Assembly: GCF_024623725.1 (NCBI RefSeq)
Contig: NZ_JANKHG010000014.1
Location: 186,001 to 250,000 of the forward strand
Origin: Limnobacter parvus
GTDB lineage: Bacteria > Pseudomonadota > Gammaproteobacteria > Burkholderiales > Burkholderiaceae_B
Reading direction: 5' to 3'
DNA length: 64,000 nucleotides
Positions 1 through 64,000 of the stretch are shown here, piece by piece. The notes under the pieces were generated by a model, which did no database searches, had not been told where the DNA came from, and saw nothing but the letters and a program-made list of their open reading frames with translations. Position 1 is the first letter of the stretch, and the number at the start of each line of letters is the position of its first letter. Position numbers and translations under genes: made by a program.

Positions 1-1
1 G

Positions 2-706
2 GAATTGCCTTCATACAACATCACAGCAACCAGCCCCACTCAGGAAGCGCTGATTGAAGCTGAAAACAAAGAACAGTTTCGCGAAGACGAAGAAAGCAGA
101 CAGGCACGGGTGCTGCGGGAAAAGAACCTTCACCTGAAATTGGTGCAAACGATGATTGATCAAGACAACGCCTACGCTGCGTTGGCCCATCTGGATGCCT
201 ACGACCAAAAATGGGGAGCCGACCGACCCAGCAAGCAACTTCGGGCTGACTCATTGCGCAAAACCAGCCAACTGGACCAGGCCGAACTAGTTTACAAATC
301 GCTGCTGGGTGGCGGTCAGGAACAGATGAAAAGCGGGCCGATTTGGTATGGCCTTGGCAAAGTGGCCATTGAACGAGGCGACCTGCGTGGTGCAGCGACC
401 CGGCTTGAAAAAGCGGTACAAACAGACCCTTTGCACATCAATGCCTATTCAGACCTTGGACTTGTGTATTTGCTTGAAGGGCAAAAAGAACCCTCTTACA
501 ACACCCTGATGAAAGCCAATCAACTGGCCAGTGGTGACTCCAAGGTCATGGCCAACCTTGCGCTGTGGGGCCTGGTATTTGACGATTTCAACATGGCCAT
601 GGACATTGCCGATCGCTTGCAATGGTCTGACAGCACCCGCAACCAAGTCATGTCGCAAGCGAATTCGATCAAACGGCGGTTCGACGCCAAAGGAAATCAA
701 CAATGA
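2..706 (+). CDS. TadD-like TPR protein of the Flp pilus (Tad) system, 5' end outside window
   Basis: The reading frame is open to the window edge, so the N-terminus (expected to carry a lipoprotein signal) is missing. The visible 233 residues start with a charged helical stretch and continue with TPR-type helix pairs (for example GPIWYGLGKVAIERGDLRGA, followed by a second unit ending DPLHINAYSDLGLVYLLEG). This resembles TadD, the TPR pilotin of tight-adherence pili. The stop overlaps the ATG of the next gene (ATGA), which encodes a DUF3613 protein; that pairing is typical of the end of betaproteobacterial tad clusters. The TPR call is firm. The TadD name is inferred from the neighbour and layout. 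Confidence 0.7.
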   Translation, partial: ELPSYNITATSPTQEALIEAENKEQFREDEESRQARVLREKNLHLKLVQTMIDQDNAYAALAHLDAYDQKWGADRPSKQLRADSLRKTSQLDQAELVYKSLLGGGQEQMKSGPIWYGLGKVAIERGDLRGAATRLEKAVQTDPLHINAYSDLGLVYLLEGQKEPSYNTLMKANQLASGDSKVMANLALWGLVFDDFNMAMDIADRLQWSDSTRNQVMSQANSIKRRFDAKGNQQ

Positions 707-975
707 ACCCATTCGTTACCAAGCTAACTGGCCTGCTGTTGTGCGCACTTCCTGTGCTCGCAATTGCAGAGGAAAACAAGGGAACCACCGATCAGGAAAC
801 CGGCCTGAGCACGCGCACCTGGCTGAAAGAACAGGCCGAAGGCACCAACCGTGGAGAAGTGGAGCCTTACAGTGCTGAATCAGCGGGCAAGGCATATCGG
901 TCCTACACAGAGTCCATTGGTGCAAAAGACCAGCCAGCCCCCACATCGCAAGTGTCGACCATTCAAACGAACTAA
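703..975 (+). CDS. DUF3613 family secreted small protein of the Tad locus
   Basis: A 90-residue protein with a cleavable signal peptide (hydrophobic run at about residues 8-22, ending LAIAEE) and a short mature part containing TRTWLKEQAEG and a GKAYRSYTES segment. This is the pattern of DUF3613 proteins, which sit beside tadD in betaproteobacterial tight-adherence pilus clusters. It is translationally coupled to the upstream TPR gene by a 4-base overlap. No enzymatic motif is visible. Its role in pilus biogenesis is inferred only from location. Confidence 0.65.
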   Translation: MNPFVTKLTGLLLCALPVLAIAEENKGTTDQETGLSTRTWLKEQAEGTNRGEVEPYSAESAGKAYRSYTESIGAKDQPAPTSQVSTIQTN

Positions 976-984
976 TCTTAATCC

Positions 985-1968
985 GTGTTGGGATTTTTTC
1001 TTAAACTGTTGTCCATCATCACAGGCCAACGCTTGCTAACACCGGCACAGGCCAGCGAACAACAACGCGAGCTGGATGGCTTGCGCACCAAACAATTGGC
1101 ACTTGAATCGCTTTGCAATCAGCTTCGAAGTGAGATAAAACGCCACGAAGAGACTGCACTGGACCAGCTTCGCCAAGTGAGCATGCAGCATGGAACAGAT
1201 TTGATGGCCAAACAAACAGAAATCCTGGGCCTGAAAGAAACGTTGAGTCAACTTAACCAAAGTGTTGACTTGGTGAGTCAGCGTCAAATCAAAGAAAACA
1301 GTGAACTGCTGGACCAATTGAACTGGCTTTCCGGCACCATTGCCCACGACTTCCGTGCACCATTGCGCGCCATCGATGCCTATTCGTTTTTTCTCGCGGA
1401 CGATTTGGGCAAGAACGCCCCACCGGAGGCCAACAAATCCCTGGAAGAAATTCGCCGCAACGGCAAACGCATGGGTGTTTTGCTGGACGCACTAATCGAA
1501 TATTTGCGATTGGGTGTATGCCCACTCAACATTCAACAGCATGATTTAAGCGAAGTACTGGTGCAGGTCGTTAATGAACATTTTGACTTTTCACCCGTTG
1601 CCATTGAAATTCAAGTGCATGGCACCTGGCGCTTTGACAAACCCATGATGATGCGTGCATTTAAAGAACTGATCGACAACGCCGTGAAGTTCTCAAAACC
1701 GGTGGATTCGCCCCGAATCTTGATACGTCTACCCAGCCCGGACAATCTGGAAATTGTGGACAATGGTGTCGGATTTTCAGAAACCCACGACGCACAGAAA
1801 TTCCAACTGTTTCACCGCATGCACGGCAATGACGAATTTGAAGGCGAGGGCGTCGGCTTGGCCATCGCCAAACGTATCGCTTCGCGCCACCACATCACAT
1901 TGAACTTGAACCGCGTGGGCAACCAAACGGTCGCCAGCTTGCAGCGAACCGACCTGTTACCCAGCTAA
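985..1968 (+). CDS. Soluble sensor histidine kinase with coiled-coil N-terminus
   Basis: A 327-residue histidine kinase starting at a GTG. Residues about 20-110 form a charged, heptad-like coiled coil with no membrane segment or recognisable sensor domain. The phosphoacceptor box is AHDFRAPLRAI with His121. The ATPase domain follows, with the N box (ELIDNAVKFS, Asn232), G1 (DNGVGF, Asp259) and G2 (GEGVGLAIAKRI). The H-box style (HDFRAPLRAI) is that of phytochrome-like and PAS-associated kinases. No response regulator is adjacent; the next gene is convergent. Perhaps it phosphorylates a regulator elsewhere, or receives its signal through the coiled coil from another protein. Confidence 0.85.
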   Translation: MLGFFLKLLSIITGQRLLTPAQASEQQRELDGLRTKQLALESLCNQLRSEIKRHEETALDQLRQVSMQHGTDLMAKQTEILGLKETLSQLNQSVDLVSQRQIKENSELLDQLNWLSGTIAHDFRAPLRAIDAYSFFLADDLGKNAPPEANKSLEEIRRNGKRMGVLLDALIEYLRLGVCPLNIQQHDLSEVLVQVVNEHFDFSPVAIEIQVHGTWRFDKPMMMRAFKELIDNAVKFSKPVDSPRILIRLPSPDNLEIVDNGVGFSETHDAQKFQLFHRMHGNDEFEGEGVGLAIAKRIASRHHITLNLNRVGNQTVASLQRTDLLPS

Positions 1969-3050
1969 ACCACTTTCGACATCAATTCCAGTAGGCCTGG
2001 CAATTTACCCAAGTCACGGCGGGGCAAGGCATTGCGAACCTTGTTCCCCTCAGTCGAAGAATCCACCAAAGCAGCGGCTGGCCCTGGGGCGGGCAGGTTT
2101 CTGAACACCAGCACCACGGGGCTGATGGCTGTCTCACCCCGAATCAAGCTGCAACCGATTTGATTGCCTGTCAATTGAACCAAGCTACCTGCTGGGTAAA
2201 TGCCAAGTTCTTCAAGAATGATTGCAGTGAAACAACTGTACAAAGGGTCTGCATGTGCGAACAAATCCTTGACTGCCTGCTCAGCAGTAAAATTGCTTCG
2301 ATAATCGCGTTGTGCCATGCGCGCATTAAACGAGTCGCACACACTGAGCAAAACCGAACCCACATTGGTGTTGGGAACCTGGTTTGGGTAACCCGAACCA
2401 TCCGGCAACTCATGGTGCATCAACACCGATTGCAACCAGATTTCGTCCTTCACGCCCAATAGCTTCAACTTGTTGGCGCTTTGCTCAGGGTGCTTTCGAA
2501 TTGTTTCCCGCTGATCGCGCGACAAGGGCTCGGTTTGGGCACGCAAACGCGCCTGCAAGGTCAGCATGCTGACGTTCATGGTCAATGCCGCCTTCAAATG
2601 CGACATCAACTCGGCATCTGAAAACTGGTTGCTGCACATACCAACCCGCATCAGGGTTAGCGCCACAATCATGTGGTGCATCACGGGGTAATCATCCGAG
2701 GTGTGCCAAGCCAAGTAGGCATACGCCAAATCGAAATGATGAATGGCGATGTGTTTGAAGCGCTCTGCAAGCTCGTCCAGCACCAACAAAAACGCTTCAG
2801 GCTCTTCGTCCACAAGCGCTTTGGACAATACTTTGTGGCAACAGTCCAGTTCCTCAAACAAATCCCTGGCCTGCAAATACAGCAATGTGGACTGGGCCAA
2901 CTCGGTTTCCAGCGCCACGAGTCTTTCGCCGGGGCTTCCTGTGACCGGGTTGTACCGCTTTCCGGAAGACAGGTACAAATGCTCAGGTGACAAAGACTTG
3001 CGTTGAAGCAAGGGTTGAACCACTTGAACATCTGAAATATTGATCAACAT
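1965..3050 (-). CDS. HD-GYP domain protein with degenerate HD motif
   Basis: The start is set at the ATG giving MLINISDVQV; the upstream in-frame extension lies in AT-rich non-coding sequence. About 361 residues: an N-terminal region of unknown function followed by an HD-GYP domain (about 140-340). The GYP half is canonical (HHELPDGSGYP, residues 212-222, plus RKHPEQS with His187). The position of the catalytic HD pair, normally HDIGK, reads MNVSM (residues 158-162). HD-GYP enzymes hydrolyse cyclic di-GMP; loss of the HD ligands suggests an inactive or modified c-di-GMP binding protein. It overlaps the upstream kinase gene tail-to-tail by 4 bases. Confidence 0.8.
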   Translation of the reverse strand: MLINISDVQVVQPLLQRKSLSPEHLYLSSGKRYNPVTGSPGERLVALETELAQSTLLYLQARDLFEELDCCHKVLSKALVDEEPEAFLLVLDELAERFKHIAIHHFDLAYAYLAWHTSDDYPVMHHMIVALTLMRVGMCSNQFSDAELMSHLKAALTMNVSMLTLQARLRAQTEPLSRDQRETIRKHPEQSANKLKLLGVKDEIWLQSVLMHHELPDGSGYPNQVPNTNVGSVLLSVCDSFNARMAQRDYRSNFTAEQAVKDLFAHADPLYSCFTAIILEELGIYPAGSLVQLTGNQIGCSLIRGETAISPVVLVFRNLPAPGPAAALVDSSTEGNKVRNALPRRDLGKLPGLLELMSKVV

Positions 3051-3228
3051 GGGCAGACTCCTATTTGTCCTGTTTTTAACGAACCAGAACGCAAAAAATA
3101 GATCGCCCGAATGGTTTAGCCCGAACCGCAGATCACTTGAACTGAAACAAAAAAAACCGCTTATTCGAAAATTACCAAGTGAAAAGAAAATGAGAATCTT
3201 GAACCCTGTCCTATTCAGGTTCAAAATC

Positions 3229-3507
3229 ATGCAAGCCATTCAATTACTCGCAACGCCCCACCAAGACTTCCGTTTTCCGGAAACTGTCGAGTTGCAAGTG
3301 GCCGCGCCGCTACAACACGCGGAAACAGATCTGGACGATGCACTTGCTGTGGTTTTAAACGCGGTACGCCAAAGCAAAAACCCAAGTGCCATGAATGCCT
3401 TGGGCACCTTGCTGGCTTACATGGAAATGCTGGAGAAAAAACAGACCAAGCCCACAGGCACTGACGTCTGGGTGACCTTGGCCTGCCCGCTTACCATGAC
3501 CTTCTGA
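3229..3507 (+). CDS. Hypothetical 92-residue protein
   Basis: A small protein transcribed away from the HD-GYP gene. The start could be the ATG at 3190 (13 residues longer) or the one chosen here (MQAIQLLATPHQDFRFPE). It has no signal peptide or membrane segment. The middle is a predicted helix (DDALAVVLNAVRQ) followed by a second one (MNALGTLLAYMEMLEKK). I do not recognise the family. Its 3' end overlaps the convergent dsbB stop by 17 bases, which mildly argues for a real compact gene order. Confidence 0.5.
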   Translation: MQAIQLLATPHQDFRFPETVELQVAAPLQHAETDLDDALAVVLNAVRQSKNPSAMNALGTLLAYMEMLEKKQTKPTGTDVWVTLACPLTMTF

Positions 3508-3994
3508 ACTGTTTCTTGGCCCGCAGTGCAAGTAGCAAAACAAAACCCTGCGCCAAAAATCCGATGCCGCTCCACATGGGCAATGACAATCCGTACAGCG
3601 GTGGGTATTCTTCGGTACACAATCCATCGGCCATGAACATGTCTGGCCAATATTGAACCCACGGCAAGGCATTCAGGGTGTTTTGTAAAGGGTCAACGCC
3701 ACAGGTTTCCAAAGGATTGGCCAATACCCACACATGGTAAAACGCCACCCCTGCACCTGAAACGAACCCGGCAAGCGCAAGCAACGCAAATGCGCTACCC
3801 AGCACACCCTGCCTGGAGCTCAAGCCAATTCCCAGAAAGCCCAAAGCAGTTGCAAGGTAGGCATACCGCTGCAAAATACACAGGGGGCATGGAAACCATT
3901 CTTTGCTGATCTGAAAAAATAAAGCCGCAGCCAAGGCGCCCACACTGAGAAGAAAACCGGCAGTTGCCCATGGCTTTGCTGAAGATTGTTGCAT
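3491..3994 (-). CDS. dsbB: Disulfide bond formation protein B
   Basis: A 167-residue inner-membrane protein with four hydrophobic helices. DsbB reoxidises the periplasmic thiol oxidase DsbA and passes electrons to quinone. Both redox pairs are present: Cys36-Cys39 in CPLC after the first helix, and Cys98 and Cys126 in the second periplasmic loop (CGVDPLQ ... ADGLC). The QRYAY segment after CPLC matches the family. Length is normal. It lies four bases downstream of the HPt gene and probably shares its transcript, with no obvious functional link. Confidence 0.93.
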   Translation of the reverse strand: MQQSSAKPWATAGFLLSVGALAAALFFQISKEWFPCPLCILQRYAYLATALGFLGIGLSSRQGVLGSAFALLALAGFVSGAGVAFYHVWVLANPLETCGVDPLQNTLNALPWVQYWPDMFMADGLCTEEYPPLYGLSLPMWSGIGFLAQGFVLLLALRAKKQFRRSW

Positions 3995-3997
3995 TGT

Positions 3998-4351
3998 TTA
4001 TTGCTTGCTTTGAACCCATTCCTGGGTGGATTGAAAAATGGACTGCATGGCAGCCACATAACGTAGCGTTTGCTCGCCCAGTGGGTTGTGTTCCATACAC
4101 AAAAACACAAACCTCAGCTTTTGAAAGCCGATGGTACCTGCGGCACCGGCACTTCGATGTGCCATCGACTTGAAGGCTTTTTCTTCCATCGCCAATGGGT
4201 CGAGATCGGGGGCTTGCCAAATTTCCTGTGTTTCTTCGAAAAACTCTTGCGCAAACTCACACAGCATTTCCATGCCGAGTTCGCTCTCGAGCCTTCCCCA
4301 TTGATCTTCATCAATCAATGGTTTTGAATCAAGTTCTTGTTCCGAATACAT
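3998..4351 (-). CDS. Orphan HPt (histidine phosphotransfer) domain protein
   Basis: A 117-residue single-domain protein. Residues 63-75 (MAHRSAGAAGTIG) match the HPt signature in which His65 carries the phosphate, in a helical-bundle context (LESELGMEMLCEFAQEFF before it, LRFVFLCMEHN after it). HPt proteins shuttle phosphate between hybrid kinases and response regulators. No hybrid kinase is adjacent, so its partner is elsewhere; the soluble kinase at 985-1968 and the small receiver protein at 61954-62337 are conceivable but unproven partners. Confidence 0.8.
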   Translation of the reverse strand: MYSEQELDSKPLIDEDQWGRLESELGMEMLCEFAQEFFEETQEIWQAPDLDPLAMEEKAFKSMAHRSAGAAGTIGFQKLRFVFLCMEHNPLGEQTLRYVAAMQSIFQSTQEWVQSKQ

Positions 4352-4405
4352 GGCCGTACTCTCATATTTTGTTGTGATTTTTTTTATTACTGCCTTAAGG
4401 ATACT

Positions 4406-4443
4406 CTTTCATTCATCAAATGAAAGCGCGAAAAGCCTATACT
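4406..4443 (+). promoter_or_regulatory. Perfect 8-bp inverted repeat before a possible -10 box of tal
   Basis: CTTTCATT (4406-4413) and AATGAAAG (4419-4426) form a perfect inverted repeat with a 5-base spacer, lying between the divergent HPt and transaldolase genes. A -10-like TATACT (4438-4443) follows 12 bases later, 36 bases before the tal ATG. It could be an operator or a hairpin in the HPt leader. No good -35 box is visible. Confidence 0.35.
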
Positions 4444-4479
4444 GAATCGCACTTTTACCGGATTTAATAACTTGACACC

Positions 4480-5430
4480 ATGAGCAATGCACTCAACCAA
4501 TTGAAGCAAGCCACCACTGTAGTGGCTGACACAGGGGACTTTCAGGCAATTGCTGCTTTTTTGCCGCAAGACGCCACCACGAACCCTTCGCTAATCCTGA
4601 AAGCCGTTCAAAAGCCACAGTACATGCCCCTGCTGGAACAAATCAAGTTAAAGCATGGGCATGAACCACTTGAACTGCAAACGGATCGCCTGCTGGTGAC
4701 ATTTGGTACCGAAATATTGAAAATCATTCCTGGCCGAGTGTCCACTGAAGTGGACGCCCGCTTAAGCTTCGACACCCAGGCCACTATTGCGCGCGCCAGG
4801 CGCATTGTTTCCCTGTACAAGACAGAAGGCATTGACACTGAGAAGCGCCTGTTGATCAAGATTGCGTCAACCTGGGAAGGCATACAGGCAGCCAAGGTAT
4901 TGGAAGCGGAAGGCATACACTGCAACCTGACCCTGCTGTTTTCACCCATTCAGGCACATGCCTGTGCACATGCTGGCGTTCGGCTCATTTCACCCTTTGT
5001 GGGAAGAATCTACGATTGGTTCAAAAAATCGGCGGGGGGCGCTTGGGATGAAGCTGCGAATGCCGGGGTTAACGACCCTGGTGTGAAGTCCGTGCGTCGC
5101 ATTTACGCCTACTTCAAACAAAACGACATTCGCACTGAAGTGATGGGTGCAAGCTTTCGAAATGCAGGGCAAATCAAGGCATTGGCCGGCTGCGATTTGT
5201 TGACCATCAGCCCTGAATTACTGGCCGAGCTTCAAGCGGACGATTCTTTATTGAATTTGGAATTGGGCACCGAGTGGGCACTTGCCCAGCCACGCGAAAC
5301 ATTTCCTGAAGGCGAAGCGGCATTTCGTTATGAATTGAACGCCGATGCGATGGGCACAGAGAAACTGGCCGAGGGCATTCGCGCGTTTGTGAAAGACTCG
5401 ATAACGCTCGATGGGTTGTTGAAGGCGTAA
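4480..5430 (+). CDS. tal: Transaldolase
   Basis: A 316-residue cytosolic enzyme of the non-oxidative pentose phosphate pathway. It moves a dihydroxyacetone unit between sedoheptulose 7-phosphate and glyceraldehyde 3-phosphate. Asp17 and the [10 protein letters not shown] motif (31-40) lie at the N-terminus. [13 protein letters not shown] (86-98) and the Schiff-base lysine Lys127 in [11 protein letters not shown] are present, followed by CNLTLLFS and the [14 protein letters not shown] segment. Length matches TalB-type enzymes. It stands alone, followed by a long gene-free gap with structured repeats. Confidence 0.97.
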
Positions 5431-5446
5431 AGCGTTTCGTTAGATC

Positions 5447-5500
5447 GAATTTGCGAAGTCACATGCCCAGTCCATTCCAGAATTCGCAAAGTCGCATACC
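5447..5500 (+). repeat. 33-bp-period direct repeat of the element A left arm
   Basis: GAATTTGCGAAGTCACATGCC (5447-5467) is repeated 33 bp later as GAATTCGCAAAGTCGCATACC (5480-5500), with four substitutions. The second copy is the outer left arm of element A and pairs with 5656-5672. The first copy has no clear partner. Confidence 0.7.
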
Positions 5501-5672
5501 CTCCTCCGCCAGAAAGCCTGAATTCCCCTTGTTGAATTCACACTGACTCACCGAGATTCGGCAAAACTGATGGCCGAACTCGGTGTCGGCTTACAGCCGA
5601 ACGTGGCGTGTGAGTTCAAACGGGCAGGCTTTCTTGAAGGCGGAATGACGGCAAAGCGAACTTTGCGAATTC
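5480..5672 (+). repeat. Element A: large branched palindrome (three-way junction)
   Basis: Non-coding, about 193 bp. Nested pairings: outer arms 5480-5495 with 5656-5672 (GAATTCGCAAAGT / ACTTTGCGAATTC); 5513-5520 with 5625-5632 (AAAGCCTG / CAGGCTTT); P1 5532-5543 with 5608-5619 (TTGAATTCACAC / GTGTGAGTTCAA). Inside P1 are two hairpins. P2 is CCGAG..CGGC (5551-5562) with GCCG..CTCGG (5573-5583). P3 is TCGGCT-TAC-AGCCGA (5586-5600). The same architecture recurs in elements B, C and D with compensatory base changes. Family unknown to me: a mobile hairpin element or a structured RNA. Confidence 0.8.
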
Positions 5673-5742
5673 TGGAACCGGCTGCTCGCCAGGTCACGAA
5701 TTTTCTCCGCTCACCAGTAGGGATCGATGAGCTGCTCTTTGG

Positions 5743-5921
5743 ATTTGCAGCAGCATCACATTGTTCTGCCGATTCAGGATCAAGTCGCCCGGTTTGATTC
5801 GCAGCGAGGGGCGACCTGTAAGGTCGATGCGAACACGCTTGGCGTTTCGCATGCCCCAAGCAAGATTCAACACCGGGAAATTCGACTTGGATCAAGGCAG
5901 AATGAGTGATGCGCTGCAAAT
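5743..5921 (-). repeat. Element D: divergent branched palindrome, inverted relative to element A
   Basis: Nested pairings: 5743-5759 with 5906-5921 (ATTTGCAGCAGCATCAC / GTGATGCGCTGCAAAT); 5778-5787 with 5883-5893 (GATCAAGTCG / CGACTTGGATC); 5788-5793 with 5872-5877 (CCCGGT / ACCGGG). Two internal hairpins lie at 5812-5826 (CGACC-TGTAA-GGTCG) and 5837-5861 (GCTTGG / CCAAGC). On the minus strand the core starts TTGAATC and ends GCGAATCAA, and its second hairpin resembles P3 of element A. It is therefore probably a diverged, convergently oriented relative. The strand assignment rests on that resemblance. Confidence 0.65.
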
Positions 5922-5947
5922 TACGAATCACCATCACTAACCACCAT

Positions 5948-7168
5948 TTAAATTACACCATCATCGGCCATTCGCTGAATGTCCTCAGCCGAATACCCAA
6001 GGTCCGCCAACACCTGCGCATTGTGTTCCCCAAGCTTCGGCCCAAGCCAGCGGGTTTGCCCTGGCGTTTCGCTTAGTTTGGGCACAACACCTGGCACTTT
6101 CAATGTGCGGTTCTCGCCAAACGCGTGTTCTTCAATCATGCCGCGCGCAGCAAACTGCGGGTCTTGAACAATGTCTTCAATGCTGTAAATTTTGCTGGCG
6201 GGCACATCTGCTTTTTCAAGCACTTCAAGTGCATCGTCAATTCTGCGTTCTTGGCACCACTGCGCAATGGTGCTGTCAATCAATTCGGTGTGGCGCACCC
6301 TGCCATCGTTGCTGGCCATGTCGGGATTCTCTGCAAAATCAGTTCGACCAATCGCAATCATCAAGCGCTTGAAAATTGCATCGCCGTTGCCTCCAATTAC
6401 AATGAATCCACCGCAACCACAGGTGTAAGTGTTTGAAGGCACAATGCCCGGCAAGCTGGCGCCGGAACGTTTGCGCACCACGCCTGCAAAATCATATTCC
6501 GGCAACAGGCTTTCCATCATGTTGAACACCGATTCATACAGGGCCACATCCACCACTTGGCCCTTGCCGGTTTTGTGGCGGTGCTGCAGGGCCATCAACG
6601 CGCCGATTACCGCGTGTAGGCCAGCCAGTGAATCACCAATCGATATGCCCACGCGCACTGGCGGCCTGTCGGTGTCGCCGCTCAAAAAACGCATGCCGCC
6701 AATTGACTCGGCAATGGCACCAAAACCCGGCCGGTCTTTGTAGGGGCCGGTTTGCCCGTAGCCACTTAAGCGCACCACAATCAAGGCGGGGTTCATGGCC
6801 TGCAACTGTTCGGGGCTTAAGCCCCACTTTTCCAATTGGCCTGGGCGAAAGTTTTCCACCAACATGTCGGCGCTTTCAATCAGTTTGCGCAGCACCGCCA
6901 GCCCGTCTTCCGTTTTTAAATTCAACGTAATTGATTTTTTGTTGCGGGCTTGCACTGCCCACCACAGGGAATTGCCCTCGTGCAGCACGCGCCATTTGCG
7001 AATGGGGTCACCACTGCCCGGTGTTTCTACTTTGATCACTTCTGCACCGAATTCACCCAACATTCGGCTTGCAAAAGGCCCTGCAATCAGCGAGCCCAAT
7101 TCAAGCACACGAATACCGGCCAAGGGGCCATTGTTGGTGGGTGTGGATTGCTCAGATTGATTTGTCAT
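5948..7168 (-). CDS. CaiB/BaiF family CoA-transferase (family III)
   Basis: A 406-residue family III CoA-transferase. It moves CoA between carboxylic acids through an aspartyl-CoA anhydride. N-terminal signatures GIRVLELGSLIAGPFASRML, FGAEVIKVE and NLKTEDGL are present; the catalytic Asp is probably Asp179 in GISIGDSLAG. ENFRPG and LSGYGQTGPY match the family. The substrate cannot be told from sequence (formyl-, succinyl-, carnitine- or mesaconyl-CoA type). It sits just downstream of recR on the same strand, separated by about 23 bases, with no pathway context. Confidence 0.9.
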   Translation of the reverse strand: MTNQSEQSTPTNNGPLAGIRVLELGSLIAGPFASRMLGEFGAEVIKVETPGSGDPIRKWRVLHEGNSLWWAVQARNKKSITLNLKTEDGLAVLRKLIESADMLVENFRPGQLEKWGLSPEQLQAMNPALIVVRLSGYGQTGPYKDRPGFGAIAESIGGMRFLSGDTDRPPVRVGISIGDSLAGLHAVIGALMALQHRHKTGKGQVVDVALYESVFNMMESLLPEYDFAGVVRKRSGASLPGIVPSNTYTCGCGGFIVIGGNGDAIFKRLMIAIGRTDFAENPDMASNDGRVRHTELIDSTIAQWCQERRIDDALEVLEKADVPASKIYSIEDIVQDPQFAARGMIEEHAFGENRTLKVPGVVPKLSETPGQTRWLGPKLGEHNAQVLADLGYSAEDIQRMADDGVI

Positions 7169-7191
7169 GGCGGCAGTTGGGAAAGCTGTAA

Positions 7192-7827
7192 TTATTCCGG
7201 ATCGGATCCCAACTGGCGGCGGTCCAACAATGCCCGCGCAACCGTGCTGGGGTCGGTGTATTCAAGCTCGCCACCAATGGGTACTCCGCGTGCAAGCCTG
7301 CTTACCTTCAGTGCCATGCGGCGAATTCTGTCGGTTAGAAACACCGCTGTGGCCTCGCCTTCGTTGGTGAAGTTGGTGGCCAGTATCACTTCCTTCACTT
7401 CGCTGTCATCCAGGCGTTGGCTAAGCTTCGGCCAATCGAGCGATTCTGGGCGAACCCCATCAAGCGGCGACGCCCTGCCCATTAAAACGTAGTAATACCC
7501 GCGGTAAGTTTGAGTGGCTTCAATGGCAGCCAAATCTGCGGGCGTTTCTACCACGCACAACAGGCCGGGATTGCGGCGTGCATCGCTGCAAATGGAGCAC
7601 ACATCGGCATGGCAAAAGTTGTTGCACATGCTGCAGTGGCGAATTTCAGCCACTGCTTTCAGCAACGATTCTCCCAAGGCCGTCGCGGCCTGGCGATCAT
7701 TTTGCAACAAATGAAAAGCCAATCGCTGAGCCGACTTTGGCCCCACACCGGGCAAGCGTTTAAGTGCTTGCACCAGATCAACCAAGGGGTCGAGGCCATC
7801 GAAGGCGTCAAACGCAGAACGGCTCAT
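7192..7827 (-). CDS. recR: Recombination mediator protein RecR
   Basis: A 211-residue protein. RecR with RecO/RecF loads RecA on gapped single-stranded DNA. It has an N-terminal helix-hairpin-helix ([20 protein letters not shown]), a four-cysteine zinc finger (Cys65, Cys68, Cys77, Cys80) and a Toprim domain starting [15 protein letters not shown]. The N-terminus is slightly longer than usual. It follows ybaB by nine bases, in the conserved dnaX-ybaB-recR operon. Confidence 0.97.
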
Positions 7828-7836
7828 GGGTGGGTT

Positions 7837-8169
7837 TTAGAATGGCATTTTGAAGCCGGGGGGCATGGGGAACCCAGCAGTCACTGATGACATTTTTTCA
7901 GTCATTGTGGCCTCGGCTTTGCGCACCGCATCGTTAAATGCAGCGGCCACCAAATCTTCCAGCATGTCTTTGTCTTCACCCAACAGCGAGGGGTCAATCG
8001 TAATGCGCTTGCAATCGTGCTTGCAAGTCATTACAACCTTCACCATGCCACCGCCCGATTGTCCTTCCACTTCAAGGGCACCAATCTCGGCCTGCATCTT
8101 GGCCATTTTTTCTTGCATCTGCTGGGCTTGTTTCATCAAGCCGGCCAGTTGACCTTTCATCATGTTCAT
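7837..8169 (-). CDS. ybaB: YbaB/EbfC family nucleoid-associated protein
   Basis: A protein of about 110 residues that binds DNA as a dimer. It contains the family-typical [16 protein letters not shown] helix, [13 protein letters not shown] strands and [20 protein letters not shown]. The start chosen is the ATG ten bases after an AGGAG; an in-frame TTG six bases upstream and two further ATGs just downstream are alternatives. It lies between dnaX and recR, the standard order. Confidence 0.95.
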
Positions 8170-8185
8170 ATCCAAATTTCTCCTG

Positions 8186-10078
8186 TCAAATGTCGGCTGG
8201 GCCAGTGTTGCTCAGCGTACGTTCTGAACCTGAGACCACGGTAGCGCCCATCAAGTTCTGTATGTCTTTCAAAAACGGGTCTTCCTGCAAAGCTTGTTTG
8301 GCACCATCAAGGGCCTGCCTGCGTGTTTCACTTTGCACGGCATGCGCAGTTTGCTGCACCTCACCGAACTGAACCTGTAAGCGCACAGCGCAACCGTAGT
8401 ACTGGCCCAGCGCACTTTCAAGCCGCGTCACCATGCTTACCTCAGTGTAAGCCTTTATGGCTGTACGCAAGCTGATTTGCAGCGTGTCGCCTTCACGGCT
8501 GGCTTCAACCAGTTCGGCCTGCACCAGCGCCTGGCGGGTCAAACCCTTTGCCGGCACTTCTTGCGACACTTGTGGCCAATTGGCTGCACTGGGCAAATCG
8601 CCGCTGGCGGATTGTGAAAATGCGGGTTGCGCGAAAGGCAAAATGGGCGCATTCGGTACATCGGCTGGCGCTTTCGCAATTGGGGCTGCGACCTGTGCCG
8701 ACGCGGATTTAGAGGCAGGCACATCGTCGGCGGTGTCCCAGGGTGGCGACTCATCGAAATTATCAGTTTGTGCAGGCGCTGAAGCAGCAGCCGAAGTTAC
8801 TACAGCCGGCACTACAGGATGTAATTCGGCGGCAGCGGGCTGCGTTGGTTGAGAAGCAACTAAGGATACTGCTGGCGGTGCTGTTTTTGCCATACTGGCC
8901 GATGCTGCGGGCGCCGACTTCTGAACTGGCACTGTCGCTTTCACCGCCGAGGGGGCCAAAGGCGCAACGCGAGTAACACCACCCTGCCCGCCCGGCTTGA
9001 AAGCCAACATGCGTACCAGCGCCATGGAAAAACCGATCGATTCTTCTGGCGCCAAGTGCAATTCAGCACGCGCGTGGGTGGCAATTTGGTAAATCAGTTG
9101 CAAATCTTCTGCACCGAATGCCCCTTGCAGGTTTTGCAGCGCAGCTTGGTCGGGGTCGTCTGCATCCAGCCCACCCGCGAAATGCGCCACTGAAAGTCGA
9201 TACGCAATGGCGGCCAGTTCATCCAGAATGGCACCAAATGGCGCACTGGCGGTGGCCAGCGCATTGCTCAATTCAAGCAGGGCCTTGCCATCGCCTTGGG
9301 CCAAAGCTTGCAACAACTGGTGCACCACTTGTTGATCCACTGCACCCAACATGGTTCGCACTGTTTCTTCGCCCACATGGCCTGCGCTGTACGCAATGGC
9401 CTGGTCGGTCAGGGAAAGTGCATCGCGCACACTGCCGCGGGCGGCCTTGGCCAACAGGCGCAGTGCACCGGGCTCAAAGGCGATTTTTTCCTCCGAAAGA
9501 ATGTGGGCCAAGTGGTCTGCAAGCTGATCGGGCGGCAATTGACGCAAGGCAAATTGCAGGCAGCGCGACAGCACAGTGGCTGGAATTTTTTGGGGGTCAG
9601 TAGTGGCCAAAATAAACAAGACATGGCCCGGTGGTTCTTCCAGCGTTTTCAGCATGGCGTTGAACGCACTGGTCGACAACATGTGCACTTCGTCGATTAC
9701 ATACACTTTGTAACGGCCAGCGGTGGGCGCATACATGGCGTTTTCAAGCAGGGCGCGCATCTCATCCACGCGCGTGTTGGTGGCGGCATCCACTTCCAGC
9801 AAATCAACAAACCGGCCTTGGCTAATTTCAACGCAAGCCTGGCATTTGCCACAGGGTGTGCGGCTAATGCCTTCCTCGCAATTCACCGCGCGGGCCAGAA
9901 TTCGTGCAATGGTGGTTTTGCCAACGCCGCGGGTGCCGGTAAACAGGTAAGCGTGGTGAAGGCGTTGATTATCAAGCGCGTGGGAAAGTGCTTTGACCAC
10001 ATGCGCCTGACCCACCAGCGAATCAAAGTCTCGCGGTCGCCATTTCCGAGCCAAAGCCTGAGAAACTGAATGATTCAT
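8186..10078 (-). CDS. dnaX: DNA polymerase III subunits tau/gamma
   Basis: About 630 residues, the clamp-loader ATPase of the replicative polymerase. The start is placed at [15 protein letters not shown], which matches the family N-terminus. It has Walker [10 protein letters not shown] (48-56), a zinc-binding set Cys67/Cys76/Cys79/Cys82, DEVHML in Walker B, and the LSRCLQF arginine-finger region (SRC). An Ala/Pro-rich linker (about 375-500) precedes the tau C-terminal domain that contacts the alpha subunit. I see no convincing slippery site for a gamma frameshift. The 4.5S RNA gene lies just upstream on the same strand. Confidence 0.96.
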
Positions 10079-10112
10079 GCGGATTGGGTCCAGTGATTTG
10101 ACCAAAACAAGA

Positions 10113-10206
10113 GGCGAGCCAGAACCCCGGCACTGACTTCACGGTTGTGGCTGCTTCCTTCCGGACCTGACCAGGTTGGCCGCTACGCCATGCGGGGAGG
10201 CCCGCC
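10113..10206 (-). ncRNA. ffs: Signal recognition particle RNA (4.5S RNA)
   Basis: On the minus strand the highly conserved SRP apical loop is present (CAGGTCAGGTCCGGAAGGAA, followed by GCAGCC). The ends pair (GGCGGGCC at the 5' end with GGCTCGCC at the 3' end), giving a single hairpin of about 94 nt, the bacterial small SRP RNA form that binds Ffh. It sits between addA and dnaX. Location upstream of dnaX is common in betaproteobacteria. Confidence 0.95.
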
Positions 10207-10216
10207 AGACTGAATT

Positions 10217-13200
10217 CTACACCGAAGTCAGCCAGTGAACTTCCCCGTGCCGGTCAATCAGTGCAGCTTGTGTGGGGGCCGGCTTGCTGCCCTTGTTCAG
10301 GGTCAGGTCAACTAAACCCACGTATTCAAGCACTTGCCCGGTGTATCCGGGCAAATTCAGTGAATTCACGGCCCATTTGTAGTCGAGCACCAGGAAACGA
10401 TCTTCCAATTCAAGCACCCGGTCGGCCCGCAACGATCGCCCATCGCCCTGCACCCATTCCAGTTCATTAAACACCCGGTTTTCACTGCGGCCTGCACCCT
10501 GCAGCCAGGGCTGCAAATCTGGTTTGCTCACCAGCATGCGGCACGCCTGTTGCACCTGTTGCAGTTCATCATCCCGAAGGGGCCTGAACACCATTTCGCA
10601 ACGCACCTGAATTTGCGCCCACCATTCATCAAATGGCTTCTCGGCCAGTTCATCCACCCATTCCAGAGCGGCATGCCAGGCCGTGCCCTTGCGCAATTCT
10701 GGCGAGGTGATTTTTGGCACAACTTTGCCAACGGGTGTGCTCATGGCTTGCAACACCGGGAATTGTGGGCGCACCCACACTGCGGGTGGGTCGAACAAAC
10801 CCGCCAGTTCAATTTGGGCAGGGTGCTGGCCGGTGTTCGTGGCATCGGTCAGTACTTCCCGCCACTCTTGATGCACCTGCGTAGCAAAAGGCAGTAGCCG
10901 TTCATACCAGCCCTTGCTGGCGCCGCGTTTTTCACTGCCACTTAGATGAATGGAATTCCGTGCACGCGTTAGCGCCACGTACAGCAAATGGTCTTCCTCA
11001 TCGGCATAAGCCTGTTGTTCAATTGCTTGTGCAGCGGCCCTGCCTGGGCTTGGGTTGCTCAAATTGTTCATCACTGTGACCGAATTCGGATGCGATTCAC
11101 CCAAGGCCCAGTCAATTAGCAAACCCGCATTGCTGCCACCGGGTTTGGGAGCAGAGTTTGCATCGAACAACCACACATGGTCGGCCTCCAAACCCTTGGC
11201 AGAATGCACGGTCATAATGCGCAGCACATCGGGGTTGTTGGCTGCGCCCTCGCTGTCGGAACTGGCATAGGTTTGCAACTTGATTGCTTCTTCAAGCGCT
11301 TGTTGCAAACTCGGAAAACGCCCTTTGTTCAAACCCAATGCCCAGCCTTTCAACCAGTCCCAATGCTCGGCCATCATCACGCGTTGCCGCGGTGTTGCTG
11401 AATTCAAATACTTTTCAGATGCGTTGGTGTCGGCCACCACTGTCGACAAGGTTTCAAACAGCGGCAAGGCGCGCGCCATGCTAAGCCACCCTGAAAGTTG
11501 CGCGTACAAATCAGACCATGGCTTTTCACCCTGCTGCGCCAGGTTTTCTAGCGTGCCCCACACGGTGGTGGTTTGTGTGGTTTTGGCGGCTTGCATCAGT
11601 TCTTGAAACTGGACCGAGCTGATCGAAATCAATGGACAACGCAGCAATTGCAACAGGTACAAATTGGCATGGGGGTCGTTCAAAAATCCAAGCAGTGCAA
11701 TGGTGTCTGACCACACCTGCGAGGTGTAACGCTCGCCCTTGTCTTTAATGGTATAAGCCAGCCCAGCTTCACGCAAAGCAGCCATCAGCGGCACACCACT
11801 TTTGTGCGCACGCACCAGCACCATCACTTCGCTTAAATGCTCAATGCTGCCGTTGTTCAACCACTGTTGCAGGGTTCGCACCACGCGCTGGGCTTCATCC
11901 GGGGCCGCCTCATTTGGACCACTCTCATCTTTCAACAGCTTGGGGTAAATATTCAAACCACTCAAAATTTGTTCTGAGTCCACTTTTGCCAAACTGGTGT
12001 GTGCACGGAAAGCGGTTTGCCCCCGCGTTTGCCCCGGCTCGAACACCTTGTTCACCACATCCACCACAGCCTGTGCGCAACGCCGTGTTGAATCCGATTC
12101 CAAAGTTTTTGCATTGAAATTTTCCACCAGCCAACTGCGTGCATGGTTGAACAAGCGCGCTTCGGCGCGGCGGAACCGGTAAATGGATTGTTTGGGGTCA
12201 CCCACCAAAAACACGCTGGGCTTGTCTTCCCCACTGTAATCTTGCAGCCACAGTTTCAAAATGTTCCACTGCACCGGGTTGGTGTCTTGGAATTCATCCA
12301 CCAACAAATGCCGCACACGTGTGTCCAGCTTTTGCTGCATGTAGGCGCGTTGCTCGTCATTCATCAACATGCGCAAGGCAATTTCTTCCAGGTCGTCGAA
12401 ATCGCAAATGCCTTGCTCGTCTTTAATGGCCTTGTAGGTTTTGAATAGCGGCTCAATCAGCTTGGCCAGTGCATCGGTGGCCTGCAGGTCAAGCTGGTCT
12501 TTTTCCAGTTGCAGGGCTTGTGCAGTTTGCAAGGCAAGGCCTTCAAGAACTTGCACATAATCCGCTTCGTTCACAGCAGCTTTTTGCCCAGCCGTGGGCT
12601 TGCTGAAAGTTTTGCTGGGTTCACTTTTGGAAGTCAAACAAACTGTTTTTAGAAGCGAAAAAACTTCAAGCTTGTCCTCGCCTGCTTGCAAGGCAGTCAG
12701 TGCGCGTTCAATTTCCACCGCAGTGCTTTGTTGCTTGGGTGTACCCAAAGCCAGCCAGTTTGCGGCCTGTTGCCATTGGCTCAAGTAATGCTTGTTCTTC
12801 AACACCTCGACTGGCCATTCTTCGCTGGGGTCGATGCCAAACACAAAGCCCAAGGGTGGTGCTTCGCTGTTGTGCAACCACAGGCTGCAGGCCACGCGAT
12901 TGGTCAAGGCCTTGTACAACACCTGCCGCACCACAGCCCGGTCCATTTGCGAGGCCAAAGTGTCAAAGGCATTCAACAATTCTGATGGTTCATTCAGCAG
13001 GTTTGCGGTGAACACATCAATGGCTTCGTCCATCCAGAACAGGGTTTGATCTGTCGGTTCACTTTGCCGCGAAAAGCCGCTGGCCAGCGGTGCCATTTGA
13101 CACAAGGAAGCGAACCAGCCGTGAAAGGTATCAATGGTTACACCACGGGAATTCGTCAGCACCTCGCCCGCCAGCGCACGGGCTTTTTGCAGGTTGGCCT

Positions 13201-13483
13201 CATTGGCAACTGCGCCGCGTTCGGTTAACAACTCAACAAGTTTTTCGTCGTTGACCAAGGCACATTCCCGCAGCAGCCCGAACAGGCGTTCTTTCATTTC
13301 CTGCGCCGCTTTGCGGGTAAAGGTAATCGCCAGAATTTGATCGGGCCGGGCACCATCCAGCAACAGGCGAAACAGGCGCGCAGTGAGCAACCAGGTTTTG
13401 CCACTGCCCGCGCAGGCCTCCACCACCACACTGTGGGCAGGGTTGCAGGCAATTGAGGTGAAGTTAACGTTTGATTCACTCAT
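10217..13483 (-). CDS. addA: AddA-like UvrD/Rep helicase-nuclease (RecB-type)
   Basis: About 1088 residues. Superfamily 1 helicase with C-terminal PD-(D/E)XK nuclease, acting with AddB in double-strand break resection. Walker A is EACAGSGKT (22-30), with ITFTRKAA (motif Ia), LLVDEFQDTNPVQW (motif II), LVGDPKQSIYRFRRAE (motif III), MTVHSAKGLEADHV (motif V) and YVALTRAR (motif VI). The nuclease part has GTAWHAALE, LRADRVLEL and FLVLDYKWA. The start is set at the second of two adjacent ATGs, six to seven bases after GAGGAGG. It overlaps the 3' end of addB, so the two are coupled. A longer frame runs upstream but lies entirely inside addB. Confidence 0.92.
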   Translation of the reverse strand: MSESNVNFTSIACNPAHSVVVEACAGSGKTWLLTARLFRLLLDGARPDQILAITFTRKAAQEMKERLFGLLRECALVNDEKLVELLTERGAVANEANLQKARALAGEVLTNSRGVTIDTFHGWFASLCQMAPLASGFSRQSEPTDQTLFWMDEAIDVFTANLLNEPSELLNAFDTLASQMDRAVVRQVLYKALTNRVACSLWLHNSEAPPLGFVFGIDPSEEWPVEVLKNKHYLSQWQQAANWLALGTPKQQSTAVEIERALTALQAGEDKLEVFSLLKTVCLTSKSEPSKTFSKPTAGQKAAVNEADYVQVLEGLALQTAQALQLEKDQLDLQATDALAKLIEPLFKTYKAIKDEQGICDFDDLEEIALRMLMNDEQRAYMQQKLDTRVRHLLVDEFQDTNPVQWNILKLWLQDYSGEDKPSVFLVGDPKQSIYRFRRAEARLFNHARSWLVENFNAKTLESDSTRRCAQAVVDVVNKVFEPGQTRGQTAFRAHTSLAKVDSEQILSGLNIYPKLLKDESGPNEAAPDEAQRVVRTLQQWLNNGSIEHLSEVMVLVRAHKSGVPLMAALREAGLAYTIKDKGERYTSQVWSDTIALLGFLNDPHANLYLLQLLRCPLISISSVQFQELMQAAKTTQTTTVWGTLENLAQQGEKPWSDLYAQLSGWLSMARALPLFETLSTVVADTNASEKYLNSATPRQRVMMAEHWDWLKGWALGLNKGRFPSLQQALEEAIKLQTYASSDSEGAANNPDVLRIMTVHSAKGLEADHVWLFDANSAPKPGGSNAGLLIDWALGESHPNSVTVMNNLSNPSPGRAAAQAIEQQAYADEEDHLLYVALTRARNSIHLSGSEKRGASKGWYERLLPFATQVHQEWREVLTDATNTGQHPAQIELAGLFDPPAVWVRPQFPVLQAMSTPVGKVVPKITSPELRKGTAWHAALEWVDELAEKPFDEWWAQIQVRCEMVFRPLRDDELQQVQQACRMLVSKPDLQPWLQGAGRSENRVFNELEWVQGDGRSLRADRVLELEDRFLVLDYKWAVNSLNLPGYTGQVLEYVGLVDLTLNKGSKPAPTQAALIDRHGEVHWLTSV

Positions 13484-15992
13484 CATCGCCCTCCTCGCCT
13501 GCGGTGTTCTCATTGAGTTCCGACCGGCTTTCTGGCCTGCAAACACCACGCACGGAACACCATTCACAGGCATCGCCAGGGTTGGCTTGCCACACAGCCT
13601 TGCCTGAGAAAAAAGTATCCAGTTCATGCGAAAGTGCGCTGAGCAGCACCTCGCCCCAAGACTCGAACCCCTGCTCGCGGTGCTCATCGCTCAGTGGCGG
13701 AAAGCTGACCCAATCCACGTTGTCTTTGTGCAAACCCAGAAAATCAAGCTGGGCATTGGGGCTGCGCAACATTGCTTGGTAAGCCGGTAGCTGGGGCTGG
13801 CTTAAGGGGTCGGCCAATCGTTTTTTCAGGGCTGTGGGGTTGGTGAATTTAATGTCTGAAATGGCCAAGGCATCGCCCCGCGCATCCAGCCTGTCTACCC
13901 GGCCTTTCAAGGCGAGCGATGTACCACTGGGTTGAAGCACCAGGGCATTTTCCACTTGTTGCTCAGCACCTTTGAACTGCCAGCCTTGAATTTGGCGCTC
14001 CATCAACTTGCCTGCCACACGGGGCACAATTTGATCAAAAAATTTCAGAAACGGGTAAACGGTGGCGCGGTCATCCTGTCCCAGTTTGCCCCACACCGCT
14101 TGGGCTTGGTCCAGTAAGGCTTGTTTCCAGGCCTCTAGCTGGTTCACAGCCTGGCCTGCCTGGGACATGTGCTGTGCTGTTTTTTCCAGCACCTTGTGCA
14201 CAAAAATGCCGCGCAATTGTTCATAGCGCATGGCACCTTCTTCACGCTGCTGGGGCCAGGGCAAGGCATGCTTCAGACCAAAACGCAGGCGGCAGGCGGC
14301 CCAGTCGTCCAGCGCTGTCACCCTTACCGATTCAGGCAACGACCCCCCATTGCCCAAAGCGCTTAAATTCAATGGCAGCTCGGGCTGCTCACGCACTTCA
14401 ATTTCAAGGGGTGCGGGTTGGTGGTGCCAAGTGGGCGACCAATGCAGGTCAAGGTTTTCTGCGCGCCTTAAAACAATGTCCAGCCAGGTTAATTCAGGCA
14501 GCAGCATTTCCGGTTTGCCAGCCACCTGGGCGCTGTGCAGTAGCGTGACCTGATCGCTGCGCAACAGCAATTCATACAATGCGGAAATTTTTTGAATGCG
14601 CGCAAGCCTTGGGCCGGGAAAACCCAGTTCCTGTGCCACCGCCGGCGGCAACAGGCCAGGTGGGCTTTCCTGAAAATGTGATTGCGCACAACCCAGCACC
14701 AACACGCGTTTGAATTGCCGCATTCGGGTACTCAGCAGCGGCACCATGCGCACCGAGCTTTCAATGTCCAAAGGCCGAAAGCGCTGCGATTCAGCCCAGC
14801 TGCGCCATGCGGCCAAAAACTCGTCGGCATCAAATTCAGTTTGGGCGGGTACTTGGCGCATCAGCCCCAATGCGGTCAGTAACTGCTGACCAGCTTCATC
14901 CTGTTGCAAGGCTTCATCAAGGCCATGCCTTGAAAAAAATTCTGAAAATGAAGTGGCCCACTTTGCCAATGTGTAGCGTTCGCTGATTTTGCCAAATGCC
15001 CAAGGCTCGAAGTGTTCAAGCGGCTGGCCAGTGAAAGGCTGTGTCACATCGCTTAGCTGCCCCTGTTCTGCATACTGTTGCAACAAGTGATCAAACCAAC
15101 CTGCCACGTTCGATGTCGACAAGCGCCAACCAGTGCGGTCGTCGACCAGCACGCCCGCATCGGCCAACAAACCAACCATTCGGCGGGCGGCCAAACGATC
15201 AAGAACCGCCACTGCAATTTCAGTGTTGGGGTCGGTATTCAACCAATCCAGTATTTGTCGGGCAGCCTGTTGGGCTTGGGTGGTTTCGTCGGGTGCAACT
15301 TGTAATACCACCGGGCTGGGTTGTTGTTCGAACCGCTTTTTACCCAGTTTTTGCCAGGGTATTGGACCTTCTACAGCAGGCAGTTTGAATACCTGTACAG
15401 GTACATTGGGGTAGAACAGCTCAAGCCACAAACCGGGTACGGTTTCACCATCGTCAAACCAAACAATGGTTTTGGGGTTGTGGGTTAATGGCACCGCAGG
15501 CTTGGGCAGCAAAGCGGCAAGTTCTGTGTGATAGGTTTGGGCAAGCGTGGCGACAACTTGTGCCTCTTCGGCCGCAAATGCATTGTGGTTTGAATACTCG
15601 GCCAACGCGGTGCTGTTGCGTTTTTGCACCAACACCTGCCGCAGGGCCAATTCCAGATATTCCTGTGCAAGCCCCCACAGCTGCATGCGCGAAGACCCAC
15701 CACCCAGCAAAGCCAGTTCACGCAGTACGCCAACCAAGTCAGCCTGCAAGGCCAACCATGGCCCCATTGCAGCGGGCTGGCTTAGCCGGTCAGCGGTTTG
15801 TACCCAAGGCCCCAGGCTGGCCTGCCCGTGATGGTGCTGGGCCCAACACCGCTTAAAGCTTGAAACCGTTTCAATGCGCGGCATGACCCACAACACATCG
15901 GCAAAACCAGACCCCGCCTGTTCAAGCCAGGCGAAAGCAGACTGAAAAGGGCTTTCTAAAAGTGGATCCAGGGCAATGGGCTGTTGGGTCAA
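13476..15992 (-). CDS. addB: AddB-like PD-(D/E)XK nuclease with iron-sulfur staple cysteines
   Basis: 838 residues, starting at a TTG since no ATG or GTG lies nearby. The N-terminal two thirds is a degenerate helicase-like fold. The C-terminal nuclease has GIFVHKVLEK, ALKGRVDRLDARGDALAISD and IKFTNP, then QLPAYQAML. One cysteine before the nuclease (DWAACRLRFGL) and three after it (CEWCSVRGVCR) match the 4Fe-4S staple of AddB/RexB enzymes. It is the first gene of the pair and overlaps addA by a few bases. Together they are expected to do RecBCD-like end processing. Sequence divergence from model AddB makes the symbol tentative. Confidence 0.82.
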   Translation of the reverse strand: MTQQPIALDPLLESPFQSAFAWLEQAGSGFADVLWVMPRIETVSSFKRCWAQHHHGQASLGPWVQTADRLSQPAAMGPWLALQADLVGVLRELALLGGGSSRMQLWGLAQEYLELALRQVLVQKRNSTALAEYSNHNAFAAEEAQVVATLAQTYHTELAALLPKPAVPLTHNPKTIVWFDDGETVPGLWLELFYPNVPVQVFKLPAVEGPIPWQKLGKKRFEQQPSPVVLQVAPDETTQAQQAARQILDWLNTDPNTEIAVAVLDRLAARRMVGLLADAGVLVDDRTGWRLSTSNVAGWFDHLLQQYAEQGQLSDVTQPFTGQPLEHFEPWAFGKISERYTLAKWATSFSEFFSRHGLDEALQQDEAGQQLLTALGLMRQVPAQTEFDADEFLAAWRSWAESQRFRPLDIESSVRMVPLLSTRMRQFKRVLVLGCAQSHFQESPPGLLPPAVAQELGFPGPRLARIQKISALYELLLRSDQVTLLHSAQVAGKPEMLLPELTWLDIVLRRAENLDLHWSPTWHHQPAPLEIEVREQPELPLNLSALGNGGSLPESVRVTALDDWAACRLRFGLKHALPWPQQREEGAMRYEQLRGIFVHKVLEKTAQHMSQAGQAVNQLEAWKQALLDQAQAVWGKLGQDDRATVYPFLKFFDQIVPRVAGKLMERQIQGWQFKGAEQQVENALVLQPSGTSLALKGRVDRLDARGDALAISDIKFTNPTALKKRLADPLSQPQLPAYQAMLRSPNAQLDFLGLHKDNVDWVSFPPLSDEHREQGFESWGEVLLSALSHELDTFFSGKAVWQANPGDACEWCSVRGVCRPESRSELNENTAGEEGDDE

Positions 15993-16179
15993 AACGTGCG
16001 GTGAGTGTAGGTAAGGGTCATGAAAACAAGCGTTTGTTTGTGTTTTTGTTCAATTTCGCTGTACCATTCAGAATAGCATGTTCTTAAATGAAGAACTTTC
16101 ATTGTCTGCGCGTGTGCTTTAATCACCCAGACACGCTTTGTGAATACCCTCCAAAGCAATTACCCACTTGAGGATTTAA

Positions 16180-16509
16180 ATGAGCAGTGACCTGATCAAA
16201 CACGTCAGTGACGCATCTTTCGACAGCGATGTTTTGAAAACCAGCGGCCCCGTGCTGGTTGACTATTGGGCCGAGTGGTGTGGTCCTTGCAAAATGATTG
16301 CACCGATTCTTGATGATTTGTCATCGGAATACAACGGCAAACTGCAGATCGCGAAAATGAACGTGGACGAGAACGCTGAAACGCCTGCCAAATATGGCAT
16401 TCGCGGCATTCCTACCTTGATGTTGTTCAAAGACGGTGCAGTAGTGGCCACGAAAGTGGGTGCCTTGTCGAAATCTCAGTTGGCTGCCTTTATTGATAGC
16501 CACCTGTAA
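16180..16509 (+). CDS. trxA: Thioredoxin
   Basis: 109 residues, a standard cytosolic thioredoxin with the active site WCGPC (Cys34, Cys37), the cis-Pro loop [11 protein letters not shown], and DYWAEW before the active site. It reduces protein disulfides using electrons from thioredoxin reductase. An SD-like GAGG lies before the ATG. It is followed by a hairpin and then rho, the usual trxA-rho order. Confidence 0.98.
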
Positions 16510-16524
16510 TACAATAAGAATGAA

Positions 16525-16548
16525 GTTGCCCGGCGTGTGCCGGGCTTC
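16525..16548 (+). terminator. GC-rich hairpin between trxA and rho
   Basis: GCCCGGC (16528-16534) pairs with GCCGGGC (16539-16545) around a GTGT loop, extended by GAAG/TTC. It lacks a clear T run, so it may be an attenuating or 3'-stabilising hairpin rather than a full terminator. Confidence 0.5.
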
Positions 16549-16629
16549 AAAACTCCCCACGTAAAAAACTCCCAACCTTCGTTAACCTGTTTACCTCGCG
16601 GCATTCGCCACCTACACAAATAGCCAAAC

Positions 16630-17886
16630 ATGTATCTATCTGAACTAAAAACGCAACACGTCTCTGCCCTGCTTGAAGTGGCTGGTGGCCTGGAAATTGA
16701 AAACGCCAACCGCATGCGCAAACAGGAATTGATGTTCGCAATCCTGAAAAAGCGCGCCAAAAATGGTGAACAGATTTTCGGTGACGGTGTGCTCGAAGTA
16801 CTGCCCGATGGCTTTGGCTTCCTGCGCTCGCCTGAAACATCGTACCTGGCCAGCCCAGACGACATTTACATATCTCCCAGCCAGATTCGCCGCTTCAACC
16901 TGCACACAGGTGACAGCATTGAAGGCGAGGTTCGCACCCCGAAAGACGGCGAGCGTTATTTTGCATTGGTGAAAGTAGACAAGGTGAACGGCGAAGCGCC
17001 TGAAGCCAGTAAGCACAAAATTCTGTTTGAAAACCTGACACCGTTGCACCCCAACCAGCCCCTGAAGCTGGAACGCGACATGCGCGGCGAAGAAAACAAC
17101 ACCGGCCGTATCATCGACCTTGTGGCCCCAATTGGTAAAGGCCAGCGTGGTTTGCTGGTGGCACCGCCAAAGTCAGGTAAAACCGTGATGCTGCAGCACA
17201 TTGCGCATGCCATTACAGCCAACCACCCCGACATCACCTTGATCGTATTGCTGATCGACGAACGCCCGGAAGAAGTAACCGAGATGATGCGTTCTGTGCG
17301 CGGCGAAGTAATTGCCTCCACATTCGATGAACCAGCAACCCGCCACGTGCAAGTTGCGGAAATGGTGATTGAAAAAGCCAAGCGCCTGGTTGAACACAAG
17401 CGAGACGTAGTCATTCTGCTCGACTCAATTACCCGCCTGGCCCGTGCGTACAACACCGTGGTGCCGTCTTCAGGCAAGGTGCTGACCGGTGGTGTGGATG
17501 CCAATGCCCTGCACCGCCCCAAGCGTTTCTTCGGTGCTGCCCGTAACATTGAAGAAGGTGGGTCGCTGACCATCATCGCAACTGCACTGGTTGACACCGG
17601 CAGCCGCATGGATGAAGTGATTTACGAAGAATTCAAGGGCACCGGCAACATGGAAATCCACATGGAACGCCGCATGGCGGAAAAGCGTGTGTACCCTGCC
17701 ATCAACATCAACCGTTCATCGACACGCCGCGAGGAATTGCTGATCAAGCCCGATTTGCTCCAGAAAATCTGGCTGCTGCGTCGCCTGTTACACGACATGG
17801 ACGAAATTGCTGCGATGGAATTCCTGATGGACAAGATTCGCCAAACGAAGAACAACAACGAATTCTTCGAAATGATGAAGAAGTAA
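16630..17886 (+). CDS. rho: Transcription termination factor Rho
   Basis: 418 residues, hexameric RNA helicase that releases RNA polymerase. Contains the N-terminal Rho domain ([20 protein letters not shown]), the RNA-binding cold-shock fold ([37 protein letters not shown]), Walker A APPKSGKT (about 178-185), Walker [11 protein letters not shown], and the Q/R-loop segments [10 protein letters not shown] and [14 protein letters not shown]. Length is normal. It is followed by a strong terminator. Confidence 0.98.
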
Positions 17887-17908
17887 GGCGAGAGTATCTT
17901 TTATGTCC

Positions 17909-17943
17909 AAAGCCCATGCTGCAGTTGCACCATGGGCTTTTTT
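17909..17943 (+). terminator. Rho-independent terminator after rho
   Basis: AAAGCCCATG (17909-17918) pairs with CATGGGCTTT (17931-17940), and the T run continues to 17943. A clean intrinsic terminator 22 bases after the rho stop. Confidence 0.9.
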
Positions 17944-17984
17944 AATTGCACAATCAAAGCAAGCAACCCCAAAGGAGTGTCTGA

Positions 17985-18590
17985 ATGAACCGTGTACTTT
18001 CCCGTGCAATGCCTGTATTTGCCCTGCTGTTTGCCCTCTCGCTCAGCGGCTGCGGCTACAACACCATTCAAACCACCGATGAACAAATAGCAGCCGCCTG
18101 GTCCGAAGTGTTGAACCAGTACCAGCGCCGTGCAGACCTGGTGCCCAACTTGGTGAATGTGGTAAAAGCAGAGGCCAATTTTGAGCAGGAAACCCTGACT
18201 CAGGTGGTCGAGGCGCGTTCCAAGGCCACGTCCATTCAAGCCACGCCAGAATTGATCAACGACCCAGAGGCATTCAACAAGTTTCAGCAAGCACAAGGCG
18301 AACTGAGCGGTGCCTTGTCACGCTTGCTGTTGATCACGGAAAACTATCCAAACTTGAAAGCCAACCAGGGTTTTCGGGATTTGCAGGCCCAGCTGGAAGG
18401 CACAGAAAATCGAATCGCAGTGGCCCGCAACCGTTACATCAAATCGGTGCAGGACTACAACGTAACCGTGCGTTCTTTTCCGAATAACCTGACCGCCATG
18501 GTGATGGGTTACGACACCAAAGCCAATTTCACTGTTGAAAACGAGGCGGAAATTTCCAAACCGCCCACAGTCGACTTTGGCACGAAATAA
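17985..18590 (+). CDS. lemA: LemA family lipoprotein
   Basis: 201 residues. The signal peptide ends in a lipobox (LSLSGC, Cys23). The mature part has the LemA landmarks AAWSEVLNQYQRRADLVPNL, a long helical VNVVKAEANFEQETLTQVVE segment and a C-terminal ENRIAVARNRYI then YNVTVRSFPNNL. Function of LemA is not settled; it is commonly encoded beside TPM-domain proteins, as here. Its stop overlaps the start of the next gene by one base. Confidence 0.93.
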   Translation: MNRVLSRAMPVFALLFALSLSGCGYNTIQTTDEQIAAAWSEVLNQYQRRADLVPNLVNVVKAEANFEQETLTQVVEARSKATSIQATPELINDPEAFNKFQQAQGELSGALSRLLLITENYPNLKANQGFRDLQAQLEGTENRIAVARNRYIKSVQDYNVTVRSFPNNLTAMVMGYDTKANFTVENEAEISKPPTVDFGTK

Positions 18591-19456
18591 TGCAAAACCT
18601 GAACATGGCCATTGCGCGCTTTTGCCTGTGCGCACTCGTGGTGTTGGCCCCTTCGCTATTAAAAGCGGAAGTACCTGTTCCTGAGTTGACCGCGCAAGTG
18701 GTCGACACAACAGGCACTTTAAGTGCCCCACAACAAGCGGAGCTGATTCAGAAGCTGCAAACTTTTGAAGCCGGCAAAGGCAGCCAGATTGCGGTTTTGC
18801 TGGTGCAAACCACCCAACCGGAAACCATTGAGCAATATGCCCTGCGCGTGGCAGAAAGCTGGAAAATTGGCAGAAAAAGTATCGACGATGGTGCAATTTT
18901 GGTGGTGGCGCTTGAAGACCGTGCACTGCGCATTGAGGTGGGCTACGGCCTTGAAGGCGCGTTAACCGACATCACCGCAAATCGCATTATCGAAGAAATT
19001 ATTGTTCCGCAATTTCGCCAAGGCGATTTTGCAGGCGGCGTGGTAGCTGGCGTGGACCAAATGATCAAGGTGATTGAAGGCGAACCACTGCCTGCACCAA
19101 CACCTGCCAAGGCGGGTGGCAATTCCAACCCGATTGAAGAAATGGCACCCCTGTTGTTCATGCTGGCACTTTTCCTGGGTGGCGGCTTGCGCAAGGCGAT
19201 TGGCAAACTGCCGGCGGCACTGGCCACGGGTGGCGTGGTGTTTGCGGTGGCGTGGTTTTTCGCAGGCACGGTGATTATTGCTATTCTGGCTGCGGTTGTT
19301 GCGGCATTCCTGACCCTGTTCGGCAATGCCGGTGGAATGGGTAGGCGTGGCGGGCTGGGTGGCGGCTTTGGTCGAGGTGGCGGCTTCGGTGGGGGCGGTG
19401 GCTTCGGTGGCGGGGGCGGCGGCTTTGGTGGCGGTGGCGCCTCAGGAAGATGGTGA
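18590..19456 (+). CDS. TPM domain (YgcG family) membrane protein with Gly-rich tail
   Basis: 288 residues. Signal peptide (about 1-25), then a periplasmic TPM domain (about 28-155: VDTTGTLSAPQQAELIQKL, QIAVLLVQTT, GYGLEGALTDITANRI, FAGGVVAGVDQMIKVIEG), two hydrophobic helices (about 180-245), and a C-terminal tail almost entirely of Gly with Arg, Phe and Ser. It belongs to the LemA/TPM/TPM operon. TPM proteins have been linked to photosystem repair in plants and to envelope functions in bacteria; here the role is unknown. Confidence 0.9.
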   Translation: MQNLNMAIARFCLCALVVLAPSLLKAEVPVPELTAQVVDTTGTLSAPQQAELIQKLQTFEAGKGSQIAVLLVQTTQPETIEQYALRVAESWKIGRKSIDDGAILVVALEDRALRIEVGYGLEGALTDITANRIIEEIIVPQFRQGDFAGGVVAGVDQMIKVIEGEPLPAPTPAKAGGNSNPIEEMAPLLFMLALFLGGGLRKAIGKLPAALATGGVVFAVAWFFAGTVIIAILAAVVAAFLTLFGNAGGMGRRGGLGGGFGRGGGFGGGGGFGGGGGGFGGGGASGRW

Positions 19457-19466
19457 GGAGCAGGAC

Positions 19467-19967
19467 ATGAACATGAAACGAATCTGGAACCACCTAACCA
19501 CGACTGAACGACATGTGCGCAAAATTTTCACGCCCACGCGCCTTGAGCACATTGCGCACACCATCAAAGCCAGTGAAACCCAACACTCGGGTGAAATACG
19601 CTTCGCTGTGGAAAGCTCGCTCGAGCTTCAACCATTGCTGCAAAACCTCAGCCCGAGGCAACGCGCCGTCGAGGTGTTCAGTGACCTGCATGTGTGGGAC
19701 ACCGAACTGAACAACGGTGTGTTGATATATGTATTGCTGGCCGACCATGCCATTGAAATTGTGGCCGACCGCGGCATTCACGCGAAGGTGGGCACTACCT
19801 ACTGGGAAGATTTGTGCAAGGCCATTCAAGCGTCCTTTGCCCAAGGGCACTTTGAGGAAGGTGCAATGAACTGTATTTCGGCGGTCAGCGACAAGCTGAT
19901 TGAACACTTTCCGCACGACGGGGGTGGCAAGAACGAACTTCCCGACACCCCAGTACTTGTCGGATAA
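19467..19967 (+). CDS. TPM domain protein, cytosolic-type second copy
   Basis: 166 residues. The ATG is chosen because GAGGAG lies six bases upstream and the in-frame extension runs through the Gly-coding tail of the previous gene. There is no signal peptide. The TPM domain is visible: SGEIRFAVESSLELQPLL, RAVEVFSDLHVWDTELNNGV, LIYVLLADHAIEIVADRGIH, and GHFEEGAMNCISAVSDKL near the end. It is the third gene of the lemA operon, which matches the known LemA-YgcG-TPM arrangement. Confidence 0.88.
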   Translation: MNMKRIWNHLTTTERHVRKIFTPTRLEHIAHTIKASETQHSGEIRFAVESSLELQPLLQNLSPRQRAVEVFSDLHVWDTELNNGVLIYVLLADHAIEIVADRGIHAKVGTTYWEDLCKAIQASFAQGHFEEGAMNCISAVSDKLIEHFPHDGGGKNELPDTPVLVG

Positions 19968-19969
19968 AT

Positions 19970-21043
19970 TTACATTGGCTGAATCGGGCAGCTGTTGGCC
20001 ACTTTGTAGCCTTCTGGCAAACTGCACTCGGATGCAGCGCCGTTCACTGAGCAACGCACCTTTTTCAGCAAGCGCAGCGCACAGCCATTGTAAACGCCGT
20101 CGTTGCTTAGGCTGATTCGTGCCTCACGCATCATGGTGGTGTATTCCACTTTGTCTGCATCGCTCATTTTCATCCAGGCTTTGTCGGGAATCTGGCGGTC
20201 AATTTTCTTGACAGCCTCGAGTGCCTTGGGCATTTCCTGTGCAACATAGGCGCGCAACTTCTGACCTGAACCCGGTTGGAATTTTGATTTCCGTAAAATA
20301 ATTTGGTAGGTCACCATGGCCACTGGCAACTGAATAATGCCGCCTTTTTTGCCAATGCCTTTGTAAAGCTCAAGCGGCGAATAGGCAATCGAAGGGGCCA
20401 CAATAATATCGACCGCGCCGTTGTTGAACATAGAACCGTAATTCGACACATCGGCGGCAATCGGCTGTGCACCCACCTGCTCAATCAACTTACGCTGCGA
20501 TTCATCATGTGAAAGCGCGGCCACGCGCTTGCCGGCTGCCTTGGCCAGTGAATTGATTTCACGATCGCGTACAAACACATACGCAGTGCCAAAAGGCAAC
20601 ACACCGCCCACTTCGAAATCGCTTTGCTGCATCACGGACTGTAACTGAGGGCTACCCATTGATTTCAACGCCAACAAAACTGCGTCATAGTTGGGCAAGC
20701 CGCCTACAGCGTCCAGGCTGCCTGTGAAGCTGTTGTACTTGCGGGTTCTAATACCCGTGGCCACCAAACCATCACAGGCACCTATTTCGAAATCCTTGGC
20801 TGCAACCGACTCATTGGTGTACACCACAGGCCTGAAACCATAACCATTCTTTCGACCTTCCAGGGCGTATTCTTGTGCAAGGTTGTAGATAGGGCCTTTT
20901 GCGCCCAACAAATCAAACACGCAAATATTGGGTTCCTGGCCGCTTACAGTTTGCGCCTGTGTGGGCGATAAAATCCCCAACGCCAAAAATGTTGCACCGA
21001 AGATTGCGGCAACACTGGCCTTATTTTTCAAAATTGAATTCAT
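19970..21043 (-). CDS. Putative periplasmic solute-binding protein
   Basis: 357 residues with a signal peptide ending about residue 30 (LSPTQAQ). Two-lobed binding-protein pattern: ICVFDLLGAKGPIYNLAQEY, DGLVATGIRTRKYN, AVGGLPNYDAVLLALKSM and GTAYVFVRDREINSLAKAAG, then ALSHDESQRKLIEQVGAQP and VDIIVAPSIAYSPLEL. Cysteines near the C-terminus (GCALRLL, VRCSVNG, ECSLPEG, NSCPIQ) suggest two disulfides. This resembles the stand-alone putative solute-binding proteins related to TRAP/DUF6091-type families. No permease is adjacent. It is translationally coupled (ATGA overlap) to the SRPBCC gene upstream. Confidence 0.65.
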   Translation of the reverse strand: MNSILKNKASVAAIFGATFLALGILSPTQAQTVSGQEPNICVFDLLGAKGPIYNLAQEYALEGRKNGYGFRPVVYTNESVAAKDFEIGACDGLVATGIRTRKYNSFTGSLDAVGGLPNYDAVLLALKSMGSPQLQSVMQQSDFEVGGVLPFGTAYVFVRDREINSLAKAAGKRVAALSHDESQRKLIEQVGAQPIAADVSNYGSMFNNGAVDIIVAPSIAYSPLELYKGIGKKGGIIQLPVAMVTYQIILRKSKFQPGSGQKLRAYVAQEMPKALEAVKKIDRQIPDKAWMKMSDADKVEYTTMMREARISLSNDGVYNGCALRLLKKVRCSVNGAASECSLPEGYKVANSCPIQPM

Positions 21044-21543
21044 GACTTTTTTCCTGTTTGCATAGCGCGCAGGGTAATGATCTGGGTCAGGTTCACCAAG
21101 GTTTTGGTCATCATTCTGTGCCAGATCAAATCCACCACCAGCGCTTTAAATACGATTCGCTTGGGCGTGTGGCCCAAGCCGGTTTTTAAATAAAACAGAT
21201 AACGCCAGGTCACTAGGGTGCCGTCGCCATCCTTCTCAAATTCAAACGAACCTTTGGCATGGTCAAGCCAATTCAACAAAGGCTGGCTAAAACCGGTTCC
21301 CTTGTAAACAAACTGCCTGTTGGGGACAAAAGCCAAAACTTCTTCATCAATAATTGCGCCACCCTTGAACGTGATTCGCTGTATATCGCCCACTTCATTG
21401 AACGATTTGCCCTGAATCATTTCTATGTTTGTGATGGGTGCGATTACTGCATCGCTGTGAATGTATTCATTCGCCTTCAAGCGGGTGTACAGGGCAAAAC
21501 AATCAGCCAAGCGCACAGGTATGCGGCATGAATGCTGGATCAT
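21040..21543 (-). CDS. SRPBCC (START-like) fold protein
   Basis: About 167 residues from the ATG at 21543; a GTG at 21561 with AGAGG eight bases upstream is an equally good start. The pattern fits a polyketide-cyclase/START-like lipid or small-ligand binding fold: PVRLADCFALYTRL, a run of strands (ITFKGGAIIDEEVLAFVPNR, FVYKGTGFS, FEFEKDGDGTLVTWRYLFYL) and a long C-terminal helix. Paired by overlap with a periplasmic binding protein, which is unusual. The ligand is unknown. Confidence 0.65.
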   Translation of the reverse strand: MIQHSCRIPVRLADCFALYTRLKANEYIHSDAVIAPITNIEMIQGKSFNEVGDIQRITFKGGAIIDEEVLAFVPNRQFVYKGTGFSQPLLNWLDHAKGSFEFEKDGDGTLVTWRYLFYLKTGLGHTPKRIVFKALVVDLIWHRMMTKTLVNLTQIITLRAMQTGKKS

Positions 21544-21594
21544 CAAAGGTGCTTGGTTCACAATAGGGCCTCTTTTGCTTGCTGGGTATTGCAC

Positions 21595-22065
21595 ATGTTT
21601 ACTCGTTTTTTTCCGATTCTGACCAAACTCAAAGCACTTAAAACCCATGGCCGCATGCTCTGGCATGCGTTTCGCCATGCCGACACGCCCAAATGGATCA
21701 AGGGGTTCATGCTGGCTGTGGTGCTTTACCTGTTCAGCCCGATCGACCTGATCCCCGACTTTCTGGTGCTGTTTGGCATCACCGATGACTTGGTGGTCAT
21801 TTCAGCTGCAATGTGGTTTTTAGGCAAAGTGGTACCAGACAAGGTCAAAAACAGCCTGCCCATGGACGACGCTGAAACCACAAAACCTGCAACGTCTGCA
21901 AAACATGCCGAAACACAAGTTAAATCCGTTAAACCTGCTGGCCCCGTAAAAACAAGCCCGCTCAAGCCTTTTGGCCTGGTACTGCTGGTAGGTTTGTTGA
22001 TCGCCGCATTGGCCAGCCACCCTTGGGTACAGGCCCAATTTTCCAGCATTGGAGCATTTTTTTAA
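21595..22065 (+). CDS. DUF1232 (YkvA-like) membrane protein
   Basis: 156 residues. The DUF1232 core is clear: PKWIKGFMLAVVLYLFSPID then LIPDFLVLFGITDDLVVISAAM, a hydrophobic hairpin with the family SPIDLIPD motif. A Lys/Pro/Ala-rich linker follows, and a second hydrophobic helix lies at the C-terminus (FGLVLLVGLLIAALASHP). Function of the family is unknown. It is divergent from the SRPBCC gene and ends just before a bidirectional terminator. Confidence 0.85.
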   Translation: MFTRFFPILTKLKALKTHGRMLWHAFRHADTPKWIKGFMLAVVLYLFSPIDLIPDFLVLFGITDDLVVISAAMWFLGKVVPDKVKNSLPMDDAETTKPATSAKHAETQVKSVKPAGPVKTSPLKPFGLVLLVGLLIAALASHPWVQAQFSSIGAFF

Positions 22066-22096
22066 GTGTGGTAGTAAAAGGTTTACTCTAGAAAAC

Positions 22097-22126
22097 AAAA
22101 AGCCCGGTGATTTCTCACCGGGCTTT
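22097..22126. terminator. Bidirectional intrinsic terminator
   Basis: AAAAGCCCGGTGA and TCACCGGGCTTTT form a perfect stem around TTTC, with A and T runs at opposite ends. It can therefore serve both the DUF1232 gene and the convergent symporter gene. Confidence 0.93.
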
Positions 22127-22182
22127 TAAACTTCCTGCGCCCTGCCTTTCAGTGAAGGCAGTGGTTATTGTTAATTAGTCAA

Positions 22183-23985
22183 TCAGTGACCGGTCGCCAT
22201 GCCCGAACCACGTGGGGTACGAACATTTTCAACCAAGTGCTGAATATGCTCTGGAGGTGGTGCCGTAACCTTGCTCACCAAGTAGGCGATGGCAAAGTTA
22301 CAGATCGCGCCCACGGTACCGAAGGCTTCAGGCGTGATGCCGAAGAAACCGTTGGTGCCACCCACAAGTTCAACATACTCAGTGCCCTTGATGAACAAGA
22401 TGCCTTTGTGTGCAAACACGTAAAACAGCGTTACGACCAAACCAGTCAACATACCCACGATGGCGCCTGTGGAGTTCATGGTCTTGGAGAAAATACCCAT
22501 CATGATCACTGGGAACAATGATGATGCTGCAATACCGAAGGCCAAGGCCACAGTACCGGCCGCGAAGCCTGGCGGGTTCAAGCCCAAATAACCGGCCAGA
22601 ACAATCGCGCCAGCCATGGAAATCTTGCCGGCCAGTAATTCGTTCTTTTCAGAAATATTGGGGTTAAATACACCCTTGATCAAGTCGTGTGACACCGCAG
22701 ACGAAATCGCCAGCAACAAACCCGCCGCAGTCGACAGCGCAGCAGCCAAGCCACCCGCAGCCACCAAGGCAATTACCCAGTTGGGCAACAACGCAATTTC
22801 AGGGTTGGCCAGCACCATAATGTCGGCGTTCACTGTCATCTCGCTGCCTTTCCAGCCAGCGGCTTCAGCCTTGGCCAGGAATGCCTCGTCTTTGGACTTG
22901 TCGTTGTAATACTGAATGCGACCGTCGCCGTTCTTGTCTTCAAAAGTCAGCAAGCCCGTGGTTTCCCAACGACCCATCCAAGCTGGTTTCTGTTCGTTTG
23001 GAAGTTGCGCTTCAGGTGCAAACAAATCACCACCGGTGACCACGTTGGTGTTCACTGTGGCGTGCAGGTTGTAACGGGCCATTGCGCCAACAGCAGGTGC
23101 TGTGGTGTACAGAATCGCAATAAACACCAATGCCCAACCGGCTGACGAACGCGCGTCTTTCACAGTAGGCACTGTGAAGAAGCGGATGATCACGTGGGGC
23201 AGACCCGCTGTACCAATCATCAAACTGATGGTGTAGAAGAAAGTGTTCAGATAGCTACCCGCCGGTGTGGTGGTGTAAGTGCTGAAACCTAGATCTGTCA
23301 CCACTTTGTCCAAGGTGGCCAGCATGGGTTGGCCATTGGCCAGCATGTCGGAACCCAGACCCAATTGCGGCAGAGGGTTGCCTGTCAGGTTCAAGGAAAT
23401 AAAGATTGCGGGGATGGTGTAAGCGAAAATCAGCACAACATACTGTGCAATTTGCGTGTAAGTAATGCCCTTCATGCCACCGAATACAGCGTACATGAAC
23501 ACAATACCCATGCCGACATAAATACCCACTTCAGCAGACACACCCAGGAATCGGGAGAATGCCACACCCACGCCTGTCATCTGGCCGATTACATAGGTAA
23601 TGGAAGCGACCAACAAACAGATCACAGCGACTGTACGTGCTGTGTTGGAGTAGTAACGATCACCAATGAATTGGGGTACCGTGAACTTGCCGAACTTGCG
23701 CAGGTAAGGTGCCAGCAACATCGCCAACAACACATAACCGCCTGTCCAGCCCATCAGGAATACGGAACCGCCGTAACCCATGTTGGCAATCAAACCCGCC
23801 ATGGAAATGAATGAAGCGGCAGACATCCAGTCAGCCGCAGTCGCCATGCCGTTGGCCACCGGGTGAACACCACCGCCAGCCACATAAAATTCACCCGTGC
23901 TGCCAGCACGGGCCCAGAACGCGATACCGAGGTACAGCGCAAAACTCAAACCCACGATAACGTAGGTGATTGTTTGCAAATCCAT
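22183..23985 (-). CDS. Sodium:solute symporter (VC_2705 subfamily, acetate/propionate type)
   Basis: 600 residues, many transmembrane helices of the SSS family. Matches ActP-like carboxylate transporters: GEFYVAGGGVHPVANGMATA, ADWMSAASFISMAGLIA, GYVLLAMLLAPYLRKFGKFT and VPQFIGDRYYS, and GGLAAALSTAAGLLLAISSAV. An extra hydrophilic loop of about 90 residues (about 310-400, with an EDKNGDGRIQYY calcium-binding-like stretch) is typical of the VC_2705 subgroup. It is cotranscribed with the DUF4212 gene 12 bases upstream, the standard partner. Substrate is inferred from family. Confidence 0.9.
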   Translation of the reverse strand: MDLQTITYVIVGLSFALYLGIAFWARAGSTGEFYVAGGGVHPVANGMATAADWMSAASFISMAGLIANMGYGGSVFLMGWTGGYVLLAMLLAPYLRKFGKFTVPQFIGDRYYSNTARTVAVICLLVASITYVIGQMTGVGVAFSRFLGVSAEVGIYVGMGIVFMYAVFGGMKGITYTQIAQYVVLIFAYTIPAIFISLNLTGNPLPQLGLGSDMLANGQPMLATLDKVVTDLGFSTYTTTPAGSYLNTFFYTISLMIGTAGLPHVIIRFFTVPTVKDARSSAGWALVFIAILYTTAPAVGAMARYNLHATVNTNVVTGGDLFAPEAQLPNEQKPAWMGRWETTGLLTFEDKNGDGRIQYYNDKSKDEAFLAKAEAAGWKGSEMTVNADIMVLANPEIALLPNWVIALVAAGGLAAALSTAAGLLLAISSAVSHDLIKGVFNPNISEKNELLAGKISMAGAIVLAGYLGLNPPGFAAGTVALAFGIAASSLFPVIMMGIFSKTMNSTGAIVGMLTGLVVTLFYVFAHKGILFIKGTEYVELVGGTNGFFGITPEAFGTVGAICNFAIAYLVSKVTAPPPEHIQHLVENVRTPRGSGMATGH

Positions 23986-23997
23986 TTAATGGTCTCC

Positions 23998-24258
23998 TTA
24001 CTGTTCGTCGACGTCGTGTTCGCGATCAATCTCGCCCATTTTCTTTGCGTAATAGAAAATGAGAACAATGAAAGCGTAAATAGAACCTTGTTGGGCAAAC
24101 CAAAAGCCCAGTGGATAACCACCGACGCTGAATTGATTGAGTTGCTCAACAAACAGAATGCCAGCGCCGTAAGACACCAAAAACCACACGATCATGATCT
24201 TGGTCAACAGGCCGATCGTCGCTTTCCAGTAGGCATCACCGCCCTTTGGGTTGCTCAT
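23998..24258 (-). CDS. DUF4212 small symporter-associated membrane protein
   Basis: 86 residues with two hydrophobic helices (IMIVWFLVSYGAGILFVEQL and YAFIVLIFYYAKKM). The pattern WxATIGLLTKIM, then FSVGGYPLGFWFAQQGSIYA, is that of DUF4212 proteins, which are nearly always encoded directly before VC_2705-type sodium:solute symporters and are thought to be a small subunit. The charged tail ends REHDVDEQ. Confidence 0.92.
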   Translation of the reverse strand: MSNPKGGDAYWKATIGLLTKIMIVWFLVSYGAGILFVEQLNQFSVGGYPLGFWFAQQGSIYAFIVLIFYYAKKMGEIDREHDVDEQ

Positions 24259-24545
24259 CGCTTGTCTCCTTTTTTAAGGTTGTTGTTACCCCAATTCCCG
24301 GAATACAGGGTCACATCCCTCCGGGCTTAGGCTTGCGAACGAGTATCAAAGCGAAAACTTACGCCAAACTGAAAGACAAGCAGATACATTCCCCACCCCT
24401 CCCCCCTAAAAAGGGATTCCCAAAACGTCCAATTGCTACAATTGCCCAGCTTTTCCCCCCTTAATTGGGTGATCGTAGTTTTTGATCAAAGACAAAATAA
24501 AAGTCATATAGAGAGTGCCAACCCTTATCCAATTGAAGGCAAGCC

Positions 24546-27370
24546 ATGACTTTGAATACCGAACAACTCGCAAGCAACCCGAGCCATCGTGCCCATTTAT
24601 TCGACGCGCTCACCGCGAGCCAGGCTTGTATCGAATTTGATCTGAATGGTCAGGTTCTGTACGCCAACCCAAACTTTCTGCAAGTATTCGGGTATTCCGA
24701 AGTTGATGTACTTGGCAAACACCACAGCATGTTTTGCACGCCCGACACCGTGGAATCAGACGAATACGAATTGTTCTGGAACAAACTTCGGACTGGCGAG
24801 TTTCAAGACGGCGAATTTCTGCGGCTCGACTCGCAGGGTCAAGAGGTGTATATCCGAGCCAGTTATAACCCGGTTAGAAATGACAACGGCGATTTGATAT
24901 CTGTCATCAAAATTGCAAGCAACATTACGCAGGCGAAAAGCAAATCGCTGGTGAATGAAGGCAAAGTGGCCGCAATTGACAAAACTCAAGCTGTAATTGA
25001 ATTTGACACATCGGGTCGAATACTGAATGCGAACGACAACTTCTTGAACACCATGGGCTACCGGCTGCAAGAAATTGTGGGCCAGCACCATCGCCAGTTT
25101 TGCGAAAAGAACCACGCGGAATCTGAAGACTATAAGCACTTCTGGGCAGCGCTGGCCCAGGGTGAATTTAAATCAGGCGAGTTCATGCGCATAAACAAAC
25201 AGGGGCGCCCGGTGTGGCTGCAAGCCACTTACACACCGATCATTGGTGTAAATGGCAAGCCAGTGAAAGTGGTTAAATTTGCCAGTGACATTACAGCGGC
25301 AAAAACAAAAGCAATTGAAGACGACGGCAAAGTAAGCGCCATGAACCGGTCACAAGGAATTATCGAGTTTGATTTGGGCGGCCATATTTTGCATGCCAAT
25401 GACAATTTTTTGAATTTGACCGGTTACGCACTAAACGATGTTGTGGGCCAACACCACAGCATGTTCGTGGACAAAGAAGAGGCCAGCAGCGGCGCATACC
25501 GTACCTTCTGGCGCAAATTGGGCCAAGGTGAATTCGATTCTGGCGAATACCTGCGTGTGGGCAATCATGGCAAGCGCATTTGGATTCAAGCCAGTTATAA
25601 CCCAATTCTTGATCTTGAAGGCAACCCAATCAAGGTCATCAAGTTCTGCAGCGACATTACCCAATCGAAGCTTCATGCCATTGAAACCCAGGCGCGCATG
25701 GATTCCGTTTCAAGCACCAGTTGCATTGTTGAATTCAATGCCGAAGGCAAGATTTTGAACAGCAATGAGCTGATGCAGAAAGCACTGGGCTACAGTGCAA
25801 CAGACCTTGCAGACAAATCAGAATCTTTTCTAATGTTTGATGAAGAGCGCAATGACAGCAGCCATTTCAAAACCTGGAACGACCTGCGCGACGGCAAGAA
25901 CCTGGCTGGTGAATTCCGATACAAAGGCGTTGGCGGTAAAGAAGTGTGGCTTTCAGGCACACGTAGCCCTGTGATCGGGCTTGAGGGCCAGTTGATCAAA
26001 GTGGTGCTGATGTTACAAGACATCACGGAATCGAAACTTTCTCGTCTGGATTCTGAAGGCAAGCTGGGTGCAATTGATCGATCACAGGCAGTGATTGAAT
26101 TCGACATGCAAGGCAAGGTGCTTTCGGCCAACAATAACTTTTTGAATCTGATGGAATATTCCGCGGAAGAAATCATTGGCCGTCACCACCGCATGTTTGT
26201 TGACCAGGCCTATGCAGCCACACCGCAATACCAGGCGTTCTGGGAAAGCCTAGGCCGCGGGCAGTTTGAGTCGGGTGAATACAAGCGCGTGGCCAAGGGC
26301 AATCCTGAGGTCTGGATTCAAGCCACCTACAATCCGATTTATGACCCGCGTGGAAACCTGGTGAAGGTGGTGAAGTTCGCAAGTGACGTCACCGAAAGCA
26401 AACTGAAAAATTCTGAATTCGAAGCGAAAGTAGAGGCCATCAACCTGGGGCAGGCCGTGATCGAATTTGATCTGGATGGCCATGTGCTGAAAGCCAACCG
26501 CAACTTCTTGAACGCAATGGGATACACCTCGCGCGAAATTCAAGGCCAACACCACAGTATTTTCTGTTCACTGGAATACACACAAAGTGAAGAGTACCGC
26601 GACTTCTGGCTGAAACTGAATGAAGGCAAATTCGTGAGTGGTCGTTTTCACCGCGTGGGCAAATTCAACCGCGATGTCTGGATTCAGGCCACCTACAACC
26701 CGATCATGGACTTGAACGGCAATGTGACCAAAGTGGTGAAATATGCCTACGACGTAACGAAGGAAGTGATGCTGGAACAAGGCATCACCAAGAAGTCGAC
26801 TGAAATGCGTGATCGTGTTTCAAAATTGGTCGAAAGCATTACTACCATTGCAGGCAACTCGAATACAGCAACCCAGTTGGCGCAAAAAGGACTGGATGCA
26901 GCCAATTTGGGCAGCCGGGAATTAAAGCGATCCATCGCGGCCATCCACGCCATTCAGAATAGCTCCAGCAAGGTGTCGGAGATTGTTCGTGTAATCGGCG
27001 ACATTGCGAACCAAACCAATCTGCTGGCATTCAATGCGGCCATTGAGGCGGCGCGCGCCGGGCAACACGGCGTGGGTTTCTCGGTGGTGGCAGCCGAAGT
27101 ACGCAAGCTGGCTGAAAGCAGTTCAAGTGCTGCGCGTGAAATTTCTACGTTGATTGAAGAATCAGTGGCACAGGTTGAAGAAGGGGTTGAGGTTAGCCAG
27201 AACGCAGCACACAGCTTTGAAGGAATTTTAAGCAGCGTGACTGAAACCGGCGAAAGCGTGAAACAAATTACACATTCAGCCGAGCAGCAACGCGATCTGG
27301 CCATTGCGGTGAACCGTTTGATTGAAGAACTTACAGGCGGATTGACCAAGCACACAGGCAATCAAACCGC

Positions 27371-27374
<4 letters not shown>
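24546..27374 (+). CDS. Soluble methyl-accepting chemotaxis transducer with six tandem PAS domains
   Basis: 942 residues, no transmembrane segment. Six PAS units of about 122 residues occupy roughly 16-740, five of them close copies (IEFD, G.(I/V)L.AN.NFL, then GQHH.MF). The fourth is divergent (SESFLMFDEERND instead of the HH motif). Each ends (A/C)SDIT..K or similar. A short signalling domain follows (about 745-935) with the MCP hairpin tip IGDIANQTNLLAFNAAIEAA and RAGQHGVGFSVVAAEVRKLA. Likely a cytosolic redox, oxygen or metabolite sensor acting on CheA. It overlaps the triple-CheW gene by 4 bases (ATGA). Confidence 0.93.
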
Positions 27375-30086
<2,712 letters not shown>

Positions 30087-30196
30087 TTAAATCATTTCAA
30101 GCACATGGGCCTGAAAACCACGATTTGAACCTCAATTCCAGCAATTCAATCACTTGTTTGGCACAATGAGGCCATTCGATACAAAAGAAGTACCCC

Positions 30197-30721
30197 ATGC
30201 AATCACCTGCCAAACCCGAATTCATTCGCGCCGAGAAACGCGAAGGCGACGCCGAGCTAGACGCGCATCTGTTTCGGCAAGCACTGGCCCAGTTCGCAAC
30301 GGGCATCACCATCATCACCACCAAAAATGCCGATGGCAAGTATGTGGGTGTGACCGCCAATTCATTCAACTCGGTTTCATTGCACCCACCCTTGGTACTG
30401 TGGAGCCTGTCCAAAAAAGCCAGCAGCCACGATGCATTCGCAGCGGCCACGCACTACGGTGTCAGTGTGCTTTCTGCTGACCAGGAAGAACTTTCGCACC
30501 ACTTTTCGACATTCAAGGGCGACCGGTTTGCAGGCCTTGAGGTGATTGAAGGCTTGGGCGGCGCGCCGCTGATTCCAGACGCCCTGGCGCATTTTGAATG
30601 CAAAGTGCGCAATCGCCATGATGAAGGCGACCATTTCATTATGGTGGGCGAGGTGTTGCGCTGCGATTTTCGGGAAGGCGAGGCGCTGGTGTATCGGTCG
30701 AGGAAGTACTTCCGGAACTGA
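30197..30721 (+). CDS. Flavin reductase family protein (FMN-binding)
   Basis: 174 residues. Flavin reductase-like split barrel: FRQALAQFATGITIITTKNA, VGVTANSFNSVSLHPPLVLW and ASSHDAFAAATHYGVSVLSA, ending with DHFIMVGEVLRCDFREGEALVY. These enzymes bind FMN and either reduce free flavin for a partner monooxygenase or act as oxidoreductases. No monooxygenase is adjacent, so the partner is unknown. It is followed by a 600-base gene-free gap with structured repeats. Confidence 0.9.
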   Translation: MQSPAKPEFIRAEKREGDAELDAHLFRQALAQFATGITIITTKNADGKYVGVTANSFNSVSLHPPLVLWSLSKKASSHDAFAAATHYGVSVLSADQEELSHHFSTFKGDRFAGLEVIEGLGGAPLIPDALAHFECKVRNRHDEGDHFIMVGEVLRCDFREGEALVYRSRKYFRN

Positions 30722-30738
30722 GCGACGGTTGAGTGAGC

Positions 30739-30780
30739 AATCGGCGTGAGTTACACACCCAATCGGCGCGAGTCCCAATC
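30739..30780 (+). repeat. 22-bp-period direct repeat of the element B left arm
   Basis: AATCGGCGTGAGTTACACACCC (30739-30760) is followed immediately by AATCGGCGCGAGTCCCAATC (30761-30780). The second unit is the outer left arm of element B. Confidence 0.65.
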
Positions 30781-30948
30781 TTTCGCCTGAAAACCTGTAG
30801 ATCCCTTTTTGAAATTCACACTGACTCAATCCGCTCGACAAAACTGAAGGTCGATCGGATTGTCAGCCTACGGCTGAACGTAGCGTGTGAATTCAAACGG
30901 GCAGGTTTTCTTGAAGGCAAAACGATTGGGACATCGCTACCGATTGGG
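30758..30948 (+). repeat. Element B: large branched palindrome, same architecture as element A
   Basis: Nested pairings: 30758-30780 with 30924-30948 (CCCAATCGGCG..AGTCCCAATC / GATTGGGAC..CGATTGGG); 30785-30797 with 30902-30918 (GCCTGAAAACCTG / CAGGTTTTCTTGAAGGC); P1 30808-30821 with 30885-30897. P2 is ATCCG..CGAC (30829-30839) with GTCG..CGGAT (30850-30860). P3 is TCAGCC-TAC-GGCTGA (30863-30877). Relative to element A, P2 and P3 change on both strands so that pairing is kept. The unpaired segment AAACGGGCAGG after P1 is conserved. Confidence 0.8.
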
Positions 30949-30989
30949 CTTGAATTGGGACATCGCTACCGATTGGGCTTGAATTGGGC
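30925..30989 (+). repeat. 29-bp tandem repeat (2.2 copies) of the element B right arm
   Basis: A 29-base unit beginning ATTGGGACATCGCTACCGAT and ending TGGGCTTGA occurs twice without change (30925-30953 and 30954-30982), with a partial third copy ATTGGGC. Each unit can pair with the element B left arm. Confidence 0.9.
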
Positions 30990-31044
30990 CAGCAACCAGG
31001 CCGGTGGTTCATCACGCATGCGCGATTGACCACTGTGGTAAAGA

Positions 31045-31295
31045 CTCGTCAGCACCGGTTCAGCCAACTCGGCAGTGGATTTGCTTGGTCCGCACTTGAA
31101 GAAAACCGCCCCGTTTGAATTCATTCGCAGTGTGCGGCTGAAAGCCGACACCGAGACTCGGCCATGTTTTTTGCCGAGCTCGGTGAACAAGAATAAATTC
31201 AACAAGGGATCAAGCGGCTTTCAGTGCGGAGCAAGTAATACGCGACGAGGTGGCGAGAAGCGGTTTTCAGTGCGGAACAAGTGAACCACGACGAG
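31045..31295 (-). repeat. Element C: large branched palindrome, inverted relative to element B
   Basis: Pairings (plus-strand positions): CTCGTC 31045-31050 with GACGAG 31244-31249 or 31290-31295; 31084-31109 with 31214-31235 or 31260-31281 (CTTGGTCCGCACTTGAAG.. / GCGG(C/T)TTTCAGTGCGGA(G/A)CAAG); P1 31115-31126 with 31191-31202 (TTGAATTCATTC / GAATAAATTCAA). P3 is CGGCT-GAA-AGCCG (31135-31147). P2 is CCGAG..CGGC (31151-31162) with GCCG..CTCGG (31173-31183). In P1 the outer part differs from elements A and B on both sides while still pairing. The right arm exists in two copies 46 bp apart. Confidence 0.78.
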
Positions 31296-31324
31296 AGGGC
31301 TCAAGAAACCAACACAATGCGCAA

Positions 31325-32254
31325 TCACGCAACGGAATCGTTCAACGCCGCAAGTAACCGGGCTTCAGTCAAATCGTTGTTGCACAACTCAATAAACTTG
31401 TAGGCAAACGACCGCAAGTAATGCCCTTTGCGAATCGCAATGCTGGTGGTGTTCCAAGGCAAATCAGCCTCTACGTTCAGCACCGACAAGCCTGTGTCTT
31501 TCAAAGGGTTGTACGCCATGCTGGCAATAATACCCACGCCCAGCCCAAGCTCCACATAGGTTTTGATCACATCTGCATCCAGGGCAGAAATGGCCACATC
31601 CAGCGTCAACCCCAGTTTACTAAACGTCTCATCGATTTTTATTCGACCAGTAAAACCCTCTTGATAGGTCACAATCGGATATTCCGCCACATCTTGTAAA
31701 GTGGGCTCAGCAAGCCCAAGCAGTGGGTGCCCCTGCTGAACAATCACCTGGTGTTTCCATTGGTAATAAGGAAAAGAAACCAAATCATCCACATTGCCCA
31801 GCACCTCAGTGGCAATGCCAATGTCAGCTTGACCGTCCAATAACATTTGGGTAATTTCCTTTGGGCTGCCTTGGTGCATGCGCAAGTGTACTTTTGGAAA
31901 TGCCTTTTTAAATTCACCAACCACCGAAGGAAGGGAGTAGCGTGCCTGAGTGTGAGTGGTCACTACAGTAAGCTGCCCTTCGTCGCGGCTGCTGTATTGC
32001 TCAGCCAGGCTTTTGATGTTTTTTGCATCCAGCAACATGCGCTCAACCAACACCAGCAATTCCTTGCCGGGGTCGGTCAACCCCATCAGTCGCTTGCCTT
32101 TTCGAATGAACAGCTCCACGCCCAGCTCTTCTTCAAGATCGCGAATGTGCTTGGATACCCCCGGCTGTGAAGTGTACAAACTATTGGCCACTTCCGTCAG
32201 GTTGTAACCTTGCCGCACAGTTTCCCGAATAATTCGCAGCTGTTGAAAATTCAT
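31325..32254 (-). CDS. cysB: CysB-type LysR regulator of sulfur assimilation
   Basis: 309 residues. N-terminal winged helix ([40 protein letters not shown]) typical of CysB/Cbl, then the effector domain ([40 protein letters not shown]) that binds N-acetylserine or thiosulfate-type effectors. It activates sulfate uptake and reduction genes under sulfur limitation. Its ATG overlaps the cysA stop (ATGA), so it is the last gene of the sulfate uptake operon it is expected to control. Cbl is the main alternative name. Confidence 0.93.
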
Positions 32255-33345
32255 GCTGTACCCACCGCATCAAATATTTTTAGTTGTCGAGCCGACAAAC
32301 GCACCAACTGACCTTCCTGTAAATTCAAATATGAGGCCCGCTCCGCACTGATTTCGACATCGAAGTGCTGGGTTGCCAGCAAATCGGTTGAATCAAGTTC
32401 AACCCGTGTATTCAATCCAAAACGCAACACTCTTACCACTTTGGCAGGCACGCCAAAAGTCGATTCAGAATCAGTGTGAATATCAATTTCATGCGGCCGT
32501 GCAAATGCAAGAACATCCGCCCCCGGCAACACCGCACCGCCATGATTCAACACAGTTCCGGCATGTGCAAGGTTCGATTCGCCCACATGCACGCCCCCCT
32601 CCATGTGCCGTCCCTTGAACAAGTTCACGGAACCCAAAAAGCCATACACAAAAGGCGTAGCCGGGTGTTGATACACTTCCTCTGGCGTACCAATTTGCTC
32701 AACATTGCCTTGGTTCATCAACACCACTCGGTCCGCAACTTCCAATGCTTCCTCTTGATCGTGTGTTACAAAAATAGAGGTGATGTGCAATTCATCGTGC
32801 AGCTTACGAAGCCAGCGGCGCAGTTCTTTTCTAACCTTGGCATCCAATGCGCCGAAGGGTTCGTCCAGTAACAAAACCTTGGGTTCTACAGCCAATGCAC
32901 GGGCCAATGCGATTCGCTGGCGCTGACCGCCACTCAGTTGTGATGGAAAACGGTCTGCCAACCAATCCAGTTGGACCAGTTTTAGAAGACTGTGCACTTT
33001 GTCTGCAATTTCAGCCTTGCTTGCCCGCTCGCTGCGTGGCTTCATTCGCATGCCAAATGCAACGTTGTCGAATACAGTCATGTGCTTGAACAGGGCATAG
33101 TGCTGAAACACGAACCCCACATTTCGGTCACGGACATGGGTATCGGATGTGTCTTCACCATCCAGAATCACTGTGCCAGCGTCGGCCCGTTCAAGACCCG
33201 CAATAATGCGCAGCAAAGTGGTTTTACCGCAGCCCGAGGGGCCCAATAAGGCCACCAGTTCGCCGCTGTTAAAGTCCAGGCTGACATTGTTCAAGGCTTG
33301 AAATTCGCCAAACTGTTTCTGAATATTTTTAACTTGAATGCTCAC
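32251..33345 (-). CDS. cysA: Sulfate/thiosulfate ABC transporter ATPase
   Basis: 364 residues. Walker A GPSGCGKT (35-42), Q-loop [22 protein letters not shown], signature [16 protein letters not shown], Walker [17 protein letters not shown] and the His switch [18 protein letters not shown]-terminal TOBE-like regulatory region follows (about 240-360). Energises sulfate import with CysT and CysW. Sits 31 bases after cysW and overlaps cysB. Confidence 0.97.
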
Positions 33346-33376
33346 GATAATTCCCTAATTTCGATCGCCAGAATGC

Positions 33377-34258
33377 TTAATGCACACCTTGTTGAGAAGC
33401 CTGATGTTCAACCCAGGTTTTGATGCCTAAAGTAACTAAAGCCAAGAAAGCAAGAATTGACGCCACCGCAAATGCAGCTGAAAACTGGTATTCGTTGTAC
33501 AAAATTTCAACATGCAGCGGCAAAGTGTTTGTTTCGCCCCGAATGTGGCCCGAGACAACCGACACAGCGCCAAATTCGCCCATGGCGCGCGCATTACACA
33601 AAATAACGCCGTACAACAAACCCCATTTGATGTTGGGCAAAGTGACATGCCAAAAGGTCTGCCAACCCCTGGCACCAAGCACCACAGCCGCCTCTTCTTC
33701 CTCTTTGCCTTGTGCTTCCATCAATGGGATCAACTCGCGGGCAATGAAAGGAAAGGTCACAAACACGGTGGCCAGTACAATGCCTGGTACTGCAAAAATA
33801 ATTCGAATTTCGTATTCCACAAGCAAGGGTGCAAACCAGCCCTGTGCGCCAAACAACAGCACGTACACCAAACCTGCAATCACCGGGCTGACTGAAAAAG
33901 GCAAGTCAATCAAAGTGATCAACACGTGTTTTCCGCGAAACTCAAACTTGGCGATTGCCCAGGCCGCTGCCACGCCAAACACCAGGTTCAGCGGCACAGC
34001 AATGGCTGCTGCCAGCAAAGTAAGCTTTAGTGCGTACACGGCGTCAGGTTCTCTCAGCGCCTCCAGGTACACGCCCACGCCCTGTCTAAAAGCCTCCACA
34101 AATACCGCAATCAATGGCGTCAACAAGAAGAACCCAAAAAAGGCCACACCGGTGATGATCAAACCCCACTTTACCCACGTCGATTCACGCGTGGCCGATG
34201 AGCTTTGTAGTTTTTCCGCTCGAGAGGTGTGAATGTGCAATGCAACTGAACCCGACAT
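33377..34258 (-). CDS. cysW: Sulfate ABC transporter permease CysW
   Basis: About 293 residues; the start is the ATG overlapping the cysT stop (TAATG). Six hydrophobic helices. The permease EAA-type loop contains [20 protein letters not shown] then [28 protein letters not shown], the CysW signature. Pairs with CysT in the membrane and docks CysA. Confidence 0.96.
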
Positions 34259-35097
34259 TATTGAGTTCTCCCGGTGCGTTTGGCGGTCCACGCTTGCAAG
34301 CCGTTGATGGCCAGCAACAGAATGAATGAAATGATCAGCATGACGGATGCAATCGCAGTTGCACCCGCATAGTCGTACTGCTCCAGTTTGGTGATGATCA
34401 TGAGCGGTGTAATTTCAGACACGTAAGGAATATTGCCTGCAATAAAAATAACCGATCCGTACTCGCCCACCGCGCGAGCAAAGGCCAGCGCAAAACCGGT
34501 TAACAAGGCTGGAAATACGATAGGCAAAATAACGTGAAAGAAAGTTTGAAAACGGTTCGCACCCAGACTGCTGGCGGCCTCTTCCAGTTCACTTTCCATG
34601 TCTTCCAATACGGGCTGCACAGTGCGTACAACAAATGGCAAACCAATAAACACCAAAGCCACCAGAATTCCAGCGGGTGCAAATGCCACTTTCATGCCCA
34701 TAGGCTCCAGATATTGCCCAATCCAGCCGTTGCCGGCATAAAGTGCTGTCAATGAAATGCCTGCCACAGCGGTAGGCAAGGCAAAAGGCAAATCAATCAA
34801 AGCATCAACAATCTTTCGACCCGGAAACGTGTAGCGCACCAAAACCCAGGCCAACAAAAGACCAAACACTGCATTGATACAGGCTGCAAGAAGGGAAATA
34901 CCAAAAGACACGCGATACGTGGCCATGACCCGGGGGTCAGTCACAGTTGCCCAAAACTCGGCGAAACTTAACTCGAAAGTCTTGATGAACACTGCAGACA
35001 AGGGAATCAAAATAATCAGACACAAGTACGTGACTGCAAAACCCAAGGTAAGCCGAAAGCCAGGCAAGACACGTTTTGTTGAATAAGACGAAGCCAC
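34258..35097 (-). CDS. cysT: Sulfate ABC transporter permease CysT
   Basis: 279 residues (also called CysU). Six helices. The loop contains [20 protein letters not shown] followed by [27 protein letters not shown], typical of CysT. Located between sbp and cysW, with a TAATG junction to cysW. The 130-base gap to sbp could hold an internal hairpin or promoter, but I see no clear one. Confidence 0.96.
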
Positions 35098-35227
35098 AAT
35101 TAACCTTGTTGAAATGTAAGCCAGCAGTCTATTAGAGTGCGCGCGCGGACCGAACGATTAAAAAATTGGATCGATATAAGAAAAACTTATGAGCGCGCTT
35201 GCCCGCTGGCAAAAAAATCACAAGCAA

Positions 35228-36235
35228 TTAACGCTTGAAAATTTGATCGAACACGCCACCATCTTCAAAGTGGGTTCTTTGGGCTTTTTGCCAACCACCA
35301 AATGTGTCGTCGATGGTAAATAACTTCACCTTTGGAAAGCGGTTTAACAACGCCTTGTCGCTAAGCAGTTCGGGCTTATTGGGGCGGTAGTAATTGGCAG
35401 CGGCAATTTGCTGGCCAACCGGTGAATACAGGTAATCCAAATAAGCCTGCGCAACCTTGGTGGTGCCCTTTTTGTCGGCGTTGCCCTTTACCAAAGCAAC
35501 AGGAGGCTCAGCCAAAATGGAAACTGACGGAACAACAATTTCGAACTTGTCTTTGCCCAATTCATTGATCGCCAGAAACGCTTCGTTTTCCCAGGAAATA
35601 AACATGTCACCTATATTTCTTTGCACAAATGTATTGGTGGAACCACGCGCACCGGAATCGAGTACCGGTACATTTTTGTACAAGGTGGTTACAAAATCCT
35701 TTGCCTTGGCCTCTGTACCGCCCGGCTTTTTCAGGGCATAACCCCACGCAGCCAGGTAATTCCAGCGCGCGCCGCCCGATGTTTTGGGGTTGGGCGTGAT
35801 CACCTGAATGCCAGGCTTAACCAAGTCGTCCCAGTCCTTGATATTTTTTGGGTTGCCCTTTCGAACCAGAAACACAATAGTGGAAGTGTAAGGCGAGCTG
35901 TTGTGGGCCAGCTTTTTCTGCCAATCTGCAGGAATTTTGCCGGTTTTATCAGCAATCGCGTCAATGTCGTAAGCAAGTGCCAAGGTCACTACATCAGCTT
36001 GTAAACCATCAATGACTGACCGTGCCTGTTTGCCTGCGCCACCGTGGCTTTGTTTGATCGTTACGGTTTCGCCGGTTTTCTCTTTCCAGTGTTTGGCAAA
36101 TGCGGGGTTGAATTCCTGATACAACTCTCGAGTGGGGTCGTAAGACACATTCAGTAACTCGACGTTCGCAAAAGCCGTCGATGATATGGCCAAGGCCGTG
36201 ACCAGGCCCAGAGTTTTCTTGATCAATAAGTGCAT
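35228..36235 (-). CDS. sbp: Periplasmic sulfate-binding protein
   Basis: 335 residues, signal peptide (about 1-23, ending STAFA). Mature protein has [56 protein letters not shown] and the [20 protein letters not shown] signature of Sbp/CysP. It delivers sulfate or thiosulfate to CysTWA. First gene of the operon. The 196-base region upstream should hold the CysB-dependent promoter, though no individual site can be assigned confidently. Confidence 0.96.
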
Positions 36236-36431
36236 TTTGAAATCCTTGTGATTGTGCGTGAAGTTGACGCCATCATAGGGAAAGGGTTCTTGACCGTGAA
36301 CGAAGAAAAACTTCTTTGCTTATCACATTCTTGAACACAAGCCCGCACTTGATCAGATGCATCCCGCGAATTGAACTTTAAGCAGCTGGCCTACACACAG
36401 AGCAGTAGCAAACTTATACACGCAGGGAACA

Positions 36432-39104
36432 ATGATTCAAGGCAGCGGCGAGACGCCACCCAATACCCAAAGGGTTGACAACAGCATTCACAGCAACTCA
36501 CCGGCCCACGCCGAGCGAATCCACCTTGCAAACCTAAGCCCCGAGGCACTGTGTGAACACCTGTTGAATCAGGTTACACACCCTGATTTCTCAGCAATAA
36601 GAAGCGAAAAAAAAGCAGCGTACCCAGAACTAACTTACATGCAGATCCAAGACCGCGTGCTGGAGGATTTTCAACAACATGTAGCACACCGCGAATTGGC
36701 CAGCGCCATGGTCAGCACCATTCGCACTTTGGCCGACCTGTTTCCAAACCCGGCCGATCAGCAGGCCATTTATTTGTCACTCAACAAAATACTGGAGCGC
36801 AGCGGCTTAACCGGTTTATCCACTGCGAGTTTCAACGGCTTTGGCAGACAGACGGTAAGCGTGCTCGAATTAACTTGTTTGCGTTTGAAACAATTGGCCC
36901 ATCTTGCAAACTTCACCCGGCTTAACCCAGACAAAGTGAAAGGCCAAAATCCAATCGGCATTCTTCAAGACGCGCTAAGGAACATCGCCGAAGAGGCCAA
37001 ATACTGCGCCCCTGGCTTAATCCAGAAAACTGAAAATATTATTGTGGATGTAAAAATGCGGCTGTTTCCACCTTCCTTGGACAAGGTGGTTCAAACTTTA
37101 CGAACAAAAATTTGCCGGCAGCTTATTCGCGATTTTTGTGATCAAACCTATTCGCATGAACAAACGTATGAAAATTCTGAAGTTCATTACGTGGCTGCTT
37201 GGCAAAACAAAATTCGCAGCACACAGAGTAATTATTCCTTCTTGCCCGAAGTGGACGATCTGTACGCGCCCAACCTGACCGAGGAAACCGACATCGACAC
37301 ACAGATGGAAACACTTGTGAAAAAGCTGGACAAACACGCCTGCCTTTCTGAAGTTTTCATCGACATCGGACTTGAAACGCTCAACGAGTTGAGAAGCACG
37401 CTGGGCTCTAAAGGCAATGATCTGTCTCAATATTATTCCCAGTTTTCCGACGCTGTTCGCGCACTCAATACGCTATACCAAAACCTAAAAGAATCTGATT
37501 TCATTGATTTTGCTAGTGACGCCATTACGCCAAAGTTAACCAGCAGACCTGATCTTTCAGCAACTCGCCTGCTGTCAAACCACTTGGCAGCGGATTTTAA
37601 ACCAGCAGTGATTTCACAGGCTGAACATGCCACAGTATTAAATCACGAACGGTTGTACTGGACTGGCTCGGCAGAACCCCAACGTGGCGAACTGATTTCC
37701 CGGGTATCGCTGGAAGACCTTGGCGATACATTTCTTTCTAATGTATTGAATTCCCCCAATGATCAAGGCCATGCACATGCCGAGTTGCTGGTTGAAACAA
37801 TTCATCACGCCGATTCAGAAAGTGTTGAGAAATTCGCCAATTCAAATCTCGGCAAACAATTTGGGTTACAACACTCGCTGAAGGCTGCCCCTGAGGGCTA
37901 CACCGACAGAAACCGCATTCGGCTTGTTCTAGCGATGGCCATGTTTTCTCGCCAAGACAACGCCGTAACCCAAGCAAACCATTTCACGCGGTTTGGACTT
38001 GGTCGAGAGGACTGTTTGAAAGCCTTGGCTGTTGAAAACGCTTCACTTTCTTTACACGACCCACAGGCAGTGAAACACTTGATTGCTGACTTTACGAAAC
38101 AGGATCGATCCGGATGGCAGCTTGTTTTCGATGCGATTGAGTGGAACCACTGCGAAATCATGGAGGGCCTGCTGATCGAATTGACACGCGCTGGTAGGCT
38201 GCCGGCTTCAGGCCGAGGTATGCACCCGGAGACCACATCGCATGCCGTACGCAACAATAAAATGAGGTCGGCTGCAGCCATGCTAAAGCACACAGGCCAT
38301 TTGAATACCCGCTCAACGGAATTTGGGCATATTCTGCACCACTTGGTTTACAACGGCGACCTTGCGGGCGTTCGTTATGTATTGGCGAATGGTACCAACC
38401 CAGATGTGAAAGCAACAACCTATCGCGGCAAAGTGTCTGCACTTCGCCTTGCGATAGAACGCGACAAGATCGACGTTGTTCGCGAGCTAGTGAATTGCGG
38501 GGCGAACCTGCAAGAGACCTGGAAAAGTCCAATCAACACTGAAATGAACCCTTTACGGTATGCCGAGCTTTCAGGCAAACACCAAATTGCAATCTTGCTG
38601 AAACAGGAACAACCGGGCCTTGCCTTAACGCTAAATAATCGTGATACAGACGAACTGATTTGTGCGATTGAAGGAGAAAATTACTTAGGCGCAGCGCAGC
38701 AACTGTATGTTCAACGCATGCTTGACCGTCATTTCTACAAGGGAAAAACTATCTTGCATTTGGCAGCTATCAAAGGCGACGTTCTGGCAATTCGTTACGC
38801 GGCTGCGCGCGGTGCAAACCTTGAAGGCAAATCATCAAGTCTTACCCTAAGTAAAACCCCCTTGATTCATGCGATTAAACATGGTCATGTTGACGCAGTC
38901 AGGGAATTGCTGGGGCATGGTGCCAATCCCAATGCCAAAATCGGGAATAGGAAGGCGATTGATTACGCTGTAACAAGGGGAAACAACACAATCATCAACC
39001 TGATCTATGCCGCGGTTGAACAAAACATGCGCAATCAATTGCGGGCAGAAAGGCGCGTAGCAAATGGTGAATTTCCAGATGACCCACCAAATATATTGGG
39101 TTAG
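36432..39104 (+). CDS. Large ankyrin-repeat protein of unknown function
   Basis: 890 residues, no signal peptide or membrane segment, with a plausible SD (CAGGGAA) before the ATG. Residues about 1-580 are helical and unlike any family I recognise (LADLFPNPADQQAIYLSLNK, LDKHACLSEVFIDIGLETLN). The C-terminal third (about 600-870) holds ankyrin-type repeats (HLVYNGDLAGVRYVLANGTNP, HLAAIKGDVLAIRYAAARGA, HAIKHGHVDAVRELLGHGANP, DYAVTRGN). Ankyrin repeats bind proteins. The size and the N-terminus with no close resemblance to housekeeping families resemble secreted effectors, but nothing here proves secretion. The gene stands alone and converges with an EamA permease. Confidence 0.8.
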   Translation: MIQGSGETPPNTQRVDNSIHSNSPAHAERIHLANLSPEALCEHLLNQVTHPDFSAIRSEKKAAYPELTYMQIQDRVLEDFQQHVAHRELASAMVSTIRTLADLFPNPADQQAIYLSLNKILERSGLTGLSTASFNGFGRQTVSVLELTCLRLKQLAHLANFTRLNPDKVKGQNPIGILQDALRNIAEEAKYCAPGLIQKTENIIVDVKMRLFPPSLDKVVQTLRTKICRQLIRDFCDQTYSHEQTYENSEVHYVAAWQNKIRSTQSNYSFLPEVDDLYAPNLTEETDIDTQMETLVKKLDKHACLSEVFIDIGLETLNELRSTLGSKGNDLSQYYSQFSDAVRALNTLYQNLKESDFIDFASDAITPKLTSRPDLSATRLLSNHLAADFKPAVISQAEHATVLNHERLYWTGSAEPQRGELISRVSLEDLGDTFLSNVLNSPNDQGHAHAELLVETIHHADSESVEKFANSNLGKQFGLQHSLKAAPEGYTDRNRIRLVLAMAMFSRQDNAVTQANHFTRFGLGREDCLKALAVENASLSLHDPQAVKHLIADFTKQDRSGWQLVFDAIEWNHCEIMEGLLIELTRAGRLPASGRGMHPETTSHAVRNNKMRSAAAMLKHTGHLNTRSTEFGHILHHLVYNGDLAGVRYVLANGTNPDVKATTYRGKVSALRLAIERDKIDVVRELVNCGANLQETWKSPINTEMNPLRYAELSGKHQIAILLKQEQPGLALTLNNRDTDELICAIEGENYLGAAQQLYVQRMLDRHFYKGKTILHLAAIKGDVLAIRYAAARGANLEGKSSSLTLSKTPLIHAIKHGHVDAVRELLGHGANPNAKIGNRKAIDYAVTRGNNTIINLIYAAVEQNMRNQLRAERRVANGEFPDDPPNILG

Positions 39105-40009
39105 GGCAGCACTTTTTTTCGCCCAGGCACCAGAATCACAGCCATCGCTCCAAGGATCAACAACAGTGCGGCAAAGTCAGGCCAGTGCGGCACTTCGCCC
39201 AGGAAGAAGCTGCCCGACATCACGCCCACCACAGGAATGATCATGATCGACAAACTCGACACCACAGGCGGCAGCGACTTCGCAAGACTGAACCACGCCA
39301 CCTGGCAAAAGGCGAACACCCCGAAAGCGTTGTAGAAAATTGGCCACCATTGCGACCAACCTTGCGGCGGCCCGACATCAGCACCTTCAAACCAGAAGCC
39401 TGCCAAACCCATGGCCACAATAGTGGCTGGCATCATTGCATGTGTGAAAGTAAGGGCATGCAAACCAGTGGGGTAGTGGCGAATCAAGGTGGTGCCAAAA
39501 CCCCAGCATGCTGCGGCAATCAACATTAAAATTACGCCCAAGGGGCTGCCCGCAATGGCGGCAAATTCAGATGAAAGCAGCAACATGGCCGCCACCATGG
39601 CCAGGCTTAAGCCAATCCAGCCGCGCCGGCCAACCGGGTGCGCAAACATCAGGCCCGACAACACAGCCCACACCGGCATGGTGTAGCCCAGAATTGCTGC
39701 CCGGCCAGAACTTAATTCCTTCACAGCCAGAATACAAAATAAATGCCAGCCAATCATATTGGGAATACACAGCAGCGCCAACCTGCCCCACATTTCACGC
39801 GGCACCTTCAGTGAAATTTTCATTTGCCGCGCCACCACCCACATGGCCACCATGCCAAACACCATGCACAGGGTGCGGAAATGCAAGGGCGGGTATTGCG
39901 TAACCGCGTACTTCATCACGGGCCAATTCATGCCCCAAATGGCAGTAATTCCGAGTAGTAACTGAATCTGAGGTAGGGTTAATTTTGCAGCTGGCACGGG
40001 GGTAAACAA
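39101..40009 (-). CDS. EamA-domain DMT family transporter
   Basis: 302 residues, ten predicted helices in two EamA halves. The N-terminal half begins LGITAIWGMNWPVMKYAVTQ and has PPLHFRTLCMVFGMVAMW. The second half contains SPLGVILMLIAAACWGFGTT and ends FLGEVPHWPDFAALLLILGA. Drug/metabolite exporters of this type export amino acids or metabolites; substrate cannot be assigned. Overlaps the ankyrin gene tail-to-tail by 4 bases. Confidence 0.88.
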   Translation of the reverse strand: MFTPVPAAKLTLPQIQLLLGITAIWGMNWPVMKYAVTQYPPLHFRTLCMVFGMVAMWVVARQMKISLKVPREMWGRLALLCIPNMIGWHLFCILAVKELSSGRAAILGYTMPVWAVLSGLMFAHPVGRRGWIGLSLAMVAAMLLLSSEFAAIAGSPLGVILMLIAAACWGFGTTLIRHYPTGLHALTFTHAMMPATIVAMGLAGFWFEGADVGPPQGWSQWWPIFYNAFGVFAFCQVAWFSLAKSLPPVVSSLSIMIIPVVGVMSGSFFLGEVPHWPDFAALLLILGAMAVILVPGRKKVLP

Positions 40010-40113
40010 TCATTGGGCAAGGCGCCCCAGTGTAGTGCATCGACCCGGCATTTCCCCTAGGGGCTTGCCCTGATCCTGTACAATACGTGCTAATTCAACA
40101 GCACAAACGCGCA

Positions 40114-40974
40114 ATGGCCAGCAACCGTTTTTCTCAGTTCAGCAGCTTTCCACAACGCCTCTCGCACAGCTGGCAGCACAGCAATTCAATGCTGTGCGTG
40201 GGCCTGGACCCCGACATTGCACGCATGCCCGAAGGCTACGGTACAAGCCCCGCTGAAATTGAACGCTTCTGCATGGAAATTATTAAGGCCACTGCGGAAT
40301 TTGCCAGTTCCTTCAAACCGCAGATTGCCTATTTTGCAGCCAACCGGGCTGAAGCTGCGCTTGAAAATATTCTGGCTTACGCCAATGAAATAGCGCCCCA
40401 TGCCACCACCATTCTGGACGCCAAGCGTGGCGACATTGGGGCCACCGCCAAGCAATACGCAATTGAAGCGTTCGAGCGTTACCAGGCCGACAGCGTTACT
40501 TTAAGCCCCTACATGGGCAGCGATTCAGTTCAGCCCTACCACGCTTACCCTGATCGCGGCTTGTTCCTGTTGTGCCGTACATCCAACCCCGGTGGCAACG
40601 ACCTGCAGTTTCTAAACACCGAAAAATCCGAACCGCTGTACCAAACCGTGGCCCGGCTTGCCACCAGCACCTGGAACCCGCACCAGCAAGTGGGCTTGGT
40701 TGTAGGGGCAACCTACCCCGAAGAGATTAAAACAGTGCGAGGTATTGTGGGCGACGCCCCGCTTCTTGTGCCAGGCATTGGCGCACAGGGCGGCGACCTG
40801 TTGAACACCGTGAAAAACGGCTTGTGCACACAAGGCTGGGGCTTGTTGATTAATTCATCGCGCGCCATTTTGTACGCCAGCAGCAAGGCCGATTTTGCCA
40901 GCGCCGCAGCCCTTGAAGCGCGAAACACCCGTGACGCCATACAAGCTGCCAAAGCGGCGGCGGTTTCAGGCTAA
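40114..40974 (+). CDS. pyrF: Orotidine 5'-phosphate decarboxylase (type 2)
   Basis: About 286 residues from the ATG giving MASNRFSQF; an in-frame upstream start is possible but lacks an SD. Makes UMP, the last step of pyrimidine synthesis. Has LCVGLDPDIARMP, FKPQIAYFAA, the catalytic LDAKRGDIGATAKQYA (Lys104) and LLVPGIGAQGGDL. Length and motifs are those of the longer type 2 PyrF found in many Burkholderiales. Confidence 0.96.
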   Translation: MASNRFSQFSSFPQRLSHSWQHSNSMLCVGLDPDIARMPEGYGTSPAEIERFCMEIIKATAEFASSFKPQIAYFAANRAEAALENILAYANEIAPHATTILDAKRGDIGATAKQYAIEAFERYQADSVTLSPYMGSDSVQPYHAYPDRGLFLLCRTSNPGGNDLQFLNTEKSEPLYQTVARLATSTWNPHQQVGLVVGATYPEEIKTVRGIVGDAPLLVPGIGAQGGDLLNTVKNGLCTQGWGLLINSSRAILYASSKADFASAAALEARNTRDAIQAAKAAAVSG

Positions 40975-41048
40975 AATCGAAGCAACAAACACAATTCAAG
41001 TGCAAGTAAAAAGAGCCGAACAGGCCAGCAAGCACCGAGGAGACAAGG

Positions 41049-41741
41049 ATGAAAATACTTCTGGCCGAAGACGACAGCCTGTTGTCGGAAGGTTTGTCGC
41101 AATCGCTGCGGCAGGCAGGCTACGCCGTCGACTGCATGTTCAAGGGCAGTGACGCCGACACCGCACTGACCACCATGAACTACGACATTTTGATACTCGA
41201 CCTGGGCCTGCCCAAAATGAGTGGTCTGGAAGTGCTACGCCGCCTTCGCGCGCGCAACAACAAAATGCCTGTACTTATTTTGACGGCTGCCGACAGTGTC
41301 GAACAACGGGTGCAAGGATTGGACGCGGGTGCCGACGACTACATGGCCAAGCCTTTCGACCTGAAAGAACTGGAAGCCCGCGTGCGTGCACTGGCCCGAC
41401 GCGGCACCGGTGGCGGAGCAAGCATTTGGAAACACGGTCCACTTACTTTCGACCAAGTGGGTCGCATTGCCTACATCAACGATGACATGCTTGACCTTTC
41501 TGCACGGGAAGTGGGGCTGCTGGAAGTTCTGCTACAGCGCGTGGGCCGATTGGTCAGCAAAGAACAGTTCGTTGATCATTTGTGCGAATGGGGCGAGGAA
41601 GTCAGCAACAACGCCATTGAAGTTTACATTCACCGCCTGCGCAAGAAAATTGAAGTCAACGGTGTTCGAATTGCCACGGTGCGCGGCTTGGGTTATTGCC
41701 TGGAAAAATTTGTTGAGAAAGAAGCAGCACCCAATGTGTAA
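41049..41741 (+). CDS. OmpR/PhoB-family response regulator (QseB/TctD-like)
   Basis: 230 residues. Receiver domain (1-115) with the acidic pair Glu7-Asp8, phosphoacceptor Asp51 in LILDLGLPKMSG and Lys in YMAKPFDLKELEARV. C-terminal winged helix (about 130-222) with LSAREVGLLEVLLQR, SNNAIEVYIHRLRKKIE and IATVRGLGYCLE. Paired with the kinase that follows after 13 bases. It resembles the QseB/PmrA/TctD group; the signal is unknown. Confidence 0.93.
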   Translation: MKILLAEDDSLLSEGLSQSLRQAGYAVDCMFKGSDADTALTTMNYDILILDLGLPKMSGLEVLRRLRARNNKMPVLILTAADSVEQRVQGLDAGADDYMAKPFDLKELEARVRALARRGTGGGASIWKHGPLTFDQVGRIAYINDDMLDLSAREVGLLEVLLQRVGRLVSKEQFVDHLCEWGEEVSNNAIEVYIHRLRKKIEVNGVRIATVRGLGYCLEKFVEKEAAPNV

Positions 41742-41754
41742 AGTGAGCGACTAG

Positions 41755-43212
41755 TTGGTTTGGTACAAACGCAACCCGCTTGCATCGGGCCAACAGCAAC
41801 GCCGCTCCCTGTTTGGTGAAATTCTTGACTGGATGCTGGCCCCACTGTTGATTTTGTGGCCAATGAGCATTGGCGTCACCTACCTTGTTGCGAAGTCCAT
41901 CGCCAACGATCCTTTTGATCACATTCTCGACGACAAAATCACTGCCCTTGCGCAAGAAGTGGCCGCACAAGCCAGCACCGATCGCTTTGAAATTCCCAAA
42001 GAAGCCATGGAAATTTTGCTGGCCGATGGCACCGACCAATTGCGCGTCCAGGTGTTGAGCAAAAGCGGAGAATTTTTACTGGGTGACGAACGCGATCTGC
42101 CCATACCCAAACGCGAGGCACGACAGATTGGCGTGGTGAATTTTCGGGACATCGTGGTGAACGGTGAAGACTTCCGCTCCGGCTATTTGTGGATTGAACT
42201 GCCCACCGTGGGCGAAAACCGCTTCATGTTGATTCAGATCGCGGAAACCCTGGGCAAACGCGATGGCCTTGCCAACGAAATTATCAAAGGCGTGATCCTA
42301 CCGCAGTTTGTCATTCTGCCGCTTGCCGTGTTGTTGGTGTGGTTTGGTTTGTCGCGGGGTATTGCTCCGCTAAACACCTTGCTGGAAATTATTCGAACTC
42401 GTAAACCCGACGACTTAAGCGCTCTTCAGACCAAAGACACACCGGAAGAATTGTTGCCGGTAATCACCGCACTGAACGAGCAACTGGAGCGGCTTGAACA
42501 CACCATCGACACTCAGAAACGTTTTGTGGCCGACGCGGCACATCAGTTAAAAACCCCACTGGCTGGCTTGCGCATGCAGGTGGAACTGCTCAGCGACGAA
42601 ACCGACGAAGCCGCCAAACTACGCAGCCTGCGCAGGCTTAAAGTGGGCACCGAACGCTCTACACGCTTGGTCAACCAGCTGCTTGCATTGGCCCGCACGG
42701 AAGCGCCCTCTGTGCTGCAGTTCGAAAAGCTTGATCTAACCCACATCGCCCGAGCCGTTACCCGCGACTTCGTGCCCGAGGCCATGACCAAACGCATTGA
42801 CCTGGGCGTTGAAGTACCGGACCACCCTGTGTACATGAACGGTCAAACCCTGATGCTGACGGAAATGCTAAAAAATCTGGTGGAAAACGCCCTGCGCTAC
42901 ACACCAGAGGCAGGCTGCGTAACCGTTCGTGTGGACGACAGCTTGCAGCGAGAGGCCATTGTGCTTGAAGTGGAAGACGACGGCCCCGGCATTCCAGCCA
43001 GCGAACGCAACTTGGTGTTCGACCGCTTTTACCGCGTACTGGGCACAAGCGAAGACGGTTCAGGACTTGGCCTGGCAATCGTTCAGGAAACTGCGCACCA
43101 GCACAATGCCAACGTCAGCATTCACGACAACCCGAAATCGATCCACCCAGACCGCAGTGGCACCTTGATGCGTGTCAGTTTCCCGCCGCACCACCGGCAA
43201 ATGGAAGATTGA
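41755..43212 (+). CDS. Sensor histidine kinase (TctE/QseC-like)
   Basis: 485 residues, starting at a TTG because no other start lies before the first membrane helix. Two transmembrane segments (about 25-48 and 183-203) flank a 2CSK_N-type periplasmic domain (DGTDQLRVQVLSKSGEFLLG, DFRSGYLWIELPTVGENRF). HisKA box RFVADAAHQLKTPLAGL with His263; N box EMLKNLVENALRYTPE; G1 EDDGPGIP; G2 EDGSGLGLAIV. It is the cognate kinase of the upstream regulator. The domain resembles sensors of tricarboxylates, but the ligand is inferred only weakly. Confidence 0.92.
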   Translation: MVWYKRNPLASGQQQRRSLFGEILDWMLAPLLILWPMSIGVTYLVAKSIANDPFDHILDDKITALAQEVAAQASTDRFEIPKEAMEILLADGTDQLRVQVLSKSGEFLLGDERDLPIPKREARQIGVVNFRDIVVNGEDFRSGYLWIELPTVGENRFMLIQIAETLGKRDGLANEIIKGVILPQFVILPLAVLLVWFGLSRGIAPLNTLLEIIRTRKPDDLSALQTKDTPEELLPVITALNEQLERLEHTIDTQKRFVADAAHQLKTPLAGLRMQVELLSDETDEAAKLRSLRRLKVGTERSTRLVNQLLALARTEAPSVLQFEKLDLTHIARAVTRDFVPEAMTKRIDLGVEVPDHPVYMNGQTLMLTEMLKNLVENALRYTPEAGCVTVRVDDSLQREAIVLEVEDDGPGIPASERNLVFDRFYRVLGTSEDGSGLGLAIVQETAHQHNANVSIHDNPKSIHPDRSGTLMRVSFPPHHRQMED

Positions 43213-43251
43213 TTGCTTAGAATAGAAGTTCAACGTTTCTAGAAGCACCCC

Positions 43252-44268
43252 ATGAAAGCAAAAGGCAGTGAATGGCAAGCCCCCGATGACGACAATCACA
43301 AGCTGGCCAATCTGTTCGGCCCTGTAGATGCCAACCTTCGGCAAATCGAAGCGGCCCTGCAAGTCAAAATCACCCGCCGCAATGGCACCTTGAATGTGCT
43401 GGGCGACAAAGAAAATGCAAAACAGGCTTTTATCCTGATCAATCATTTTTTTGAGAAAAGCGACAAGCCGGTGACTGCCGACGAAATTCAGCTGGCACTG
43501 GTTGAGCTGAAAAATACCAGCACCGTGGCCAGCGCGAAAAAAGAAATCCCAGTGATTTCAGGTGAAGATGAGCCTGTGGTGTTGAGAACCAAAAAAGCCG
43601 ATTTGCAACCCCGCACCGCCCGCCAAAAAGATTATCTTAAGGCAGTGCTGGAACACGACCTGACATTCGGCATTGGCCCAGCGGGCACCGGCAAAACCTA
43701 TCTTGCCGTGGCGTGCGCTGTGGATGCGCTTGAACGCGACAGCGTGAAACGAATCATACTGACCCGCCCTGCCGTGGAAGCCGGTGAGCGCTTGGGCTTC
43801 CTGCCAGGTGACCTGAACCAGAAGGTAGACCCTTACCTGCGCCCGCTGTACGATGCGCTCTATGATTTGGCCGGCTACGATCGTGTTCAAAAATGGTTTG
43901 AACGCAATGTCATTGAAATCGCACCGCTGGCCTACATGCGCGGCCGCACACTTAGCCACGCCTTTGTCATTCTGGACGAAGCCCAGAACACCACGCCCGA
44001 GCAGATGAAAATGTTTTTGACCCGGATCGGGTTTGGAAGCAGGGCCGTGATCACTGGCGACGTAACCCAGATCGACCTGCCGCGTGGCCAACAAAGCGGA
44101 CTTGTTCAAACCCAACACGTGTTGCGCAACGTGAAAGGCATTGCCATGACCTACTTCACCAGCGCAGACGTAGTTCGCCACCCGCTGGTGGCACGTATTG
44201 TTGAGGCCTATGAGCGTTACCACAACCCCGAACGAACCGGTACAGCCGGCGAAACCAATGACGAGTAA
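43252..44268 (+). CDS. ybeZ: PhoH family ATPase (PhoL/YbeZ)
   Basis: 338 residues. Walker A GPAGTGKT (142-149), then ILTRPAVEAGERLGFLPGDL, the Walker B motif FVILDEAQNTTPEQMKMFLT and the VTGDVTQIDLPRGQQSGL-type segment. N-terminal KH-like region (about 15-70). Belongs to the PhoH-YbeY module in RNA metabolism and ribosome maturation. Its stop overlaps the ybeY start region by 11 bases. Confidence 0.95.
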   Translation: MKAKGSEWQAPDDDNHKLANLFGPVDANLRQIEAALQVKITRRNGTLNVLGDKENAKQAFILINHFFEKSDKPVTADEIQLALVELKNTSTVASAKKEIPVISGEDEPVVLRTKKADLQPRTARQKDYLKAVLEHDLTFGIGPAGTGKTYLAVACAVDALERDSVKRIILTRPAVEAGERLGFLPGDLNQKVDPYLRPLYDALYDLAGYDRVQKWFERNVIEIAPLAYMRGRTLSHAFVILDEAQNTTPEQMKMFLTRIGFGSRAVITGDVTQIDLPRGQQSGLVQTQHVLRNVKGIAMTYFTSADVVRHPLVARIVEAYERYHNPERTGTAGETNDE

Positions 44269-44755
44269 GGTCGCCCCCCCCATCAGCGTGGCGATTCAGT
44301 GGGCAGTGCACGCTGACCACCCGCCATTTTCTGAAGTGGACAACAGCCGCATTCGGCGCTGGGCCAAGGCCTGCTTCATGGACCGTGCCGAAATTACAAT
44401 TCGCCTGGTGGGCGAAGAGGAAGGCAGGCAACTGAACCGCGACTTCCGTGGCAAAGACTACGCGACGAATGTACTCACCTTCCCCATGGACATGCCCGAC
44501 CTGGGTGCAGATTCCGGCTTGCCCGTGTATTTGGCCGATATCGTGATTTGCCCGGCTGTGGTGGAACGTGAGGCTGCCGAGCAGCAGAAAGACCCCATTG
44601 ACCACCTGGCGCACCTGGTTGTTCATGGCTGCCTGCATGCCCAAGGCTATGTTCACGAAAGCGATAGCCAGGCTGAATTGATGGAAAACCGGGAAATTGA
44701 AATCCTAAAACGTTTCAAGATATCAAACCCTTACATTAGTTCGTCCAAAAAATAG
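44258..44755 (+). CDS. ybeY: rRNA maturation endoribonuclease YbeY
   Basis: About 165 residues from an ATG inside the last codons of the PhoH gene. Zinc site HLVVHGCLHAQGYVHESD with His123, His127 and His133. The preceding motif FRGKDYATNVLTFPMD matches the family. YbeY takes part in 16S rRNA 3'-end maturation and ribosome quality control. The usual downstream corC and lnt genes are absent here; the tRNA-Lys gene follows instead. Confidence 0.95.
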   Translation: MTSKVAPPISVAIQWAVHADHPPFSEVDNSRIRRWAKACFMDRAEITIRLVGEEEGRQLNRDFRGKDYATNVLTFPMDMPDLGADSGLPVYLADIVICPAVVEREAAEQQKDPIDHLAHLVVHGCLHAQGYVHESDSQAELMENREIEILKRFKISNPYISSSKK

Positions 44756-44777
44756 TGGGAATATGGCACTTCAGGGC

Positions 44778-44806
44778 TTGACCACTTTTGAAAACTTGGC
44801 CATAAT
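44778..44806 (+). promoter_or_regulatory. Sigma-70 promoter of the tRNA-Lys gene
   Basis: TTGACC (44778-44783) and CATAAT (44801-44806) are separated by exactly 17 bases and lie about 41 bases before the tRNA. A good match to a strong housekeeping promoter. Confidence 0.75.
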
Positions 44807-44847
44807 CGCGGTCTTCGGTTGAGGGCGAAAGCCTAACAGCGAAATGT

Positions 44848-44923
44848 GGGTCGTTAGCTCAGCTGGTAGAGCAGAGGACTTTTAATCCTTTGGTCGTGAG
44901 TTCGAATCTCGCACGACCCACCA
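44848..44923 (+). tRNA. tRNA-Lys (anticodon UUU)
   Basis: 76 nt, full cloverleaf. Acceptor GGGTCGT/ACGACCC, D arm GCTC..GAGC, anticodon stem GAGGA/TCCTT with loop CTTTTAA (anticodon TTT), T arm GTGAG-TTCGAAT-CTCGC, and an encoded CCA end at 44921-44923. Confidence 0.97.
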
Positions 44924-44930
44924 CAAATTC

Positions 44931-44965
44931 AAGGACTTAGATGCGCAAGCGTCTAAGTCCTTTTT
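44931..44965 (+). terminator. Intrinsic terminator after tRNA-Lys
   Basis: AAGGACTTAGA (44931-44941) pairs with TCTAAGTCCTT (44952-44962), followed by a T run to 44965. It begins 8 bases after the CCA end. Confidence 0.92.
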
Positions 44966-45313
44966 CATTTCTGGCGATCTGGTACCAAACTGGTACCCAA
45001 GTACATTCAATTCGACCAAAAAATCAGCGCAAAAATACTTTCCGCTCAACTACCCCACACTGTATTTCAAACAAGTACCTTATTTTGGGCCACCACTCAA
45101 AACACGGGGCGTGTTGATTTCACAGATTTTCACAACTTTGACTCAGCATAATTCTGTAAAACTTAATAATTATTCGGGCGATTGCTGTTCACGCCGAGTT
45201 TATAAACAATCGTTTGTACCCTTACCACAGTAAATTTAACAGTGGTATGTCATATCCATTAGGTATATACAAAGTATTTGTGGAGGAGAAGTATAGCGGC
45301 ATTACATGTCCTT
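44966..45313. other. AT-rich gene-free interval downstream of tRNA-Lys
   Basis: About 350 bases with no credible gene. It starts with two TGGTACC copies separated by AAAC (about 44979-44996) and is visibly richer in A and T than its surroundings. It ends with an unusually strong SD-like GGAGGAG (45282-45288) that has no start codon at proper distance. It may hold the promoter of the lipoprotein operon; tRNA 3' flanks are also common integration sites, but no integrase is present. Confidence 0.5.
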
Positions 45314-46264
45314 ATGCCGATTCTCACTATGCGTCTATCCTACTTGGCAGCAACATTTTCAATCGCAATGCTTGGTGGGTGCGCCACCGTTAGCGAAGTT
45401 CCAACTTCATCTGGCGGAGTTGACGAGGCCATCGTCAAACTAGGAAAACCCTCTTCCGACACAGATCTTCTCCACTTCATGGAAAAAGGCGAATTGCTTC
45501 GTCGCAAGGGGCAACAACACGAAGCGCGCGAGAGCCTATTGCAAGCCGATGCGGTTGTACGTTTGTGGGAAGATCATGCGCGTAACCCAGTTGGCCGAGT
45601 TGCAGAAACTGCTGGCAGTCTGTTTCTGAATGACCAGGTTCGCACCTACGAAGGGCGGGATTTCGAAAAGGTGTTACTGAGTAACCGACTTACGGCCAGT
45701 CATCTTGCACTTGGCGAATGGGACAAGGCCCGAACAGAAGTAAAAAAAATGCACGAGCGCGAGGCGATTATTGCAGAGTTCCGTGCCAAAGACATCGAGA
45801 AAGCAAAGGCAGAAGCCCAGGAAAAAGGCGTAACTGCCAGCAGCTTCCGTGAGATTAATGGCTATCCGGTTGAAACCCTTGACCACCCTGAAGTCAACGC
45901 ACTCAAAAACTCATACGAATCTGCATATTCAAATTACATTGCAGGCTTTGTGTATGAAGCGTTGGGTGAAGGCGGTTTGGCCGCCGCGGGGTATCGCAAA
46001 GCCATTGAAATGCGCCCAGGCGAACCACTGCTTGCCTCCGCGCTGGAAGGATTGGACGCACGCATTAGCCGCGGTGGTGTAAAAGCTGGAATGGTAGACA
46101 CTTTGTTTATGATTGAAGCTGGCAATGCGCCCCAGTTGCAGTCTGTTCAACTGCCATTGTTGCTGCCTATTCCTTCTACGAGCACCGGTATAAACATCAT
46201 TGCAACACCGATCTCGTGGCCCACGGTGGGTCCGGTTCGCACACCCGAACCCCCCGTTTCCTAA
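45314..46264 (+). CDS. COG3014-like lipoprotein, N-terminal part of a frameshifted gene
   Basis: About 316 residues; the start may also be the ATG at 45329. A lipoprotein signal ends AMLGGC. The mature part has TPR-like helices (LHFMEKGELLRRKGQQHEAR, YIAGFVYEALGEGGLAAAGY, RKAIEMRPGEPLLASALEGL) typical of COG3014 outer-membrane lipoproteins. The frame stops just after EPPVS, whereas the family continues. The missing C-terminal half is present in the -1 frame right after a run of six C (46250-46255). First gene of an operon with YcfL-like and LpoB-like genes. Either a true frameshift mutation, a sequence error in the C run, or slippage. Confidence 0.8.
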   Translation: MPILTMRLSYLAATFSIAMLGGCATVSEVPTSSGGVDEAIVKLGKPSSDTDLLHFMEKGELLRRKGQQHEARESLLQADAVVRLWEDHARNPVGRVAETAGSLFLNDQVRTYEGRDFEKVLLSNRLTASHLALGEWDKARTEVKKMHEREAIIAEFRAKDIEKAKAEAQEKGVTASSFREINGYPVETLDHPEVNALKNSYESAYSNYIAGFVYEALGEGGLAAAGYRKAIEMRPGEPLLASALEGLDARISRGGVKAGMVDTLFMIEAGNAPQLQSVQLPLLLPIPSTSTGINIIATPISWPTVGPVRTPEPPVS

Positions 46265-46824
46265 CTGTCAACGACACGCAAAATGTAAACCTGGCTTTAC
46301 TCACAAACCTGGATTTGATGATCCGCAAATCGATTGCTGATGAAATGCCGGGCATCATCGCGCGCTCTTCCATTCGGGCAATCACGCGGGGAGCAGCTCA
46401 ACAAGCGATTGACGACAACGCCGGACAGTTCGGTGCGTTTGGATCAATTTTGAGCATTGTTTCCAAGGGTGCAGCATTCGCACTTGAACAGGCGGACGTG
46501 CGCAGTTGGCGCAACGTACCAGGTGAATATTCTGTGGGTCGTGCAGCGTTACCCGTGGGCAGACACAAAATATCGATTACCGACTCAATCGGTCAGCTTC
46601 ACACGCAGGAAGTAGAAGTCACTGGGCGTTACGCCGTGGTTCTGCTGAATGTAAACAGAAATGAAATTCAACTGGCCAGCAATGGCTACGGTGACAACGC
46701 GGTAATTGCCGAGGTGCTACCTCCTCCAGTTATTAAGCCAGTTGCAACAAGCGTCGAGAAAACCAAAAAGGTAAGCAAGAAAAAGACGCAAAGCGCCAGC
46801 AACACGGCACAACCAAAAAAATAA
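46216..46824 (+). CDS. COG3014-like protein, C-terminal part of a frameshifted gene
   Basis: The meaningful sequence begins around RFLTVNDTQNVNLALLTNLD (from about 46256); the upstream 40 bases overlap the N-terminal part in another frame, and the nominal start is a GTG inside it. Contains MIRKSIADEMPGIIARSSIR, then AITRGAAQQA, DVRSWRNVPGEYSVGRAALP and VGRHKISITDS, as expected for the C-terminal half of COG3014 proteins. A Lys-rich tail ends the protein. It has no signal peptide or SD of its own, so it is unlikely to be an independent gene. Confidence 0.75.
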   Translation: MAHGGSGSHTRTPRFLTVNDTQNVNLALLTNLDLMIRKSIADEMPGIIARSSIRAITRGAAQQAIDDNAGQFGAFGSILSIVSKGAAFALEQADVRSWRNVPGEYSVGRAALPVGRHKISITDSIGQLHTQEVEVTGRYAVVLLNVNRNEIQLASNGYGDNAVIAEVLPPPVIKPVATSVEKTKKVSKKKTQSASNTAQPKK

Positions 46825-46848
46825 ACAGAAACCAAAGGTAAATCCAAC

Positions 46849-47232
46849 ATGAAAAATATTTTCGCTGTAATTTTGTTGTTGTGGAGTTCATTTGCCTTCG
46901 CGCAAGCTGCCGCCACCAAAGTTGAATTTGCCGGCACATCCGACGCCATCAAAGTCAACAAAATCATGGTTAAGCAAGGTGCCTTAATGCAGGTGCAGGC
47001 CGAAATGTATAACGATCTTCGCAAGCCGATGACCGTTTACTACCGCACACGCTGGCTTGACGAGGGTGGATTCCAAGTGTGGGAAGATGAAGCGTGGAAG
47101 CCCATGGTATTCCAGGCGTTCACTACACAGCGCATCCAAATGACGGCTCCAACACCCAAAGCCCGCGATTTCAAAATTCAGCTAAGCACACAGGACGCGA
47201 CCCAAGCACCTCGTGAATCGCTGAACCAATAA
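46849..47232 (+). CDS. YcfL-like (DUF1425) periplasmic protein
   Basis: 127 residues with a cleavable signal peptide (about 1-19, FAFAQA). The mature part is a small beta-sandwich pattern: KVNKIMVKQGALMQVQAEMY, NDLRKPMTVYYRTRWLDEGG, QAFTTQRIQMTAPTPKARDF. This matches YcfL/DUF1425, which is encoded next to lpoB in many gammaproteobacteria; the same order is seen here. Unlike E. coli YcfL it does not end its signal in a lipobox. Role presumably in envelope or peptidoglycan control. Confidence 0.8.
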   Translation: MKNIFAVILLLWSSFAFAQAAATKVEFAGTSDAIKVNKIMVKQGALMQVQAEMYNDLRKPMTVYYRTRWLDEGGFQVWEDEAWKPMVFQAFTTQRIQMTAPTPKARDFKIQLSTQDATQAPRESLNQ

Positions 47233-47258
47233 CATCAAAACACACCAAGGAATTATCC

Positions 47259-47873
47259 ATGCAAATGTTAAGCAAAATCCGCCTACAAACACTGGCCCTA
47301 CCTTTAGCATTGTCCCTTTTGGCCAGCGGCTGTGCTGTCACCAATCCAATCGTCGGCGATGGTTCCGTACAATACGGCGATTCAAAAGCTGTTGAAACAG
47401 TTAGTAATGAGTTTGGTTCTACAGACCTGCAAACTATTGCGGAAAGCATGTCACGTTCGCTAACGCAATTTTCCGCAACGGCCTACAAAGACCGCCCCTT
47501 GGTCACTGTGGCCGAGGTTAAAAACAAAACCAGCGAGTACATTGACACCCGTTCGATCACCGACTCAATTAAAACCCAAGTGATCAAGGGCGGCACCATG
47601 CGCTTTGTTACTGACATCAATCAGATGCAAAACCAAACCGATGAACTGGCCCGCCAAAATCAATCTGGCCTGTACAAGAAATCCACCACTGCAAAAACCG
47701 GTCAAATGCAGGGCGCAAAGTATCGCGTGGAAGGCAGTATTACCTCAATCGTCAAGCGCAGCGGCGACATCAAAGACGTGTACTACAAGTTCACATTGCA
47801 AATGTTTGACATTGAATCGGGCGTAACCGAGTGGATGGACGAACGTGAAATCCGCAAAACCTCCAGTAAATAA
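47259..47873 (+). CDS. lpoB: Penicillin-binding protein activator LpoB-like lipoprotein
   Basis: 204 residues. Lipobox LLASGC near residue 25. The mature domain matches LpoB: STDLQTIAESMSRSLTQFSA, RPLVTVAEVKNKTSEYIDTR, SITDSIKTQVIKGGTMRFV, AKYRVEGSITSIVKRSGDIK, YKFTLQMFDIESGVTEWMDE and REIRKT. LpoB reaches through the periplasm to activate PBP1b. Whether it does so in this lineage is inference; operon neighbours (COG3014, YcfL) support the family call. Confidence 0.88.
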   Translation: MQMLSKIRLQTLALPLALSLLASGCAVTNPIVGDGSVQYGDSKAVETVSNEFGSTDLQTIAESMSRSLTQFSATAYKDRPLVTVAEVKNKTSEYIDTRSITDSIKTQVIKGGTMRFVTDINQMQNQTDELARQNQSGLYKKSTTAKTGQMQGAKYRVEGSITSIVKRSGDIKDVYYKFTLQMFDIESGVTEWMDEREIRKTSSK

Positions 47874-47888
47874 GCAGGAGTTCTCGAT

Positions 47889-48731
47889 ATGAGCAATATC
47901 CACCAGCGCCTAGTGCGTCTTCTCCGCTTCACTTTACTCGGTATTGCCAGCCTTGCCGGTACCACGGCATTGGCCGAGGTGCGCATTGCTGTTACCGATC
48001 TTTCGTATGAAGAAAGTGTGGCGCATTACTTCTCGGAAACCAGCTACAGCTTCAAAGGCAAGTCAGATTTTCGTGATTCAAGTTCGGCCCGAGACACCAA
48101 CACCACGTCTCGCGAAAGTTCGAATACCAGCCTTAGTTCTTCTGTTGACATGGCCTATTCGAACAAGCAAGGTTACCGACTCATCATTCAGCGTGGTGAG
48201 CTTCGCAAATTTACAGGCGACATCAAAGGCGGTTTGATTAAAAACGGCTACCGGGTGGTTCAGGGGAAACCCTGGACATCAACCAACACTGAAACCCTGT
48301 ATGACATTATTGCCCGAATTAAAAAAGGCTTTTATCCCAACACCGACTACGTGCTGTTCGGTACGGTGACAGCAATTGATTTCCGCAACGACAACAACAA
48401 AATTCAGGGCAGCAACGCCACCAATTACTCCACTAACCTGGAACTGGTAGCCGAATTTTCTTTAATCAATGTGAAAACGTATGAAGTTAAAGCGGGTTTT
48501 TCTGCAATAGGAGAGGGGTCTGAATCGAAGCTGTTAACAGGCGATGGCGTCACCAACTTTTCGCCCAGCATTCCCAGAATCATGAAACAGGTTTCTGAGA
48601 ACCTAGGTGCCGATGTATCCGGCCAAGTGTATTCACAATTTTCCGAAGGTGCACGGCCAGTTATTCGCGGCAGCAATGTTGATATCCAGCAGAACATCTC
48701 TGTAGAAGAAAAAGTAATCACGTATCGTTAG
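47889..48731 (+). CDS. Secreted CsgG/LpoB-like protein, last gene of the lipoprotein operon
   Basis: 280 residues. Signal peptide (about 1-30, ALAEVRIAV). Begins VRIAVTDLSYEESVAHYFSE as in CsgG-type folds, and has a Ser/Thr-rich insertion (about 55-85). The later segments YVLFGTVTAIDFRNDNNKIQ, LELVAEFSLINVKTYEVKAG and FSAIGEGSESKLL are typical of the LpoB/CsgG superfamily (TolB N-terminal-like fold). No lipobox cysteine. It starts 15 bases after lpoB. Probably a periplasmic or outer-membrane partner of the preceding lipoproteins; specific role unknown. Confidence 0.7.
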   Translation: MSNIHQRLVRLLRFTLLGIASLAGTTALAEVRIAVTDLSYEESVAHYFSETSYSFKGKSDFRDSSSARDTNTTSRESSNTSLSSSVDMAYSNKQGYRLIIQRGELRKFTGDIKGGLIKNGYRVVQGKPWTSTNTETLYDIIARIKKGFYPNTDYVLFGTVTAIDFRNDNNKIQGSNATNYSTNLELVAEFSLINVKTYEVKAGFSAIGEGSESKLLTGDGVTNFSPSIPRIMKQVSENLGADVSGQVYSQFSEGARPVIRGSNVDIQQNISVEEKVITYR

Positions 48732-49085
48732 GGCTTTCCGCACCGGCCCGTGTTCGCAAAGCATCTAGCCATCTGCAACATGGGCTACTCTGCCATGCAA
48801 GCAGCTCAACCCTGCTTCATTCTTTTATTGGACATGGCCATTTAGTTGCTGCAGATCCTGCTCGGGCAGCATCCCAAAAACAAATGATTTATTGCTGTCA
48901 CTCACAGCATGCATTTGCACTCAATTGTCACCTAACGCGCATGGGCCCCTCTCCACACCGGAGACAGGCGTCTGTCCACAAACCTCCCCGTGCTAAGGTG
49001 GTCGTTGCTGAACACGGAAAGCGTGTCGTTTCGCTAAATCAAGCTCAGTCCGGATAACCCATCTTCATATTGTTAAGGAACTGAC
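48732..49085. other. Gene-free interval with two small hairpins
   Basis: 354 bases without a credible gene. Two short inverted repeats are visible: GGAGACAG-GCGT-CTGTCC (about 48960-48978) and ACACG-GAAAG-CGTGT (about 49012-49026). Neither is followed by a T run. No repeat shared with the elements at 5.5 and 30.8 kb was seen. Confidence 0.5.
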
Positions 49086-49757
49086 ATGAGCAAGACCATC
49101 CTCTTGGTCCACGGGCTTGCAGGGAACTCTGCTGCAATGGGTTTTCTGGCCGCATCTCTAAGACTTCAGGGCTATAAAACCGTGTCGCTTGACTATCCTT
49201 CAACCAAACACACCATTGAAGAATGCACTCACCTCTATTTAAAACCTGCAATTGAAGCACTGGCCTTTGAGGAAAGTTTGAACATTGTGACCCACTCCGT
49301 CAGTGGAGTAATGCTTCGTTATTACCTGGCGCACCACAAAGTTCATAACCTGGAGCGCGTGGTAATGCTTGCGCCTGGGCATGGCGGCAGTAAAACCCTG
49401 GCGGTGCTGCGGCGCCACCCTTTGTTTCCGATGTTGATGGGTCCGGCTGGAATTCAATCTGGAGACGATGCGCGTCAGTTTGACCCTAAACTTGGGCCTT
49501 ACACTGGCCCCGATCTGGGAATAGTGGCTGGGTGCATTGCATTGGACCCAATCGGCTGGGCTGTGATGCCCTGGCCAAACGATGGAAAATTGACCGTCAA
49601 CTCGACGCATCTTGAAGGCATGAAAGACCACATTGTGCTGCCTGTCAGCCATGACTCTATCTTGATTGACCCACTGGCAATTTTTCAGACAAGCCATTTC
49701 CTGAAACATGGCACATTCAAGTCTTTGATTGCCGAACGGCAAAACAAGGCCGCCTGA
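49086..49757 (+). CDS. Alpha/beta hydrolase, lipase-like
   Basis: 223 residues. Oxyanion segment ILLVHGLAGNSAAMG, nucleophile elbow NIVTHSVSGVMLRYYL with Ser71 (the usual second Gly is Ser), and NLERVVMLAPGHGGS after it. C-terminal His in LPVSHDSILI. It resembles small cytosolic lipases or esterases (the EstA/PGAP1-like group). No signal peptide. Stands alone; substrate unknown. Confidence 0.85.
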   Translation: MSKTILLVHGLAGNSAAMGFLAASLRLQGYKTVSLDYPSTKHTIEECTHLYLKPAIEALAFEESLNIVTHSVSGVMLRYYLAHHKVHNLERVVMLAPGHGGSKTLAVLRRHPLFPMLMGPAGIQSGDDARQFDPKLGPYTGPDLGIVAGCIALDPIGWAVMPWPNDGKLTVNSTHLEGMKDHIVLPVSHDSILIDPLAIFQTSHFLKHGTFKSLIAERQNKAA

Positions 49758-49893
49758 AGATTCTTTTTCATTGTTTGCCGCGTTGTTCGTGGAACTACCC
49801 AACCTGGAAAGTAACTTAATTTGCACACCTTGAGGCCATGCTTTTGTCATGGCCAAAACCTTGCAAAAACAAAAATACTCTCAGGAAGTTTTC

Positions 49894-50604
49894 ATGAAGA
49901 AATTAATAGTTCTGTCGGCCTTTATTCTGTCAGCATGCGGCGGTGGTGGTGATGGCAGCAGCCCGTCCGCACCTGTTGCACCATCTGAAAGCACGTTGTC
50001 CTTCGAATTGAACAGTGCCGCCACCAACATCTATGAATTACCACATACTTTTTATGTGAATGGCCGAACACAGGCCGGGCTTGATGTGTCTGCCACCCTC
50101 AGCTTTGATCCGCAACCTGAGGCCACATTTGAAGGGCAACTCTCTAAAATTTCACGACTCACTTTTACGCAGCGTAAAGGCAATGCAGATCCTGTTGTTG
50201 AAAGATTCACAAGGTTCTTCAAATTCTTCCCACTGTTGATCACAGGGGCAACGGCCAGCGGCGAGAAAAGTGGATTCAACTACTTTGTACCAACTTCAAC
50301 CAGCCGACTGCCTGCCTCTGCCAATGTGGGGAGCACCGGGCCGGTGGCAAGCGGCCAATTTTTTACCGATGCCTCAAAAAGAGTACAAAGTGGTACCGGG
50401 GTCATTACTTACTCGGTTGAAGCCGACACAGCCAACACCGCTTTCCTTTGCACTCACAGCACCTTCCAGAACACGTTCAATACAGTTAGGGCAACTCAGT
50501 CGGAATGCTTCCGCATCCGCCCCGACGGTACGGTGATTGGTTTGAAGCTTACCCTTGGGGTTTATGACAACGACACGCTGCTGGAGACGATTCAGTTTCA
50601 ATAA
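49894..50604 (+). CDS. Hypothetical lipoprotein
   Basis: About 236 residues, start chosen at MKKLIVLSAF because an SD (CAGGAAG) precedes it. The signal ends in lipobox ILSAC followed by a Gly/Ser/Pro linker. The mature part is beta-rich (TFYVNGRTQAGLDVSATLSF, FFKFFPLLITGATASGEKSG, GTGVITYSVEADTANTAFLC). No family recognised. Followed by an intrinsic terminator. Confidence 0.75.
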   Translation: MKKLIVLSAFILSACGGGGDGSSPSAPVAPSESTLSFELNSAATNIYELPHTFYVNGRTQAGLDVSATLSFDPQPEATFEGQLSKISRLTFTQRKGNADPVVERFTRFFKFFPLLITGATASGEKSGFNYFVPTSTSRLPASANVGSTGPVASGQFFTDASKRVQSGTGVITYSVEADTANTAFLCTHSTFQNTFNTVRATQSECFRIRPDGTVIGLKLTLGVYDNDTLLETIQFQ

Positions 50605-50635
50605 GTCTTCCGCATTGTATTGGAGTGAAGTTCAC

Positions 50636-50668
50636 AAAGCCCCTCACTGTCGAAGTGTCGGGCTTTTT
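50636..50668 (+). terminator. Intrinsic terminator after the hypothetical lipoprotein
   Basis: AAAGCCC..CACT (50636-50648) pairs with AGTG..GGGCTTT (50654-50666) and runs into five T. It separates the small lipoprotein from the next gene. Confidence 0.85.
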
Positions 50669-50763
50669 ACATTACTGGCATTCTCACTGTCACAACTACA
50701 TCTGAATACCGAGCCCATTCAGTAACAACCCATCGCCACCTAAAACTCGATGGGGTTTGTCTG

Positions 50764-52968
50764 ATGAATGTGAAATCACTTCTTGCCATTGGCACTACAG
50801 CAGCACTCCTTTCCGCTTGCCTTTCAAGCGGCGACACGCCCACCACAGCCACTGGTCCCGGCCAACCCGTTAACCCCAACGAAGTTCAACCCCTGTCCCA
50901 GTTTTCAGTTGCCAATGGTTGCTTTGGTTTGCAATCGGCGTTCAGCCGCCAGTTTGTGCAGCCTGCTGCGGCCCGCTATGCCGCAGGCCCCGCCACCCAA
51001 GCTGAAAACTTCACCCTGCGCCCCACTGAATTGGGCAAGTACCTGATTTACGGCAGTGACCGGCAAATGGTTACCCTACAAGGCAACACACTGGTGGCCA
51101 GTGCCGAGCCCACAGACGCTGCGGTGTGGCAAGCCAGTTTCGACCAAAGCAAAAGCCAGTTCAGTTTCACCGACGCTTCAGGACGTTTTCTGACTCTGGA
51201 TGAAACCGCAGGTTTGACCACTACCACAGAAGAAAACGAACGTACCCAATTCAAACTGCTGCCTGCAAGCGATTGTGCAGCCTACCCGGAAATGCCCACC
51301 GCTATGGAGGGTACCCCTTACACTGGCAAAGGCGAAAATCAACCCATTATCGGTTTTGCCGACACCCACACCCACATGGGTATGTCCAGTGAAATGTCGC
51401 TGGCAGGCGATGTTGGCCCTTCAGCCGGTGGCGTTTTGTATGGAGAGGTGGTGCATCGTTTCGGTATCCCGCACGCCTTGGACAATTGCCAGGCATTCCA
51501 CGGACCCAATGGCATTCGTGATGCCAACAACATTCTTGAAACCAACCCCACAGGCACCCACCAAACCCAGGGTTGGCCAACCTTTGTGGATTGGCCGCGC
51601 AACAACTTTCTGACCCACCAGGTGATGTACCACGCCTGGGTTGAACGCGCTTGGCGCGCCGGGCTGCGCCTGATGGTGAACCACGGCACCAACATTGCAG
51701 CGTTGTGCCGAGTAGGCCAGACTTATTCGGGCAATCTGGACGCTGACTGCAATGACATGAGTGTGGCCAGCAAACAGGTCGAGTATCTGTACGACGTACA
51801 AGACTACATCGATGCGCAATTTGGCGGCCCTGGCAAAGGCTGGTACCGAATTGTTAAAAGCCCGGCTGAAGCACGCCAGGTGGCCAATGAGGGAAAACTG
51901 GCCGTGGTGCTTGGGGTTGAGGTTGCGCAAGTGTTTAACTGCGGCGTTACTTTTTTACCCGGAGGCGGAGAAATCCGCAAATGCGACCAAAGCCAGATTG
52001 ATGAAGAAATCGACAAACTCTGGGCCTTGGGTGCGCGCCATGTCTACCCCTTTCACGACATTGACAGCTCGCTGGGTGGCGCAGGTATTTTCAGCGGCGA
52101 TGTCATCAATTTCCTGAACTTTCTGGACACCGGTGCGTTCTGGAAAACCACGGAGTGCCGCGACTTTCCAGAAAATGAACCTTCAGTGCGTGAACCTGGC
52201 ACCAACATGACCACCGCCATACCTGGCACGGGCGGCAATGCTCTGACCAAGATGTTGCTGGAAGCAGTGGGCGGCATCACCCCACTGTACCCGGACGGAA
52301 AACGCTGTAACGCACGCACCGTGACCGACTTGGGTCAATATGCATTGACTGCTTTGATGAATCGCGGCTTTGTGATCGACATTGACCACGCTGCGTACCA
52401 CAGCAAAGACCTAATGCTGGATTTGGCTGAAACAATGAACCCGCCCTACCCCATGGCTTCTTCACATGACGCGCATGGCGGTTTGACCAGTGACCAGGCC
52501 GTTCGCATGCTAAAAAGCGGTGGTGTGATTTATCCATACAAAGGCAACGGCATCAAGCATGTGGAGTTTTTGGAGAAACTCAAATTCTGGCGCAACAAAG
52601 CTGGATTGAACAACACATTGCTTGGCTTGGGTTATGGTGCAGACGGCAATGGTTTTGGCGGACACCCAGGCCCGCGCGGTGGCGACAGCGTGCCGGTTCA
52701 GTATCCCTTCACCCTGTTCCGTGGCGAAGGTTGGGGGCCGCGTTATCAGGCCCTGCCTGAGATGAAAGTGAACATGCTGACCATTCCTGAAAGCGGCAAG
52801 TTCTGGCACATCGACGAAGTGGGCATGGCGCACTACGGCATGGTGGCTGACTTCGTTGAAGAAGTTCGCCTGGAAGGCGGCGGCGAGGCCATTGATGCAC
52901 TGTACAACAGCGCTGAGGCCTACGTACAAATGTGGGAGAACGTGTACTACCGCAACAACCCGAAATGA
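50764..52968 (+). CDS. Lipoprotein amidohydrolase / membrane-dipeptidase-like metal hydrolase
   Basis: 734 residues. Lipobox LLSAC (Cys19). An N-terminal beta-rich domain (about 45-170, FTLRPTELGKYLIYGSDRQM) resembles a small trefoil-like module. The metal-hydrolase domain starts at GFADTHTHMG (Asp200, His202, His204). Further candidate ligands are MVNHGTN, VLGVEVAQVF, HVYPFHDIDS, GFVIDIDHAAYHS and MASSHDAHGG, then LLGLGYGADGNGFGGHPGPR. The order fits the amidohydrolase/peptidase M19 superfamily. Exported to the outer membrane or periplasm. Coupled to the next gene by overlap of its stop. Substrate unknown. Confidence 0.78.
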   Translation: MNVKSLLAIGTTAALLSACLSSGDTPTTATGPGQPVNPNEVQPLSQFSVANGCFGLQSAFSRQFVQPAAARYAAGPATQAENFTLRPTELGKYLIYGSDRQMVTLQGNTLVASAEPTDAAVWQASFDQSKSQFSFTDASGRFLTLDETAGLTTTTEENERTQFKLLPASDCAAYPEMPTAMEGTPYTGKGENQPIIGFADTHTHMGMSSEMSLAGDVGPSAGGVLYGEVVHRFGIPHALDNCQAFHGPNGIRDANNILETNPTGTHQTQGWPTFVDWPRNNFLTHQVMYHAWVERAWRAGLRLMVNHGTNIAALCRVGQTYSGNLDADCNDMSVASKQVEYLYDVQDYIDAQFGGPGKGWYRIVKSPAEARQVANEGKLAVVLGVEVAQVFNCGVTFLPGGGEIRKCDQSQIDEEIDKLWALGARHVYPFHDIDSSLGGAGIFSGDVINFLNFLDTGAFWKTTECRDFPENEPSVREPGTNMTTAIPGTGGNALTKMLLEAVGGITPLYPDGKRCNARTVTDLGQYALTALMNRGFVIDIDHAAYHSKDLMLDLAETMNPPYPMASSHDAHGGLTSDQAVRMLKSGGVIYPYKGNGIKHVEFLEKLKFWRNKAGLNNTLLGLGYGADGNGFGGHPGPRGGDSVPVQYPFTLFRGEGWGPRYQALPEMKVNMLTIPESGKFWHIDEVGMAHYGMVADFVEEVRLEGGGEAIDALYNSAEAYVQMWENVYYRNNPK

Positions 52969-54389
52969 GACCTCGATTAACCGGTGCGGCGCTGCTGCTT
53001 GCAGCACCCACCATCGCATTGGCACATGCTTTTGGCGAACCCGTTCAACTGCCCATGCCCTATGGGCTATACATTCTGGGTTCAGTGGCGGCATTGGTGT
53101 TGTCATTCCTGTTGCTGGCCCTTGGTGGCAAAATAGCACACAGTCTGAATGGGCACCGCCAGTTGGCTTTCCCCACCTGGCCTGCCAGGTGGATTCATTC
53201 GGCTCGTGCAGCAGGCTCATTGTTCTGGTTAAGCGCACTGATGTTTTGCATCATCACTGGCCTTCTGGGAAGCAACGACAGCCACCGCAACATCAACATG
53301 ACCTTGTTCTGGATTGTGTTTGCGCTGGGTGGTGCCTACGCGTCCATGGTGATTGGCGACTGGTATAAGCACCAACACCCTTGGCGGTTCCTGCTGCCTA
53401 TACGCTGGAATGGCATTCGCAAATACCCACGGTGGCTGGGCCACTGGCCTGCATTGCTTCAACTGGCTAGCCTGGTTGCCATTGAATTGTTTTTTCATAG
53501 CACGCCGCGCAAGCTGGCCTTGTTGCTGATTTCATTCGGCGCACTGAACCTGGCGGGCATGTGGCTGTGGGGAACACGCCGCTGGTTGCAACGTGGCGAA
53601 CCATTTGCTGTGCTGTTTCGAATGTTTGCAGCGTGTGCACCCCTGCGGCGGGCACAAAACACGGACGGAAAATACCATTGGCGCGTCACCCTGCCATTTG
53701 CTGAGTTACGTCGCTTGCGGTTGTGGCACCCGGCGCAATGCATGTTTGTTTTGTTCTTGTTGTCTTCAACCGCTTACGACGGGCTGCGCGAAACAGCGGT
53801 GTACTTCAATATCTTCTGGCAAGACCCCTTTGGCATTTTAACTGCCGCCTTTGGCGACCACCCACTTAAAATTTATCCACAGGTTCGCCCTTGGTTCGTT
53901 GCTTGGGAAATTGTGCTGTTGATTGTGTCGCCACTTTTGTACTTGCTGCTGTTTGTGTTGTTTTTGGCTTTGGGCCGAATATTGACTGGTAACAAGCAGA
54001 GCATGGCACTGTTGCTGCGCCGCTACTTGCCCAGCTTGGTGCCCATTGCAGTGGTGTACCACCTAACCCACTACTACACCTTGCTGTTCAGTCAGGGTTT
54101 AAAAATTCGGGGCTTGGTGTCTGATCCCTTTGGTTGGGGTTGGAATTTATTTGGTACCGCCATTACTGGCCGCCTGCCTTGGCTGCCCGACATGGCTGGC
54201 ATCTGGACCAGCCAGGTGGTATTAATTTTGGCAGGCCATGTGGCTGCAGTGTGGTTGGCCCACCAACAGGCTTTGCAGCTTGAACGCAGCACAGGGCGTG
54301 CAGCCCTCAGCCAGCTGCCCATGCTGTTGCTGATGGTGGTGTTCACCAGTGTCGGCTTGTGGATACTTGCGCAGCCACTTCAGGGTTGA
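52965..54389 (+). CDS. Polytopic membrane protein paired with the amidohydrolase
   Basis: About 474 residues, starting at the ATG that overlaps the previous stop (ATGA). Signal-like N-terminus (ALLLAAPTIALA), then about nine to eleven hydrophobic helices (YGLYILGSVAALVLSFLLLA, LFWLSALMFCIITGLLG, WEIVLLIVSPLLYLLLFVLF and others). His and Trp are frequent near helix ends (RHYL-like HLTHYYT, HPWRF). I do not recognise the family; it could be a transporter or a heme/quinone membrane protein. Tight coupling to the amidohydrolase suggests a joint function. Confidence 0.7.
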   Translation: MRPRLTGAALLLAAPTIALAHAFGEPVQLPMPYGLYILGSVAALVLSFLLLALGGKIAHSLNGHRQLAFPTWPARWIHSARAAGSLFWLSALMFCIITGLLGSNDSHRNINMTLFWIVFALGGAYASMVIGDWYKHQHPWRFLLPIRWNGIRKYPRWLGHWPALLQLASLVAIELFFHSTPRKLALLLISFGALNLAGMWLWGTRRWLQRGEPFAVLFRMFAACAPLRRAQNTDGKYHWRVTLPFAELRRLRLWHPAQCMFVLFLLSSTAYDGLRETAVYFNIFWQDPFGILTAAFGDHPLKIYPQVRPWFVAWEIVLLIVSPLLYLLLFVLFLALGRILTGNKQSMALLLRRYLPSLVPIAVVYHLTHYYTLLFSQGLKIRGLVSDPFGWGWNLFGTAITGRLPWLPDMAGIWTSQVVLILAGHVAAVWLAHQQALQLERSTGRAALSQLPMLLLMVVFTSVGLWILAQPLQG

Positions 54390-54401
54390 TTTTTTGTGGG
54401 G

Positions 54402-56084
54402 CTAGCCGCCAAAGCCCTTCAGCAACACCGCAGTTAAATCATGCAAGCCACCCATGGGAGCACGTTGCTTGGGGGTTAAACCATCAGTAAAACCCATGGC
54501 CCGGAATTGGTCCAGCAAGCGGTCGTCTCTGGAAACAATGAACACCGGCACATCCCAGGGCGTGGCCTCGTGTGAAACGCTGCCGGTTGGCTGGTGGTCG
54601 CCAATCATGACGTACACCGTTTCACGGGGCTCAGGCTGCCTGAAGTAACCGGCCAACCAAGTGTTGGTGTAGTTGATGGTCCGCAGGTAATCGGGCTTCA
54701 TGAAATCCCAGCTCACCGTTTCAGCCTGAGCTTTGGCTGCGGCCTGCGCATCAAAGGGCTGTGGCCCCAACAACTTGTTCCAGTCATCCTGATATGGAGG
54801 CACTTGGTGAAACGGGAAGTGGCTGTTGATGGTGGGGAAAAACAAAAAGCGCGGCTTGGCCGACGAATTGCGCGGGTGCAATTGCTCAATTCGCGCAGCC
54901 GCGTATTGATCTGGAATTTTCCAGAATCCAAAGGCTGGGCCTTCATAGCCCAGATCAGGGCCATGAATGTATTGGTCGTAGCTGTAAAAGTCGCGTTCTA
55001 CCCAATCCCAGCCCACGGAATGGTACAGCCCAAAAGTTTCATAGCCTTCGCGTTCGAATACATCCATCAAGGTGGGGCGATCGGTGGTCAGCAACACATC
55101 GTGCTTGCGTGAATCTTTCAGATCAATGCCGGAAAGGACAGATAAATGTGCCAAATCGCTGGCCCCGCCAATCGTGGGTGACACATAAAATGCGGACACC
55201 ACCTTGCGGCCGCTAGCCAGAATCGATTGCTGCAATTCAGCTCGTGTTTGGGCCACCGCGTCTGAAGATTCTTTTTGGTCGTACAGCACGGCGCCATAGG
55301 TTTCCAGAAAAATCATGTGAACATCGCGGTTTTTTAAAGCCCCCAACAACGTGATGTCAGGGTCAGCCAATGCGTCGTTGATCACGGTGGTGGCAGGCAG
55401 CAGTTTCGCAGCACGCCAAGGCACCAAAATGTCGCGCAGCTTCTTGGCTTCCTTCCAGTAAACTGGCACCACCGCTTTCGACACAAAAGTGGGCTGCTGC
55501 GGGTCTTCGGAATAGTTCGCCACCACGATTACGCTGACCAGCAGCAACGCTGCCCAGAGCCGAAAGCTTCTGGCCACCGGTTGCACCGAATGGGTCACGG
55601 TTTTCATGGACATCAAAAGCAAGCGGTAATACACCCACACTGCGGCACAACCCAGCATCAGCACGGCGGCAGTTAGCCACACGGGCAGGCCTTGCACGGT
55701 GACCCACACAAAACGCGGAAGCTGCGGTACATCCCAATACAAGTTCACGGGGCGGCCCAACAGGTTGGGCACCACCACGTTGGCGTAATGGCCAAAGGCC
55801 ATTATCAGATAAATTGCCGAGATGACCCCCAATGCGCGTGCAGAAGGCTTGCCAAACAAGGCCACCCAAGCAGACAGCAGCATAATCAGACACAAAAATT
55901 CCGATGACACGCCAAGGTCGGGCCGCACATACACGGTGGGCCAAATCGCGGAAAAACACAGGGTTGAATTCAGGAAAATCAGTGCCAGCAACAGCTGACC
56001 ACCAAAACGCCATTTAGAAAAATCGGGCCGATTGCTCGCTGCCAAGCCCAGCCGGGTGGGCAAGGCTGCATTGCTTGAACTCAT
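54402..56084 (-). CDS. Sulfatase-superfamily membrane transferase (LTA synthase / OpgB-like)
   Basis: 560 residues. Five N-terminal membrane helices (to about 190), then a periplasmic alkaline-phosphatase-fold domain. Likely metal and nucleophile residues: VHMIFLETYG (Glu261), SPTIGGASDLAHLSVLSG (Ser309 in place of Thr), FFPTINSHFPF and VMIGDHQPTG (Asp496-His497). Such enzymes move phosphoglycerol or phosphoethanolamine from phospholipids to glycans or lipids. Its start overlaps the stop of the GH17-GT2 glucan synthase, so modification of that glucan is a reasonable guess. Acceptor and donor are inferred. Confidence 0.82.
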   Translation of the reverse strand: MSSSNAALPTRLGLAASNRPDFSKWRFGGQLLLALIFLNSTLCFSAIWPTVYVRPDLGVSSEFLCLIMLLSAWVALFGKPSARALGVISAIYLIMAFGHYANVVVPNLLGRPVNLYWDVPQLPRFVWVTVQGLPVWLTAAVLMLGCAAVWVYYRLLLMSMKTVTHSVQPVARSFRLWAALLLVSVIVVANYSEDPQQPTFVSKAVVPVYWKEAKKLRDILVPWRAAKLLPATTVINDALADPDITLLGALKNRDVHMIFLETYGAVLYDQKESSDAVAQTRAELQQSILASGRKVVSAFYVSPTIGGASDLAHLSVLSGIDLKDSRKHDVLLTTDRPTLMDVFEREGYETFGLYHSVGWDWVERDFYSYDQYIHGPDLGYEGPAFGFWKIPDQYAAARIEQLHPRNSSAKPRFLFFPTINSHFPFHQVPPYQDDWNKLLGPQPFDAQAAAKAQAETVSWDFMKPDYLRTINYTNTWLAGYFRQPEPRETVYVMIGDHQPTGSVSHEATPWDVPVFIVSRDDRLLDQFRAMGFTDGLTPKQRAPMGGLHDLTAVLLKGFGG

Positions 56085-58690
56085 GACTGCTTCACACCCA
56101 TTTCATTGCATGCCGAAGCCCTCGCAGGCGCGGCACTGAGTAAGGCGACCACAAACGCAGCCACGAATGGCAAGCTTTGCGACACCAGCACAAGACACCA
56201 AGTCAGGTTTTCCTTGGAATCAAAACCAAGCTGAAAATAAATCAACCCTACTGCACTTAACAACACAATGGCCAAAATGGATTCATCGCGTGCTGCATTG
56301 ATTGCATAAAGCACGGCCATTTTGTTGGCCATCTTAGGAGTTCGAATAAATGGTATTTTTCGACCGATGAACAAACCCGACAAGGTTGCCCGGCCTATTG
56401 CATAGCTTAGAGACAGGCCCGCCAACGTGGCGGCCAAGGCGGTTTTCACATCGGCTTTCACCTGAACCAAATACAGCGTAAACAGCTTGGTGATTTTGAA
56501 CGTAAAAAACATGATGGGCACCACGCTGATTAACAAAGGTGGCGCATTGAAAGCCAGGGGGTCAAACAGCATCAAACCGGACCACACCACCGCCAGCAGC
56601 GTGAAGATCAAATTGATTCCATCTGCAATCCAGGGCAACCAACCCGACACAAAGTGGTAGCGCTGGCCCGCAGTCAACTTGCTGCGTTTGAAACCAAACA
56701 ACTCGCCCGCATGTTCCCGCAGAATTTGCATCGCCCCGTAAGCCCAGCGGTGGCGCTGCTTTTTGTAATCAGTGAAGGTGTCAGGAATTAAACCGTGGCC
56801 ATAGCTGTGGTCAATGTATGTCGCTTCATGACCTTGTTCGAAAACCCGCAGCCCCAGCTCGGTGTCTTCGGTGATGGTGCTGACGCCCCAACTACCTGCT
56901 TCTTCAAGCACCGAGCGGCGCACCATGGTCATGGTACCGTGCTGGATAATTGCATTGCGTTCATTGCGGGTCACCATGCCCAAATGGAAAAAGCCTTTAT
57001 ATTCAGCATAGCAAATGGCCTTGAAGGCACTTTCTGCGCCATCGCGATAGTCTTGTGGGGCCTGCACAATCGCAATTTCAGGCTTTTCGAACTGGGGTGC
57101 CAGGTCTTTCAACCAATGCGGCAGTACTTTGTAATCGGCATCGATCACGGCCACAACTTCGGCTTGGGTGCAGGTGCGTTCCAGCGCATAATTCAGCGCA
57201 CCTGCTTTGTAACCGGCCAGTGGCTTGACGTGGAAAAACCGGAACCGCTCGCCCAGCTGTTCGCAATGCTGTTGCACTGGCCGCCAGGTAGCTTCATTGG
57301 CTGTGTTGTTGTCGACCACCACCACTTCAAAATTTGGATAGTCCAGCCGTGAAAGTGCGTTCAGCGTGTCGATCAGCATTTCAGGCGGCTCCTCATAGGC
57401 CGGCACATGAATGGATACAAAAGGCATGAATGCAGGCGACACGGCCGCAGTGGGGTCTTCTGGCTTGGGCAATGCCAAAAGCCGCCGCCGGCTGCGGTAC
57501 CACATGGCTTCGGCCCACTCATGCGACTCCGCCAACACGATCAGAAATACGCCAGCGACCCCTACGAGCAAAAACACCGAAATCGCGATGCTCGCCCAGG
57601 TGTGATATTGCAGCGTGAAGTCGTAGATTACATAAATAATCAGGCTTGAAATCACAAAGGCATTGAACATCAAAAAGGTTCGGCCACTGTCCCGCAGAGC
57701 AGCACTGTCGATCAGCAGCAGCACGGTGATCAGCAAGGCAACCAGCACAGACGCCGCTGCCAGCAATTTCCACTCAGGAATCGCGATGATTGGGCGATCA
57801 GGTTCAAACTTTGCAGTTCTGAATGAATCGAATACGCCCCAATGCCCTCCCACACTGCCTTCAATATCTGATTTCCAGGGCTGATCGAACGCTTCCATGA
57901 CATAGAAAACAATGTTTTCCTGCTCGGCCCGCTGAATGAATCGCCTTAAAAACTTGGCCTGATTCGCCTGGGATGCGTTGGCTGCTTTGATTGACCTGCC
58001 GTTGCTGGGCCAGCCTACCTCGGTGACCACAATGGGTTTGTCGGGAAATGCCTGTTGCAACTGCTTGTAGGTGTTGATTGAGAAATCCACTGCGTCATCC
58101 AGCGCAATGCCTTCCCAGAACGGCAACAGGTGCACAGCCAGGTAATCGACATGCTCAGCCAACTTCGGGTTTTTCAACCACACATGCCATGGCTCGGCGG
58201 TGCTCACTGGCAATTCGGTGGCTGGCCGAACTTTGTCCAGATAGGCGATCATTTGCTCAACGGTCAGGTCTTCACGCAGTATGGCCTCGTTGCCCACAAT
58301 CAAGCGAACTATGTTGTAAGGGGGCAGGTGCGCCAATTCAATCAGGCGCTCAATTTCCTTGTCATTCGCTTCTTGATCTACACTTAACCAAGCACCCAAT
58401 GCCACATTGATGTTGTGTGGCTTGGCCAAACGTGGAATTTCGCCAAATACGCCCGCGACGGTGTAGGTTCGAATCGCTTGGGTTTTTCCAGCCAACAGGG
58501 AAAGGTCTCGGGCAATGTCGTCTGCATTGGGTTCAATGCGGTCAACCGGGCTTTGACCATCCTGGTAAGGCGAAAATGCAAAGCCGGGGATTACCTGTGT
58601 CCATGGCGGTTCCTGGGCTGGCTGGTTGATGTAACCATAGCCGCCCAACACCAGTAAAACAAAGGCAAACATTGCAAAAACAGCGGGCAT
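56081..58690 (-). CDS. GH17-GT2 fusion: beta-(1,3)-glucan synthase, NdvB-like
   Basis: 869 residues. An N-terminal anchor helix and a GH17-like domain (about 30-305), with the acid/base in LIVGNEAIL (Glu135) and the nucleophile in VVTEVGWPSNG (Glu224). Helices follow (about 310-395), then a GT2 domain with VVVVDNN, VVAVIDADYKV (Asp517, Asp519), TITEDTELGLR (607-609) and KKQRHRWAYGA (QxxRW). More helices lie at the C-terminus. This architecture matches NdvB/NdvC-type enzymes that make periplasmic cyclic or branched beta-(1,3)-glucans, with the GH17 part acting as transglycosylase. It is coupled to a sulfatase-fold transferase downstream. Confidence 0.88.
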   Translation of the reverse strand: MPAVFAMFAFVLLVLGGYGYINQPAQEPPWTQVIPGFAFSPYQDGQSPVDRIEPNADDIARDLSLLAGKTQAIRTYTVAGVFGEIPRLAKPHNINVALGAWLSVDQEANDKEIERLIELAHLPPYNIVRLIVGNEAILREDLTVEQMIAYLDKVRPATELPVSTAEPWHVWLKNPKLAEHVDYLAVHLLPFWEGIALDDAVDFSINTYKQLQQAFPDKPIVVTEVGWPSNGRSIKAANASQANQAKFLRRFIQRAEQENIVFYVMEAFDQPWKSDIEGSVGGHWGVFDSFRTAKFEPDRPIIAIPEWKLLAAASVLVALLITVLLLIDSAALRDSGRTFLMFNAFVISSLIIYVIYDFTLQYHTWASIAISVFLLVGVAGVFLIVLAESHEWAEAMWYRSRRRLLALPKPEDPTAAVSPAFMPFVSIHVPAYEEPPEMLIDTLNALSRLDYPNFEVVVVDNNTANEATWRPVQQHCEQLGERFRFFHVKPLAGYKAGALNYALERTCTQAEVVAVIDADYKVLPHWLKDLAPQFEKPEIAIVQAPQDYRDGAESAFKAICYAEYKGFFHLGMVTRNERNAIIQHGTMTMVRRSVLEEAGSWGVSTITEDTELGLRVFEQGHEATYIDHSYGHGLIPDTFTDYKKQRHRWAYGAMQILREHAGELFGFKRSKLTAGQRYHFVSGWLPWIADGINLIFTLLAVVWSGLMLFDPLAFNAPPLLISVVPIMFFTFKITKLFTLYLVQVKADVKTALAATLAGLSLSYAIGRATLSGLFIGRKIPFIRTPKMANKMAVLYAINAARDESILAIVLLSAVGLIYFQLGFDSKENLTWCLVLVSQSLPFVAAFVVALLSAAPARASACNEMGVKQS

Positions 58691-58755
58691 GAATTAACGC
58701 TCGAAAAATTGATTATGTGGTGAAATTGTTATCGCAGTAAAGTAACGCGATGCGA

Positions 58756-59664
58756 TCATTGTGCGTCAAAGTGCGCCAGCAATTTGGAAAGCACTGCATC
58801 GGGTTGCTCAGCATGCAGAAAATGTCCGCAATTGCTGAGTATTTCCGACCGAATGCCGCGCGGAAAGCACGTTGGCTCGATCATCACATTCAGCAAAGCA
58901 GCCTGCATGCATCCGTCATCTTGCCCAGCCATGGCCAGTGTAGGCACGTTTAGTGGCTTTCTGGAGCTGGCATAAATTGAACGCGTTGCAACTCGGTGCA
59001 GGGTGAACAGTGAACGGTAATAACGCGTTGCCGCCCAGGCCACCTTTGGGTTCGAAAAGGCTTCCAATACCGGATCAATGTCCGAATTGGTAAACTTCCA
59101 ACCCGGCGACCAACTTGACCACAAGGCGCGAACTCTACCAAACTGATTGGCTGCCAATTTGACTGGTGCACTTGCTGCCTGCATTTCCAGCATGTACTGC
59201 GACATCACCATTTGCCTGGGCAATAAGCGCCATGCCCTTTCAACCCGCTGAAAGGGCGGAATGGCCAACAGTGAAAGTGTTTCCCATGCATTGGCCTGGG
59301 TTGCCACTGCGGCCATCGCCGCCACGGCGCCCCAATCGTGCCCGACCAAATGAACCTTGCGCCCGGCAAACATGTCCCGCCAGGCAAGCAGGTCAAGCCC
59401 GGCGGTGTAAGGGTCGTAACTGGCACCATGTTTGACGGACGCAGGCGTGTAACCGCGCAGCCAAGGGCGCACCACCGTGTAGCCGGCTTGCACCAGCCCC
59501 TGGGCTACCTTGCCCCAACTGTGGGGAGTGTCGGGAAAACCGTGAACCAGCATGGCCACCGGGCTGTTTCCAATGCCACCCGGCGCATATTCAATTTCTG
59601 GATAGTCGACAAGAGCGCTCAGATCAAGCTGATCGCGCTGCAAAATCTGGGTATTGGACATCAT
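58756..59664 (-). CDS. Alpha/beta hydrolase, epoxide hydrolase / haloalkane dehalogenase-like
   Basis: 302 residues. Oxyanion LVHGFPDTPHSW (41-44 HGFP), nucleophile elbow HLVGHDWGAVAAM with Asp110 rather than Ser, acid loop MAGQDDGC and catalytic His in CGHFLHAEQP. An Asp nucleophile marks epoxide hydrolases, haloalkane or fluoroacetate dehalogenases. The cap carries RYYRSLF, which may hold an activating Tyr and so leans toward epoxide hydrolase. It overlaps the upstream gene's stop (ATGA). Confidence 0.87.
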   Translation of the reverse strand: MMSNTQILQRDQLDLSALVDYPEIEYAPGGIGNSPVAMLVHGFPDTPHSWGKVAQGLVQAGYTVVRPWLRGYTPASVKHGASYDPYTAGLDLLAWRDMFAGRKVHLVGHDWGAVAAMAAVATQANAWETLSLLAIPPFQRVERAWRLLPRQMVMSQYMLEMQAASAPVKLAANQFGRVRALWSSWSPGWKFTNSDIDPVLEAFSNPKVAWAATRYYRSLFTLHRVATRSIYASSRKPLNVPTLAMAGQDDGCMQAALLNVMIEPTCFPRGIRSEILSNCGHFLHAEQPDAVLSKLLAHFDAQ

Positions 59665-60638
59665 AAGGCTCGACTGAAATTGCCCCGGAAAAAAGCTTCA
59701 AGTCGAAAGGTTAAAGCCAAATAAGGGTCGCGACCAGCCTCGGTTGGGAAATGGATTTCAGGAATGATGTCCATGAACAAAACATTCTTGTGAATGTCCC
59801 GCCGGTAGTAGGCTTGCAAAATGTAGTCTTTGATGGTGTTTGGGCCCCGGTCTTCACCCACCACAATCAGTGCATAGCGCAAAGCGGTGCGCGAATCCAG
59901 TATCCGGTTAATCTCCGCAGTTTGGGAGAATACGGTCGAGTCGCGCATCTCCTCAAATTCCGCGTACGTTTGGAAACGCAAGGCCACATCGTCGGCCAAG
60001 GGCTTGTTTACATCAAAGTTGGTGCGCACCTGCAAGCCCCGCTGATTGAACTGGGTGACCCGGCTTGATGAATTGAGTTGCCACTTGCTTTCGCTAAAAT
60101 TCCATTGTCGAAGCGCTGAGTAACGAATGTAGGGATCAAGCGGTGCGCCAAACTTCACACCCAGCCCCAGACCCTGTACCCATGATTCTGACGGGTCGTT
60201 GGATGAACGCTGTTCAAGGCCGACCGCAGAGTTACTGGTATCAAAACGTTCACCGCCGCGTACCTCCCGAATACCTTGTTCTGAAAGCCGGTTCAACGGT
60301 TCTTCAATGTCGCTTTCAATAATGAGTCGCAAGCGTTTTTTGGTGGTCGGCATGTCGACACGAAACCGCACACTGGGATCGAGTTTCGAATCACCTGGTT
60401 GCAGGCGCGTGTCCAGCGCCACCCGCAGAAAAGACTGGTTCTCGACAAAAAGGCTGTCTTCAGTGCCAAAAAACTGGTCAAGGTTACGCGCAGTGTTGTC
60501 GACCATGCGTGTTAAATCATAATGCACAGGCTCAAAACGCTCTTGCAGCCAAACCGGCAAATCGCTGTCGGCATGGGCAACGTTACTTAACAGACCAGCA
60601 AATAAACCTATTACTGCAACAGCGGGGGCAACTTTCAA
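59661..60638 (-). CDS. Putative outer-membrane beta-barrel protein
   Basis: 325 residues, signal peptide (about 1-23, NVAHA). The mature part alternates polar and hydrophobic residues in strand-like runs (FLRVALDTRLQPGD, KLDPSVRFRVDMPTTKKRLR, GLGLGVKFGAPLDPYIRYSA, RGLQVRTNFDVNKP, VALRFQTYAEFEEMRDS) and ends with an aromatic-rich strand (RLEAFFRGNFSRAL). This fits an outer-membrane barrel, but no family is recognised. Its coupling to an epoxide-hydrolase-like enzyme is unexplained. Confidence 0.65.
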   Translation of the reverse strand: MKVAPAVAVIGLFAGLLSNVAHADSDLPVWLQERFEPVHYDLTRMVDNTARNLDQFFGTEDSLFVENQSFLRVALDTRLQPGDSKLDPSVRFRVDMPTTKKRLRLIIESDIEEPLNRLSEQGIREVRGGERFDTSNSAVGLEQRSSNDPSESWVQGLGLGVKFGAPLDPYIRYSALRQWNFSESKWQLNSSSRVTQFNQRGLQVRTNFDVNKPLADDVALRFQTYAEFEEMRDSTVFSQTAEINRILDSRTALRYALIVVGEDRGPNTIKDYILQAYYRRDIHKNVLFMDIIPEIHFPTEAGRDPYLALTFRLEAFFRGNFSRAL

Positions 60639-60753
60639 AGCCGTCTCCTGATTAGGTTACACCGCAATTAAATTTATAATACCAATGTACGCTTTTAAAG
60701 CTGGGGGCATAAGTCCCCGAATCTGGCGATTAATCCCACAAAAGCATTTGAAT

Positions 60754-61851
60754 TCAGGTCTTTGAGTCGGTGATTGCCGGCCTCCTGTTCAGCAAGCTGA
60801 CCACCAGGGTGATCACTGTGATGGGCACCACAAAACTGAGCATGGTGCTGGAATAAAGTTCTAGCGCATCATGGCCTTGCGCATCCAGAATCAGATACAC
60901 CACATAGGCGGCGTAGTAGGCCAAAAATACAGCCCCCTCCCAACGCGCAATTTCACGCCCAGTCAAGAAAATTGGCAAACATGCAAAAGCCACTGCCAAC
61001 ATAACCCACATGTCAAAAGCCAGCAGAGAAGGCGCTACCGCCAAGCCTGCTGGTATGGCAACCAAGCTGGAAATACCCAGGCAGGCAAATACGTTGAAGG
61101 TACAACTGCCCACCACATTGCCCACGGCAATGTCGCGCTCTCCTTTCAATGCAGCGGCGATCGACGTGGCCACTTCCGGCATGGACGTTCCCGCTGACAC
61201 GATGGTCAAGGCGATAACCACATCGCTAACACCCATGGCCTTGGCAAAAACCACAGCGGAACTGACCAACCACTCAGACCCCAGCACCAGGAGCAGCAGG
61301 CCCACCGCAATCAATCCCAATTGAACGGGCAACTTCGAATCCCAAGACCCAGAGACTGCAGGCTGAATCTCCTGCTCATAATCTGCTTGTTCAGCCTTGA
61401 CCTGTGTTCGAGATTGAACAATCAAAAAAGCGGTGTAGGCCACCATAAGCACAACAAGAATTCCGCCGTCGGACCAGCTTAGCTGTCCGTCCAGGCTCAA
61501 CAACAGCAACAGGACAGAAGCCCCAATCATGATGGGTACTTCTTGGCGAATAAGCTGCAAATTGACCACCAGCGGTGTGATCAGGGCGCTAACACCCAGC
61601 ACGAACAACACGTTGAAAATGTTGCTGCCCACCACATTGCCAATTGCAATGTCGGTGACTCCATCCAAAGCAGCGCCCACGGACACTGCAATTTCAGGTG
61701 CGCTGGTTCCAAACGCGACCACCGTCAAGCCGACCACCAAAGGCGAAATACCGAACGACAAGGCCAAATTCGATGCGCCGCGAACCAGCACATTGGCACC
61801 CAACACCAACAAAACCAAACCTGCTGCGAAAAGCAAAACATCCAACATCAT
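60754..61851 (-). CDS. Calcium/sodium antiporter, CaCA family (YrbG-like)
   Basis: About 365 residues from the first of two adjacent ATGs (MMLDVLLFAAG). Two inverted repeats of five helices, each with the alpha-repeat motif: VVAFGTSAPEIAVSVGAAL and NVVGSNIFNVLFVLG in the first; VSAGTSMPEVATSIAAALKG then NVVGSCTFNVFACLG in the second. The ion-binding Glu is in both PE motifs. Exchanges Na+ or K+ for Ca2+ across the inner membrane. Confidence 0.93.
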   Translation of the reverse strand: MMLDVLLFAAGLVLLVLGANVLVRGASNLALSFGISPLVVGLTVVAFGTSAPEIAVSVGAALDGVTDIAIGNVVGSNIFNVLFVLGVSALITPLVVNLQLIRQEVPIMIGASVLLLLLSLDGQLSWSDGGILVVLMVAYTAFLIVQSRTQVKAEQADYEQEIQPAVSGSWDSKLPVQLGLIAVGLLLLVLGSEWLVSSAVVFAKAMGVSDVVIALTIVSAGTSMPEVATSIAAALKGERDIAVGNVVGSCTFNVFACLGISSLVAIPAGLAVAPSLLAFDMWVMLAVAFACLPIFLTGREIARWEGAVFLAYYAAYVVYLILDAQGHDALELYSSTMLSFVVPITVITLVVSLLNRRPAITDSKT

Positions 61852-61953
61852 GCTGCAAACACCCCATATAGAGGGATAGGATTTCGAACAATTTCCCACC
61901 CACAGACCATTTCTCGTAGCATTGAAAAGTTACCGCAACATTCCGACAAACGC

Positions 61954-62337
61954 ATGAAACCAGTAATTTTCTGCCTCGAAGATTTTGAAATGCACCGATT
62001 TGTGCTTGAAACACACTTGACTCGCCTGCTGGCTGACCGTGTCGACGTTCGATATTTTCGTAGTTTGGCACAATTGAAGGCATCTGGAATGCCCTGCCAG
62101 CTATTGATTTCAGATTTGAATGTGTGTGATTCCAAAGCAGAAAACACCGCCCGCTTTCTGCTTGAATTTTGCGAGCACACGCCTGTGATCGTCCAGTCCT
62201 CAGAAATCGATCTTCCCTTGCAGCTGGAACAACAGGCGCCCGGTCGAATTCAGGCTGTTGAAAAGGGCGGACAGGGCCAGTTGTTTGCAACTGCCATCGA
62301 AAATTTCATGGCACAAATAGACCAGCGAGTTGCTTAG
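61954..62337 (+). CDS. Stand-alone receiver (CheY-like) domain protein
   Basis: 127 residues, start at MKPVIFCLEDFEMHR; the in-frame upstream extension runs antisense to the antiporter gene. All receiver landmarks are present though the sequence is divergent: Glu-Asp in CLEDFEMH, Asp in LLISDLNVCD, Ser in VIVQSSEID and Lys in AVEKGGQGQ. It has no output domain. It could accept phosphate from an orphan kinase or the HPt protein at 4 kb. Ends overlapping the convergent DUF486 gene by 4 bases. Confidence 0.68.
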   Translation: MKPVIFCLEDFEMHRFVLETHLTRLLADRVDVRYFRSLAQLKASGMPCQLLISDLNVCDSKAENTARFLLEFCEHTPVIVQSSEIDLPLQLEQQAPGRIQAVEKGGQGQLFATAIENFMAQIDQRVA

Positions 62338-62675
62338 TCCCTGAAAATAAAATATGCAGCTCCGACCAAACACAGGCCAGCCCAAAGATAATCAAGCTTC
62401 AGCGGCTCTTTCATGTAGAACAGGGCGAAGGGCACAAAAACGGTCAGGGTAATTATTTCCTGCATCACTTTCAATTGCCCCACCGACAAGACCGTATAAC
62501 CAATTCGGTTGGCCGGCACTTGAAACATGTATTCAAACAGCGCAATACCCCAACTCAGCAAGGCGGCGATCATCCACGGCTTCTGGCTCATGTCTTTAAG
62601 GTGGGCATACCATGCAAAAGTCATAAAAATATTGCTGATCAGTAACAAGACAATGGTGACCGGGACCGCAGGCAT
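62334..62675 (-). CDS. DUF486 family small membrane protein
   Basis: About 113 residues from the ATG giving MPAVPVTIVLLL; a longer frame upstream has no SD. Four hydrophobic helices with the DUF486 pattern: ISNIFMTFAWYAHLK, KPWMIAALLSWGIALFEYMF, QVPANRIGYTVLSVGQLKVM and QEIITLTVFVPFALFYMKEP. A DMT-superfamily-like small protein of unknown substrate. Confidence 0.9.
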   Translation of the reverse strand: MPAVPVTIVLLLISNIFMTFAWYAHLKDMSQKPWMIAALLSWGIALFEYMFQVPANRIGYTVLSVGQLKVMQEIITLTVFVPFALFYMKEPLKLDYLWAGLCLVGAAYFIFRD

Positions 62676-62810
62676 GGCAACTCCACTTGTAAAGATGAAT
62701 TTGCGGTAGTGTAACCAAAGCACCACTTGATGCGAATAATGTTGTGCTGACGGAACCTGTGACATCGGTTCACGCTCCAAATACACTCTAAATTCAGGCC
62801 GATACAACCC

Positions 62811-63614
62811 ATGAAGTTTTTGAAAAGCCTTTTGTTGATGTTGGCTCTCACTTTAAGCAACCACAGCATGGCCGCATCATTTGACCACGAGTACGCCTCC
62901 TGGAATAATTTGCTGGCCAAACACGTGACTTGGCTGCCAGGCAACAAGCAAACTGTGGTGAATTACGCTGGCTTTCAAAAAGACCGGGGAACACTGAAGC
63001 AAGTGTTGAACGAGTGGTCAGCAGTCAGCAAAACTGAATTCGATGCATTTAACAGAAGCCAGCAAATGGCGTTTCTGATCAATGCCTACAACGGCTTTAC
63101 CGTTGAGCTGATTTTGACCAAATACCCCAACATCAAATCCATCAAAGAAATTGGCAGCCTGTTCAGCAGCCCATGGAAGCAGGAATTTTTTACCCTGCTG
63201 GGCCAAAAACGCCACCTGGACTGGATTGAACACGAGCAACTTCGCCCAAATTACAAAGAACCCCGAATTCATGCGGCTGTAAACTGCGCCAGCATTGGCT
63301 GCCCTGCCCTGCGCAATGAAGCCTTCACCGCAACCAAACTGAATGTGCAGCTCGACGACGGAATGCGTCGTTTCCTTAGTGACTCCAGTCGCAACCGGGT
63401 GAAAAACGGTGAACTGCAGGTCAGCCCGATTTTCAAGTGGTTTGCGGAAGACTTCGAGAAGGGGCATCAGGGGTTCAAAGAAGTGAAGGACGTATTTGCC
63501 AAATGGGCCAAAGACATGAGCAGCTCGCCTGAAATAGTCGATAAACTCGCATCCAAATCACTGCACATTGCGTATACAGATTATGACTGGTCGTTAAACG
63601 ACGCCAAACGATAA
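62811..63614 (+). CDS. DUF547 family secreted protein
   Basis: 267 residues, signal peptide (about 1-21, NHSMA). The DUF547 signature is present: QMAFLINAYNGFTVELILTK, then SIKEIGSLFSSPWKQEFFTL, HLDWIEHEQLRP, and RIHAAVNCASIGCPALRNEA with two conserved cysteines. The fold of this family has been compared with papain-like hydrolases, but activity is not established. Divergent from DUF486. Confidence 0.92.
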   Translation: MKFLKSLLLMLALTLSNHSMAASFDHEYASWNNLLAKHVTWLPGNKQTVVNYAGFQKDRGTLKQVLNEWSAVSKTEFDAFNRSQQMAFLINAYNGFTVELILTKYPNIKSIKEIGSLFSSPWKQEFFTLLGQKRHLDWIEHEQLRPNYKEPRIHAAVNCASIGCPALRNEAFTATKLNVQLDDGMRRFLSDSSRNRVKNGELQVSPIFKWFAEDFEKGHQGFKEVKDVFAKWAKDMSSSPEIVDKLASKSLHIAYTDYDWSLNDAKR

Positions 63615-63640
63615 TTCGAACTTCAAACCGCCCAGCCCAC

Positions 63641-64000
63641 ATGCCGCACCCAAAAACACTGTTGTTGTTCAATTATGACTGGGATGAACTGGGTGCCGAG
63701 CGCTTGAAAGATCAATGGCCCAGCACCAGCTCGGGGTTTGATTTGTTCACCTTTCCCAGCAATGCGCGCCTGGCCTGGTTCGACACTGAACGATTTGTAG
63801 CCAAAGCAGCTGTGCTGGCAAAACTCGCGGGCGCCAAAGCGGTGGCGTCAAGCCACGAGCAATTCGGTGCACTGTGCGCAGCCATGCTGGCTGAGAAAAT
63901 GGGCTGGCCCGGCACACCCGTGAAAGCCATTTTGGCCTGCCAGCACAAACTGTACGCACGCCAAGTGCTGGAACAGGTGGCGCCCGAGGCCAACCTGCCC
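63641..64000 (+). CDS. ATP-grasp superfamily protein, 3' end outside window
   Basis: The frame opens at an ATG 26 bases after the DUF547 stop (MPHPKTLLLFNYDWDELG) and is still open at the window edge after 120 codons. The visible pre-ATP region has the pattern of carbamoyl-phosphate-synthase-like ATP-grasp enzymes: VASSHEQFGALCAAMLAEKM then PVKAILACQHKLYARQVLEQ and VAPEANLP. The HK..ARQVL stretch corresponds to the conserved lysine region that begins the ATP-binding lobe. Substrate cannot be told. Confidence 0.72.
   Translation, partial: MPHPKTLLLFNYDWDELGAERLKDQWPSTSSGFDLFTFPSNARLAWFDTERFVAKAAVLAKLAGAKAVASSHEQFGALCAAMLAEKMGWPGTPVKAILACQHKLYARQVLEQVAPEANLP

Follow-up and report, generated by a model that had tools for sequence, protein, structure and literature searches.

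Results

Two pairs of long palindromes lie in the window, the whole 64-kb stretch of Limnobacter parvus DNA analysed here, each pair between converging genes. At the first site, tal (transaldolase; 4480-5430, plus strand; TIGR00874 over cut-off) and a probable CaiB-type CoA-transferase gene (5948-7168, minus strand; NCBIfam CoA-transferase models, every one under cut-off) direct their 3' ends towards elements A (5480-5672, plus) and D (5743-5921, minus), respectively. At the second, a probable flavin reductase family gene (30197-30721, plus; NCBIfam flavin reductase models, every one under cut-off) and a CysB-family regulator gene (31325-32254, minus; NF009327 over cut-off) do the same towards elements B (30758-30948, plus) and C (31045-31295, minus). 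The four elements are thus two convergent pairs, A+/D- and B+/C-, each lying between the 3' ends of two converging genes; the original prediction had given no strands, and those of C and D turn out to be minus. By the element bounds the gaps are about 70 nt (A/D) and about 96 nt (B/C); from one model core to the next they are 118 and 167 nt.

All four elements lie at their predicted positions and are strongly folded, none of 200 dinucleotide shuffles being as good for any of them. Fold z scores are -10.8 (A), -9.9 (D), -9.6 (B) and -6.6 (C). In each element, outer arms and a conserved collar carry a head that forks into two hairpins. In A (left or L type, arm class I; inverted repeat I9; model R1, 148 bits at 5508-5645) the outermost complementary arms extend to 5468-5684. 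Its 5' collar, GCCAGAAAGCCTG (5508-5520, plus; also covered by the collar survey), and its 3' collar, GGGCAGGCTTTCTTGAA (5622-5638, plus), consist mostly of invariant or near-invariant columns in alignment A1. They enclose a head (5521-5621, plus) with a P1 stem, a hairpin P2 with an A-rich loop and a hairpin P3 with a 3-nt loop, outlined by covariation and by a fold with DNA parameters (z -6.4 for 5528-5624). B is also of the L type, with class II arms (R1, 151.6 bits at 30785-30922), and its 3' arm is repeated in tandem (29 bp x 2, 30925-30982, plus; direct repeat D6, 100% identical). Their oppositely oriented partners are of the right or R type: C is C-like (R1, 109.7 bits at 31089-31226), with a tandem copy of its outer arm (43 nt, spacing 46; 31212-31300, minus; direct repeat D3, 81%), and D is D-like (model R2, 128 bits at 5763-5889). 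The prediction that all four share one design holds for A, B and C, which form one family; D has the same fold, but its head is different and it is only a distant relative.

Further copies had been expected in related genomes. There are 75 model matches in the L. parvus genome and 115 in G009, a complete Limnobacter relative, leaving out two reverse-strand echoes, one reverse echo (741582-741690) and one weak match (2105473). When R1 was run over 300 genomes of the order, with stricter filters and 10 candidates scored per genome, two matched, both Limnobacter, and the other 298 gave none. An exact pattern found 69 stretches in a genome contig collection, labelled either Limnobacter or genus-less Burkholderiales or Gammaproteobacteria MAGs. 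Among the genomes sampled, the hairpin family was found only in Limnobacter. Single weak matches in G014, a Limnobacter (E 0.007, 27 nt), and in G017, from a different genus (E 0.007, 22 nt), were treated as chance. A phage or plasmid origin was considered and dropped, as viral contigs (exact pattern), plasmids and phages gave nothing, in searches that diverged copies could escape. As the original prediction supposed, the layout matches none of the named families searched: Rfam gives no match for the four elements even at E up to 1. A literature search, with subscription journals mostly outside its reach, returned no publication describing repeats of this kind from Limnobacter.

The compensatory base changes are real: when 29 copies are aligned with MAFFT, 22 of 39 pairs covary. 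An alignment of 145 copies, which is biased towards structure since it was fitted to the model, has 32 of the 39 stem pairs covarying and 94.7% of cells paired; none of 500 shuffles, which ignore relatedness, was as high on all five measures. The original claim that a fold is maintained is supported. Mismatches in the family are almost evenly divided, G·T 71 versus A·C 62 among 5589 cells (1.3% vs 1.1%), whereas SRP RNA, taken as a control, has G·U 128 versus A·C 2 among 989 cells (12.9% vs 0.2%). As G·T and A·C are equally rare, unlike in SRP RNA, we think that the fold is kept in DNA and not as a stranded RNA. This fits the DNA hairpin or cruciform among the options first put forward. A structured RNA family could account for the strong covariation; with G·U not favoured over A·C and Rfam silent, we hold it to be extremely unlikely.

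Neighbouring copies less than 300 nt apart are convergent in every case (122/122; 26/26, 47/47 and 49/49 in three sets), the pair always being an L facing an R, inward. Some copies have no partner within 2 kb: 21 of 75 matches in the L. parvus genome and 15 of 115 in G009. Gene context was counted for 41 of the 48 units of the L. parvus genome, the 7 without a fetched locus being left out, with gene calls from two slightly different versions of a crude ORF scorer. Convergent genes flank 29 of these 41 units and divergent genes none; as a baseline, the 51 neighbouring gene pairs of the window comprise 7 convergent and 7 divergent ones, both element sites included. The core lies 30-150 nt from the neighbouring gene in 35 of 41 units on the left side and 34 of 41 on the right. 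Convergent placement fits a host function too. A scan for intrinsic terminators gave one site in A/D and none in B/C, against shuffle means of 0.6 and 0.8. Occupation of the tal-CaiB locus by elements differs between Limnobacter species; in three relatives there is no element at all and the stop codons of both genes overlap.

Between the members of seven widely spaced pairs lies cargo of 1.1-9.2 kb, which in one case includes an Avs4 defence gene. The cargo at the dnaB-phoH locus differs between species; tblastn did not support L067 as this locus in the L. parvus genome. The 20 cargo protein entries scanned, part of the cargo frames, included no replicase, nickase or transposase.

At orthologous loci, arms and collar persist where the head has given way to another sequence that folds alike. 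Between G005 and G007, two of the three scored orthologous L loci have collars 97-100% identical, right arms 98-100%, left arms 84-89% and flanks 92%, whereas the heads are 57-58% identical (shuffles average 48%, with a best of 57% in 200). The left flank of C6_15.3k scores low, at 70%, a tandem arm having probably put the comparison out of register. Another head swap, compared by eye, is present at the cysB locus. Heads alpha (two clusters merged by hand), beta and gamma all fold into the same fork. One head family occurs with three arm classes, defined by regular expressions, and every arm class bears more than one head. Where tested, heads at different loci within one genome are nearly alike. 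The arms vary by class yet still pair, no single pair of terminal repeats being constant across copies. Larger changes were also seen: G005 carries a 376-bp D-like insert with no counterpart in G007, and a palindrome interior of 240 bp is inverted between two species. Both G005 and G007 carry elements at the three scored L loci and at cysB, although the aligned stretches are mostly 83-94% identical, and movement to new sites thus looks slow. At the few sites read, tal-CaiB included, neither an exact insertion boundary nor a target duplication was readable.

The original prediction had offered mobilisation of the REP/RAYT or IS200 kind. We did not detect Y1_Tnp (PF01797) in 15 of 16 Limnobacter genomes, L. 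parvus among them, in a search whose control was detected in 5 of 14. Since L. parvus lacks a detectable Y1 transposase, membership of REP/RAYT or IS200 fails, and our searches, which among HUH families covered Y1_Tnp, found no moving enzyme for the hairpin pairs. In E. coli, the SbcCD nuclease guards against large palindromes. SbcD, part of this hairpin nuclease, was undetected in all 16 Limnobacter genomes, compared with detection in 13 of 14 controls, 8 of them above cut-off. It was also undetected in G014 and G015, which have few or no copies, so that absence of SbcD is not sufficient.

Discussion

We favour the view that these are modular interspersed palindromes of Limnobacter, acting as hairpins or cruciforms in DNA and not as RNAs, and spreading by replacement of heads and arms together with a putative insertion activity; we regard this account as evenly poised between true and false. 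Behind it stand the observations that heads are replaced in place, that they are nearly alike across the loci tested within one genome, that whole units differ in presence between species, and that complementarity is kept equally on both strands. Heads and arms would be replaced through recombination or template switching across the common collar and arms, while hairpin-templated copying would keep both arms equal. New units or layers could be brought in by a putative trans-acting activity preferring existing hairpins or terminators. The apparent absence of SbcD would make such long palindromes tolerable, and placement between convergent genes may reflect tolerance of, or gain from, a transcription block on both sides.

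It is tempting, if rather unlikely to be right, to propose a new class of mobile bacterial DNA in which the forked head is the replicating unit and homes into resident hairpins via the common collar. Giant palindromes at the ends of convergent genes would then grow up from nested layers, and inward pairs would bound exchangeable cassettes able to carry defence or toxin-antitoxin genes, in a lineage without detectable SbcD.

The pairs could instead be maintained by the host as bidirectional 3'-end elements that end or stabilise both convergent transcripts, with gene conversion homogenising the copies. The bias towards convergent sites and the mostly 30-150 nt distance of the core from neighbouring genes agree with such a role. 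It remains a rather doubtful one, since terminator sites in the two pairs do not exceed those in shuffles, the tal and CaiB genes of three relatives manage without any element, and a terminator would not need its head swapped for a different sequence. Strand-symmetric mismatches are not indicative of a stranded RNA either, though equal use of both strands would be compatible with them.

Mobility with cargo deserves attention too: L and R might be the forked terminal repeats, of the parvovirus type, of a mobile unit that is replicated through hairpin-primed synthesis and has suffered internal deletion in most copies. Wherever L and R lie close together they are turned inwards, seven pairs hold cargo that varies between species at dnaB-phoH, hairpin-primed copying would preserve arm symmetry, and one palindrome interior has been inverted. 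As the scanned cargo proteins comprise no replicase, nickase or transposase, and cargo may merely have entered a neutral spot, this origin appears quite improbable. Less probable still is a by-product of replication errors: in cells that lack SbcCD, hairpins would arise, grow longer and become more perfect through quasi-palindrome correction and template switching, and would serve neither a selfish nor a host function. Symmetric purging of mismatches, arms iterated in tandem and undetected SbcD would all be expected, but some 100 related copies at dispersed positions, the strictly kept orientation within pairs and the conserved collar and loop bases would be left unexplained.

If our preferred reading of modular DNA palindromes is true, large forked palindromes are able to increase in number and variety within a bacterial chromosome, with parts inherited separately. 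Limnobacter would then be a natural test bed for the survival of long palindromes, the equality of complementary arms, and the question whether accessory genes land or are exchanged at hairpin pairs. Counting G·T versus A·C mismatches offers a simple test of whether a repeat family folds as DNA or as RNA.

REP sequences are small palindromes of 20-50 nt after a conserved tetranucleotide, mostly GTAG (PMC8266576). Like REPINs and BIMEs (RAYT, TnpA-REP), the Limnobacter elements are palindromes outside genes, arranged as inverted pairs around a variable linker and present in many copies per genome, singles also occurring. They differ in being forked and about 190 nt long, and the invariant columns of their L cores contain no GTAG-type tetranucleotide. 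Moreover, the L. parvus genome has no detected Y1 transposase, heads and arms are exchanged separately, and some members enclose cargo. Correia repeat enclosed elements and other MITE-like repeats are interspersed non-coding sequences with inverted arms and a core. The Limnobacter elements share these traits; their arms, however, are class-specific, and at the few sites read no clear target duplication was seen.

Parvovirus terminal hairpins consist of a long stem that forks at its tip into two short hairpins, inverted at both ends of the unit. The long forked stems of Limnobacter in inverted orientation are alike, but they are bacterial and chromosomal, their L and R are only distantly similar, and the scanned cargo has no Rep-like gene. 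Integron attC sites are DNA sites that act folded and adjoin mobile cassettes; our elements differ in size and motifs and stand in inverted, not direct, order. By eye, one stretch has an integron-like look.

Results and Discussion

The elements presented here form a DNA-level family of modular, paired palindromes found in one genus, and unnamed within the resources searched. Its members occur in pairs, carry mismatches that are symmetric between strands, replace their parts module by module and differ in presence between species. The four window elements, A (5480-5672), D (5743-5921), B (30758-30948) and C (31045-31295), have the coordinates originally proposed, and each folds far better than shuffled sequence; C and D are minus-strand elements. 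The four make up two convergent pairs, each set between genes that converge as well: tal and a CaiB-type gene flank A and D, and a flavin reductase gene and a cysB-type gene flank B and C.

The covariance-model search suggested with the original prediction found further copies in this genome and in its relatives. In G000, the 3.18 Mb genome whose contig C4 holds the window at 186001-250000, model R1, made from the cores of left-type elements (L), gave 58 rows, or 56 places once two reverse-strand echoes were removed, and model R2, made from D-like cores of right-type elements (R), gave 19 places. The complete genome G009 yielded 87 rows with R1 and 30 with R2, 28 of the latter being used. Used as a DNA query against 40 genomes, element A matched 14, namely 13 from Limnobacter and one (G017) from another genus; the matches in G017 and in one of the Limnobacter genomes, G014, were single and weak. 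Across 300 genomes of the order, R1 matched two, both Limnobacter. The lack of copies in G002 says little, since that genome is incomplete; at its locus L168 the homologue's surroundings contain runs of N and apparent tRNA genes. One L copy (L077:6040-6167, the same as L036:301-428) lacks most of the P3 hairpin and keeps the remaining head.

Neighbouring elements less than 300 nt apart were convergent without exception: 26/26 in G000, 47/47 in G009 and 49/49 among 69 named loci, in 20 of which a close partner was not seen, several being cut by the locus end. Copies with no partner within 2 kb numbered 21 of 75 in G000 and 15 of 115 in G009. Among 41 of G000's 48 units, those with fetched context, 29 lay between convergent genes, 12 between co-directional genes and none between divergent genes; the baseline from the window's neighbouring gene pairs, obtained with a similar gene caller, was 7/51 convergent and 7/51 divergent.

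Which molecule is selected to fold was judged from the mismatches. The compensatory changes of the original prediction were borne out in 145 aligned copies, where both partners had changed in 32 of 39 pairs and the paired share of cells was 94.7%, exceeding all 500 shuffles. RNA under selection tolerates G·U and rejects A·C. SRP RNA from the same order, given the same treatment (30 sequences), behaved in this way, with G·U 128 vs A·C 2 of 989, although this control has fewer variable pairs (12/33). In the elements, G·T and A·C were nearly equal: 71 and 62 of 5589 cells, 42 and 46 after three poorly aligned pairs were left out, and 13 and 9 in a subset of 36 copies less than 85% alike. This difference from SRP RNA points to a force that keeps the arms complementary without strand preference, and speaks for DNA rather than the stranded structured RNA once considered, although equal selection of both strands as RNA would produce the same symmetry. 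Strand symmetry fits DNA hairpins or cruciforms, or a process in which one arm serves as template for the other. The other early proposal, REP/RAYT- or IS200-like mobilisation, is disfavoured by the search for Y1 transposase, which among 16 Limnobacter genomes gave two matches in G008 and none in the other 15. REPINs work in a somewhat similar way, but the Limnobacter family falls outside the REPIN definition tested; in shape, the elements may be likened to terminal hairpins.

The collar, GCCnGAAAACCTG ... GGGCAGGTTTTCTTGAA, stands on both sides of the head. In a set of 97 different elements bounded by the collar, alpha is the most frequent head and occurs with three classes of arm (14, 19 and 47 cases, and 5 without an assigned class). 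Gamma is found on class I, delta and zeta on class II, and beta on class III; alpha, beta and gamma fold into the same predicted fork. Three orthologous loci of G005 and G007 were scored. In two of them the collar and right arm show 97-100% identity, the left arm 84-89% and the flank 92%, but the head only 57-58%, near the level of shuffles (mean 48; the best of 200 reached 57); head identity is 98% at the third locus. Another head swap was seen by eye at the cysB locus (G005, G013, G007). Alpha heads at four loci within G005 are 96-100% identical, and two beta heads within G007 90%. Heads and arms might be exchanged by recombination through the collar. In G005, a C-like element (an R type) sits inside a stem built from another family's arms, so layers can nest; this probably explains why, as noted earlier, outer arms pair despite their differing sequences. 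Outside the stems, tandem iteration of arms occurs too.

Presence was compared in 14 genomes at tal-CaiB. In three outgroup species no element is present and the gap, judged by eye, measures roughly 15-30 nt; the pair is present in G000, G006 and G009. G008 has an R close to the end of a contig. In G003 an R relic adjoins foreign sequence, and G005, G007 and G013 retain a scar with an R-arm piece. In G001, G011 and G012 the stop codons of the two genes overlap, as if a deletion had extended into tal. Elsewhere, G005 carries a D-like insert, roughly 376 bp long, with no counterpart in G007; in G013 the interval differs and gave no R2 match. Some kind of insertion activity may bring elements in. 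Adjoining the D-like insert is a second palindrome of 240 bp (L237:1137-1375, i.e. G005:C6:41137-41375, vs L240:13478-13695 in G007) whose interior is inverted between the two genomes, as expected from recombination between its arms. In G003, sequence next to the R relic by the CaiB gene (L182; L190:11913-14001) resembles, by eye, an integron attC site with cassette genes.

Seven wide pairs have members 1.1-9.2 kb apart. One locus, in G000 and G009, encloses an NlpC/P60 gene (Pfam, for G000) and a lipoprotein-like gene, with homologues in a MAG (L089); another G009 cargo is a C92 peptidase gene. At dnaB-phoH, G003 has 9.2 kb between L and R (L191:612-10081) with several accessory genes, including an Avs4-type defence gene (PADLOC E 4e-198) and one for a DUF3828 protein, G009 has 1.2 kb with homologues of two G003 genes, and G001 1.4 kb that includes a PIN (VapC-like) gene. 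A further L (L084/L193) adjoins HicA, next to which a HicB-like gene was noted by eye; no R was detected there, so HicA was not counted as enclosed. Pairs could act as cassette ends; these cases are few compared with the 122 close pairs, whose members lie too near each other to hold a gene, so cargo may be secondary.

SbcD (TIGR00619) was matched in none of 16 Limnobacter genomes, against 13 of 14 control genomes (8 above the cut-off). Among the relatives is Cupriavidus metallidurans. Since sbcCD is listed for this species (PMC2864759), at least one relative has the genes. In E. coli without both SbcCD, a hairpin nuclease, and RecA, inverted duplications are reported at a 246-bp interrupted palindrome (PMC3315005). 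Long palindromes might be tolerated through SbcD loss, whose role would be permissive only, since element-poor Limnobacter also have no SbcD match.

Apart from the palindromes, the window holds four 68-nt repeats (25023-26554), with spacings of 366 and 732 nt, within a 942-aa reading frame; these are perhaps tandem sensor domains.
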